In this document: one piece after another, positions 1 through 64,000 of the stretch
Layout: each line of letters starts with the position of its first letter
Position numbering within the stretch: the first letter of the stretch is position 1
Assembly: GCA_947034885.2 (NCBI GenBank)
Contig: OX344754.2
Span: 5,649,001 to 5,713,000 of the forward strand
Length of the DNA: 64,000 bases
Direction of reading: 5' to 3'
From: Thuidium tamariscinum
Lineage: Eukaryota > Streptophyta > Bryopsida > Hypnales > Thuidiaceae
Made by a program: the position numbers and the translations under genes
Notes under the pieces: model-generated
The model's input: only the letters and a program-made list of their open reading frames with translations
Database searches by the model: none
Told to the model about the DNA's origin: nothing

Positions 1-2830
1 CTTGAAATGGCTTATGGAATACTACTATTTTAATAAAAAATGTGACATCTAACCGTATACTATTTTAATAAATCCTAATGGCAGTTATGGCAACCCTAGG
101 ATTTCTCAATGAAATGAAACATCTTAGGTTGATGAAATCGTTAGGCGTTGTGCATTGCAACATATCTATACTAGTTCAAATCTATATTCATTAAAGAAGC
201 CTAAGAAAAACCTTAAGCAATTTGCAATTTTAAAAAAAAATGCTCTTTACATATAAAGTGGTGATGAAGATGTTTTTATTTTGGATTTAGCATGATGGAT
301 TACAAGGAATAGAAATTATTGTTTACAAATTAAATGTAAAATGTCAATGTTAGTTATCCATGCCATGATGAAGGTTTGATTAGTGTAATTTTGAGAAGCT
401 TTAAAAGGAAATTGTGTAATGTATGAAATTATGAATGGGAAGAAGGAAGAATGTTGCCTTACATAAGTTACATGAATCAATGATACTAATATTTCTAGTT
501 AAATTGGGGTAACAAAGTAAACACTAGAGTAAACAGTTTACATGTTGAGTTACAAATTATAAAGAACAGGGACAATTTGAAACTCAATGGTGTAAGAAAG
601 TTTATCTTGTACATATATACTCAAGATTCATAAAATGGATGATGAATATTTGTGTAATTCATCCAATGGAAATTCATCAAAGAAGCTCAAAAACAAATCA
701 TATACTATTATTGTATTGATAGAATGTAGAGAAATTGCATTTAATTGAAGCAATGGTAGAGATCTATGCCGTTTTTGGAGTTGGAGTTACAATTATTAGT
801 AATTATTTCCTTAATCCCTACACAACCAGTCTACTAAATTTGGCAACATAGCAATTTTCGGTTAGTACATGTCACTAGAGATTTTCATACTTTGGGCCCA
901 AAATTTAATAGAAGGTGGAGATGGGGAATATCTTTCGGATGATTGCAAGAAACACTTAAAGCTTTTGTCATACCTTAGTTTTTGAATGTTTTTGTGGCTA
1001 TAATTTTTGTGTTCTACATCTAATGATTCAAAATTTATAGCGAAGCTACTCATTCCTATTATATACCTTCACTAAATTTTGATTATTTTTCAAAAATTAT
1101 TTTTTATTTTTTATCAGCCCTGAAATTTTCTTATAATGGGTGATTTAGGATTTTTTGCACCATTTATCTCCAAAAAAACGAGTTCTAAGCTAAAATTTGG
1201 AGAAAATTGTCTCTTAGTAGACTTATAGCTACTGTCTAAAGGAATTATAAAAATACTTATTTTTATGTGGTGTAAGAGTCCGCAAAGAGAGCCTATTTCT
1301 GCATTTTTTTCCAAAGGTATGAAACATTATTTTGGTGAGTTTTTAGTCAAATCTAATCACAAAAAAGTTTTCTCAAATGTCCAATTTTTAAATATTAAAA
1401 AATATATATATCCTATTTTTTACAAATTAAAATTTCAAAAGATGTATTTTCTTCACTAGAATTCTATGCAAATTCTATGCCCAAAATTCCAGTGAAGAAA
1501 TACATCTTCTGACATTTTTATTTGTAAGAAATTGGGTTTTCTTTTAAAAAAATATTTAAAACTTAGACATTTGAGATGTCTTTTTTGTGATTAGATTTGA
1601 CCAAAAAAACTCACCAAAATAATGTTTCATACCTTTGGAAATAAAACAAAAAAACAAGCTCTCTTTGTGGACTTCTACACCACATAAAAATAAGTATTTT
1701 TAAAATTCCTTTAGGAAGTAGCTATAAATCTACTAAGAGACCATCTTCTCTAAATTTCAGCTTAAAACTCTTTCTTTTGGAGGTAAATGGTGCAAAAAAA
1801 ACCCTAACTCATCCATTGTAAGAAAATTTTGGGGCTAATTAAAAATAGTTAATTATTTTTGAAAAATCCTCAAAATTTAGTATAAGTATATAATAGAAAT
1901 GAGTATCTTCACTATAAATTTTGAATCATTTAGATCTAGAATACAAAAGTTATGGCCAAAAAAAATTCAAAAACTAAAGTGTGACAAAACACAATAAATA
2001 GTACAAGTGTTTCTTGCAATCACCATTTCATGTGTACTAAAAATGGGGACATTTAAAAATATGAGTCAAAAGTGATAGCCTAATATTTCATTTTTTTTTG
2101 TAAATGGAAAGTTTGGGTAAAATTTAAAAAATTATTTCTTTTGAAACCAAAATTTGAAATTATTTTTGTTCATTTTTGTATGCATGGAAAGCTTTGAATT
2201 ATAGGTCCATTTTGATCAATGAACCAAAAATTACGAGATGTTTTTGTTTGTGGGTAGTTATGGATTTTGTACTCTAAAATAAACTTTGAAGTCCTTGATT
2301 TTACATTTTTACTCTATTTTTTATATTTTTTGAAAAAAAAAAAATAATGTAGATTGTTTATTACAACATTGCAACCATTAGTATTGGCCTTTTTCAATTC
2401 CATAAATAAATTCTTAACAATTTTGTATTTTGAAATCATTTTCTACTTCTTATTACTTACTATTTTTTTCAAACATATTGTACACTTCTAAATGATTTGA
2501 AAGTTCTTAGACAAGTAACTTAGTGGGCTTCAACAATGAAGCCAAAGAAGTACAACCATTTTGGACCATTTTTCATATGATTACAGTTGCCTTCTAAAGT
2601 GCAATTGCCTTGTTTTTTGCGGGGTTAAAAAAATCTTTGAACATTCACATACTAATATTTTGCAATCTACATGGTGAAAAACTCTAAAAAAAATTTCATA
2701 TGTTTTCAAACTAGTTTACTACAAGATCCTATGGTTACAAATCTCAAAATGTTTAAAAAAAAATGATATTAGTACTAGAAATGACAATTTTTGACCATTT
2801 TTGGAGTAAATATAGTCAAGGAACTTAATG
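1..2830. repeat. Dispersed repeat R1, copy 1 (incomplete at window start)
   Basis: Positions 1-936 and 2030 to about 2830 form one repeat copy, interrupted by the TIR element at 937-2025. The same sequence recurs at 61508-64000, beginning with the same phrase about a fixed 'gaaatggcttatgg' start, and a diverged copy lies at about 56880-57760. No coding frame is visible; the short ORFs are random in AT-rich DNA. The class of R1 is unknown. The window may begin inside the repeat, so its true left edge is not determined by this copy. Confidence 0.75.
937..2025. mobile_element. Non-autonomous fold-back TIR element, TSD TTTC
   Basis: The left end GGATGATTGCAAGAAACAC and the right end (reverse complement TGGTGATTGCAAGAAACAC) match the ends of the 27-kb element. 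The 4-bp target duplication TTTC lies at 933-936 and 2026-2029. The two halves (about 937-1480 and 1490-2025) are inverted copies of each other and meet near 1480 in a palindrome around 'aagatgtattt...aaatacatctt', so the element is almost a perfect hairpin. The arms resemble the left 570 bp of the 27-kb element. There is no coding capacity. The diverged repeat at 56880-57000 lacks it and shows the empty site. Confidence 0.85.
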
Positions 2831-3589
2831 AGTTAAGACAATATCACTATCTTTAATTATAGCAGTTAGAAGATTACAATAAAGAAAAAAAAATACAAAT
2901 CCCATATTGCTATTCAACAAAAAGCAAGTTTGAAAATGGATTAGCATTGTATAATTCTTCAAGGACGCGGCTTGCCATGACCAAACGGTAGACAAGTCAC
3001 CAAAATGCTTTGAATCTTTAAGTTTTGACTCTTTAAGTGTTGACCGTATTGCTTTTTTGACACAAATGAAACAAATTTTCATTGCAATAGTAAAAAGACA
3101 AGATCCTCCCACCACAAGTGACGTTGCATTGACCTTATTGTTGACATCTAGTAATCAAAGTCATTCATCAGACACTTTTGATCCTCAATGTCTTTCAAAG
3201 AATAACTAAAGAAATACTCCCTATCGGTGTAACTTCCTTATGTTGGCCAGTAGGTATTATGCTTTGCTAGATACCTCGAAGGTGGGACTTCTTATTAATT
3301 TTAGGATTGGGGTTGGCTGAGGACGGAGCCATCAATTTCAAGACATTTTTCATTTCACCATACGAGCTTTTTCAAGGATGCAACAGGGACTCCTGTGTCA
3401 TGATGAAACCATGTTATGCTGGCAATTGTTGAAAAATGTTTTTTTTTGGACTATGTGGATTGTGTGTCTGGCCCATGCAGTACATTTTCTAGAGGAAAAA
3501 TGTGTGGATTTTGTATTGTACTTGCTACAATTCTGGGTTATTGGGCAGGGCTCTTTGTTTACAAGCACTATCTTTTGAGTGGATAGTCT
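2831..3589. other. AT-rich spacer without recognised gene
   Basis: I see no gene, RNA or clear repeat boundary here. A few short ORFs exist on both strands, but their composition is random, with long runs of hydrophobic and aromatic residues and no recognisable motif. Confidence 0.5.
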
Positions 3590-3925
3590 TTTGAGTGGAT
3601 AAGGTAGAAGGCTCTTAAATGGAGCGGGTTCTAAAATAGTGCCCTATATTAAATGTACAGTAGTTGTTCATGTTGCTTTTTCATAGCCTTCAGCAGTGTA
3701 CTGACAGTGTACATTGTAGCTAGGGCATCATTTTATAGCCTTATGTCCTTTCAACTTCAAAATTTGATAACTAATTCAAAAAAGCTCAGAAAAATATGAA
3801 ACGACTTGGGTTAGATGTCAATTCTACTTGTTTTTCAAGGAAAATTTATTGAAAAATATTTCTAGAGGTTTGACCTCCCTAAAATTCTGTTTCAACCCTT
3901 AGATGGTCCATTATAGGACCTCTTA
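3590..3925 (-). repeat. Dispersed repeat R3 copy, inverted
   Basis: Read on the minus strand, this stretch contains the run 'catctaacccaagtcg', followed by a short AT-rich block and 'tatcaaattttgaagt'. The same succession is found on the plus strand at about 59510-59800 and, more diverged, inside the MITE at 56218-56514. It is non-coding. Confidence 0.6.
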
Positions 3926-4277
3926 CCTTAGGGATAGTGAGCTATTGTGCCACTTCCACCCAAAAGAAAGTGCAAGTGTGCCAATTTTTTTATTTTAAAT
4001 TTATCTTTTTTTTAAATTCCCCACAGAGTTCCAGACCCCCTCCTACCAAGTTTACAAAAATTAAGTAATTAAAATTATTTACACCCCAATCCTCCCTTCC
4101 CAACCCCTGTTTATAAATTTCAGAACAAGTTTTTTCCACAATCAATATGGGACAATCATGTCTCCTATATCCCATATTTTTTACTGTATCAGTTTCCATA
4201 TGTTATACCATATCAGTATCCATATCCACTCATCCACACAAACTTTTATAATATCTCTACCATATATGTATCCGATA

Positions 4278-4712
<435 letters not shown>

Positions 4713-5094
4713 CCAAATTTGGATGGCTCTGATTAAATCTTAGAAAGATCAATGGTGTGTGATTTTTTTCTAGAAACCGACGACATTTGGGAGGGGAGCA
4801 TTTTTCTTTTTTTTAAATCAACAGTTTGTGATTTTTTGGGGGGGTGAGGGACACACCAGGGGTGCGAAGAAGTAGTGGAGAATAGTTTTTTTTTAAAAAC
4901 AAAAAACATGGGGACAGTTTGGCTTTTTTTTTTGGTGGGTGTGCTCTCTGGTGTACCAGAGAAAAATGGCTAAAATGGAAAAAAATCATGAAGTTTTTAT
5001 GATTGAAGATGAAAAATAGAAGTATGTGATATGTGGGATGTGATATTTTCTGTCCAATATGTAGAGGAATGTTGAAATTTGGATCACCTTTACG
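4713..5094. other. Spacer between microsatellite and TIR element
   Basis: No gene or RNA was recognised. Homopolymer runs of T and A are frequent. A minus-strand open frame spanning 4813-5136 runs into the TIR of the next element and is not credible as a gene. Confidence 0.5.
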
Positions 5095-6442
5095 GGAGAG
5101 GCACCTAATGGTGCACTTGCACCCAATGCCGTCCATTTTTAAGTCAGTCGTTCATTCTAGAATAAAAATGTAGCGGGATTATAGACTGCTTATTGTTTTA
5201 GGTCAAAAGAAATAAGCCATGTACTGCCTACCTACATTTACAGCTTGAAATGATTGTGCACTGTAGAAACACTAGAAGAAAAACGTGTCCGTTGCAACCG
5301 ACTACAATGCAATTGCATATCCTATGCAACTGTTGTGCAACTATAGTCCTCTGTATTTGCACCAAATCGACATTTATATTGTTGTAGTTACAAAGTAGTT
5401 GCAAAATGAAGTTTAGAGTTTATAGGAATGAAAAAAAAGAATCGTAAGGTATTCTACATCCAATGTTTATTACAGTTGTTGACTAGTATGTGTACAATTA
5501 TGCAACTATTGTACAACTACTATACATTTGTATGACTTTTTTGCAATTGTGCGACTACAGTGCAACTATGCCACTAGTTGTCAACTATTGTGCAACTAGC
5601 ATTCAACTAGTTTTCAACTATCCTACAATTAGTTTTCAACTCTCATGCAACTAGAATTCAACTAGTAAACAACTACGTTACAATTAAGAAACAATTTGTA
5701 TACAACTAAGAAACAACTAGGATTAAGTCTCATATCAATTATCTTATATCAATTGTTAGGAGTACCATTAGATTAAACATATAAGAATCATAAGTTATAG
5801 CATACTTGTATAATGAATTCTAATGATGAAAATCTATAATATTTCTATATTTTGTAGATTTCTACAACTTGTAGATTTCTATAGTTTATAAAAATCTATC
5901 AATTGTAAAAATCTACAAAATTGTAAAGTTTTCTAAAGTAGTAAAATCTATCAATATAAATATTTGGATTGCTAATCTAAAAAAGAAGATAGATTAAAAA
6001 TTTTGAAATCTACAAATCATTGAGATTAAAATTTTGAAATCTACAAATAATCTAGTTGCAAGCTTGTTGCAAACTAGTTGTAAGTCAGTTGCAAGCTAGT
6101 TGCAAACCAATTGTAAACAAGTTGCAAGCCAATTGCAAACTAGTTGTAAGCCAATTGCAAACGAGTTGCAACAATCAAGTTCCACATCAGCAACTACATT
6201 GGAAGAGTTCATCAATGAATTTCTACAGAGGCTATTGGATGAGAAATAATTTTGTCATATTTTGCAACTAGCTTGCAACTATTGCAACTTGTCCACTGCA
6301 ACTATAGTCTCTAAATTATCACCTAGTTGCAAATGCACAATGCAACTACAAAACTAGTTGCAAACTATGGTTGTAAAACCCCTTGTTTTCTTTTAGTGAA
6401 ACGGACAGCATTGAGTATAGGTGCGCCATTGGGTGCCTCTCC
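5095..6442. mobile_element. Non-autonomous TIR element with CAACTAG-rich interior
   Basis: Inverted ends of about 42 bp bound this 1348-bp unit: GGAGAGGCACCTAATGGTGC on the left and, as reverse complement, GGAGAGGCACCCAATGGCGC on the right, continuing into a conserved 'caatgc(c/t)gtcc' block. The interior (about 5280-6370) is packed with the words CAACTA, CAACTAG, TTGCAA and their complements in both orientations. No transposase is present. The flanks both contain TTTA, but offset by two bases, so the target duplication is uncertain. The repetitive 71-residue frame at 6056 is a by-product of the GTTGCAA words, not a gene. Confidence 0.75.
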
Positions 6443-7156
6443 TTTATAACATTTTGTCCTCCCACTTTGGTTCTTCATAATAAATAAAAAATTTAATTTT
6501 AAGATTTTTGAATTAAGAACTCATGCATTTAACTTATCCTTTCCTTGGAAGTTTGGAGATGCTCGCATTGCAGATTGGAAGATTTCAGTAAAACTAATGT
6601 CTGATGCCTACACAAGAAAGTGTGTTGGCAAAGTTCAATCTTATATTTTCTTGAACATTCAACATTTGAAAACATTCTTGAACTGGTTGAAAACGACATA
6701 GATTTCAATTAGAAGTTAGAACATTATGTCTAATCTACAATGTTGCATAAACAACAAGAGTAAGGTAAGAGGCTCAGAAACTGCTCATTGAAGGGTTGGT
6801 CCACCTTTATCATGTATTTTTTTAGATGGTAATAATTTTCACTTATTTTTCAGTAAAAGAGAAATAAATGAGGAATCTAACACAAGTTGTTTCATACTTT
6901 TTGGAGCATTTATGAATTACTTATGAATTTTCAAACAAAATTTGGTAGAGGTCCCTACTTGTGATTTGTAGGCCCTTGGAAACTCACACATGCTTAGTTT
7001 TTAAAAAAAATTGGTTTTGTTCAAAAACTAGCATTGTAACATGTAAAAATTAATAGAGATGGTTTTTAAATGCAACCCTTTCTAAAATTGAAATGAATGC
7101 TTGAATCAATCATTATTTCAAAAATTTTAACATTTATAAGAAGGTAGTTGGATCAC
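6443..7156. other. AT-rich spacer with repeat traces
   Basis: No gene was recognised. At about 6880-6960 there is a diverged trace of the R3-type phrase (cata-tttttggag-...-tatgaattttc). Confidence 0.45.
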
Positions 7157-9350
7157 TGTGAGCTCTCAAGATGGCACTCAGGACTCTGGGTCCATTTTTC
7201 GTGATTAAATAGCAAAAATTAGCCAAAATATTCAAGAAAAAGATATAAAAAGAGTGTTGAGGGAGTTTTGGTGTCGGTCTATGCCAAAATGGTGGAAAAC
7301 CAACTTAGATGGTGAAAAATTCCTAATCCTAGAAATTTGAATCATTCTAAGTCTCCAAAGCAAGTTTATGTGAAGATTTAGTAATTCTGAGAGAAATAAG
7401 GAATCGAGAGTTAGTCAGTCCTAGTGATTGTCTGTGCAAAGTCAACCTTTTAAGGATGCACATGACATACTGACTAAGCTGAAAGAGTCTACTACGAGCC
7501 TAGAAGATTTACCAAGGCCTAAATTCAATATAGGAACAAATTGGATTTAAATGCAAAACCACTGCAAATGATTTGGAGAATTTGAACTTCACAAGATAAA
7601 AGACGGAGGATTGGAGATTGAAGACTATAGAGAGGTGTTCCAAGGGTAGGAGCATGCCAGGAGCGAACAAGAATCAAACAATTGTCCAAGATTCCCGGGC
7701 ATCGGGAATTAAATTGTCCAATTGGGCAAAGTAATTCCAAATTACTAAAATTAGAATAGTGCAAGGTCGCGTGGGACTTGCACTAAGAATCTAGGAGTGC
7801 CCTAGATGTTACCCAAATTACTTCGGATTTTTTCGAAATTCCACGTTGACTCCATGGGAAGTCAACCGCACATAGAAATGTTCGTAAATTCATAGAAATT
7901 ACGTATGATGCGATAAAATCTCACTAAAAATTAGGATAGGTTTTTGTGTGCTTAATAAGCGCCCGGTCAAGTTTGAAGACATTCCGACATTCCCAACTAC
8001 CAAAACCGGCATCGACATCGAATTTCACTAGAAGTTACAAGTTGGCGGCGGGTTGACCGACATATCAGGAGCGAATGATGTCTGATTGTCGCAAATAAGG
8101 AGTCATTACTTACTCTCATGGACATTCCTAACAACCTTGGCCTGACAGATTCATCAAAATGCGCAAATCATAAAAGTTAGATTTTTGACTTTTAATTGGA
8201 GTTACCGTAATTCCAATATGGGCGCGCAAACGGCCTAGGAGTGAGGGGTGAGAAGTCCCATAGGCTAATTGGGGTCTTCTGAAGACAATGGCATAGACGG
8301 TTTTCCATTTCGAGTTGTTCCCTCAAAGATAGAGAGGGTCAGCTCTTAGTTTGACTTTTTAATCGTTAATTGCAGTTAATTAGAAGTGATTTTGGAAATA
8401 TCTCTTGGAAAATCAAAGATTGGATTTGGTCAAGATCTCTTTCTTGCGTAAAAATCCATCTTTGGGCTAAAGAAAGACAATTTTCAAAACGACTTTTGGT
8501 TAGTTTGCAAACTATCTACATAAATTAGGGTTAATTCCAAAATATTTTGGGTTAAGATCTTGGATTTGATTTGGCCAAGATTTCGTTAGCCAAATGGGGA
8601 TGTTTTTAGAAATTTTCACCATTAAACAACTAATATTTTGGAATTACATTAGGGTTGTTTAGAGTAGGAAGTAACAAAGTGTTTTCATTGGCAATTATCG
8701 AGAGGGGCCCGGCCACGGGTATATAAGGGCCCCCCTCGAGGTTGCCAGTACCCTTTTCTTTCGTGCACCGACACTTTGTTTCTTCACTCTTGTGCTACCG
8801 ACTTGGTCGGAGCACCCCTTGGACCAAAGGTCTTGGCCAAGTTTTTTATTTCTAGTTTGATTATTGAATCTTTGAAGGCTTAGGGCCCCTTCAACTTGTT
8901 TTCATTATTGTAGGTTGGATCACACAACTTTTGAACACTAATTTGTTAAGACACTAGATACTGGACATTCCTAAATTGAGTACCAAAGTTCAGTTAAACA
9001 TTGTCATGTGTACCTCCTTTGGCAACAAAATTCTGGAATACTAAGAAATTTTGGAATTTAAAGTGTGAAAGTTCGGTTAAACACTGTCATGTGTACCTCC
9101 TTTTGCGAATAAAATTCTCAAAATACGATAATCTTGAAGATACGGCAGAGCTTTGAACCCACAACATTTGGAAAGACCTTCTCTTTAAAATTATACTTGC
9201 CTGAGAAAGGAATTGCTCCAAATATCTCATTGGATCCATTGTTAGATTATTACCAAATTAGAACTTCCCAAATTCTTACTCCAAGTTATAAGGAATTTCC
9301 AATTAAATTGCATGTCCAAAATAAGCCAAAATTCCAACTCAAATTTGGTT
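7157..9350 (+). repeat. LTR-like unit, family 1, copy A
   Basis: This unit of about 2.1 kb starts TGTGAGCTCTCAAGATGGCA and is collinear with copies at 12477-15600 and 16228-18400. It carries a promoter-like TATATAAGG box at 8720-8728 within a GC-rich block, as expected at a U3/R boundary. After it come two imperfect repeats of 'gttcggttaaacactgtcatgtgtacctcc' type sequence near 8990 and 9070. The right end is placed where similarity to copy C fades. No gag or pol frame was found in or beside it, so it is a solo LTR or the LTR of a non-coding retroelement. The LTR nature is inferred. Confidence 0.65.
8720..8728 (+). promoter_or_regulatory. TATA box of LTR-like copy A
   Basis: TATATAAGG is embedded in 'ccacgggTATATAAGGgccc', conserved at the same place in copy C (17803-17810) and weaker in copy B (15115-15121). 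Confidence 0.6.
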
Positions 9351-9545
9351 AAAAAACCCAGACCAGCACACCACTGAGCGGACCAGCCACACCGCTAGGC
9401 GGACCAACCGGGTACGGGAAGCCAGCAGGTACGGAAGCCGGGGGTCGCTGGGAAAGTCAGGAGGTCGCTGGGGAGAGCTAGGGGGTCACTGGGGAGAGTC
9501 GGGAGGTCTGGAGAGAGCCGGGAGCATTCCAGGGACTCATAGTAC
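9351..9545. repeat. GC-rich tract with short tandem repeats after LTR copy A
   Basis: This tract is 'ccagcacaccactgagcgg'-like and then a roughly 24-bp tandem motif ending in 'gtcgctggggagag' repeated about three times. Similar GC-rich 'accagcccgg' tracts follow the other LTR-like units (18480-18720 and 21900-22000), suggesting a shared 5' internal region of non-coding retroelements. Confidence 0.55.
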
Positions 9546-9549
9546 GTTT

Positions 9550-10700
9550 GAAACTCCAAAAACTTGGATTTTAATCACACTTATGGTTGGCAGTTGACGC
9601 CACACCTTTGTTTTTTAAACTAAAATCCAACATTTGGGAGTCACAAAATATTTCACCATCTTCTACACATCCTAAACTCCATAGCCATATCTCTCCACAA
9701 AAAACTTGCAAAACATACTAAGCAAGAATGAGAGAGAAGAAGATGTAGTTAGGAAGATTAAGGTGACAAAATCCAACACGTGAAGCAAATTACAATAAAC
9801 AATTGATTTTCTTTTGGAATAACACTATAGAAATAGATTCTTATTTTTGGGGGTTGACCCTTGGGAATAAAAAACTAGTTTCTTTAGGAATAACACTATT
9901 ACTAATATTCTCGTTCTTTAGGAATGTTCCACATTCTTTGGTAGTTAGTCATTAAATAGATTCTTAGAAGGTTTGGATTTTGTTGGTTTTGTTTTATTAG
10001 GCCTAATAAGCCAAAAAGGAAACAAACAAATTGACAATCCATTTCTTTACAAATTAACGCAAATTCAAAATTAATTAGATATTGAAAAGATTTGATGATA
10101 GTTTTGAATTAAAATATTTTAATAAGACAAAAGGAAAAGGACAAATTGACAACTTATTTCTTTAAGGAATTAACGCAATTTCAAAATGAATTAGATTTGA
10201 AAAGATTTGACAATAATTTCCGATTCAAAATAATTAAATTCAACTTGGATGAATTTGAATTTTGAATATTAATTTAGAACCAAAAGAAAAGCTAAAACAA
10301 CAAACTAACCACCCTACTTCCATTGATTTCTTTAGAATAGATTATTTGCTCAAAAACTAATAGAGAGACTACATTTAATTGCAGTATTTTCTAATTACCG
10401 GAGATTAGGAATTAAAAGAATTACGCAATTGAATTAGTACTACATAACCTTTAGTTTCCTCTTAATTAGGGTGGATTTAATTAACCAACAACGTGAGAAT
10501 TACTATGAATTAGATGGGGAGCCGGGATGATTTCGATGGCGAGGTCGTAGGAGAGTATTTACACATGATGATGTTTGACGACGGAACTATGGAGATTTAC
10601 GCAGAAGAGGTAAACCGCTCTCATTTGATTTTCATTATTATGGTTTTACTGTTGAGCTTCTTTTTACCAAATGTTTGGAATTAGAACTAGGTAAAATTTC
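9550..10700 (+). repeat. Dispersed repeat R2, copy 1 (contains the empty target site)
   Basis: This is collinear with 27840-28738 and then, across the 27-kb insertion, with 55756-56000. At 10435-10438 it reads TTAG exactly where the other copy carries the insertion. It ends in the short exon-like frame at 10514-10609. Confidence 0.75.
10514..10609 (+). pseudogene. Exon-like 32-codon frame in R2, copy 1
   Basis: The frame is ATG plus 31 codons, followed directly by a GT donor (GTAAACC). It encodes a peptide starting MGSRDDFDGE and ending MMMFDDGTMEIYAEE. The copy at 55838-55933 has the same length and the same donor. The two differ at 11 codons, 7 of them synonymous, and the last 18 codons encode identical residues despite 6 silent codon changes. 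That is the signature of purifying selection on a protein, so this was, or is, a first coding exon. I do not recognise the family and found no downstream exon. Confidence 0.55.
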
Positions 10701-12476
10701 AATTGACAAAGTAGAATAGGATAGAGTAGATTAGTTGAACTTTGACCATAACATTATATTAGAAACACTCAAAACATGACTAAAAGAGTTCATTGCTTGG
10801 AAGGCTTTCTTTTAAAACCCAATTAGAAAGAAAACTCAATTAGACACAGGACCCGTGTCATAAACTTTTAGCTTTAGGGTGGAGTTAGGAGTGCTCACAA
10901 TCACTAATTCTTATTTTGAATAAAATTAGTAGACACCTATCCACTTAGTTAGGAAAGAGCCATTGTGGCTCTTAAACCATCCATTGAAGAAGTATAAACC
11001 AAATCTTATCATGTTCTAATGTAATCAAGAGTACATTTTCCCACAATCCAGTATCCACTTCACAACCTCTTAATGGATAGTTCTAAATGCCCGCATTATT
11101 TTTGAGCCCTTTCCTATAGTACAAATTACACATATCCTATCAATAGAATTTCTCAATGTTCTTACGTACTAACTTTGTGGGCAAGAAGAGTACTTAGTCA
11201 AGCAATAAGACAAAAGAGACTCTACCAATTGTTTTGCAAGGGTAGGCAAGTAGGAATGAAGAAGGAGAAGTTTCACCAATTCTAGTGGACAATCTCATTG
11301 GTGATGGGTTGCCAAGTTTGAGGGAATCTAATATGTGTATTTTTTATTGTATCCTTTCCCACCCACTAGGTTGACATGAAAGTGCAAAGACTATTTTGTC
11401 CTATAGTACATATCCTTGCCCACCCAGACATGTAAGATGGACCTTAACCCTATCAGAATAGGCTAATCTTTGTGGAAATCATCCTTTTTGCAGCAATGCA
11501 AATCATCTATTGGAATCAATGGAACGCCACAATGGAGTTCCATACAAAAAACAGTTGGATTCAAAATGCCAGACTATTGGTTCAGTTGAACTTCAACAAT
11601 TGCAACTTCGAAAAACCGAGAAGAAAGAAATTGCATATTCAATTGCAAACTTGATTCAATGTGTCACAAGATGGATGCAAAACTAGATTTGTATCATAGT
11701 GAGTCAATAGACTAATAGAGAGCCCCCCCAAAACAAATAGAAAAAAACCCACAAATAACTTCCTTGCACTTGTAGCAACAACAACCTTCTATCTACAAAA
11801 TTCACAACAAAATACTATGCACACAGGGACACAAATACAACACAAAATGCGATGACACAAAGTGCCACATCAAGACACCATTTACAGTCCAAATGCCATT
11901 GATATAATCCATATACTATTTTGAATGAACAATTCAATTTTGGTGTTGACTCTCTTGCTAAAACACAACACATTCCTCAATTACAATTTCACTCTTTGAA
12001 AGTCAACATACACTAAACCACAATAGATATGAAAACAATGTTCAATACAACTATATGCCACCAACATCGCAAAATGGATCTTAAAGCACTCTAACCACAA
12101 TCCTTGTGTATGCCCCACCTTATTGAATTGACATTCACAATTCATCACATCCTACATCCTTTGACATGCCCATGAGTCACAATCCAATGTAATGAAACCT
12201 CACTTGCAAATATCAAGTAAGGCATGCCAATAGTCAAATTGGAAAGTGGGCATGTATAATGAAGATACCAAAAATACATTTGGCATAATTCTCACATTAC
12301 AAGTTTATAGTGCATGATAGAATTAAAAAATATCCCTAATTGTCCCTAATTGACACAGTTCTTACTATCACAACAAATGTACATCTTCCTTAAAGAAAAA
12401 CATTACAACTAAACATAATAAAAACCCACTTCATCCCATAGTAGTCTTGACTCATGAGGTCTATTGTAGCATGTAT
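10701..12476. other. Spacer without recognised gene
   Basis: No credible coding frame, RNA gene or bounded repeat is visible. The 60-residue frame at 11472 has no features that distinguish it from chance. Confidence 0.5.
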
Positions 12477-13488
12477 TGTAAGCCCTTTAGATGGCATTTG
12501 GAAATTTGGATACATTTTTTGCAAGTGTTTTAAAGATTTAGGCTTAATTTATACTAAAAAGACATAAAAAAATATTATAGAGAGTTTTGGTAGAAGTCCC
12601 TACCAAAGTAGTGAAGAATATTTCTAAAATTGTAGAATGCACAAAATATCATGTTTTCTTAATTCTAAAAACTAATCTTGAGCTTCAAAGATTAGTTAGC
12701 AAGTTCGAGAGAAGTGAGGATGTGAGAGTTAGCCATTTCTAGTGTCTTGTCAATGCAAAACTTGAACTTTGAAATGCATTTGAGAAACTAGTTAATTATT
12801 TGTGTCTATTTAAGGTCTAGAAAGTTGATATAGTCAAAATCCAATTCATAGAGAATTTGGGTTTGATTATCGAAGATATTACAAGAACTTAGAGATTCAA
12901 AGTATAAATTTGGCAAAGATGGAAAAACAGGTATTGGAACATGCAAAAAAGTGCTTTTAGGATGAAAGTATGCTAGGAGATTAAAAAAACATTAATTGAC
13001 CACGATTCTTGGATATTGGGAACTAAATTGTCTTTTGAACAAATGATATTCTAAAATTATTAAAATTAGACAAGTGCAAGTGAGTGTGGAACTTATACTT
13101 AGATTCTAGGAGTGTGAGTCCTAGAACTTATCCAAATTCTTTCTTATTTTAAAAAAATTCCACGTTGATTCAAGAAAGTTAAATTGTTTATTTAACATCT
13201 TTGTAAATTCTTAGAAATTATGTATGTTGTAGTGAAATCTCACTAAAAATTAGGGTAGTATTTTGTTTGTTGATAAAGCAACATGTCTAATTTGAAGACA
13301 TTCCAACATTCCGACATTCCAACATTCCAACATTCCCAACTACTAGAATCAACACCAACATCGAATTTCAAAAAAACTTATAAAATGGAGGCAGATTGAC
13401 TGGCATATTAGGTGCTAACAATGTCCAAATAGGGAAAATGAGGAGACATTCCTAACTACCACAAACATTTCTTACAACTTGGGCTTAA

Positions 13489-14525
13489 GGGTGAATGCAA
13501 GAAAGACTTGTACTATATGGCATCACACTTTGAGTGACGGAGTTGTCATGAGCTATAACTTTTGAAGCATTAACTCTTTGAACTTGAAATTTTTATTGAA
13601 GATGACTGACTTGATATTTATCAAAACCATTATTTTTCAAAAAAATTCAAAAATCATTTTATATTTAAATTCTAATTTCTCTAATTTGTCACACTTTGAG
13701 GTTTAAGGGTTTTTAGTACTGGGGAGTACTTTAAATTAATAATTTAGAGCTGAGATTTCTAGGGTCTACTCCTACACTAAGTAGGCATGTTTCCACCGAA
13801 GGAAATTTAAAAAATTATTATTCTCTTTCCTCTACATGTGTGCTAACAAGCCTCCCTTGCGCACACATTTTTGAACAATCAAGATAGTTTTTGGATCATT
13901 ATTTTGGTGAAATACCTTTACCATAAAGTCTTCCCAAATGTAAAATTTTTAGTTTTAATAGAAATTACTTCCCCTATTTTTTACAAATTAAAATGTGAAA
14001 ATATAGTGAAAGTTACAATTTTCACGAAATTCAGCACTTTTCTAGTTCTCCTACTTAGAGAATTTTTCTATGCTTTTCCTTCCTAGGGTATCTTCTTCTT
14101 AAAGGTATATACATCAAACATATTTTTCACTTTTAAAAAAATTTGATTTACTATTTATACAGTACTCCCAAAGAAAAAAATGAGTACTGTGCAAAACGCA
14201 TTAGAAGAAATTTGAGGGCATTAGGAGACTGCAAGTTCCCGGACTGCGGGAACGCAGTTTTTGCCCTGTGAACCCGAATCCTACGTGGTCGAGACACCGC
14301 CACGTAATTTTATTTTATTTTTTTCAAAATTTATTTTTTGGACTTATTTTCATATTTCAGGACCCAAATTTTTATTTATTTATTTATTTATTTCCGATAA
14401 AAATCGGCCTGACAAGGGGCTGTGGCATTGGGAGCCGTTTTGGGAACAGACCCGAAACGGTCCTATAATGCCCTCAAATTTCATCTAATGCTACGCTTTG
14501 CCGCAGGTCTTTCTTGCAATGACCC
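13489..14525 (+). mobile_element. Non-autonomous relative of the 27-kb element, TSD TTAA
   Basis: The left end is GGGTGAATGCAAGAAAGAC and the right end, as reverse complement, is GGGTCATTGCAAGAAAGAC. The duplicated target TTAA lies at 13485-13488 and 14526-14529. The uninterrupted sequence is seen in LTR copies A and C ('ggcctgacagattc'). Its left part matches the left end of the 27-kb element and its right part matches the right end (the 'ggagtactgta' block), so it is an internal-deletion derivative in the same orientation. A second MITE (14201-14489) is nested in its right half. Confidence 0.88.
14201..14489. mobile_element. Nested MITE (TTAGAWGAAATTTGAGGGC family)
   Basis: Inverted ends of about 23 bp bound a 289-bp unit: the left begins TTAGAAGAAATTTGAGGGCA and the right, as reverse complement, begins TTAGATGAAATTTGAGGGCA. 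A relative with the same layout lies at 34500-34777. The interior has GC-rich 'cggactgcggg' and TTTA-repeat portions. The open frames at 14261-14488 lie wholly inside the MITE and are not genes. I cannot define a target duplication. Confidence 0.75.
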
Positions 14526-15600
14526 TTAACAGATTCTTTGAAAGATGCTAATTCCAAAAGTTGGAGTTTTGATTTTTCTTTGGAGTTACCGTAAGTAGAT
14601 TTTACACTCACAAATGGCCTAGGATTTAAGGATTGATGGTTCTCCAAACTAATTTAGGTCTTTTGAATGCAATGATATAGATAGTTTTTAATTTTGAGTT
14701 GTTTACCAAAAGATAGAGAGGGTCAACTCTTAGTTTGATTTTTTTAATCATAATTAGTGTTAATCCTAAGCTAATTTCACAAATATATTTTGAAAAATTA
14801 AAGATCAAATTTGATCAAGATCTCTTTTCTTGCGTAACAAGCCATCTATAGGTGAAATAAGTACATTTTAGAAATGACTTTGGATTAAAACACTAAATAT
14901 GTAAGTTAATTAGGGTTAATTTCAAAGTATCTTTGGAAAAAGATCTTGGATTTGATTTGGCTAAGATCTATTTGCTAAATAGAGAGGCTTCTAGATTTTT
15001 CTTTCATTAAACAAAGATTATTTTGCAATTACATTAGGATAGTTTAGCAAATATCTAAAAGTTGAAAGCAAAATGTAATTCCCTAACAATTTACGAAGGG
15101 AGGCCTAGAATGAATATAAAAGGCCTATCTTCAAGGTTGTTGATACCCTCATTCTTATGCAACATTTTGCTCTCATTTTCATTATAATGTACTACAAATA
15201 TAAGTTGGAGTACCATTTCTCTTGCTTTGTATCATTGGCTAAGCCAAGACACCATATATTTGTTATTTGTATACTTTGAAAGAGTAGAGGGTCCCTTCAA
15301 GGCATTTCTATTTGCTTTTGCTTAAAGAATTAGAGGCCAACCATCAAACTTGTGAATTTCATAGAGTTTAGAAGAGGTAAACCTTCAAGACTCTAATTTG
15401 CTCTAAATCTCTTAAAAACTGGTATTTTGAAGCACTTGTAATAGCATTTAGTACTAACACACTTATAGCAGCAAGGCTTGATCTTGCCAAAAATATTTTA
15501 GGCTAATTTTCTAGCTTAGAGTTTGTTATATAATGAAATTTGAGTTTTAGATACCAAAGTTTGGTTAAACACTATTGTCTGTACCTCGTTTGGTGTTTAA

Positions 15601-16227
15601 TTTGCTATTGTCTTCTTGGAGAGATCACCAGCAAAAAATGTAGAAACTACATGCAATAAAATATAGGGTCTATTATATTTGTTTGGAATAATATTTGTAT
15701 AAAAATTAAATGTAATTTGGGGTGATTTTATAGTGAAAGAGCATGTTATATGTAATATAGCATAGCCAAAAAAAAATGGATTTATGTAAGTGACACATGT
15801 AAGGTAGCATGGCATAAAATCTTAGTTGTTAAAAAATTTGGTAGGGTGCTATACTTTACTACCAATGGATCAACACTAAGGGACATGGATGGAAATTTGT
15901 CTTTTTAGTGGACAATATGACAAAGATGCGTATGCCAATATACTATCTAGCGTCCTTTAACTTAATGTATATAATATACGTGTCTTCGATCCAAAGCAAA
16001 ATTTATAAATCTATACATCAAGATTTCTAATGTGGTTTGTGAGGAAAAACACCTTGTGATTTTGCAGTGCGAGGGTTCAAAATCTATCTTCTTGCTTTTG
16101 TATACAGATGTGGTCTATGATTTTAGGTGAATTTAGTTTAGAATTTTACAACCTACACGCTTTCACTTCACAAGGTATATTCATTTTGATTTATGGGTAC
16201 CATCTTGAACTTCAGGGTTTAGGGTAT
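15601..16227. other. AT-rich spacer
   Basis: No gene or repeat family was recognised between LTR-like copies B and C. Confidence 0.45.
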
Positions 16228-18400
16228 TGTGAGCCCTCAAGATGGCACTTGAAACTCTGGATCCATTTTTCACGAATAATTTGCGAAATTTAGTCAAAAA
16301 TACAAGGAAAAGACATTAAAAAGAGTGTTGGAAGAGTCTTGATAGTAATCTCTACCAAAATGGTGCAAAACCATCTTAGAAGGTGAAAAATTCCTAATTC
16401 TAGGAATTTTCATCATTCTACGTCTTAAAAGTAAGATTGATAGAATATTTAGTAATTCTAAGAGAAGTGAGGGAATGGGAGTTAGTCAGTCCTAGTATCT
16501 GTTTGTGAAAAATCAACCTTTTAACAATGCACACGGCATACTGACTAAGCCAAAAGAGTCTGCTATGAGCCTAGAAGGTTTACCAAGGCCTAAATTCGAT
16601 TTTAGAATAAATTGAATTTAGAAGTAAAACAATTACGTGTGACTTGGAGAATTGGAATTTCAAGATATGGAAGATGGAGGAATTGGAGATTAAAGACTAT
16701 AGAAAGGTGTTCCAAGGGTAGGAACATGCCAGGAGCGAATGAGAATCAAACAATTATCCACAATTCCCGGGTATTGGGAATTAAATTGTCCAATTGGGCA
16801 AAGTAATTCCAAATTACTAAAAATAGACAAGTGCAAGATCGTGTGGAACTTATACTAAGAATCTAGGAGTGCCCTAGATGTTACCCAAATTATTCGGATT
16901 TTTTCAAAATTCCACGTTGACTCCATGAGAAGTCAACCGCACATAAAAATATTCATAAATTTTTAGAAATTACATATGATTTGGTAAAATCTCACTAAAA
17001 ATTAGGATAGGTTTTTGTGTGCTTAATAAGTGCCCAATCAAGTTTGAAGACATTCCGACATTTTCAACTACCAGAATTGGCATCGACATCGAATTCCAAT
17101 GGAATTTACAATTTGGCATCGGGTTGACCGGCATATCAGGAGTGAATGATGTCCAATTGACGCAAATAAGGAGACATTCCTTGCTCTCAGAGACTTTCCT
17201 AACGACCGTGGCCTGACAGATTCATCAAAATGCGCAAATCATAAAAGTTAGATTTTTGACTTTTAATTGAAGTTACCGTAATTCCAATTTGGGCACGCAA
17301 ACGGCCTAGGAGTGAGGGGCAAGGGGTCCCATAGGCTAATTGGGGTCTTTTGAAGACAATGGTGCAAATGGATTTCCGTTTCAAATTGTTCCTTAAAAGA
17401 TAGAGGGGGTCAGCTCTTAATTTGACTTTTTAATCGTTAATTGTGGTTAATTAGAAGTGATTTTGGAAATATCTCTTAGAAATATCTCTTGGAAAATCAA
17501 AGATTGGATTTGGTCAAGATCTCTTTCTTCGTAAAAAGCCATCTTTGGGCTAAATAAAGACAATTTTCAAAATAACTTTTGATAAATTTGCAAAATATCT
17601 AGGTAGATTAGGGTTAATTTCAAAAGATCTTGGGTTAAGATCTTGGATTTGATTTGGCCAGGATTTGATTAGCTAAATGGGGATGTTTCTAGAAATTTTC
17701 ACCATTAAACAAGTATTATTTTGAAATTACATTAGGGTAGTTAGGGAGAAAAGTAACGAAGTATTTTCATTAGCAATTTACTGGGGAGGGTCCGGCCACG
17801 GGTATATAAGGGCCCCCTTGAGGTTGCCAGTACCCTTATTTCTCGCACCAACACTTCATTCCTCTTCTCTTATTTGTACTACCGATGTGGTCGGAGCACT
17901 ACTTGGACAAAAAATCTTGTTCAAGCTGTATTGTTTCTTTTCAAATTTGAAGGCATAGGGCCCCTTCAGGTGATTTTCATTCATACTTTTGCACTAGAGG
18001 TTGATTCTCACCTTCGGGTTGGCTAGTGATCCGTGGAAATTTCAAGCATTGAATGCCAAAGTTCGGTTCAAACACTGTCATGTGTACCTCCTTTGAATGC
18101 AAAATCTTGAAATACTAAGACATTTTAAGTATTTAAAGTGAAAGTTCGATTCAAACAGTGTCATGTGTACCTCCTTTTGCAAATAAAATTCTTAAAATAC
18201 TATTGCAGAAACTCGAAACGGCAAAGCTTTGAACTTTCCTTAAACAAATTTGCTTAAAGTCTTCAAAGCCAAGGGCTACATACCCACTTTTTATCGTGTT
18301 TAAATGCACAAACACTTTGAATTTAAACACTCTCGCATTGAAAAATCGCATGTGTTCAACAAAATCTCAAATTATTAGAATACTAATGCTTGAGTGTTGT
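16228..18400 (+). repeat. LTR-like unit, family 1, copy C
   Basis: It starts TGTGAGCCCTCAAGATGGCA and is collinear and close in sequence to copy A. A TATATAAG box lies at 17803-17810 in the same GC-rich context. It contains the duplicated 'gttcg(g/a)ttcaaacactgtcatgtg' motif near 18065 and 18145 and ends near 'acggcaaagctttgaac', a phrase also found near the end of the family 2 LTR. It is non-coding. Confidence 0.65.
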
Positions 18401-18479
18401 TGGAATTTGATAACACTAGTGATACCCATCCTTAGTTAGTAGTAGAACTTACTCCAATCTAAAATATTAGAAAACAAAA

Positions 18480-19638
18480 ACCAAAAATACAAAACCAAAA
18501 ATCCAGCCCAGCCCAGAGGCAAACCACCGTTGGGACCAGCCAAAGCCGGAGGTAGACCAGCCCGGAGGCAGACCCAGCAAGGTAGCCACAACAAAGGGCA
18601 ATCAAATCCCTCCGCCCGACCAATCACGCCCCGCCACATGGTGGGCGCTGATGGGGCTAGGTTGGGGGTCCGACCACTTGAAAACTGCCACATGGCATCG
18701 AGCGGTGGGTAGTGAACCTGAGATCCAACAAGGTAGCCACAGAGCAAGGGAGCTAGAGCGCGGGAGTCCAGGGAGTGTGGGCAACTGTGGGTGCTTTATT
18801 CCCACCCTTGAAATCAAGCGATCACAACTAGGCTCTGGTCCTAATGATTCTACTACCTATGGGTGTCTAAGTGTCAATCTATTGTGCCTTCTAAGCAATG
18901 GATCTTCTTTACTAACCTACCTATTCTGATGTGTGTTTTGTTTCTACTTGAGGCGTGGTTCCCTTCTTGCCCAAGTGATCTTGGTTCCCTTTCTATGTTA
19001 TGCTTTCCTACCTCTACTTGTGGTATTTCTCTACACTACTTTATGCATTGTGGGTTTGATTAATCTAATCTACGTCTTATATGGGTCTAGTCTACCTCTA
19101 CGTGTCGTACGGGGTTACTCTTATTTCTATGTATCGTATCTCTTTAGTCTATTCTACGTATAGTATGCGCTTTCTCGTATTTTGGATTGGATTACTCTAC
19201 TCTACATATTTTGGATTGGACTAATCTACTTTACGTATTTTGGATTGGATTTTTCTATTCTACGTATTTTGGATTGGACTAATCTACTCTATGTATTTAG
19301 ATTGGATTCTTCTACTCTACGTATTTGGATTGGATTATCCTATTCTATGTATTTTATTTATCCTAGCCTATGTATTGCGTTCCTTTTCACTTGTCCCCTT
19401 TAACTTATGATTGCTCCTTTGTTTCATTCCATACTTGTTAATCACGGGTTCCTAATTGTAATTAGTTCGTGGCCTTCAATTTTAACCGCTTGTTTGTTCT
19501 AACATTTGCATCAAGGAGAGATGGATTTGAGTTAAGGTTTAGAAGCCCACCTCTAGCGTGTATGTGGTGGCCTCCTCCAGCTCCGCTGCGCCCCATGCCA
19601 TGTCCACCATAGCCATCCTTCGGCTTCAATTGGCCCTT
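18480..19638 (+). repeat. Internal sequence of a non-coding retroelement, copy 1
   Basis: 18480-18720 is GC-rich ('ccagcccagcccagagg'). 18780-19638 matches 22560-23470 in inverted orientation, including the phrase 'attcccacccttg' and 'caatggatctt'. 19140-19370 is a minisatellite of about 40 bp around 'ctacgtattttggattgg'. The several open frames here (18436-19400) lie in repeats on both strands and show no retroviral-type motif. The stretch runs directly into the LTR at 19639. Confidence 0.6.
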
Positions 19639-21840
19639 TGTGAGTCCCTGATTTGTCACCGGGGACTCACGGGTTCTTTTTTCAAATTTATACATAAACT
19701 AAGGCGTATTTAGGCTCATAACACCCACAAAAGGGCATTAAACCTATATTGGCATTACACAAACCAATGTGCCATTTGGTCATTAGGTGGGATTTAGGAT
19801 AGTTTACATCCAAAACGGGCCTGGTCTTAGCTAAATAGACGCCAAATTGATAGAGACATGCAGGATTAGGGTAAGAAGCCTAAAAAGGCCCTGTCTAGGC
19901 TAGGAAGTCCTCATAGGGGGATCTAGGAGGAATCCCCCACTCCCCATAGCATCGAAGAGAATACGGATAAAATACTAACCTTGAAATGCAAGTACCGGGC
20001 GATTTCCTAATTCTAGGAGTACACAGTGGGGATGAAGATTTGCATCCAAGTGGGGGGATCCCATGGGTGGTCCCCTCTAAAGTTTGGAAATTTTCCGACA
20101 TCGTTTGGATATTTTCCCAGACGATCAACCGCGGTGGACTTTGGGTGGGAATTCGAAAGAATATCCCAAAGTGCGGTAAAATCACACTAAAAATCCGGCG
20201 AGGCGGTCTCACACCAACGGAGCGCTTCCCCAAGTTTCAAGACGAAACGATAGTTGGAAGATCTCGAATCGACGACATTCCTCCCCAACTAACAAATTAA
20301 ATGACGAAGGCGGCGGTTGACCGGCGTACCGGGGCCATACGACATCGGAACGGAGCCTATCTTGGGTCTATTCCTACCCCCTTCCATCTACTTGGAAGAT
20401 TGGTGAAGGTTTGGGGTCCAAAATTGCTAAACTCCAAAAGTTGGGAATTTATCCCAACTTGGATCCCAGCTTACGCTAAGATTCCTCGAGAATTTGGACA
20501 TAGTTTAAGGGGTAAGGGGTTCTCTTTAGGCTAATTATGGCCTTCCGAAGCCAATGGCGCAATCCGTTTGTCATTTGGAGCTAAACTCCAAAAGTTAGCC
20601 TTTTGGGGACAGCACATGGAGAAGAAATGGGGGTTTTAGGCCCCCCAATGCATTTTTGGGGAGTTTGGGCCCCATTAGCCGTGGGGAACGCATAGGGAAC
20701 GTATGGGGAACTCCGGGCACATGTGGGAGCAAGTACCACCTCAAAAAGTTAGTGGAGGTGGCTCATGTGCTTTGGTGTAAGTAATTTCAAATTAAGTAGG
20801 TGGGAACACATGGGAACTTCTCCCATGTGAGAACTTGTAGATTTTGGGGAAGGTAAATTAGACGGTTTTGCAAGTTCTTGTAAGGTTAGGTAAGATTTGA
20901 ATTTCTCAATTCAAATTGTGTAGATTTTAGGTGGATAATTAGATTTGGGAGGGGTAAACATGTACGGACCTTCTAAATTCCCTCATCTAGTTATTCTTAG
21001 TAGATTAAGGGGGGGTGTTGCTCCCTTTTGGGTATAAAAGGGGCGGCATTCTTTTCTGATTCTCTCTTTTTTCTCACTCCTACCCATTGAAGGGAGGAGG
21101 ACTATTGGGCCCGGGTTATGCCGGATTTCCTTTGGCTTTTGATGCCAAGGGAGCCTTTGATGGTCTTTTGGGGGTTTTACACCCTTTGGTAAGTGTGATT
21201 TTTACTTGGGGACTTGAGACCCCCCCAAGTGGTGAAACTTGTTGCAATCTAAGCTTGATTACTCATTGTATTGTGCACTATTGAGAGTTGTTGTGGGAGA
21301 GTCTTGTGAGGAACCGAGGGGTAACTTGGGAGGTGACTTCGAGTGTATGTTTGCACTTTGTACTACTCTCTTCTCCCTCTTCTCTTAGTCACGGGGTTAA
21401 TTTAGTCCCATAGGGGACGGCAAAGCTTTGAACTATAGTATTAGATAGGTTGTGTGGACACTCTCTTCTCCCTCTTCTCTTAGTCACGGGGTTAATTTAG
21501 TCCCATAGGGGACGGCGAAGCTTTGACTATTAGTGTCTTAGGAGTTGTGATCACCTTCTTCTCCCCCTTCTCTTATGCACAAGGCTAAGCTAGTCCCATA
21601 GGGGATGGCGAAGCTTTGACTATTAGTGTTCTAGGAGTTGTGTTCACCCTCTCCTCCCTCTTCTCTTGTTCACGGTATTGAGTTAAGTCCCATAGGGACG
21701 GCGAAGCTTTGAACCCCCTAAGGGTCAAAGCAATTAAACTTTTTCTTCTCCCTCTTCTTTTGTTCACGGTATTAAATTAGGTCCCGTAGGGACGGCGAAG
21801 CTTTGAACCCCTCAAGGGTTAGAAACTTTATAGTGTGAGT
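19639..21840 (+). repeat. LTR-like unit, family 2, copy 1
   Basis: It begins TGTGAGTCCCTGATTTGTCA with a short terminal hairpin ('tgagtccc...gggactca'). A TATAAAAG box lies at 21033-21040, followed by a 'tctctcttttttctcac' leader. The last 480 bp are a tandem array (see 21361). An inverted copy lies at 25870-27790. The overall order (two GC-richer blocks, then the TATA, then 'ggcgaagctttgaa') parallels family 1, so the two families look anciently related. It is non-coding, and the open frames inside are on both strands. Confidence 0.65.
21361..21838 (+). repeat. Tandem array of about 95-bp units in LTR family 2
   Basis: There are five units, each containing 'cttctccctcttctctt', then 'cacgg', then 'gtcccataggggacggc' and 'gaagctttga'. 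The inverted LTR copy has only two to three units (about 25940-26095), so copy number varies between the LTRs. Confidence 0.75.
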
Positions 21841-22559
21841 AAGACATCAAAAATTAGAGAGATATTGGTAGGGGAAGTCTAGTAAAAAAGCAACAACAAG
21901 GAAAGAACCCTCCCGGCCCAAACCAGCCCGCCGCAGTCCCTGGACAGCCCCCAGTCCGCGGAGCCCGGCCGGGGTCAGCCCACCCGAAGGGCGCCACGTG
22001 GCAGTCTCGGATCCCTGGATTATTTGTACTCGATTTTACCGGCGCGCTGCCGCTGACACCGAATCCGGCGTCCTTTCTTCATTTCGAGTTACTTTTTAGG
22101 ACAGAGCCTATTTTGTGCACCGGAGTCGTCACCGCGTTCGCCACGTCGCCTGCGCAGTCAGCAGCTGCAGGGGTCGGACGAACCGGGAGGCGCCACGTGG
22201 GTATCTCGGAACATGGTCTTATTTGTACTCATTTCAGTTGGCACAGTGCCTTTGAGCCTAAAAATAGACTTTTTTTTTTCTGTTTGGACTCATAGTATAG
22301 GACTGATGTGATGCTTTGATTGCTGGCCGATTGCAAACTCTTAGAATAGGGGATAGAATAGAGGTAGAAACTAGTTTAAGGGATAGTTTAGAAGTAGAAG
22401 GTAATTAGAGGAATAGTGTAGAAATAGTTTAGGAGATTAGCGTAGAAATAGTTTAGGAGTGAGACTCAAGTCAAGAACAATCATAAAAGGTAGTCTAGGA
22501 GCACAATTGTAAAAGGAAGGGAAACAAATTGAGAATAAAGGGCTAACTATCGCACACGG
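21841..22559. repeat. 5' internal region of a non-coding retroelement
   Basis: A GC-rich tract (21900-22000, 'cccggcccaaaccagcccg') is followed by two related blocks sharing 'cgccacgtgg' and 'ttatttgtactc' (about 21990-22040 and 22190-22230), then a degenerate 'tagtttaggagattag' repeat (22360-22470). No gag-like protein frame is convincing. Confidence 0.45.
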
Positions 22560-23500
22560 AACAGCGGAGGTTATGGAGGTGGCATGGAACAAGGAGGCCC
22601 GGCATGGGGCACACACGGAAAGGAGGTGGGCCTCTAAAACTCTCTTTTGATTTAATTTGTTAATGCAATTAGGAATTAATTAGTAGGAAAGGATTAGCAA
22701 CCCCGGTGAGGTTAAGGTCCGGTAATTAGCAAATACAAATAGGAAGACAACCACAACTAGAATAGAAATAAGAAGAATGAATACGCAAACATAGAATAGA
22801 ATACGGAGAAGTAAAATAGAAGGAACAAGGACAAATACGTAGAGTACGACGAAAGAATACAAATACATAGAATAGATTAAAAAGAATATAAATACGTAGA
22901 GTAGATTAAAACCAAGACGAATACGTAGAGTACACTAAGACAAAGACAAATACGTAGAAGTAGATTAAGATAAATACAAATACGTAGAATAGGATAAAAA
23001 TACAAGAACGTAGAGTAGGCCCAAACAAATACGAAGACGTAGTGTAGATTAAAAGAATAGCAATACGTAGAGGTAGACTAGACAAATACAAAGACGTAGA
23101 AGTAGGTTAAGATAAATACCAATACGTAGAATAGGATAAAAATACAAAGATGTAGAGATGGGGTAGGAAATACCATACGTAAAGTGGGCTAAAACAAATC
23201 CAAACACGTAGAAGTAGGATAAACAAGAACAAAACATAGAAGTAGAATAGGAGAATGAAACACATAAAGTAAGGAAGTAGTTAGAAGTAGGACAAGAGAA
23301 CGAAACAAGTACACACCTAGGATAATTAGGGTAGCAAAAGATCCATTGCTTGGAAGGCACAATGGGTTTGACGCTTAGACACCCGTAGGAGTAGATTGGT
23401 AAATAAGAGTCTGGTTGTGATCGCTTAATTCCAAGGGTGGGAATGAAGCGCCCACACCCTTGGTCCCGCTTCTTTTAATTATCCCCTTTTGGGTGGTTTT
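22560..23500 (-). repeat. Internal retroelement sequence, inverted copy
   Basis: This is the reverse complement match of 18780-19638. It contains the corresponding minisatellite ('aatacgtagagtag' units, 22830-23280) and, near 23340-23450, the conserved 'gatccattgcttgg' and 'aagggtgggaatgaagcg' phrases. The minus-strand open frames rich in Tyr, Phe and Val are products of the minisatellite. Confidence 0.6.
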
Positions 23501-25869
23501 ACAAATAGACTTCCTCCTAATTGTCCTAAACTATTTTCTAACCCCACTATTTCCTAGACTGTTTTCTAACTCCACTATTTCCTAAGCTATTTTCTAGCCC
23601 AACTAGTTCCTAAACTATTTTCTAACCCAACTAGTTCCTAAACTAATTTCTGACCCAAGGACCCTCGAATCCCAAGGCCCCTGGACCCCAAGGCCCCCCG
23701 ACCCCAAGGCCCCCCGTTCCCCTGAGCTAGCTGCTGGCTTGGCTGCGGTACCCAGCTGGCTGGCTGGCTCCAGCGCTGGGGTTGGAGTCCCAAAAACAAT
23801 ATTTGGCTTTCATTGTCACAATCCGAAAATGTCCAAAATATAGTGTTATATTATATCTTGCTAGAATAATCCGATTCTTTGATTTTTTTGAAGCTTAAAC
23901 GTAGGAGTAGGACAAATTAGAGCATTTTATTGTTTAAGGGGTTCCGAAACTAGAAATTCCGGAACTATGATCCATATTCCGGAAAAATCCGGAAACAATC
24001 CGAAAACAATCCGGAAAGAATCTGGATCCGGATTTCTAGGGATCCGGAAATTTAGGGATTCCGGAAATTTAGGACTTCTGACTGTGAATGTTCTAGATAT
24101 GGATTAGCAAACCATAGGGTCTCTTTATTGAGACAAAATGGTTAAGGAGGAAGATTACATTCTTTGTCCTTACCGGAAACTAGAACCCAGATAGTAGTCC
24201 AAAAGTATTTTGGTACTATCGGCACTGGATCCGGAAATATTTAGGAACATAAATGTTCCGTAAATATTGAAGATTCGGATCTAGAATGGATCCGAAATAG
24301 ATCCAGATTAAGAGACCTGGAATCCGGAAATCGACCCGGAACGAGAGATTTTGACCCAAGCGGCAATCAAGACTACCCTAGTTCACGAAGGCTTTTGCGA
24401 AGGCACTAGGGAGTCAAAGTGGGAGCAGTTTGAAGATGGCGCATTGGGAGAGGTAGCTAAAGGCTATTTCCACTTAGTTAAATTTTATTTCTAGAATCTG
24501 AATCCGATTTTCCAAATGCGGATCTGGATTCCGGATTTCTAAGAGTTCCGGATTTTTAGGGATAGCTGGTTGTGACCATTCCGGATATCTTGGGGTGTTC
24601 ACTGATTGGTTTGCCTGATTTCCGTAGTGCCTTTTTGGCTTATTAGGGCTTTGACTTTTGTTTTGATTTGGGCTTTTAAGGGGCAGGCAAGTTAGTTGGC
24701 CTGTCATTCCTTCCTAGTGCATATTCCATTGTATTTCATTCCCTTCTTTAATCTGAGTCGGCGGATGGACATTCCAGCTCTAACTTATGTTTGAGTCTCT
24801 CTTGGTGTGTTTGTTGGAGCGTTGAGAGTCAAGAAGGACGGGTGAGGAGGAATCTGGATATTTAGGCAACTGAGGTCTGAACTGAGTGACCAGTTTCTTA
24901 GAACTTGGGTGTAGAGTTGTGCGTTTGTGCATGGAGTCTTTAATTTGCCGGAACGGCGATCCGGTGTGAGCGTAGAGGAGGTTCCGGAACCACGGGGGTA
25001 GATCCGTGCGAAGCTAAGCAGCCGCCAAGAGGAAAGTTTCCGTCCACCGGAAGGTCTGCCAACCACTAAGTCGATCCACCGATCTAGGGAAGTACGTCCT
25101 TTTGGGCTTCAATGTCTTTGGATCTGTCGTTGTAGTAAGGGTGAGTGAAAGTAGTCCTGAGTGATCTGCTAATCGGATTGGCCAAGATCCATCCGGGAAG
25201 TTGTGAGGATCCAGATCCGCCCCTAATGCAACATCAAATATATTTGGGTGTCTTTGTGTGTTTTGTTTGAGAGGAGAGAGCGTGAGGTTTACGAGTGGTA
25301 AGTCCCTACTCCTCTAAAGATCAAGAGAGGACCTCCTGAGGATAAAACATGGGTATCTAAAACCGATTATTGAGTGACAGAACCGGAATCTGGATTGAGA
25401 CGGATCTGAGAAAGGTGTAATCCGGATCCGAAGCGGATCCGAAAAGAGTGGAGAGACGGATTTGGATTGGAATCCGGATACAAGGTTGTGTTCTGGAAGA
25501 AAGTAATAACTTGGGGGTTTTGGGCTGGAAAACCTAGAAACCGGAAAACGCAACTATTAATAACGTCTAGGATCTCCTGGGACGATATTCCGTGTCATAT
25601 TATCACGTCTGGATGTGATAAAGGTGCTTTCTGCTAGACTGCGCGTACGACATTCATTGCTCTAGTAGAACTAAGAGTTTCTTAAGTAAAACAAGTTAAT
25701 GGTTGCCCAAGAGGTTTACCCAATGGTTGCTCCCCCCAAAGGCTCACCAATGCTAGTTGTTGGATGCTAAACGTTGACTTAGTGCCAACCGTGTTGGACA
25801 CTAAACGTTGATGCTAACTCAAGGGGAAGGTTATTTGACACTCCGCTAAGACTTGGGGAGTTCAAAGCT
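23501..25869. repeat. Low-complexity retroelement interior with TCCGGA-rich tract
   Basis: 23500-23720 holds 'cctaaactattttcta' and 'ccccaaggcccccc' repeats. From about 23930 to 25540 the hexamer TCCGGA and variants (ATCCGGA, GGATCCGGA) recur dozens of times in both orientations, which TCCGGA, being palindromic, makes unavoidable. Several minus-strand frames (24474-25553) are open but composed of these repeats; I do not call a gene. Confidence 0.45.
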
Positions 25870-27790
25870 TCGCCGTGAGGGTAAAAAATTTTGACACGTG
25901 GCTAAGGCTTTTAGTTTCTAAGGACGTTGGGGGGCCATATCCCTCATGGTGTTGATTTCATCCCGTGAACAAGAGAAGAGGGAGGAGAAGGTGGACACAC
26001 AACTCTTTTAATACTAATAATCAAAGCTCCGCCGTCCCCTATAGGACTAGCTTAACCCCGTGAAGAAGGAGAAGAAGGTGGACACAAAGTGCAACATACT
26101 TTCAAAGTCACCTCACTAGTAACCCCTCGGTTCCTCCCAAGTTCTCTCCCACAACACTTTTCAATAGCTTCACAACACAAAGAGTGGATCAACATCAATT
26201 TGTATAAGTTCCAACCAAACTTGGAGGGGTCTCAAGTCCCTAAGTGCAAACCACAAATACCAAGGATGTAACAACCCCCAAAAAACTATTAAAGGCTTCT
26301 TTAGCATAACAAGCCAAAGGAAATCCGGCATAACCCGGGCCCAATAGTCCTCCTCTCTTAAATGGTGAGGAGTGAGAAAGAGAGAATGAGAGGAGAATGC
26401 CGCCCCTTTTATACTCAAAAGGGAGCAACACCCTCCGCTTAATCTAATAAGAAAATCTAGATAAGGGAATTTAGGCGGTCCGTACATGTTTACCAATCCC
26501 AAATCTAACTATCCACTTAAGATCTACGTAATTTGAATTGAGTAATTCAAATCTTACCTAACCTTACAAAAACTTGCAAATCCACCTAATTTACCTTCCC
26601 CAAAATCTACAAGTTCCCACATGGGAGTGGTTCCCATGTATTCCCATGTACTTAATTTGAAATTACTTACACCAAGCACTTGGAGCCACCTCCACTAACT
26701 TTTTGAGGTGGTACTTGCTCCCACATGTGCCCAGAGTTCCCCACGCGTTCCCTACACGTTCTCCACAGCCATTGGGGCCCAAACTCTCCAAATTGGCATT
26801 GGAAAGCCTTAAACCCCATTTTCTCCTCCATGTGTTGTCCCCAAAAGGCTAACTTTTGGAATTTAGCTCCGAATGGCAAATGGATTGCGCCATTGGGTCC
26901 AGAAGGCCATAATTAGTTTCAAGGGAATCCCTTTCCTCTTAAACTATGCCCTAAATCTTAAAGAATCTTAGTGTAAGTTGGGTCAAAGTTGGGATAAATT
27001 CTCAACTTTTGGAGTTTGACTTTTTTGGACCCCAAACCTTCACCAAGCTCTTAAGTAGATAGAGGGGGGGGGGGGGGTAGGAATAGATCCAAAGTAGGCT
27101 CTGGTACGGTGTCGTATGCCCCCGGTACGCCGGTCAACTGCAAATATCGTCGTTTGAATTGTTATTTGTGGAGGGATGTCGCTGATTCGGGGTCTTCCAC
27201 CTATCGATTTGTCTTGAAACTTGGGGAAGCACTTCGTTGGTTTGAAACCGCCTTGCCAAATTTTTAGTGGGATTTTACTGCACTTTGGGATATTCTTTCA
27301 AATTCCCACCCAAAGACTGCTGCGGTTGACCGTCTGGGAAAATATCCAAACTATCTTGGAAAATTACCAAACTTTGGAGGGGACCACCCATGGGATCTCC
27401 CCACATGGATGCAAACCTGCATACTCACTGCGTGCTCCTAGAATTAGGAAACCGTCTGGTACCTACATTTCAAGGTTAATATTCCGCTCGTATTCTCTTC
27501 GATGCTATGGGGAGTAGGGGATTCCTCCTAGATTCTTGCATGAGGACTTCCTAACCTAGATAGGGCCTTTTTAGGCTTCTTACCCTAATCCTGCACATCA
27601 CTATTAATTGACGTTTATTTAGCCAAGACAAGACCCTTTTTGGATGCAAACTATCTTAAACCCCTTCTAATGACCAAATGGCATATTGGTATGTGTAATG
27701 CCAATACTAGTTTAATACTCTTTTGCAGGTTTTATGGGCCTAATTATGCCTTAGATTGTGTAGGAATCTGAAAAAAGAACCCGTGAGTCC
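25870..27790 (-). repeat. LTR-like unit, family 2, inverted copy
   Basis: This is the reverse complement of 19639-21840. Its outer end at about 27790 reads TGTGAGCCCCTGATTCATCA on the minus strand and its TATAAAAG box lies at 26406-26413. A 14-G run at 27064-27077 has no counterpart in copy 1. With copy 1 it forms a roughly 8-kb inverted arrangement. It is non-coding. Confidence 0.65.
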
Positions 27791-28738
27791 CTGGTGATGA
27801 ATCAGGGGCTCACAGCAACCTAACCCACCCATACAAACATTTTCAACACACACAAACAAACATTTTCAACTCACCTAAACAAACATTTTCCAACAACTAA
27901 CAAACTCACAAGTAAGTGTACCTTCATTGAGAATTTGTCATTATGATTATTTGATTTTTGGTCAAATTAAACAAGAGTTGCCAAAGAAACTTACAACTCC
28001 TAAATTTAATTTTCCACCAAAAATTTAACAATTGCAACGTCAAGAAATCTTAGTCCGGTTCCTACCAACTCAAACTCCATAGCCATCACCTTCCTCATCA
28101 AGATTGCAAAACATCTTGGAAGCAAAATGAAGAAGGAAGGGATGAATTGAGAGAATAAAGAGAATTAAGATCACGGGATATATACAAGCGAAGGAATTAG
28201 GATTAAAATACTAATATTCAAAGAATCTTACTATTGAATAAGGTTCTTTATTCCATAGCTTTGACCCTTGATATTAAAGAATTGTTTTCCAAAGAATCTT
28301 ACTATTGAATTGGTTCTTGATCTTTAGGAATGTTCTACATTCTTTAGTAGTTAGTTATTAATTAGATTCTTAAAAGGTTTGGATTTTGTTGGTTTTGTTT
28401 TATTAGGCCTAATAAGCCAAAAAGGAAAAAACAAATTGACAACCAATTTCTTTAGGATTTCGAAGAAATTAAAAAACTAATTAGATTTGAAAAGATTTGG
28501 TTAGAATTTTAGATTCTTCCCTAATTAAATACCTTCAAATTCAGAATATTAAATTAAAACAAAAGAAAAACAAACAATAACAAAAAACTAACAATTCAAT
28601 TAAACTTTTCCATTGGTTTTTTGCGTTAGAATAGATTTATTTGCTAGGAAATTAACCAAGTAGGTAGACTAAGTTAATTTGTGGTATTTTCCAATCACCA
28701 AAAAATTAGGAATAAAAGGAAATACGCAAATAATTTAG
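27791..28738 (+). repeat. Dispersed repeat R2, copy 2, left part
   Basis: It matches 9550-10438 and stops at TTAG (28735-28738), where the 27-kb element is inserted. The rest of this copy resumes at 55756. Short direct repeats 'caaacattttcaac' lie at 27833-27895. Confidence 0.75.
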
Positions 28739-28770
28739 GGGTCATTGCAAGAAACACATGTACTATTTTG
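28739..28770 (+). repeat. Left terminal inverted repeat of the 27-kb element
   Basis: It starts GGGTCATTGCAAGAAACAC and has 19 bp identical to the right end, then about 10 more with two mismatches. The next 550 bp resemble the arms of the small relatives. Confidence 0.9.
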
Positions 28771-29319
28771 TGTGACACGTTGCATGCTGATCAGTTTTTT
28801 GGCCATAACTTTTGTGTTTTAGCTCCAAATGATTCAAGATTTATAGGAAAGGTACTCATAACTATTATACACCTTCTTTGATTTTTTCATAATTTTCAAA
28901 AATAGTTTACTATCCAAAAATAGACCCCAATTGGATGTCACACTTAGTAGTTTAGGGATTTTTAGTACCTGAATTATACCTTTTCTTAATGATTTTGAGA
29001 TAAAATTTGGATGAGATGGTCTTCTAGTAGATTTCTAGCTCTTCAGGGAAGGATTTTAAAAAAAGGTTAATTTTGTGAGGTGTGGAGGTCTACAAAGTGA
29101 GCTCCTTTCTGCTTATATTTTGAAACATATAAAATATTATTTTGGTGGATTTTTTTGTGAATGACCATCTCCATAAAGTTGTTGCAAATGGTCACTTTTT
29201 ATTTTTTGAAAATACTTATTTTTACTATTTTTCCCTAATTTTTGAATCAAAGTACCTATTTTCTTGAGATTTGGCACTTTTCAAGTTCTCCTACTTAATA
29301 TCATATTCATTAATTTGGT

Positions 29320-30730
29320 AGATCAAGGACCTCCCAAAATAATATTATCTATTAGTAGGGCCAAAAAATCATCTGTAGTTTTATTAAATTTAGTTCGAAT
29401 GGATCTCATTTCATTAGTTAGAAATTGTAATTTCCATTAAAATGATAGTTTAAAGTCGTGGAAATACAGCATTTCCAATCTGAATTTCATGTTTCTATTC
29501 AAAGGTACAATATTTCATACAAACTGGTACCTAGTGAATGTTGCACTTTACCTATTAATATGTGAATCTTTCCTTTTGGTAGTCACCTATTCAGTTAGGG
29601 TATATTGCGGGAAGCAATGCAAGAGACTGACTGTTGTGTGATTGGAGGTTCGGGTTCGAATCATGTTGACCTCCTACTAATTAAGTCGTAGGCGCTACCC
29701 TGATACTGAGCTAGACTAAGGTTGTATTTAGAACTCAAACACAATTTTTTGTAATTTTTTATATCCTAAGTGAATGTATGTAGACATGACAATTGACTTC
29801 TGCAAATTACAATTGACACTAATACTTTATAAAACAAGGCTTCAAAGGTTTTATAAATAGAAAGTAGAAATTTCATTATTATATAGAGTGAAAATAGTAT
29901 TTTCTTCTGAAATTCAAAAACTACACTCTAAAACCTATGTTAATAGCACAGAAAACATCTATCACAATTATTTGAAAATAAATAAAATAATTATCTCAAA
30001 AATTCAAAAACATTAAATCAATATTAGAAAAGGATATGCCCATAAAAAAAAGCTTATTCAAGATCCAAACTTGATATTAATGAAATTCAAAGCGTTTTCA
30101 TAGAATTGTAGAATACCTAAAACTATTATAATTATTTGTCAAAGCCAATTACAACAAAATCAATTTGAGATTAGGGCTTTATTCACTAAAACATCATTTA
30201 ACAAAGATTCTATACCATTTTGACTTCCTTAGTACAAAATTTCCATTAGAATTGCTTTGCTAGAATTCAATCTATTTCAAATATAATATTTTTGATATAA
30301 TTGAATTTAGTAGTTCTTACAATTCAGTCATTTTTTTGAAGAAGTACTTATATAAACACTAATACAAACCTAAATTTTTTTTACTGTGAACATAGTAGAA
30401 TTGTCATTATCGTCTTGAAATTAGAATATAAAATTTCTAAGAATGGATACATCCAAACTAAATTCTCTTGATTAAATATGAAGCCCTCCAAAGTGTAAAA
30501 CGAGCACACTGTTATGCAATAGAGGTTGTAAATCTTCATTTCATTAATGAAAGACTGAAACATTCAGGACAGCTGAACCTAAATTGCAAAGATGAAGAAA
30601 CACAATCCATTGTAGCGAAATGTACTCAAAAGAATAAAATAATTCTATTCTAAAAACTAACTCCCATTAATCAATTACTGTGGACAAAACGATGGCGGCT
30701 CCATGAAACAGAAACTAGCACTGAAATAGC
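29320..30730. other. AT-rich interior of the 27-kb element
   Basis: Apart from the tRNA-like stretch I see no gene; small frames at 30381-30653 have no support. Confidence 0.45.
29640..29719 (-). repeat. tRNA-like sequence (SINE head or decayed tRNA)
   Basis: On the minus strand a D-arm-like 'TAGCTCAGTATCAGGGTAG' (A box) is followed about 30 bp later by 'GATTCGAACCC' (B box). The anticodon region does not fold into a normal 7-base loop and the acceptor stem is not found, so this is not a working tRNA. A tRNA-derived SINE head or a decayed tRNA fits. Confidence 0.45.
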
Positions 30731-30732
30731 CA

Positions 30733-30876
30733 TTTAGGTCGAGTCAACCTAAATCACATCCTCTTCCACAAGAGGACCAACTAATGTACTGTTGTTTAGG
30801 TCGAATCAACCTAACTTGATTCCACCTCTAAGAAACAAGTGCATAGAAGTTGTAATTTAGGTCGACTCAACCTGAA
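30733..30876. promoter_or_regulatory. Three palindromic boxes, cluster 1
   Basis: Near-palindromes at 30733-30753, 30795-30815 and 30856-30876 are variants of TTAGGTCGACTCGACCTAA. They lie 0.9-1.05 kb downstream of the stop of the minus-strand transposase-like gene. Spacing between starts is about 62 bp. Confidence 0.75.
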
Positions 30877-31784
30877 TCGTAAATCTTCACTAAATAAACC
30901 AATGAATCCATTAATTCATGGATTTATTCAAAAACAACCTCTCCACCAAACACTCATACATGGAATGTGTCGAGCCAAAAAAAATAACAAACCGGATAGG
31001 ATTGTCCATTTTTCTTGTAGTATAGTAGCAAAGGTTCATTCACTAGGAATTTTGTAATCAAATGGGAAAATTTATCAATAAAATATATATAATATAAACT
31101 AATCATTAGATTTGACACATTGTCCATTGCAAATTGTCAAAGAATATGAAACAAAACACAAATAAAAAACAACCACTAGAATAATAAATTTTATTACAAG
31201 TTCTAACAATCAATTTCTTAGCTCCAAAAACAAATCAAGAGAGAAGGTTAGGAGAATGTCAATTTGTCTTACCTATATATCTAAACAATAAGACAACTAT
31301 TTGCCTTGAAAGGACTCCAAGAGAATTTGCCACCTTTCTAATCTAGTCTTTATAGAGCTTTCTATATCTAAGACATGTAAAATGACAATTAGCCAATTAT
31401 CCTCTATAAATGTGAAAACAATTTGATAATTGGTCTCATTTTATATAGAAAATGACAAGTAGTCAAAAACAAAAAAATCTACTTGACTACAGAATGCAAG
31501 AACACGTTGAAAGTACCTAGAAGTCAAATAGAACTTGCAATAAAGATTGCATTTGCTACAAAAGTATTTTTTTATTAAAAGTAATTAGAGAAATCAAAGC
31601 TAACAAACTAACACCTTATGCAATGGTTTGATAGAAACCAATATGCAACGTAAGACAATTTATAACAGAGACAAATCAACACCAAATCCAATCCAAACCA
31701 ACTGCTATTATAATAACATTCAACAACGTACATGATGCAACTTCAATACTACCATATGAAGTAGATCTTCATAACTATAACACC

Positions 31785-34700
31785 TCAAGTGAACATTTCA
31801 AGGCTCCGGTTTATCACTTCGATTTGAACAGCCGGAATCTTCAACAAGCACTGCCAAGTATCTTTCTTGATTTGAGACTTCCATGTTGTCATCAAAGCAT
31901 TAGTATGCTCCCAAATTGGAGGATCATTTATATCCACCTTCCAATGCAGACCTCTTGCACTATCCCAACTAGTATAGTAGTCTCGCACATCCTGGTCTCT
32001 TGATGTCGGACGAAAGTACTGGATCAATATACAATTTGGATGCTCCGGATTGCAATCCAGATTAGACAATGCCCTTGCAATCCAAACTGGCCATGTATCA
32101 CCATCTGCACGACGAACTGCTACAAAATAACCTTCAAAGAGATCACGACCAACCCTGAAAGATGGTTGTGGACGACCACGCAAAGGCCCTACATAAGCAT
32201 CGTCCTCCCCGAACTCCTCAAGTTCATCACCATCTTCTCCTAATTGATCGGCTTCAATGGCTTCAACTCTAGTACTTGGCCAGAAACCATCCTTCAAAAC
32301 CATGGATGGATGTAGTGGTTCTTGCAAAGCATTCTTTACATCACGCCAATAGTATACTACATGCTCAAAACGCCTTCGACACTCTCTTGTGACATCTGCA
32401 TTACACAAGTTCTCCCAATACTTCACAAAGCCTCCAATGCCTTTTTCAATGTCTTCCACCCCTCTCATTGGTTTAGGGTGAACTGGCAATGGCACTCCAT
32501 GAGGCCACAAACTACGTCCCTCAGAATCTTCCTTCCACAACTTGATACCTCTACCATCCTCCCCTAACCATTCAAGATCAGTGCAAAGCAATTTGTACTT
32601 CATGACTGGAACTCCATTTGAATCCAAGTAGAACTTCACTTGTTGTGGCTTTGTATGTCCAACAAGGATCTCATCACCATCAACAAACGAACTTGCTATA
32701 AATCCCTTAAAGTCTGGCACCTCCTCAATGAGGTGGGGAATAGTTGGAATGGATCCCACATCCATGAACGACTTCATGAGTGCCGGAACTGTTGGGAAGT
32801 TCTCCTTCTTCAATAGCATGCTCCATCTCCCAAACAATGCATCGATGTCATTGTGCGGTGGCCAACTATCATGAAGTTCATGTAAACCTCTTGAAAAATC
32901 TTGTTGGCCACCAAAAGAGACCAGAAACAAAAAACATATCAATTCTTGTTGTCACCAGTGGCATTGTCCATTTGCACATTAAGAATCGGAGGCAATGGTG
33001 TTCCAAAAACAAAGGTTTGTGGTGGCAGCGGTAGTGCTGCTTCACACATTTTTGCACCCTTCAAAACCTTTTGAAATAAGTTGGTAGACCCTGACCCCAC
33101 AAGCAACATTCTTAAAGAAGACTTTGGTGGTTCCTCTAAGTCTCGTAACAACCTCGCCATGGAACCAATAGTGTAGTTCGAATCATGGGGGAAGATATCC
33201 AAGCCATAATGGGCATATCGAACATCACCATGACCGTGGGCAATCATGCCCATGACAGAAATTGGCAACTTCACTAAGCCGTCGGTGTCCTTGCTCTTGT
33301 GTGAGAAGACCGAGCAAGCCATCTTGGCATGATCCATCTTGTCGTGCATGATCGTGAGGCACTCATGTAGAGAATTGAAAGAGCGGTACCAATTGGCGTA
33401 GTAGTACTCTCTATGAGCATGAGTGATAGCCAGATGTTTGTCCAACCTTCGTGACCACTTCAATGCGCTGACAGATCTAGCAAATGCGCTCTTCTTCAAT
33501 TCCTGCAATTGATCACAAGTGGCACACCGAGCAAAATTGTCCCCCGGTTTTTTTACTTCAAATTCAAAGAACTTCTTTGACCTTATTTTGCTCAAATTAG
33601 AGAGGGAGATCTCTCTTAAGCCTAAGGTAGCGTTTGTTTCATTGAAAGGTAGATGGCAAAATCATAGAGACCACCTTCTCTCCAGACTTCATACTCCGTG
33701 TTTTAAGTGGCATGTGGTCTGCCTCCTTCTCGAGGATGCACTTCAGCGTAGCAATTGCTTGTTCAGTGTGTTGCCTTGGCTTTAGCAAACCGAAGTTGCC
33801 ATGGTCCCTTGCTTCTCGATTGTTGTTTGCATATCTTTGGTAGCGGTAGAATGTAGCCTCTGGGACTCCAGAAATGAGCATCCACGCCCACATGCACACA
33901 CTGATCCCCTCCACGACAACCATTTTCCTCCCACTCAAGTCACGGTGAATGGACCTATGAACTTTTGTCTTCATATGGGCCCTGAACTTGAACGTCGAGC
34001 GTTGGTACATGCGTTCCCGAAATGCTCATATCTTCTCCCTCGGAAATGGCTGAATGCAATTTTTGGCACATCAAATTTTGCTGGAGACAGAGTTGATAGA
34101 TTCTTGCGCCAGAAGTTCCTTTGTTCTCAACCCAACTTCGCGTGGTGGATTTCGAATGACACTCGTGTACGGTCGAGCAAATGTCAATGATGGTGGGTTT
34201 AAAAGACTTGCTTGGAGTCGGTTGAAATTATCCCGGGCTTCGTGGTCGCGAAGACTAGCACCTCGACAGTGGACGTAATCAATTGGCCAGGCCATCAATG
34301 AATAGACCCGCTCCTGTGGGATGTCCTCAACAGAGTGTGTCTTTGAGATGTGAATTGCAACATGGGTGTCCTCAAGAGGGCCATTTGCTCCCAAGACAAG
34401 GTCCGAGGATATGCTATGACAAGTTCCCTCCCCTACGAGCGTTCCCTAAATGTTGTAGAGTGTAACACACATTGTATTCCAAAGTCGGCGCAGCAGCCAT
34501 TAGAGGAGATTCGAGGGCAACAGGAGACTGCAAAAGCCCTGTTCCCCGAATTGTTCCCGATCAGTAATTAATTAATTAATTTTTTTCAAAAAAGAAAAGA
34601 AAAGAAGTTCGTCCTGAAATGCAAAAAAAAGTCCAAAAAAAAAATTCAAAAAAATATTGGTGACGTGGCACACTCTCGACCACGTCAACACAGGCCAGTT

Positions 34701-34877
34701 CCGCATTCCTGCGGCAGATTCCTGCGTTCACAGCTTCGGGAACTCAGAGTCTCCCATTGCCCTCGAATCTCCTCTAATACCTTCGCACTCAGGAATGCCG
34801 ATATTCATTCCCTCGAGAACCTGGAATTCATCGTCTGACGAGTCCATAGAACCTCCTTGAATGAGCAAAGAAGACAT
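31785..34877 (-). pseudogene. Transposase-like gene, RNase H-like (DUF7869 type), decayed
   Basis: The relic starts at ATG 34877 and ends at TGA 31785. In order it shows an acidic N-terminus, a domain with conserved Trp/Tyr/His, a Cys pair (CATC), a candidate first Asp in 'HDKMDHAK', a second in 'NVQMDNATGDNKN' and a third in 'HNDIDALFGRWS'. A C-terminal part has 'FVAVRRADG' and 'WPVWIA', resembling a chromatin-reader-like module. The arrangement fits the DDD core of DUF7869-type proteins, which I assign from memory. It is broken by a MITE (34500-34777), several 1-bp frameshifts (near 34428, 34050, 33640 and 32855) and a TGA at 32939-32941 right after DNKN, best explained as CGA to TGA. It is the best candidate for the source of mobility of the 27-kb element. 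Confidence 0.7.
34500..34777. mobile_element. MITE inserted in the transposase-like gene
   Basis: The 278-bp unit has inverted ends TTAGAGGAGATTCGAGGGCA / TTAGAGGAGATTCGAGGGCA (right end read as reverse complement) and is a relative of the MITE at 14201-14489. Leaving it out brings the codons on both sides of the gap (…CEG and MAAAP…) into one frame. Its interior contains an AATT repeat and a poly-A/T tract. Confidence 0.8.
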
Positions 34878-34963
34878 GGTAGCTGAATCTGAACATAAGA
34901 CAAACAAGTTAGTTATCATTGAAAAGAAAACAGAACACAGAGGAAGTCATCTCCTAATAACCA

Positions 34964-35561
34964 TTTAGGTCGACTCGACCTAATTCAACATTACCATTTA
35001 GGTCAATTATTCGATGGAGTTGGTAATGATTCAATTCAAATTAATTTAAGTAGATACCACTATGACCCCGAGAATGACGAAGATATCTTTGAGTTGAAAT
35101 AAGACAACTGTAGGCCTCAAATTAGGTCGAATCGACCTAAATAGTGAAATTGAAATCACTAATCACTTTTATTTATACGTTGCAAATGACCTTATTATTT
35201 AATAAAATAACACCAAGGAAATTCATGTTGAAGGTAACGTTTTTCTCATTTAGTTATTGAATACAATTAACCAGAATTAGATAGATATATGTTTTAGGTC
35301 GACTCGACCTAAACTGTTCAGCCTTCCTTCTTCGACATTCATTTATAATCAGATCTGAATATCATTAGATTCGTAATCGTAGAATGAAGACATGTGATTG
35401 AGTTGGGAATGTACTCAGTTTAGCTCGACTTGACCTAAACTATAGTCGATATAAGTACATTGAAAATGTAGGGTTAATTTAGGTCGACTCGAGCTAAATG
35501 ATTCCCTCTGACATTAACCAGGACAAAATATTTCATCATATTTAGGTCGAGTCAAGCTAAA
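34964..35561. promoter_or_regulatory. Palindromic boxes, cluster 2 (six full, one half)
   Basis: Boxes lie at 34964-34984, 35121-35141, 35293-35313, 35419-35439, 35478-35498 and 35541-35561, with a half-site near 34997. Several are perfect or one base off TTAGGTCGACTCGACCTAA; variants replace AGGTC by AGCTC on one arm. The cluster lies just upstream of the transposase-like gene, probably in its leader intron, because a 'tatgttcag' acceptor-like site precedes the ATG. Confidence 0.8.
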
Positions 35562-35599
35562 TTGCTCCGGATTTCGCGGAAGCCCTGTTTTGTAATATA

Positions 35600-36215
35600 A
35601 CACTTCTATAATTACCCGGGTTTTACGGCATGAAAATAGAAGTCCTCTCACTGTTGGAGCCACTGTCGATAGCACAATCAAAACACACAATGATGAATCG
35701 CAACATCCAGCACTGGAGTGTGGGAAGCAAGAATAAACGATCAACAAGCAAATGCATTTGTCGACAAGGATTGCTGTGCAACTCCAATATTCGACAACAA
35801 AGATGTTAGGAATGAACTACACAGAATACCCTGTAGAGCCTACAAAAATTGTGTATGCCATACCCAAGTCACCGAAGCTTTCCGCCACGACCTTCGACAC
35901 TGCGGTACTCTACGACGTACTACAAAAAGCCTTCAAAATGCACAGAACACCTAACATTCGAAGAACACGCAGCGTGCAAACGAAAGAGCAACAAAAGACC
36001 TCAAGAATGTGTCACCGAGAATGAGAGTAAGCTGACCCTCCGGAAGGCGTTGGAACGTAGGTCGAATGACGACGATTTCTTGGCGGGAGGCACAAAGGCG
36101 GCAAGTACAATGGAGACGTTTGAATTAGGAAGTAGCCGCTGCAATTTCTTAGTCACTGATCGGAATCTGCTGACTTCCTTTTCCTGTTATTGGAAAAGGG
36201 CAGACGCGGCATAGT
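35600..36215. other. Possible decayed coding region of unknown type
   Basis: Base composition is higher in GC than the surroundings, and overlapping plus-strand frames (35718-35954, 35752-36024, 35849-36214) shift from one to another. The minus-strand equivalent could be an upstream exon of the transposase-like gene. I do not recognise any motif. Confidence 0.25.
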
Positions 36216-38825
36216 GACATTGAATGATTCCGGCCCGTTTCTAAAATTGTGAGACACTTCATGGCTACACTCAAACAGTAATAGTATTCTTTCTTTCCGT
36301 GCAGTAAAGGTATTCCTTTTCTTGTATTTTGAAAAAAAAACCAATAATAGTATTCCGTTTCATTTGTGTCCCAAAAAAAATATTGATAGTATCTTGAAGT
36401 TACAGTATTTTTGAACAAGTACTTCTAAAACAACATTCTATTGTAAAGAAGAGGGCACACATCCAATTTGCTGCTCGTAGCCAAGGGCAAAATTCCACTC
36501 TTTTTTTGGCCATCATATGAGGGTATGGAGGAGCATTTTTGTTGACCTCAGCTTCACTATCACTCCTTTAAATTCTGTATCCAAATTTTAATCTTCGCTT
36601 TATTCCCTCCTTTCTAACAGGCTTTTACTTTTCTCCGTTATCATTATGGCATAAAATTCTCTCAAGAATTTCATTTCATGTTCCATACTATAATTGGAAT
36701 AAAGCACAGTTATTCTTTCTACTGTATCTTGCCTTCCCACTCAATTCAAGAAAAAGTCCATGATCCTAGATTTTAAAATAGACAGTACTTTAAATTTCGG
36801 AAAAAATCTTCTAAGTACATTTTGAGGCTCCATATTCTTTGTGACTTGAAAAGGACATTTCAAATCCTTCTACCTTGGAGTAAATATTATAGTTTTTGCG
36901 TGGTAATGGCAAATAATTAGGGGAAATATGACTCCTCTTCTTATTAAACTATTGGATTAAGGATTCAAAATTTATGATTTTCGAATCAAGGTTTTCTGGG
37001 TCTAAGCTTTAGGGTTCAAGATTCAAAGGTTAAATTTTTAGGGTTAAAATTCTTGAGATTTTTAGTTTGCACATATTTACTAGACTCTCTTGCAATTGTA
37101 AGGTCTACAACTAGTCAACTTTAAGGCATAGAGTTTCACAAGGAAAAAACTTTTAACGCATAGAATGTAGATGTTGTTTCAAATTTAATTTTGCCTTGGA
37201 ATTTTTAAGTTCTCAATTCAACATCTTCAGACCTTTGTTTAAAAAGAATATGAACCCAAATGAAGAGAAATTGTAGGGCTCATTATTTTCTTCTACGCCT
37301 ACATTTATATCATCCAGAAAGAATGGGACATTGTATTTTATTACCAAAAATCCAGTAAAGGACATTTTTGTCAATGTGAAAGCATAGGGAAAAAAAACGT
37401 ACGATTTAAAAGTATTTGTATACCTCCTACAAGAAGCACAAAGAAATTATAATTTGTACATCATGCCCCTTGAAAATTATTCATGAACAATTGAAATGAA
37501 ACTTCAAGTGCTTTTTCATTAGTGAAACTTGATTATTCAAGTGCTTTGATTAGTATGATTAATATGCTTAAAGTAATTATAGAAGTTGCTAATGTTTAAT
37601 GGAATTCAAATGCATAGGAAATTCAAAATTGTAGGCCTCCTAAACATTGAGCTATTAAGGCTCATTCAATTTCCCTAAACATCCTAAATATTAAGACAAA
37701 ATTAAATTCAAATTCAAATTATTTGATTGGAACAATATAACATGGAATTTTCATGAAATATTCTTATATATACATAATTTCTACAAGTTGGTTCTTTATT
37801 GGATTTAATCTTTTTACAATATACAATTAAAATGAAGACCAAACTCTAGTGATTACTTTCTAGAATATCCTATCCATTTAATCAAGTTCTCCAAAAAAAA
37901 GCAATATGGTTAAATATACATTATGGAATGGGAATGTACGCTCTTGCATATAAAAAATTAGTACCATTATTTAATCCTTCGATTTGTTTATCATCTAATA
38001 TACCTAGGATTTAGATGAAGTTCTCTTAAATTTTTAAAAAATGAAACTTACTCTAACAAAAGAAAAGAAAATGCAAACGGGCTACGAAAAAATAATTGAA
38101 ACTCCTATGCATGATTCATATAAGAAATAGTTGCCTCTAATACTTTTTTGTTTCATAATTGGGTTATTTTAAAAACAACAAGAATGAAGATGAAAGTCTC
38201 ATTCATTTCTAAATACCTTACTTACCTTGCTATGACGATAAAAGTAAATAATTTCTATGTAACTTTTTTACATTCAAATAAAGACAATTACTACCTAGTC
38301 TTTAGGCATGACTCACTCCTGAAACTATAAGGAATAAGATCACAGTTATGAGTTTTTCTTTAAAAGAATCCAGCACACTTGAACAAGTTTCAAAAGTAGG
38401 CAAATGAATTTGAGAGAAAAAAATAGAACTCAGGCTGTATATAATTTTTACTCATATTAGTACACTATTACTAATTACTTAAACTATGACCATTATTTTC
38501 TTAAGTGCAAAAAGAATATAAATGAATCTTTCATTATCTTCTTGAACCTACAATATGATTCAATAAATTCAAAAAACATTGCAATAGGCAATTGGGCATA
38601 GGAAAATAGTTGAATTTGTATATATGATTTAGGATTGCAAATACGGTCCACTAGTTCTTAGTAATTAGACAATAGGATATTGAAAATTTTAATTTTAATA
38701 TAAAACATTCATATTATAACATTCAATACGTACTACACTCATTGAAGGTACTACATGATTCGACATCTACATTTGAAGTATTCAATAGAAATGAGGCACT
38801 TAGAAAGTATAAAATTTAAAATGGG
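36216..38825. other. AT-rich interior without recognised gene
   Basis: Nothing recognisable: no credible frame, RNA or bounded repeat. Confidence 0.45.
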
Positions 38826-39650
38826 TTTAAATAGGAAATGAAAGTTAAATGGCATTGCAACTTAAACATCTTATTTCTTGGCTTCCATGCACGTGAATTT
38901 TGACACATTTGCATGCTCTTGCAGTTTCCTTCAAAAATGGCAAGGCTGCCCTTTGTGTTGCATTAAATGAGAATGGAGCAATAAGATCAAAAAAATTTAA
39001 TATGGGTTTTAGAAAATGAAAGTTCAATGGCATTCCAACTTACACATTTTATTTTTTGGCTTCCATGCACGTGAATTTTGACACATTTGCATGCTCTTGC
39101 AGTTTCCTTCAAAAATGGCAAGGCTGCCCTTTGTGTTGCATTAAATGAGAATGGAGCAATAAGATCAAAAAAATTTAAAGTGGGTTTAAGAAAATGAAAT
39201 TTCAGTGGCATTCCAACTTATACATTTCATTTTTTGGCTTCCATGCACGTGAATTTTGAAACACTTGCATGCTTTTGCGGTTTCCTGAAAAAATGGCAAG
39301 GCTGCCCTTTGTATTGCATTAAATGAGAATGGAGCAATAAGATCAAAAAAATTTTAAATGGGTTTTAGAAAATTAAAGTTCAATGGCATTCCAACTTACA
39401 CATTTTATTTTTTGGCTTCCATGCACTTGAATTTTAAAACATTTGCATGCTTTTGCAGTTTTCTTAAAAAATGGCAGGGCTGCCCTTTGTGTTGCATTAA
39501 ATGAGAATAGAGCAATAAGACCAAAAACATTTAAAATGGTTTTAGGGGTTAGAAAGTTCAAAGGCATTCCAACTTACACTTTCTTTTTTGGCTTCTATGC
39601 ACGTGAATTTTAATACATTTGCATGCTAACCCTTCTGCAATATACTAGAA
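38826..39650. repeat. Satellite array 1, 178-bp period, about 4.6 units
   Basis: The phrase 'gcttccatgcacgtgaattt' recurs at 38881, 39059, 39237, 39415 and (variant) 39591, giving a 176-178 bp period. The units share 'aaaatggcaaggctgccc' and 'aatgagaatggagcaataag'. The three minus-strand frames starting MPLNFHF/MPLKFHF are repeat products. Confidence 0.92.
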
Positions 39651-41740
39651 AGTGGCACAAATTAAAGTGCATACTTCTGGATCAAATACTTAGGGCTTAA
39701 ACAATTAGATTGCATGAAGATAAAATTGGTCATAGAATATGAATGTTTCATAGCATTGCAACTTCAATATTTCACTTGTTGACTTTCTTGCATATAAATT
39801 TCAAAACATTAACAAGCCTTTGAAATTATCTAGGAAGAAAGGGCTCTATATTAAATAGGAAGTGCTGTTCTTTGTAATTAAATACCAATGCTTGAATTTT
39901 AAACAAGTCATTCAACATGAGTTCATTCCATCATTTTTTATTCCTAATTTTTTCTGGGCTTCTATGCAAATTAATTTGAGAGAATAATAGCCACGCAATT
40001 TATTTTTTTGAATTAGGCAGAGATTATAAATTATTTGACATTAAATTGAAATTGATTACAAAATATTATTCTTCATAGAGAAACAGACATTGCAATTTAT
40101 TTTTTTATGTTTAGGGTTTTCTTGGTGGTGAAAACAAGAGCAATTGTGCATTTGTAATTAATGTATTAACTGATTTTGTGGGATTGCATGCCTTTTCACT
40201 ATGACGCACAAACAATGATTTTAAGAAAAGTCGTTATTTTCTTCAAAGAAGTAGCTCCAATAGGTTCAAAATTGTTTATGAAGAAGCTTCTTACACAAGA
40301 ACATTTACAAGTTCCAGGTCATATAAATCTCATTTTAGATTAATATCAAAGTTCTTTTTCAAGCACTTCAATATGACCTCTTAGTGCATCATCAACTTCA
40401 AACAAAAAATTAGGCATTGTACTTTGAACTGAGATTAAATTTGTTTACCTACTGGTTTCATATTCAAAAGTACTCTTGCCCTAAAGCTTTGATGACATTA
40501 AAAAACTTTTAAAATAAAAATGAGGTACTATAATTTAAAAGCGTGTAAGTCATGTTTGAAGTAATGAATACAATCCATTTGACAACTAAGAACCTTATGA
40601 TGGCATGCATCATGAGGCCATTACTCTTGTAAGGAAAGGCATTGATGTATCTTGTATCATATAATTAACCCAAACCATCCATTCCAGAGATATCAATGGA
40701 AAGGCCACTACTTTCAGAACTAATTATGTTTTCATTTTTCTTCTAATTCTATATAGTCCAATTGACAAATGTCTCAAAAAATTCTAAACTCTTCAAGATG
40801 ATAAATAACTCAAACGGTTATTTTATAATTTTTTACATTTCAAAAATTCTAAAAGAACTACCAATTACTTTTAAATTATAGTACTTTCTATTTTCATGTG
40901 TTCAGGGTATAGGATTTTAGAATTATGATTATTCAATTACAGGTCTTGATTTTACTAAATATAGCAATAATTATCATTAAAGGCTCCTTATCTTCTAAAA
41001 TACCCTATGTACTAGGGATTAGGCTTAAAAAGAATCTAACGAGTTTAGAACCCTAAACAAATATACCATGGAACTTCTTAGGTGATAGTTATTTTCCATC
41101 ACAAATTTTTTTTCTATTGTTATCTTCCTATTTACTTGCCTATTTATGGAAAATCTTAAATGACAATTGTAACAACCATTTTCAAATGAAATGTAGCTTG
41201 GTGTTTAAAACTTTTTCATTGTATAGAATTCTGAAAAAAAAAAATTTACAAAACTACACGTGGTTTGCAATTCTATTTTGGAAAGCAACAAGATATTCTG
41301 AATATTAGTGGTCTAAGCTTTGACTTCACAAAACAAAATTTAAAGATGTACTCTGTGAAAAGTAAGGCACATCTAGAATGTGACTTTCACTGATAATTAT
41401 CTCCCCAAACAAAAGTCTTAATACTTGCATAGACAATACAGATTATTCATACAACACTTTATAGACATATGTTGATGCATTTCTTTAACTAAGATTATTT
41501 ATGGTATCCTATGGTAAATATATAGGAAATTGAACTCTTCCAAGTAGGTTACTGCATTCAACCAAATCATTTAACTAAAGAAACTAAACGCAACTTACAT
41601 GGTAAAGACTAAACTCTATGAAGTTAATCCAATCCAAATCCATTGAAATAATTAGGTACCTAGCATCCAAAAGCACTAAATTTTTTCAAATAAAACCAAC
41701 TCAAACAAGGATTTATATTCAAAAAACAAAAAATGGACAG
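39651..41740. other. AT-rich stretch between satellite arrays
   Basis: There is no gene. Decayed satellite phrases ('cattgcaacttcaatatttca', 'gcatgc') continue to about 39850, so array 1 grades out rather than ending sharply. Confidence 0.45.
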
Positions 41741-44110
41741 GCTCCGTGAAATTCTACTTTGGTCCCCCTTCACGTCAAATTTCAATTCTATGCCGATTTG
41801 GAAAAAAATTCCAAAAAATGGTAGGGTAGCCTATTTTTTGAAATTCAACAGAAAATAGACAATTGTAAGTTTGACATGGGAATTTGTCATAGGACATGAA
41901 TGTTCTATAACATTAAAAATTCTCCCTATTTTTTGTTGCCCCTTTTACATTGATTTCCAATTCTATAGGCCATTTTCAATTTAACCCAACAAATGACAAG
42001 GTAGCCTTATTTTTGAAATTCAACCCAAAATAGACGATTTCAAGTTTAACATGGAATTTGACATAGAACATGAATGTTCTATGACATTTAAACTTCTCCC
42101 TATTTCTTTTGGTCCCCCCTTTACGTTGATTTTCAATTTTATAGGCCATTTTCAATTTAGCCCAAGAAATGGCAGGGTAGCCTATTTATTGAAATTCAAC
42201 CAAAAAAAGACAATTTCAAGTTTGACACGGGAATTTGTCATAGAACATGAATGTTCTATGACATTTAAACTTCTCCCTATTTCTTTTAATCCCCCCTTTA
42301 CGTTGATTTTCAATTGTATAGGCCATTTTCAATTTAACCCAAGAAATGACAGGGTAGCCTATTTTTTGAAATTCAACAAAACATAGTCAATTTCAAATTT
42401 GGAATGGGAACTTGTAATAGAACATGAATATTCTATGACATTCAAATTTCTCTCTATTTTTTTTGTTCCCGCCCTTACGTTGATTTTCAATTGTATAGGC
42501 GATTTTGAATTTAACCCAAGAAATGGCAGGGTAGCCTATTTTTTGAAATTCAACAAAACATAGTCAATTTCAAATTTGGAATGGAAACTTGTTATAGAAC
42601 ATGAATGTTCTATGACATTCGAACTTCTCTTTATTTTTTTCGTTCCCCCCTTTACGTTGATTTTCAATTTTATAGGCCATTTTCAATTTAGCCCAAGAAA
42701 TGGCAGGGTAGCCTATTTATTGAAATTCAACAAAACATAGTCAATTTCAAATTTGGAATGGAAACTTGTTATAGAACACGAATATTCTATGACATTCAAA
42801 CTTCTCTTTATTTTTTTTGTTCCCCCCTTTACGTTGATTTTCAATTGTATAGGCGATTTTGAATTTAACCCAAGAAATGGCAGGGTAGCCTATTTTTTGA
42901 AATTCAACAAAACATAGTCAATTTCAAATTTGGAATGGAAACTTGTTATAGAACATGAATGTTCTATGACATTCGAACTTCTCTTTATTTTTTTCGTTCC
43001 CCCCTTTACGTTGATTTTCAATTGTATAGGCGATTTTGAATTTAACCCAAGAAATGGCAGGGTAGCCTATTTTTTGAAATTCAACAAAACATAGTCAATT
43101 TCAAATTTGGAATGGGAACTTGTTATAGAACATGAATATTCTATGACATTCGAATTTCTCTCTATTTTTTTTGTTCCCGCCCTTACGTTGATTTTCAATT
43201 GTATAGGCGATTTTGAATTTAACCCAAGAAATGGCAGGGTAGCCTATTTTTTGAAATTCAACAAAACATAGTCAATTTCAAATTTGGAATGGAAACTTGT
43301 TATAGAACATGAATGTTCTATGACATTCGAACTTCTCTTTATTTTTTTCGTTCCCCCCTTTACGTTGATTTTCAATTGTATAGGCGATTTTGAATTTAAC
43401 CCAAGAAATGGCAGGGTAGCCTATTTTTTGAAATTCAACAAAACATAGTCAATTTCAAATTTGGAATGGGAACTTGTTATAGAATATGAATATTCTATGA
43501 CATTCAAATTTCTCTCTATTTTTTTTGTTCCCGCCCTTACGTTGATTTTCAATTGTATAGGCGATTTTGAATTTAACCCAAGAAATGGCAGGGTAGCCTA
43601 TTTTTTGAAATTCAACAAAACATAGTCAATTTCAAATTTGGAATGGAAACTTGTTATAGAACATGAATGTTCTATGACATTCAAACTTCTCACTATTTTT
43701 TTTGTTCCCCCCTTTATGTTGATTTTCAATTGTATAGGCCATTTTGAATTTAACCCAAGAAATGGCAGGGTACCCTATTTTTTGACATTCAATGAAAAAT
43801 AGAGAATTTCAAATTTGGAATGGGAATTTGTCATAGAAACGAATGTTCTATGACATTCGAACTTCTCTCAATTTTTTTTGTTCCCCCATTTACATTGATT
43901 TCCAATTGTATAGGCCATTCAGAAATTTAGCCAAGAAATGGTAGGGTAGCCTATTTTTTGAAATTCACCCAAAAATAAAGAATTTCGAGTTTGACATGGG
44001 AATATGTCACAGAACATGAATGTTCTTTGACATTCAAACTTCTCCCTTTTTTTTTAGTTCTCCATTCAAATTGATTTTCACTTTTATTGGACATTCGGAA
44101 ATTAACTGAT
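41741..44110. repeat. Satellite array 2, about 177-bp period, about 13 units
   Basis: 'ACGTTGATTTTCAAT' or a close variant recurs at about 41947, 42123, 42300, 42477, 42654, 42831, 43008, 43185, 43362, 43539, 43716 and 43893. Each unit has 'aaatggcagggtagcc' and a 'gaacatgaatgttctatgac' stem. Two unit types (with 'cccgccctta' or 'ccccccttta') partly alternate, and the central units are the most alike. Layout and the 'aaatggcaaggctgcc' block suggest a common origin with array 1. Confidence 0.93.
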
Positions 44111-45830
44111 AAGGTCGTCTCAACAAGTATCTGACAAAGCATTATATCTTCATTTATCAACATAGGCTAAAAAAACATTGTTTGGTTATACAATGTCCTG
44201 TGCGAGGTGATTTTTTAAATGAAATTATAAAATGAAGTGGAATTCATGTGAACTCTTGTCTTTTATTTGTCCCCCTCTTCCTTATGTTTTCACCTAGCAA
44301 AAAAATTCCAAAATCTGACCTCAATGCCACCAAATAGTAGACAAAATTTTTAACAAGGAAGAATACAAATTTTATAATTAATTTTTTTTATAAAAAGTAT
44401 ATAGTGAAAAATACTATGTAACTGGCCATGCCTTTATTTTGAAATATTCTTATACAATGGCATAAATGATTTTTGTAAAGTAAACATGTAACACTGAAAT
44501 TCATTTTTCTAAGAGAAAAGTTCTATATAAAATTATTTGCATTTAATGAGACTACGAGTGTTATGGCCAATATAAAGGTATTAGCAAAATTAAACAACAA
44601 TTTAGAGATACAAAAAATTCTAGCAACAATTTAGCATTCAAATAATGAAATAGTATTAAAGTATAAGAAAAAATAGATTGATCATCTTTTGTAGGATGCT
44701 TAATCACCTTAAATATCCAATGATAGATTCTTGAGCCTGTATTTGACAATAAAATTTAAGTGACTATAAAACTTTGTCTATTTCAAAATATTTGAGAACC
44801 CTTGTCGTTTGTGCTACCCTGTCCATTACTTGATTGAAGTTGTTAAATTAGTTTTTGTAACTCCGTTCCAGAGTTTGTTTCACTGTGGCTTTTCATTTAT
44901 GAATTACAAATGAATCTAAGAAATTATTAGAAAATGTATTTAAATTTATTTATTTATTTCTGATATTTTGATGACCAATGCAAGTAATTTATAAGTTATA
45001 ACTTCATATGTAAATTCTAACCTTAAATTCATTTTTTTGAAATCATCTTATCCAATCAAAAGAACAACTATGTCAAAAATGAATTTAGAATTTAAGATTT
45101 TCTTTAATATCATATTTCAAATTTTTAAAAAGGAATTGTAAATTAATACGTAGGACCTAATAAACTATGCTAGGAAGAGGTAGGATAGTCTTTTTTAGAG
45201 AATCAAACAAATTGGACAGTTTTTAGTTTGAAATCATCTTTTTTACCATGAACTTGAATTTCTATGCCATTTAAACTTCTCCCTAGTAGTTTCAATGAAA
45301 ATCTTAATACTATCTAAATAAAAAAAATTTCAATACTACTACTTTTTTTACAAATTTTGAACATTTTGAAAAACTAAAGGCTTTTGTTCATTGACAACTT
45401 GTTGTTATTTACTAAAACCTATAAGTCTACCTAGGATAATATTGAAGAATAAAGATTATTTTAAAATCATCATCTTGTGATCTACAAGTGAATGGAAGAA
45501 GACAATAAGTTTAACATTGTACCCAAATTTTGGATTGTTAGATATGATAATGAAATATCAAAGTGACTCACTATTCGTATTACAAAATAGGAATGATAAC
45601 TTATAGAATTTTAATTGCATGGTATTAATTAATGTACATTGTAAAGGTAATTTGATGACTTCTTGCAACAAATGATCTTCTTAGGCATTTTAAGGCAATT
45701 AAAATTTTTGAGAAGGGGATTAATGAAAAATCTAGGTCAAGTGACGGATTTTGTTAGAGTTTCAAAGAATTGCACACCCATTCAACTTTCTCAAAAAAGA
45801 AAATTTGAATTTATAAATTGAGTACTAGTC
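44111..45830. other. AT-rich stretch without recognised gene
   Basis: There is a single decayed satellite phrase at 45240-45290 ('gaacttgaatttctatgcc'); otherwise nothing. Confidence 0.45.
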
Positions 45831-45839
45831 TAAGTAGGA

Positions 45840-47060
45840 TATCAACATGCGTACGAGCCTCAGTTTTGCCGGATATGGGAGACGGGGGACAATCGGGTAC
45901 CAGCCACGGTTTTCCCCGGATGTCAGGCCGGGTAAGCGAGACAGGGTTCGAGGAGTTAGGGTTTAGCGCTCTCCACCAGCGCATTCCTGTGCTTTCGTCT
46001 GTGTTTCTGGGCTCGTATTTGTGTTCGTATTGTGCAGTTGTTTTCATTGCTTGTGATCTCGTACGACCTCATACGAGAAGCTGTTTAGGGTGGAAGAGGT
46101 CGCGTGTTTTGTGAGCTGGTTTAAGCTTGAGTTCCGGCAGTGTCAAGCGCGTTGTATGATTTCCAAGAGCGGTCGGAGCTTGATCAGGGGAGTGGTGCGG
46201 CGTGGCGTAGTCTGGCAATTTGAATCAAATTTGATTCTTGGAGCGACACGGAGAAAAAGAAGTACTGTGGATTGCATTGTGAGCACCCTAAACTCTGATT
46301 TGGAGTTTCTGTGACGTTGGGGTTTGGCAAGGTTTAGGGTTTTGAGAGTGTGGTTTGGTTCAAAGATAGAGAGGGTCTGACGACATTAATTTTTTTCTTT
46401 GACTGTTCTTTGAATCTTCAGCATTGTACTCTACAGTTTTTGTTTTTGTCAAATATTTCCTGTTGTTTTCATTTTTCTCCAAACTATGACACCACCATTG
46501 GGAGTGGTGATTCATGGCCACAGTTTAGGAGGCTAAAGACTGTCTTGGAGTTTCTGTATGACGTCGGGGTTTTGGCAGGGTTTAGGGTTTTGAGGGTGTG
46601 GATTGGTTCAACGACAGAGAGGGTGTCATAACATCAATTTTTTTCTTCGACCAAATTCATCTACAGTTTTTGTTTTTGTCCAAAATTGTGACGTTTTGTG
46701 TCATACTTTACTGACTTGTTTCATGATTTGCAAGCCACTGTAACCCACAATCCATAATGACTTGTTTCATTTCTATAGGTGTGAAATCGCTTCTGTGGCC
46801 GGGAGACGGATACGGGAAATTGGGCAGAAGCAGGAATTGGAAACTACATCGGCATTGGTACTTCTCTTTCAATTTATTTGTTGAGTACATGTCATGTATA
46901 GATTATATAGTAGATCCTCAAACTTGGTTGGTCTGTATAGTGGATGTTGATCTTTACCGAAAAAACTATTTTCTATTGTTTTCATTTTTCTCCAAACTGT
47001 GAGACCAGCATTTGGAGTGGTGATTCATGGCCTCGGTAATGTGGAGTATGCGGAGGCAGT
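45840..47060. other. GC-richer island with internal duplications
   Basis: The block rises in GC over the AT-rich flanks. A segment of about 130 bp ('cttggagtttctg...tttagggttttgag...ttggttca...agagagggt') is present twice (about 46290-46400 and 46540-46660), and 'ttttctccaaactatgacacc...gattcatggcc' occurs at about 46470 and 46985. Frames are short and conflicting. It may be the promoter and leader exons of the plus-strand gene starting at or before 48905; this is inference. Confidence 0.35.
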
Positions 47061-47166
47061 TATAAGTAGCTGTTGTTGAGGAGGTGTAATTTTGTGCAGG
47101 TCTTGCAGACATAGCGTTCTTTTGTGAAGTAGAAGTTGTTTGTAGTGATGTAGTGGAGGGACTTTG

Positions 47167-47899
47167 GGGTCATTGCAAGAAAGACCGACCGATTTATGTA
47201 GCGTTTTCCACAATACTGCTGAAATTTTCGGGAGTACTGTATAATTAGAAAAACAATTTTTAAAAAATGTAAAAAATATGTTTTAGGTATATACCTCTAA
47301 GAAGAAGGTACCCTAGGAAGGAAATGTGTAGAAAAATTCTCTAAGTAGGAGAACTAGAAAAGTGCAAATTTTCATGAAAATAGGTACTTTTACATTTTAA
47401 TCTGTAAAAAATAGGGAAAAGAATTTTTTTTAAAACTAAAAATTGGCAATTGGGGAAAACTTTATGATGAAGAGATTTCACCAAAAGAATGATCTCAAAA
47501 TCATCTTAAATGTTCAAAAGTATGCGCGCAAGGGAGGCCTGTTCGCGCACATGTAGAGGAAAGAGAATAATGATTTTTAAGATTTCCTTTGGTAGAAACA
47601 TGCCTATCTAGTATGGGAATAGGCAACAAAAATTTCAGCTTTAGATCATTAATTTGGGATGTTCCCCAGTACTAAAAACCCCTAAACCACAAAGTGTGAC
47701 AAATTAGCTTAATTGAAATTTAATTATAAAATGATTTTTGAAAATTTCTGAAGAATAAGGAATTTGATTGTTGTCATGTCAGACATCTTTAGTCAAAATT
47801 TCAAGTTAATACAATTCATACTTTAAAAGTTATAATCAATAACAACTCCGTCATTCAAAGTGTGACGCAAAATAGTACCGGTCTTTCTTGCAATCACCC
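47167..47899 (-). mobile_element. Nested non-autonomous relative, TSD TTTG
   Basis: The left end is GGGTCATTGCAAGAAAGACC and the right, as reverse complement, GGGTGATTGCAAGAAAGACC. TTTG is duplicated at 47163-47166 and 47900-47903. Its left part matches the right end of the 27-kb element ('ggagtactgta', 'tatatacctctaa', 'attctctaagta') and its right part matches the left end, so it is an end-to-end deletion derivative inserted in reverse orientation into its own larger relative. Confidence 0.9.
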
Positions 47900-48342
47900 T
47901 TTGTGGAAGCGATTTGCATTTGCTTCTGCCAGACACGTACGGGTGATCGCAATTTAGTTTGTGTTTGAAATGTATAAGCAGCATTTGCATTTGTATTGTA
48001 GGGCTACTTAGGAATTTGAACAGTGGCTTCAGTTGGGAAGCAATACATGTCATTAGGCTACAATTTCAAGTTTGAGTGTTTTCAATCTTCTGTCTTCCCA
48101 TGCTTATTGCAGTAGTTCGAGTTATTGTGAGGTTTAGTACTTTAAGTGATTCTAATGCTAGCAATTATCACATTATACTAGCAATCTTTGCAATGAAGGT
48201 TTAGTAAACAAATGTAAACCCAATGTAGGACATAAACGTCAGTGAGTTGTCTTTGAGTTTAGGTTTCAAAATCTGGTTTACTGTAATGCAGATAGCGCTT
48301 CCCAGAAAGGAAGCACGCTGTACATTACATCGATGAGTGCAG

Positions 48343-48868
48343 TTTAGGTCGATGTCAATTTAGGTCGATGACTCTTTAGATCGACTGTAATATAGGAAAG
48401 ACCTACGAGGTTAGTAAACCTGATATCGACAAGTCAATTTAGCTCAACTCGACCTAAACTAGCATGATCAACGTAGAGACAGAGAAGGAAAACAAAGTAA
48501 TAACGAATATATTCAAACTGTATACGATGAATGATTACCCGTTTATAATGATCTAGTAATATATATAATGTATTTGAAAACAATTAACCAGCAGTACAAA
48601 TGCAGATTAGCTCGAGTTGAGCTAAAAGATCAAAATCTCCAGATTCAAATTTCGATGTTAAACGTCGTCAACAATGCAGTATTGCAGTTTCCTGGAAATG
48701 CTCGTTTAGGTCGACCCGACCTAAATGTGATAGCTCTCAAAGTACTCCTGATGAAATGAAGTACAAGACTGACGAGAGGGGTTAGTCCGATATTTACTGA
48801 AATAGTAGCCGTAACATAGAATCAATTCCAAGGAAACCCATACTCAAATTAGGTCGAGTCGACCTAAT
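48343..48868. promoter_or_regulatory. Palindromic boxes, cluster 3
   Basis: Half-sites lie near 48343, 48359 and 48375, and full boxes at 48438-48458, 48606-48626, 48705-48725 and 48848-48868. The last is 36 bp before the first ATG of the plus-strand gene. The 63-residue frame at 48568 runs through two boxes and is probably not coding. The cluster may lie in a leader intron, since 'aaaatgcag' just before 48904 is a possible acceptor. Confidence 0.8.
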
Positions 48869-50342
48869 TAAGCTCACAGTTTATGAAATCCTGTAAAATG
48901 CAGGATGAAAGAATACGTCCCCAAACTGGAGCAGTTCTTCAAACGCGTTGACATTCTCCCAGATGAGGAAGATGGTGACGATTTTAACAACGAGGGCGAG
49001 TACTGGGAACTCATTGACCCGATCGTTGTCAAATGCTGGAGTCTCAAAATGATTCCGATGACACACAAGATCTGCTTCTGCAGACAGTATAAAGAGCAAA
49101 ACATTTTCCACCCAATCTCGTATGAAGAACAGATCAAGGAAGTCTCACCTGACCTTGGGACGATGATAAAAATCCATTGTGTAACGGCGATAATCGGGAA
49201 GAAGGCAGAGGAGCAGTATCATTTTACTCTCGTGATCGACTCGCTCGAGATCCCATTTTACATCAGCCATTTCCTGGACAGTCTCCAGGATACAGAGTAC
49301 GCCGCCGAGATTCCTGAGTTGGAGAAAAAACTAGACAAGGGATATTGGAAGACTAAGAAAGGATCCCAGGTTACAGGGAAGAACTTGTGCGACAGGCTGC
49401 GACAGTTATTTGTCGACTTCGCAGTTCTAAAAGGAAAGCTTAACTTGAAGAAAGCACAGACTGCTGGAAGATCTATATCCCATGACCCACCAAGTCATAT
49501 TGAAGGGCAAAGCTTGCAAAGAACGCCCGGAACGCAACAAAGTCATGGTACGAGGCGAACCAAAACATCAGGGACGCCTCCAACTGCGACGAGGAAGAGC
49601 AATCTCGCATCCTCCTCTGCCAAAGAGGCTCCCGAGACAGATGAAGCCGGACCCGTCGAAGCCAAGTCTAAGCTTCACATTAGCTGTAACTCAGGTTCTA
49701 GCAGCTTATGACCCGAAGCGCTCCGTTGACTACAAGGAGTCCACGGAGGCTTATAAGAACTACTGGGCTACATGCAGTGATGCCTACGTCTTTGACATCG
49801 AGGAGAAGAAGAAGATAAGCATAGACCAGCTCAAATCAGCACCAGCAGATGTCAATATCCAAAGCCATGAGGAACGGCTGGTTGTCGACATATTTCACCA
49901 TCTCATGCACATGCTGGACAAAACAGGCAAGCAAACTCTTTGCGTAATGCCTAAGGATCAGGAAACGAAGCTGGGTCCAGAGGATTGGGAACGACTGAAA
50001 ACTGGCAAGTTTTACATTGTGAACGGGCAGCACAGTGTCTTCGCCAGTAAGATGATGGTTGAAAAGAATGTCGATGAAACCATCTTGAAGCATTTCCACG
50101 AGTGGGACTGCTATATTGTGTGGGCTAAATCCAACGAGATATTGAGGACAATATTGGCTTACTACAATCGAGTAAACCATTTTGTAGCTCTGAAGCCGTC
50201 GTAGTCCACTAATATTCTTGGAGCAAGAACCTGCTGGATCAATATGGGAAGCCCCAGGAATCCGAAAGATGCAGCTCCAGTTGGGACACTGTCCGTTGCA
50301 AGGCGCAACATAGAGACCAAAAAGAATGCCAAGAAATTCAAG

Positions 50343-50476
50343 GTAAGGTAGATTAGGTCGACTCGACCTAAACTGATCATTTCTCGTCTTTTCATTTCTC
50401 CATTTTCGTGACAATTTAGGTCGGCTCGACCTAAAGTTGTACCCATGTTTCGTTACTGATGTGTCATCAACTACAG
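50343..50476 (+). other. Intron with two palindromic boxes
   Basis: A 134-bp, phase-0 GT-AG intron (AAG|GTAAGG ... CTACAG|GAA) joins two open frames in register. It contains boxes at 50352-50372 and 50415-50435. Confidence 0.8.
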
Positions 50477-51561
50477 GAATTCACAAAGGCCATGAACATT
50501 TGCTTTGCAATGTTGGATGTGGTTAAAGCCCAAAAGGCTTCAAGAAGGAAGGGCAAAGAAGAAAACCTCAAAATTACAAACGAATTGAAGATCATCACAG
50601 TCCCTAATGATGTTTTCAAGATTTGGAGTGAGGTTATTTCATGCGCGGCTCACGGGGAGCTCATGGACTCGGACACCCTCATGAAATTCAATGACAAGCC
50701 CAGCTGGAAGTCCGAGAACGGGAACGTGACTCACGAGTTTTTCAAGTGGTTAGGGAACCTCTCGTACGAAGACTTGAAGAAGCTTGCCCAACATATACTA
50801 CATATCAATCCGAAGAGGCAGAACGCAGCGTATCCTAAGGTGACGGTGAAGATGATATCCTCTGTCCTAGAAAGCTGCTATACAGCAAAGGACTAGGTTG
50901 AGCGATGTAAGAGGAAATACCTTGTGAAGCGGGGGTGGCACAACATTGACCCCTCTCTCGGCTTGCTTAATGCATTCAATGAATTGAATGCAACAAAATG
51001 GAGAGAATTCAAGAGCACCTGCAGTATCACAAGCGCCACCATGAACGTCCTTCTCGAGCAGCCTAGCGACGACTACTGGAAGGAGGCAAAGCAGACAAAG
51101 TCAAAGAACAAGACTGTTGCTGATTTGTCACCCTTTGCAGCGGAATTCTTCAAGGTGTTTCTCGAGCGCCGGAGCAACTTCGTCAAGCCGAAGGCAACAA
51201 CTCATTACCGGACGTACAACATAAGTGAAGACAAGCACTATGAGTGGCCAACTGATGCTTGGCGAGCAAATACTCTAGAGAACATCAAGTTTGGAGTAAT
51301 TGATTTTCGGTACGTGAGAAAGTCTACCTCACGTTCTTGCAGGATAAATTGAGGGTGGATTGGATGCTCCCCAGGCTTGCGTATCGGGCCCCTGACACTG
51401 ATGTCTTCAATAAGCCGTGTCTCTACAATGAGACCATGTACAGGATCCATAACACGGAGCTACGGATGGAATTTTACCTTGAGATTATGAGGAAATTTGC
51501 TCTGGGATCAAGAAATGTGCTACTCCTTTTCACCGGCTCAAAGCTCACCTGCGCAGCAATG

Positions 51562-51735
51562 GTGAGTATCTTTTAGATCAAGTCGACCTGATTTGCTCTT
51601 GTACCAAAAGATTTGAATTGCTACTCCATTTAGGTCGAGCCGACCTAATTTGGATCATGACAACTGCAACTTTGTTTTTCTGAATGATATTCGGGTTACA
51701 CCTCTAATGACCTGAATGTGCTTGTTTTATTGTAG
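51562..51735 (+). other. Intron with two palindromic boxes
   Basis: A 174-bp, phase-0 GT-AG intron (ATG|GTGAGT ... TTGTAG|ATG). It contains boxes at 51572-51592 and 51629-51649, as in the previous intron. Confidence 0.8.
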
Positions 51736-52819
51736 ATGATGAATACCAACGTCTACGCAGTCGGTACATCTGACGAGTCAAAAGATTGGACGCAAATCGT
51801 GAAGCTTAGGAAGTCTCTTGACAAGAACGACTTTCTTCCGAAGGGGTACTTCGTGAATGAAGAGTTCTATCCGTGCAGACCCACTGAGGAGTACACGCCG
51901 CCTTCGAGGCGGAAGAAGACTTCCACTGGATTGCCAAGGACACCGTCTTCTAGGTCAAAGAAGCCGGTTGTAGAGACGGAGGTGGAGGAACTATCAGACG
52001 ACTACAGTTCAGAGGACGACACGAATTACTCTGACCCTCCTACCATGAATGAGGAGCACTGCACTCCTCCGATTACTCTATCATAGAGTGTAAGGGGTTC
52101 ATCAGCCTCTTCAAGGCAACCACTTGAGACTCCAAATTTGGGAACCCTGGCTCCAAGGGCGGCGTCAAAGAAGCAGAAAAGACACGAAGAGGATGAAGAA
52201 GAGGAGGACATGTAGACACAGCTTCCAGGCTCAAGGAGAGCCGTAAGAAGGATTGAGAGCAGAATTTAGCCTTGCATGAATAGACGAGCGAGACACTCGA
52301 CGAAATCAAGAGCTTTATGGTAAACAGTGATGCCCAGAAAAGGTCATTTTAGTAGGCAGTTGTGAACCACCTCACATGCGTTAAGCCTATTTCCTGGAGT
52401 TTTCATGTTGTAGCTGCAGGGCCGATGGCAATCCATAGCGCGGGCTTTGGATCAATGAGCGACCTCGCCTTCAGTCTCCCATCCTAAGAGCCTGCTAATT
52501 TAATGCCGCAGGATTTTTTCGTGCCTGTATCCGTTCCTGTGGTTGCAGTGGAGCAGGCTCTTCCTCTTGTTCCCTCAGTAGATGCTCCTCCGCCTCCTCC
52601 CTCGTCTTCTGAAGTGGCTGCTCCACTACCTCCTCCCGAAGCCGAGATCGAGGCTAGGGTAATGGATGTCGAACATTCTCCACCAAAGGTCGACGTAGCC
52701 GTGGATAACGAAATGGTTGATGTTGTCCCTCAACTGATAGTTGATGACGCAGCTATCAAGGATTCCACGGATGCGTCCACAGGTGCATCCAGTTGACACT
52801 CTACTATGCTTCAATGTGT

Positions 52820-52840
52820 TTTAGGTCGACTCGACCTGAT
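52820..52840. promoter_or_regulatory. Palindromic box after the GQH gene
   Basis: The box TTAGGTCGACTCGACCTGA lies 24 bp after the stop of the last exon, in the presumed 3' untranslated region. Confidence 0.75.
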
Positions 52841-53011
52841 GTGTATTCTAGTTTGTAATATAGTGATAGTCGTTGAGAGGAGTTGTTCATCTCAGGTTAT
52901 ACAGATGTCCAAGTGGACCGAAACCATCGAGATCATAATTTTGATTTTTGAAAATAAATTTTGTATTATACAACTCTTCTTGAGTGATTAATATACGGCC
53001 TTCTTACAAAT

Positions 53012-54260
53012 ATGTGTCGTGGAATAATTGAAATTGCAGAACATGTACGTGCTTTGAATAATCCGTATTCTATGCATTCTCCATCTACGATGAACGAATC
53101 TCCAGAGCTTGTAACTCCTATAGCACTGGAACATGATACGTCTGCAAACGAAGACGATCTTGCATTTCCAAATGAGGTTGTTGCTTTGGATGAGCCATCT
53201 CTAGTAATGGGTGAAGGAGTTATCCAAGACTCTGCCTTGATAGAGTTGGTGATTCCAAACCCAACGACGCTGGGTGGAGATCATGTCATAATAGACCCAA
53301 AAATGCAAGTATGTGACATGGTTGTATGACTTCTCTTTTCTCAGCTGATTTCTGATGTTTTTTTTTTCTCTTTTTATAACTTCTTATTTCTGCTTATTCT
53401 TGCGCCATAATGTCATGAGGGTCGGATAGTGACGAGCTTTGGATTTTTCCGTTTCATAGCAAGGATCAAACCCTGCATGTCATCTTGGAGGAACGTCGGA
53501 GAGTGTCCCGGTCCCATTAAGTTCCAGGCTACCGGACAAGTGGTTGAACGTCATCCTGGACCTGAATGGGATCCTTTGTGTCACGGAAGACGCAAAGTCC
53601 AAGGGTTGGTCAAAGTCCCAACGTGATGTTAGCTAGCCGCACTCGGCTATTCATCCCGCATTTGTGGGACCCAAGCTAGTGTACGTCCGCCCAAACTACG
53701 CAGAGTTCTTGCGCAAATTATCTACCTTTGCACACGTCTCGGTGTGGAGCTCAATGAAAAAGCCCACAGCTGAAGAAATCTGCCTTTACCTTTTCGAGGG
53801 TTTAGAATTCCCAGATTTTGTATTTGGGCAGAACTCCTGCACCACGTTGAAGTGTCAGGAGAACACAAGCTACCTCACGACGTTCAAGGAACCAGGAACA
53901 ACGAAGGAGCTGTTCTTGAAGGACCTCAATCAATTTTTTAATAGCCATCAAGGAAAATTCACAAGTGCTAACACAATCATGGTTGACGACAGTCCGGTGA
54001 AACACATCTTAAACAAGCCAAAGAATATTGTTCTCCCGGACACTTGGACCAACAAGGGCAACGGTCTGAGGGATGCGTTTATCTTGGAGAACCTCCTTCC
54101 CTAGCTAGAGCGCCTCCATCTCGCTTAAGATGAGGGCATTAAATTTTTCCGAGAGAATAGTAAGGGGAAGATAGGGCGCCAAATGCTCTGTGATGAGCGG
54201 AACTGCAAGGAATACAATAGATTAATGGATGTAGTTACACAATCACGCTCCTTGAGATAG
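53012..54260 (+). pseudogene. FCP1/NIF-like HAD phosphatase, decayed
   Basis: Exon 1 (53012-53308) encodes an acidic leader. A GTATGT donor and an acceptor at 53457-53459 give a phase-0 intron into a frame that runs to 54260. It shows HAD motif I as 'VILDLNGILC' (53550-53579), motif II 'VSVWSS', the Lys motif 'ELFLKDL' and 'MVDDSP' for the acidic motif. These match plant FCP1/NLI-interacting-factor-like phosphatases, with Asn replacing the second Asp of the usual DxDx(T/V). In-frame TAG (53634), TAG (54102) and TAA (54126) break the frame, yet similarity continues past each of them. AATAAA at about 54390 may be its poly(A) signal. A captured host gene or a transposon accessory is equally possible. 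Confidence 0.7.
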
Positions 54261-54437
54261 GGCTTCCATGCGATGGATATATTTTAGCGATTTCTCTGTG
54301 GTCCATGTAGTCTTTTTAGCTTGAGGCAACCTTAATTGTAAATAGGCTTCTAGTTTGTGCTTTGCCTTTGTATTTCTGGACCCACATCTTAATAAATCGT
54401 GTATGAAACATATTGTCTTTATTATAGGGTTCACCTT

Positions 54438-54458
54438 TTTAGCTCGGTTGGACCTATT
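54438..54458. promoter_or_regulatory. Degenerate palindromic box
   Basis: 'TTAGCTCGGTTGGACCTA' is a weak member of the box family, between the HAD gene and the next reading frame. Confidence 0.5.
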
Positions 54459-54565
54459 TTGTTCTTTATTTCACGTTGTTTATATGTATTTGCTTGCTCA
54501 TCCATTTGAATTGAAATTGTGTAAATGCTGTTGCCAACTTTTGATCTTTTCTCTTTTTACCTCCA

Positions 54566-55190
54566 GACTGTACTTCCACCTGCTATAGTGGTCCAAGGGG
54601 GCGTCCTCCCGTGCTCTGCGTCCGTCGACTCCTTCCTTGAGTACGGACAAAATGCAATCTTGAGTACTGGGAACTTTCTGTGCTCCGTGGCCGCGGCCAA
54701 CTCTACAATGGACTTCTCAGTGATGCCCGTGGACGACGGTGTCGTCGACAGTCCACCAAGTCGGTTGCCTTTGCTGGTGAAGTCGTCCTCGCCTTCACCT
54801 CTTCGGTCGAGGGATCCTTCCACCTCACGCATGTCACCTTCTACGTCCGAGAAACTGATACAGAGGAAACTGTTTGACAAATTCCGTGACCTTGAATCCG
54901 CTGGTCATTGTCAAGATCAAAGACCTACTCTGTTAAGGGAGACCAAGTGCCAAGTGCGCTCTCATGGTGTTTTCCAACATCGCATGCGAGCTGCATCACT
55001 AAATGTAAGAAGGACGAAGACACATGATGGCCTTCTTCAAAGTTGGGCCACTTATCTATGGCAGGATGTGTGGGATCAGAATTTCATTCAGCAATAGAGG
55101 CTACGAGAGCTACGAGAGTATAAGAAAATTGACAATGGTTATAGTCGTGGGCCAGAGATTTTGAAGGCGATTGCGACTCTTCATAGCTAG
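54566..55190 (+). pseudogene. Unrecognised coding frame at the end of the gene block
   Basis: After a possible acceptor ('tttacctccag|act') a frame runs to TAG 55095 and stays open beyond it to TAG near 55188. It has a Gly/Ser/Cys-rich start, then a Ser/Pro-rich stretch and a basic C-terminal part ending with 'ATYLWQDVWDQNF'. A second plus-strand frame overlaps it (54680-54877). It may be the last exons of a third gene. The family is not recognised. Confidence 0.35.
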
Positions 55191-55723
55191 ACCAATATGT
55201 AGCAAATTTGGATATGTAGCAATGACTATATTGTATAGCTCAGCAGTAGTCCAAGTATATAATCGCATTGTCCAAGCCTCTTATAGTATACATTGCATGA
55301 GTGAATCACACTCAGTACATAAATATACACAATCATGACAATCATTACAAATACAGAATCACATATGTTGGATACTTGTTGGAATTATCCGGCTAACTAT
55401 AAATACAAGAGTTCTTGTTCATGGTGTTCTTTTGTCTACATCTATATTTTTTCACGATCAATTTATGACTGTATATTCTTCCAAATTGCTTGTTTGTTAA
55501 TAGATAAGTTAATAAGTACTCTATTTTAGTCTCTCGTTTCAATGGAAAACTCTCATTTTAATGAATATAGTGTTACTTAGAGAATTTTATCTATCAATTT
55601 TCTTCGGTGAAAACCTTCATTTTAGAGGTATATACATTATTCCTATTTTTCAAATTTAAAAAAAATTAGTTTTCTAATTTTATAGTACTCCTGAAAAATT
55701 CATGAGTACTGTTGCAAAACACA

Positions 55724-55755
55724 ACAAATAGGACAGGTGTTTCTTGCAATGACCC
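55724..55755 (-). repeat. Right terminal inverted repeat of the 27-kb element
   Basis: Read on the minus strand it starts GGGTCATTGCAAGAAACAC. The inward sequence has the 'ggagtactata' and 'tatatacctctaa' blocks shared with 13489-14525 and 47167-47899. Confidence 0.9.
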
Positions 55756-56000
55756 TTAGAGCTATATCACCATTAGTCTTTTCTTTTAACCAAGATAGAT
55801 TTAATTCACCAACAACTTGAGAATTATTATGGATTAGATGGAGAGCCGTGATGATTTCAATGGCAAAGTCGTGGGAGACTATCTTCATATGATGATGTTT
55901 GACGACGGGACTATGGAGATTTATGCGGAAGAGGTAAACCGATCCCATTTGATTTTTATTCTCATTGTTTTACTATTAAGTTTCTTTTTACTGAATGCTT
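55756..56000 (+). repeat. Dispersed repeat R2, copy 2, right part
   Basis: This is the continuation of 27791-28738 across the 27-kb insertion. It aligns with 10435-10680, including the short exon. Confidence 0.75.
55838..55933 (+). pseudogene. Exon-like 32-codon frame in R2, copy 2
   Basis: It has the same 96-nt length and GTAAACC donor as 10514-10609. The peptide starts MESRDDFNGKVVGDYL and ends with the identical MMMFDDGTMEIYAEE. Differences are mainly silent. The insertion of the 27-kb element about 80 bp upstream of the ATG separates it from any original promoter. Confidence 0.55.
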
Positions 56001-56217
56001 GGAATTAGGATTATCTAGTATATATTAGAGTCAATTGTAAAGTATGTGCATTCGAGGACCAAGAGCTAGAGTTTGAAAAAAACACAGAACAAAACTTCTT
56101 GGAGCACCAAAATTGGGATTCAAAGGAGTTTAGTGCCACATTTCTTTTCTACTATTTTCAATCATACCTTCTTCTGACACCCTTTTCAAATTGAGGTTTC
56201 CTTTATGATTAACTCTA

Positions 56218-56514
56218 AGGTAGGGGGCTGTAAAAGTGACCCTTTACCAGCTGATTTGCATTTTGGGGAAGCTAAACTTCTTAAAAGAATTTTTAGTAAA
56301 TTTTTGTGGTAAGAAAAATGGAGTTGGCATCTAATCCAAGTCGTTTTATATTTTTTGGACCTAAGTTATGGAATTAGTTATGAATTTTTGAAGTTAAAAA
56401 CATAGTGGTTTCTAAAAGTGCCCCCTTCCTAAAATGTACACTTCTGGTACATGTTAGAGGCAAAACCTACCAGATTGCTTTTAGATACATGGTCACAATT
56501 ACAGCCCCCTACCT
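56218..56514. mobile_element. MITE with TA target duplication
   Basis: Inverted ends AGGTAGGGGGCTGTAA / AGGTAGGGGGCTGTAA (right as reverse complement), then 'a(a/t)(a/t)gtgacc', bound a 297-bp unit flanked by TA on both sides. A TA duplication is typical of Tc1/mariner-type MITEs. The interior carries a diverged R3 phrase ('ctaatccaagtcg'). Confidence 0.7.
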
Positions 56515-56879
56515 TATTGTCATAAAGCATCTTGCCACAGTGGGTTCTCAAATTTCAGTTGTGACTTATGTTAATTCACGTGAAAAAGTCAGTCAGTCTA
56601 ATTTTTGATATCCCCAAGAGACTCGATCAATCTTAAACGTGCACAAGAAGAAAGGTGAGGAGCAGTGATAGGAAGTGGCAGCCAGAGAAGAAGAAAGACG
56701 GTCACCACAAAATCTTGCCCTTCAGTCTGTCATGGAATTTTCATGAAAAAAAATGTTTTTGAAGAGTTGTAAAGTAATTAGAATGTAGATTTAAAACCAA
56801 AATTCAAAATTCAAAATTCAATGTCCTTTCTTGGAACCCACTAAACATCAAAGTTCTTTGTTAAATTGGTAAAATTTCT

Positions 56880-57760
56880 CGTGATTTTGGGCAGGTACAT
56901 GTGACTAGAGATTTCCATATTTTGAAACCAAACTTTAATAGAAGGTATGGACAAGGAGTATCTTTAAAGACCAACAATTTTTGTGACTTTTGACTACATG
57001 GTTGAGAAGTAATCACATAATATGTTATTTGTTTCTCAACTTGGGCAGTTTGGGCAAATTAGAAAAAATAATTCTTTTTGGAAACGAAAATTTGAAATTG
57101 GTTATATAAATTCATATATACGTGGAAAGCTTTGAATCATTTCACTTGGATTAATGAGTCAAAAGTTATGAAGAATTTTAGTATGTAGGTAGTTATGGAT
57201 TCTCTACTCTAAAATAAACTTTGAAGTCCTTTATTTTAAATGTTTTAAATATTTTTGAAAAAAATAAAAACATTGGGTGTATATTGTTTATTATAAAATT
57301 TGAGGATTGACATTTTTCAATTCAATAAATAAATTGTCAACAATTTAGTATTTTGAATCATTATCTACTTCTTTCAATTTACTATTTCTTTTGTACATGT
57401 TGTTCAATTTCAAATGATTTGAAAATTTTCAAACATGTAGAAAACTTGAATTGGAGAATGAATCCAAAGATTAACAACCATTTTGAACATTTTTTCATAC
57501 AAATGTGACCTTCTAAAGTGCAACTGTCCGGATTTTTGCAGTGGTAAAAAAAGGATTTTTGTAACTTCAAACACTAATATCTTGCAATCTACATGGAGAA
57601 ACTTTCTGAAATTTTTTCTACATCTTCTCAAACTAGTGCACTAAAAGATCCTATTGTTACATTATTCCATAAATGTTTTTTTTTCTAAAATTTGGTAGTT
57701 GTCCTAGAAATGACAGTTTTGATGAAAACATAGTCAAAAACCTTTAGGGGTGAAATTGGT
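56880..57760. repeat. Dispersed repeat R1, diverged copy with empty site
   Basis: It aligns with 860-936 joined to 2030-2830, without the fold-back element, at 'gagtatcttta'. It is AT-rich and non-coding. Confidence 0.7.
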
Positions 57761-59500
57761 GAAATTCCTCCTCTTTGGTACTTACAAGGCCTCCAACATA
57801 AATCTATACCTTCCTAATTTTTAGAGGTTTGCACAGATGAATGATCAATGCAATTGTGACGCTCCAATTTTAACAATCGCTCCAATTGATGTTACTCTAA
57901 CTACTTACTGCAGTCTCGCTCCTCATAAACTCCAAACCGATATTATGCAACGCGTTCTGGAGGATTGGACAAGGGGTTTCAAAGGCTTTTGGTCCACCGA
58001 CTAACCCGCTCAATTTATGTGGGTTCTGCACAGTTAGTGCAGAGTGCAACTTAGATCAAGCTTCGTGGAATTTGCTGCCACCTAGCTAGAAAGCACAGGT
58101 AAGGGATAATTTGCATAGGTCAATACTGTACTAGCATATTCTATACCGTAACGTCAATAAATCTTTCACCCGCTCTAAGTTTCAGAGCTGCGTGCACTCG
58201 ATCTCCCTCTGAGTGAGAAAGTCCAATAAAAGGGTTTGATTTGCAGGTCAAATTAGCTTCATTACATTGGTTACTTAAAGCAGTGTAATTCATAATCTTC
58301 CACTGGATTTCGAAAATTAAACCATCCGATCAAGAGTGGCTTCGCATAATTATACTCCCTTTGTTTCTGAAACCTTCCGGAACCACTTCAATAGTGAAAT
58401 GGGCTCATCAAGCATTGCATTTAGGATTCAAAGTTGACCACCATTCAGTGTTTACTTTGGTCTGTCTTAATCCTTTGGAACTCATTCTATTCAAATTATC
58501 ACCAAAAACAAGATCTATAAAAAGTGACAATATTGATTGTTAGTAGAGATAGGGTTGGAGCTATAGATGATAGGACAAATGATTCGAGTGTATTGTTGAA
58601 AAGATTTTAGGAGTCAAATAGGAAAATCTTTAACTTTGGAGAGGCCACGTTTGAGATACTCAAGGCTGAACTGTACTAATTGTGGGCAAGCAATAAGTTT
58701 GAGTACTCTACTTGAAGGAGGCTTTTTCATGATTTTAATTTGGAGTGCCCTCTATCCAAGTGAATGTCACTTGAGGGTTAAGATGAAGACTAAATTTTTA
58801 CACATAAGGTAGATATAATTATGGTTGGTGGAAACCAAAATTCATGTATATAAGTACAATAGCAATTGAAAATAGAACTTTTCAAAATTAAAATCAATCA
58901 AATCATGAATGATCTTAGTTAACTAGGAGTTTCATTTAACATTGAAGTTGGAGCTAAGTTGATATAGCCAAAAAATTAGTATCACCACTAATTCTAAAAA
59001 CTCCAAAAACATCTTAGCCAAATTCTACTACAAATCTACCTAATACCATTTTAAAAACATACTAAATTACAAAGAGAATTCAACACAGCTTGGCAAGATA
59101 GTGCCATCACTAATTAAATGGCCCATAACCTCATCTTCAATGTGAAGAAGGGCTGGAGGAAAAGTCCCTTCTTATTAATCAAAAAGAATAAACCACAATC
59201 TAGGTTCCAAGACGAATTGGTTCCATGGTTTCTCCAAATCCGATCTCAAATTCTACTTGATCTCAACCTTACTAGGAACAATATATAATTCTTCTGAGCT
59301 TTGTTCCAAAGTTTACAGAAGAAAGCCTTTCCCATGCCATCAATAAAAATTCACCACTGACACTGACATTCCTGCAACTGAGATCTCGCACTACTGCTTC
59401 AAATTGGAAGCCCACAAATGAAAGATATCTAGAAATCGGAACCGAGTCGAACCACTTCTTACAATTGCAAGTAATGTCGACTTCAATTCATTCCACTAAG
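57761..59500. other. Spacer without recognised gene
   Basis: 57860-58200 is richer in GC than its surroundings but its frames are short. Nothing is supported as a gene. Confidence 0.45.
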
Positions 59501-59824
59501 GGAGGAGGTCCATAAACCGACCATCTAAGGGCTGGAACAGAATTTTGAGCAGGTCAAACATCTTGAAGTATTTTCCAGTGAATTTTTCTTGAAAGACAGC
59601 TTGAATATGCATCTAACCCAAGTCGTTTCATATTTTTTGGAGCTGTCTAGAGTTAGTTATGAATTTCTGAAGTCAATATGGCATAGGGCTCCAAAACCGC
59701 CCACCCCCCTAAAATGTTCACTGTTTGTACATTACTGTAAAGATCAAAAAGCATCATGTACCAGATATATACATTTCAGAAGGTGAGCGGTTTTGGAGCC
59801 TGAGCGGTTTTCGAGCCTCCTCCC
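59501..59824 (+). repeat. Dispersed repeat R3, next to the dirigent gene 3' end
   Basis: It matches the minus strand of 3590-3925 ('gaccatctaagggctggaac', 'catctaacccaagtcg'). A short duplicated 'gagcggtttt(g/c)gagcct' precedes the dirigent stop codon by about 10 bp, so the 3' untranslated region of that gene probably lies in this repeat. Confidence 0.6.
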
Positions 59825-60891
59825 TTACTTCCTGTAAGTAAGGTGGATATCCCACTGGTACACGTACAGAGACCCCACCGTCAATTCCAGGAGAGGAGTC
59901 AGAATCCCATACCCCGAGTACCCTCGCAGCTTCCCTGTCCCTCCAGGAACAATGACCTCGTAAGGTGGAGTGGGTGTCTGAATGGTCCCGATCACAGTCA
60001 AGCTGCTGCCGTCGTACTTGGATCCCGTCTTGAAGATGTGCTGCGTGTTGATCTGCGCGCCGCCCGTGGCGATGCCGCCCTTGGTGGTCACGTCTGCGGT
60101 GCCCGTGATGGAACCCAAGAGGAGGCTGTCGGAGGTGTTGCCGGCTTTCAAGAAATTGTCGACGACGGTGAAAGTGCCCCACCCGATGGCGCTAAAGTTG
60201 CCTTGGCCAGTGCCTGCGGCCGCGAGGAGGGTCGAGTTGGCGCCGCCGCGGATCTCGTGGGCGAAGTACGTAAGGTGCAGGGATTTCTTGGGAGATGTCT
60301 TGGCTGAAAAACGCAACAGGGAACGCCCAATATTTAATCGAATGAAACACGAACTTGTAACATCAACACCACAGTTTAATTTTACGATTAATTACGAATC
60401 GAAGTTGATAATTGCAGAGCTGCCTGCAACGTTAAGTTCCGGGAATTGGTGACAAAAGTGCACAATAATCTGGAGTTGGTCACAGGCTTGAAATCGATCA
60501 AGAGCATTAGATTTGACGCATTGACGGCGCGGTATGGCCGACAGATGGAACTACAGTAGCTCTAAGCACACTAGAAACTAAGTTTCCAGCAGGGCATCTA
60601 TCTGCAGCTGCAATCGATCAGTGGAAAGCGATTATTGGCAGAGGCGCATTCTTCTGCATGAGTGTTGTGATCAAGCTAGAACCCAAATCATTTGAAGCAT
60701 GAAATCGATCAAATGCTATAGCTATTGAAACCAACTATCGATCAACTCCTTGAAATGACCCAAACGTAAGATCATTTCTTTCATTTCATGCCGGAGGAGT
60801 TGCAAGGGGAAGTGTCGGTACCAGTGACACCTCCCTGCAGGCTGCACAGGAGAATGCACAAGGTGTAAAACGCCAGAACCCGTGTCGCCAT
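59825..60891 (-). CDS. Dirigent-domain protein, two exons
   Basis: Exon 1 begins at ATG 60891 and encodes a hydrophobic secretion signal (MATRVLAFYTLCILLCSLQG). It ends at a GT donor after 60831 (GAG|GTGTCA) or 60822 (CTG|GTACCG). Both fit the phase of the acceptor TTTTCAG before 60303. Exon 2 runs to TAA at 59825-59827. The product is about 179 or 182 residues, normal for dirigent proteins. The domain shows 'YFAHEIRGG', 'GSKYDGSSLTVIG' and 'VPGGTGKLRGYSGYG', matching the dirigent pattern of a beta-barrel that guides stereoselective phenoxy-radical coupling in lignan-type pathways, outside the cell. The exact substrate cannot be told. There are no stops or frameshifts. Confidence 0.9.
60304..60830 (-). 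other. Intron of the dirigent gene
   Basis: Coordinates follow the first donor choice. Acceptor 'tgcgtttttcag' is at 60304-60306. In-frame stops in the intron on both sides make splicing necessary to join the signal peptide with the domain. Confidence 0.75.
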
Positions 60892-61060
60892 AGTTGCCTG
60901 CTGCCTGCAAATCGATTGAAAATGCGCTCCCTCTAGCTAGCTGTGAGGCAAGCAGTGAGTACTATACACTTGGTGGAGCTGGACACGAGAAACTTGAGAC
61001 AAAGACTGATTGAGAGGAGAAGTGGAGTGAGGTGTGCAGAAGTTCTCGCGTGCGGTTTAA

Positions 61061-61066
61061 TTTATA
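61061..61066 (-). promoter_or_regulatory. TATA box of the dirigent gene
   Basis: TATAAA on the minus strand ('ctcaTATAAAttaaacc') lies 170 bp upstream of the ATG. A transcript start about 30 bp downstream would leave a leader of about 140 nt. Confidence 0.6.
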
Positions 61067-62407
61067 TGAGATCGATCGTGGAGGCCCCCACTTTCAAAAG
61101 CCTAGACTTCCTGCGCTTGGTTTAGTACGTCAGAGTCAGACTGGGTAAACCGCCAAGTAGCTGCAAGTTCGCAAATAGAAGTTCTGCACAACAAAATGAG
61201 AGTCGCATTCGCGGGGTCTGTGCTCATCTGCGAGGAAGGACTGAAGAACGGAAACCCATGCCGGTGAAGGAAAATTAACCGGCCGCTTAATGCTGAATCA
61301 TCCACTTGGTGATATAATGGAGTAGTGTGCCTTCTGGCGTTGCCACAGTGAAAATCAAAGTATAAGTAATTTTCTAATTTTTTAGAATAGAAAATAACTC
61401 ACAGTGAGTCGGAACACTGTGAAATCACGCCCATGCACCCCTCCTTGTTGAGGGCTTTTTGATGGTACCAAGCACATGACTAGGGACGCATGGGGACTTT
61501 GTAGTCTCGAAATGGCTTATGGAATACTACTATTTTAATGAAATATGCCATCTAACCGTATACTATTTTAATGGCACCCCTAGGACTTCTCAATGAAATG
61601 AAACATCATAGGTTGATGAAATCTTTAGGTGTTGTGCATTGCAACATATCTATACTAGTTCAAATTAGTATTCATTAAAGAAGCTTAAAAAAAACCTCAA
61701 GCGATTTGCAATTATTAAAAAAATGCTCTCTACATATGAAGTGGTGATGAAGATGTTTTTACTTTGGATTTAGCATGATGGATTACAAGGAATAGAAATT
61801 ATTGCTTACAAATTAAATGTAAAATGCCAATGTTAGTTATCCATGCCATGATGAAGGTTTGATTAGTGTAATTTTGAGAAGCTTTAAAAGGAAATTGTGT
61901 AATGTATGAAATTATGAATGAAAAGAAGGAAGAATGTTGCCTTACATAAGTTACATGAATCAATGATACTAATATTTCTAGTTAAATTGGGGTAACAAAG
62001 TCTAGAGTTCACATATTGAGTTGCAAATTACAAAGAATAGGGACAATTTGAAACTCAATGGTGTAAGAAAGTTTATCTTGTACATATATACTCAAGATTC
62101 ATAAAATAGAAGATAAACATTTGTGTAATTCATCCAATGGAAATTCATCAAAAAAGCTCAAAAATAAATCATATACTAGTATTGTATTGATAGAATGTAG
62201 AGAAATTGCGTTTAATTGAAGCAATGATAGAGATCTATGTTGTTTTTGGAGTTGGAGTTACAATTATTAGTGATTATTTCCTTAACCCCTACATGACCAC
62301 TCTACTAAATTTGGCAACATAGCAATTTTGAGTTAGTACAAGTCACTAGAGATTTTCATACTTTAGACCCAAAATTTAATAGAAGGTTGAAATGGGGAAT
62401 ATCTTTG

Positions 62408-64000
62408 GGGTGATTGCAAGAAACACTTAAAGCCTTTTGTCACACCTTAGTTTTTGAATGTTCTTTTGGCTTTAACTTTTGTGTTCTAGATCTAAATGAC
62501 TCAAAATTTATAATGAAGCCCAGGGAGGACACTCCCCACGTTTTAGCAACCTACGTGCGGCAGAAAAAGTAATACAAGTAATACACCTTAAAATTTAAAT
62601 TTTTTTTCAAAAAAAAATTATGGATAGATTTTACTACTTTAGAAGTTTATGTTTTGAATTATCGGTATTTTTTTTATGCTAATAGTAATTAGTTATAAAT
62701 TTTTGAAGAAAAAAGATACACTGTAAAGCTGAAAATAACTTTCACACCTCTATATTATATAAGAAAAAAAAATTGAAAAATGAAAAAAAAATTCTATAGA
62801 ATAGCTTTCTATTGAAAGTCTAGCTTGGTTGAATATTTGATGCAATAGTCGTCTTCATGTGAGCTATATAAATATTTTAGTTGGAAAACATGCCATTTTA
62901 GTTCATTTTTCAACCCTTTGTAGACAATATATCTTATGTTATTTGGAATTGAAATTTTTGTCAATAGAAACCTTTAGTAATTGTTAAACAAAACTCAAAA
63001 TTTTAAGATGAAATTATAGTTTATTCAAGGTGTATTACATATTTTACTTTTTCTACCGCCACACGTGGGTAACCCAAATGTAGTGAGAGTGTCCTCCCCT
63101 AGTAATGAAGCTACTCTTTACTATTATATACCTTCACTAAATTTTGAGGATTTTTCAAAATTTATTTTTTATTTTTTATTAGCCCTGAAAATTTCTTACA
63201 ATGGGTGATTGAGGGGGTTTGCACCATTTATCTCCAAAAAAACAAGTTTTAAGCTGAAATTTGGAGAAGATTGTCTCTTAGTAGACTTATAGCTACTATT
63301 TAAAGGAATTTTAAAAATAATTATTTTTATGTGGTGTAGAAGTCCACAAAGAAAGCCTATTTTTGCATTTTTTCCCAAAGGTATGAAATATTATTTTGGT
63401 AATTTTTTGGTCAAATTTCATCACAAATGTTTTTTCTCAAAATTCTAATTTTTAAATATTTAAAAATATATATATCCTATTTTTTACAAATCAAAATGTC
63501 AAAAGATGTATTGTCTTCACTAGAATTCTATGCAAATTCTATGCCCAAAGTTCTAGTGACAAAAATACATCTTCTGACATTTTAATTTGTAAAAAATAGT
63601 ATTTATTTTTTTTAAATATTTAAGACTTGGACATTTGAGAAAACTTTTTGGTAATTAGATTTGACCAAAAAACTCACCAATATAATGTTTCATACCTTCA
63701 GAAAAGAATGAAGAAACAAGCTCTCTTTGTAGACTTCTACACTACATAAAAATAAGTATTTTTAAAATTCCTTTGGGAAGTAGCTATATTTCTACTAAGA
63801 GACCATCCTCTCCAAATTTCAGCTTAAAACTAGTTTTTTTGGAGATAAATGGTGCCAAAAAACCCCTAAATCACCCATTGTAAGAAAATTTTGGGGCTAA
63901 TTAAAAATAATTAGTTATTTTTGAAAAATCCTCAAAATTTAGTGAAGGTATATAATAGAAATGAGTATCTTCACTATAAATTTTGAATCATTTAGATCTA
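62408..64000. mobile_element. Fold-back TIR element, copy 2 (partial)
   Basis: It is the same element as 937-2025, interrupted by the MITE at 62519-63102. The palindromic centre is near 63520-63560. The right terminus is outside the window. Confidence 0.8.
62519..63102. mobile_element. 584-bp MITE, 8-bp TSD TAATGAAG
   Basis: TAATGAAG is duplicated at 62511-62518 and 63103-63110. Inverted ends share GGGAGGACACTC near the tips, then 'cgtg(c/t)ggc(a/g)', 'agaaaaagtaa' and 'gtaatacacctt', in total about 90 bp of imperfect inverted repeat. The unoccupied site is seen in copy 1 near 1040. An 8-bp duplication suits hAT-type MITEs. There is no coding sequence. Confidence 0.85.

Follow-up and report, generated by a model that had tools for sequence, protein, structure and literature searches.

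Introduction

Sola elements are defined by a 4-bp target-site duplication and a DDD-type transposase, and in Academ elements the transposase is accompanied by domains of an XPG-type nuclease and a helicase. The duplication is 3 bp (TWA) in PIF/Harbinger, 8 bp in hAT, 9–11 bp in Mutator-like and 3 bp in CACTA elements, and, to our knowledge, few cut-and-paste elements reach tens of kilobases. Among sequence-specific DNA-binding proteins, Noc has many scattered binding sites and DndB binds an operator.

The duplication of piggyBac is TTAA (PMC5199201). In the excerpts of the sources cited here, Sola1 elements of bivalves have a mean length of 5445 bp (PMC10294476), maize has Helitrons of up to 39 kb and Ogre elements measure 16–25 kb (PMC6431247), and VANC21 binds its motif and removes silencing marks (PMC5735166, PMC10398659). 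Here we describe a large element of the moss Thuidium tamariscinum, which lies in a window of 64,000 nucleotides, the whole stretch of DNA analysed.

Ends, empty site and small relatives of the element

The region 28739–55755 is a TIR DNA transposon making 4-bp TTNN duplications, as its ends, duplication, empty sites and deletion derivatives show.

28739–55755, TIR DNA transposon, present length 27,017 bp (inverted ends of 19 bp, flanking TTAG on either side and the empty paralogue)
28739–28757, plus strand, left terminal inverted repeat (19/19 identical to the right one)
55737–55755, minus strand, right terminal inverted repeat (mismatch-free match to the left end)
28735–28738, target-site duplication TTAG, left
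55756–55759, target-site duplication TTAG, right
10434–10437, single TTAG of the uninterrupted paralogue 10070–10689, equivalent of the empty site (flank alignment)
38811–39627, 178-bp tandem array, 4.6 copies
41811–44106, 177-bp tandem array, 13 copies

The 19-bp end, GGGTCATTGCAAGAAACAC, has two mismatch-free sites in the 64-kb window, 28739–28757 (+) and 55737–55755 (−). Joined with TTAG counted once, the flanks align across the joint to 10070–10689 (74.8%, 650 columns). When they are aligned separately, the left flank stops at 10437 and the right flank starts at 10434, so that the overlap is exactly TTAG. An earlier sequence-only reading had proposed exact 19-bp ends, a TTAG duplication and an empty site preserved near 10430. 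The end search and flank comparison confirm the first two, the flank alignment finds the paralogue uninterrupted with a single TTAG, and the three together support the DNA-transposon reading. Nested insertions and tandem arrays contribute to the present 27 kb, so the element may have been shorter when it inserted.

With up to four mismatches, the 19-mer end is found at nine places in the window, corresponding to four complete elements and one cut by the window end. Besides the large element, these are:

47167–47899, nested internal-deletion relative, left ~559 bp plus right ~182 bp of the large element, TSD TTTG
13489–14525, second deletion relative, TSD TTAA, with a nested small element at about 14200–14487
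937–2025, fold-back relative whose two arms derive from the left end, TSD TTTC
62408–64000, relative of the 937–2025 element, cut by the window end

Identical 4-bp flanks (TTAG, TTTC, TTAA, TTTG) border all four complete elements, the large one included. For three of the four, the joined flanks align across the joint to an in-window paralogue; the joint was inspected base by base in the large element. The two halves of the 733-bp element 47167–47899 match the left 559 bp and the right 182 bp of the large element. As it joins the same left and right ends, both ends of the large element belong to one family. The only other copies of the ends within 28739–55755 are those of this nested element.

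A probable transposase gene

31785–34877, minus strand, broken DUF7869 gene, probable transposase (tblastn with P0001; Pfam DUF7869)
34503–34779 (approximate boundaries), small element nested in the first coding part of this gene (inverted ends; 63–64% match to 14195–14490)

The tblastn search with P0001 gave three main DUF7869 pieces, 71–75% identical, and an N-terminal one of 34 residues with 47% identity; full-length relatives have about 940 aa. This copy is interrupted by in-frame stops at 34448, 34073, 34028 and 32941, by two frame breaks and by one nested insertion. The predicted structure of the DUF7869 protein is an RNase H-type fold resembling Mos1, Metnase, integrases and TnsB. The similarity to RNase H-fold enzymes was not significant by Foldseek itself, and a PDB sequence search with P0001 returned no match. 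D430, D552 and D594, candidates for the catalytic acidic triad, are invariant columns in an alignment of 49 DUF7869 proteins, mostly the longer ones of at least 120 among the matches listed.

We infer with good support that the DUF7869 protein is the RNase H-fold (DDD/E-type) transposase of the element. With similarly good support, it would act on the ends and on the ~560 and ~180 bp of subterminal DNA kept by the small relatives. Transposase would thereby become the probable function of moss members of DUF7869, a domain so far without a name; the term DUF7869 was absent from the literature searched.

Pfam assigns the transposase candidate only to DUF7869. PiggyBac is ruled out by the occurrence of TTAG, TTTC and TTTG besides TTAA, and PIF/Harbinger, hAT, Mutator-like elements and CACTA by 4-bp duplications in 4/4 elements. 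In the comparison with Sola and Academ that the sequence-only reading had suggested, the 4-bp duplication is that of Sola. Together with the RNase H-like predicted transposase fold, it makes it a possibility only a little short of an even chance, and compatible with the explanation favoured below, that the element belongs, with additional genes, to a known superfamily with 4-bp TSDs, for example Sola; the comparison with Sola covers duplication and predicted fold. The 27,017 bp of the moss element contrast with the Sola1 mean of 5445 bp in the excerpted source (PMC10294476). XPG-type nuclease or helicase domains were not found among the ten open frames of the two genes that were scanned; outside these genes, the domain scan covered 35837–36211.

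A GQH–HAD gene with a predicted ParB-like domain

48905–54899, plus strand, broken spliced GQH–HAD gene (tblastn with P0121 and P0122)
49808–50196 (approximate), plus strand, sequence corresponding to the ParB-fold domain of the GQH protein, with NGQHS near 50023 (sequence read against P0124 residues 300–429)
50343–50476, plus strand, putative intron 1 of the GQH gene, boxes at 50353 (intron position 11) and 50416 (from homologues and GT/AG)
51562–51735, plus strand, putative intron 2 of the GQH gene, boxes at 51573 (intron position 12) and 51630
53536–54104, plus strand, HAD domain of NIF/FCP1 type, motif DLNG replacing DxDx (Pfam NIF, E 2e-11 on 53637–54101)

In Ceratodon P0121 the GQH and HAD parts lie in one protein. 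This fusion and the order of the tblastn pieces rule out two genes and make GQH and HAD one. The RNase H-like, GQH and HAD parts named by the sequence-only reading are thus all present, but in two genes instead of three. The pieces examined of the GQH–HAD copy contain in-frame TAG at 50202, 50894, 52084, 52213, 53634 and 54102, so that both genes of the large element, DUF7869 and GQH–HAD, are broken by in-frame stops. The present copy is dead and could move only in trans.

The GQH core, modelled on P0124 and not on the broken copy, is predicted to have a ParB/Srx-like fold, that of the ParB N-terminal domain. NGQHSVxAS is present in 26/26 GQH proteins where hhalign places the GERRxRA of ParB. 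GERRxRA, the motif of the ParB CTPase family proper, is absent from these 26 proteins, and the hhalign comparison of GQH with ParB was not significant. Matches to phrog_1033 were found in three of the 26 (E 2.7e-4, 0.042 and 0.11) and a match to NCBIfam DGQHR in one (E 0.0085, weak for a scan of 26). PDB sequences searched with the GQH protein up to E 10 gave no match, nor did a search with P0121; absence of a family from the VIA-align lists was not taken as its exclusion. In the literature searched, the papers on ParB or ParB-like nuclease with bryophytes, plants, eukaryotes or transposons were unrelated, judged by titles and the beginnings of abstracts. We infer with moderate support that the second gene codes for a ParB-fold protein with a NIF/FCP1-type HAD tail, and that the palindromic boxes in noncoding parts of the two genes, described next, are its loading sites.

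Palindromic boxes in the element and in related genes

The box is a 19-bp palindrome, TTAGSTCGANTCGASCTAA, present about 20 times in the noncoding DNA of the element. Internal palindromic boxes had been merely mentioned in the sequence-only reading; the box pattern search finds 21 inside the element, including two with four mismatches (29390 and 54316) that may be chance, and 0 in the 37 kb of the window that lie outside it. Within the window, the noncoding DNA of the element is dense in a motif specific to the family, as in VANC-type systems. Apart from the intron boxes above, they include:

30734–30875, three boxes downstream of the DUF7869 stop (30734, 30796, 30857)
34965–35560, six boxes upstream of the DUF7869 start (34965, 35122, 35294, 35420, 35479, 35542), in a putative 5′ leader or intron
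48439–48867, four boxes upstream of the GQH start, with extra half-sites at 48344 and 48360
52821–52839, box in a putative noncoding part of the GQH gene
54439–54457, weaker box, three mismatches

The centre of the box, ANT, is about as conserved as the arms (A in 19/21, T in 18/21). The small end-sharing relatives are without boxes, which are therefore probably not needed for end recognition.

Outside the window, boxes also surround an intact DUF7869 gene, on a 4.3-kb contig of which the DUF7869 frame alone was translated and on which no GQH gene was seen. They recur, read as box-encoded peptide tails, in intron 1 of related, diverged GQH genes. A box or box-like peptide occurs in 10 of 20 GQH tails, about nine of them independent since P0140 and P0142 share one tail. 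These 20 tails come from the GQH proteins, out of 27, whose exon end could be placed by eye, which excluded P0121 and six more. Four or more of the 20 (P0144, P0126, P0137 and P0127, with 0–6 residues) are too short or nearly so for a box. In a cruder control, two of the box peptide patterns were found anywhere in the protein in 9/27 GQH proteins versus 3/120 DUF7869 proteins among the matches listed; one of these three, P0073, has the peptide in a leader.

The viral_contigs set gave 0 matches to the box patterns and 0 to the end pattern, and 39 stretches matched the GQH pattern, 0 of which were confirmed. L001, a phage tail contig with a weak match around VGHTHDD, was set aside.

Proposed role of the boxes

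The overall explanation that we consider probable is a TIR transposon with a DUF7869 transposase and a ParB-fold GQH–HAD protein loading at the boxes, with anti-silencing as the hypothetical outcome. Loaded there, the GQH protein would mark the element's own DNA and might keep its genes expressed or free of silencing. We would suggest only tentatively a partition-like system in a plant transposon, in which the ParB-fold, FCP1-tailed protein loads at ~20 parS-like palindromes in introns and leaders, spreads, and protects from silencing or tunes transcription. If true, a eukaryotic mobile element would carry a device resembling ParB–parS. Were the GQH protein to bind the boxes, the sequence-specific systems like VANC would gain a second example, based on a DNA-clamp fold of bacterial type, which might also be used to target chromatin.

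Alternatively, the boxes could act as RNA hairpins, located in introns and leaders, through which splicing or export of the element's transcripts is controlled, the ParB-fold protein doing other work. We find this unlikely, although boxes do lie in putative leaders and introns, with two of them at positions 11 and 12 after 5′ splice sites, and start two codons past the exon-end V in 5 of 12 homologue tails picked for a box or box-like peptide. In the ANT centre, A and T are about as conserved as the arms yet unable to pair across one base; this argument carries little weight, since the consensus by which the boxes had been chosen contains both. Boxes are also found about 0.9–1.05 kb past the stop codon of the DUF7869 gene and, in L002, on the 3′ side of the gene, and an Rfam scan of the window gave 0 matches at gathering score.

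It is rather improbable that the DUF7869 transposase binds the boxes and that the GQH–HAD gene is cargo that has nothing to do with them. Such binding would suit the 4.3-kb contig with its box-flanked DUF7869 gene. Against it, boxes recur in introns of diverged GQH genes, and their absence from the small relatives, which retain the ends alone, suggests that they do not belong to the substrate of transposition. Finally, small relatives with the same ends do occur in the window, but that the two ends are separate small elements lying side by side, with 27 kb of ordinary host DNA between them, is extremely improbable: it is contradicted by 47167–47899, which has its own TTTG duplication and unites 559 bp from the left end and 182 bp from the right end in one 733-bp element, by the lack of other ends inside except those of this nested element, by the TTAG common to both sides and by the empty paralogue that joins the two flanks.

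Comparison with known systems

The favoured loading of the GQH protein at the boxes has counterparts in bacteria. Many scattered sites are found with Noc and its NBS, as with the boxes of the moss element, and the GQH motif is common to DGQHR/DndB-type proteins. In the excerpted accounts of ParB–parS, Noc–NBS and KorB–OB (PMC7053999, PMC11790492), the likeness is in the modelled N-terminal fold and the palindromic sites; the OB site of KorB contains TTTAGC, also present, possibly by chance, in the box variant TTTAGCTCGA. The moss system differs from bacterial ParB systems in belonging to a plant mobile element, in having NGQHS for GERRxRA, in the added HAD tail and in that no parA was seen.

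As for other large elements, the excerpts of the giant-transposon review contain no TIR element of this kind (PMC6431247). In the same excerpts Pack-MULEs are, as here, TIR elements with extra gene pieces, and Helitrons, Pack-MULEs and Ogre have enzymes and duplications different from those of the moss element.

An accessory gene, accompanied by a short motif that is specific to the family and crowded in noncoding DNA, introns included, is also found in VANDAL21/Hi with VANC21, a Mutator-like system of Arabidopsis. According to the excerpted source, copies of the motif of VANC21, YAGTATTAY, all point the same way in their arrays (PMC5735166), in contrast to the 19-bp palindrome and the predicted ParB-type core found here. 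Thus, by analogy, the proposed logic would be like that of VANC of VANDAL, and the mechanism like that of the ParB, Noc and KorB clamps, which load at palindromes.

Ends, target-site duplication and empty site

The window has exactly two perfect copies of the 19-mer GGGTCATTGCAAGAAACAC, one at 28739-28757 and the other, in inverted orientation, at 55737-55755. With up to four mismatches allowed, it occurs at nine places in the window, which pair up as the ends of four complete elements and of a fifth that is truncated where the window stops. All four complete elements have identical 4-bp flanks.

Complete elements and their flanking 4 bp
937-2025: TTTC on both sides
13489-14525: TTAA on both sides
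28739-55755, the large element: TTAG on both sides
47167-47899: TTTG on both sides

The flanks of the large element, joined with TTAG kept once, align across the joint to 10070-10689 (74.8% over 650 columns). Aligned singly, the left flank stops at 10437 and the right one starts at 10434, an overlap of exactly TTAG. Across-joint alignments were also obtained for 13489-14525, with two paralogues (7878-8440 and 16946-17524), and for 937-2025, with 56884-57256; the flanks of 47167-47899 had no such match in the window. Since the flanks of the large element align through the joint, its insertion, TTAG duplication and empty site are real, and the sequence-only reading, which had claimed exact 19-bp ends, a TTAG duplication and a preserved empty site near 10430, holds on all three points.

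Directly left of the flank in R2, the repeat interrupted by the large element, lies an inverted repeat (19639-27814, span of ~8 kb, arms of ~1.9 kb). Of the six pieces listed for its arms, five show 84-89% complementarity and the sixth 76%; it is either another large element or a duplication. Three segments are paralogous (7157-8659, 13197-15044 and 16228-17742), the middle one carrying the TTAA insertion. The two copies of a direct repeat, 87-2325 and 61571-64000, ~61.5-62 kb apart and 90-98% identical in the listed pieces, carry fold-back elements at corresponding positions. The window also contains a CTAT microsatellite of ~109 copies (4278-4712) and, on the minus strand at 59828-60391, an open reading frame whose predicted product is dirigent-like (Pfam E 2.4e-16).

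Small relatives

On the minus strand of 47167-47899, 559 bp match 28739-29297 (64%) and 182 bp match 55574-55755 (77%), jointly spanning almost all of it. Element 13489-14525 is built in the same way, with a nested small element in addition. Both are internal-deletion relatives carrying the two ends of the large element, which contradicts a reading as two separate small elements lying close together and agrees with the earlier proposal of a single transposon. Left ends make up most of 937-2025 and of the truncated element at 62408, both of which have a fold-back structure. The large element is a TIR transposon whose small relatives retain the ends alone.

The present length of 28739-55755 includes a pair of nested elements as well as two tandem arrays, and the original insertion may have been shorter. 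The arrays, 38811-39627 (178 bp) and 41811-44106 (177 bp), are related, and 177-178 bp is the unit size of plant centromeric satellites; the large element could seed satellites. A second small-element family has two members, 63-64% alike: one at 34503-34779, inserted in the DUF7869 gene (broken, a probable transposase gene), and one at about 14200-14487, inserted in 13489-14525.

Palindromic boxes

The 19-bp palindrome TTAGSTCGANTCGASCTAA has 21 copies in the large element at up to four mismatches and none, at the same limit, in the 37 kb of window outside it; 30 base shuffles of the element gave 0-1 boxes each.

Boxes in the large element
Three: 3' of the DUF7869 gene
Six: 5' of the DUF7869 gene
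Four, with further half-sites: 5' of the GQH gene
Two: inferred intron 1 of the GQH gene (50343-50476)
Two: inferred intron 2 of the GQH gene (51562-51735)
One: 52821
One, three mismatches: 54439
Two, four mismatches, possibly by chance: 29390 and 54316

None of the 18 boxes listed first, down to the one at 52821, falls in mapped coding stretches, the gap within the 51370-52071 match being counted as intron 2. The two introns are alike: the first box begins at position 11 in intron 1 and 12 in intron 2, and the second follows ~60 bases on, a layout that looks as though built around the boxes. None of the 21 lies inside a small relative; as these relatives retain only the ends, the transposase seems not to require the boxes there.

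Boxes also accompany related genes. One example is L002, a contig of 4.3 kb that is deposited in a cyanobacterial assembly and is taken as moss contamination. Its DUF7869 gene is intact, and the product shares 54% identity, in the best segment, with the DUF7869 relative P0001. The contig carries three boxes upstream of the gene (0-1 mismatches), two downstream (2 mismatches), and one of its boxes sits inside a 27-bp palindrome. The leader of another DUF7869 model, P0073, resembles two boxes. Unspliced models of GQH relatives extend into intron 1, and a peptide encoded in one frame of the box was found in 10 of 20 such tails (mean 0.06, at most 3 of 20 in 5000 resamplings; mean 0.09, at most 2 of 20 on shuffling), with patterns composed after the tails had been seen and with two of the ten positive tails identical. 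The fifth letter varies, G or C, with the dyad mostly retained. The boxes are conserved together with the DUF7869 and GQH genes, tied to the genes and not to the ends.

The pairing of the two genes is based on the large element, the single full-length copy from which gene content was read, and on two contig sizes common to both gene sets, 559,682 and 109,202 bp, equal size being no proof of one contig. A 110.5-Mb Ceratodon sequence, also common to both, is too long to count.

Possible role and known systems

Every step beyond box conservation is one that we infer. The predicted ParB-type fold of the GQH protein and the dispersed palindromes suggest that this protein loads at the boxes. Its HAD tail may be the effector; HAD tails of such kind act on RNA polymerase II.

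Bacterial proteins of ParB-type fold load at palindromic sites, spread and slide (PMC7053999, PMC11790492). The KorB operator OB contains TTTAGC and GCTAAA (PMC11790492), as does TTTAGCTCGA, a box variant at L002:111-137, a likeness of six letters that is possibly due to chance. In plants, VANC21 of VANDAL21 binds a short motif that is dense in the introns and other noncoding DNA of the element carrying its gene, and relieves that element of silencing (PMC5735166, PMC10398659). On these bacterial and plant precedents, we propose that the box-loaded GQH protein would provide anti-silencing or transcription support for its element, with VANC21 offering a model of its possible purpose.
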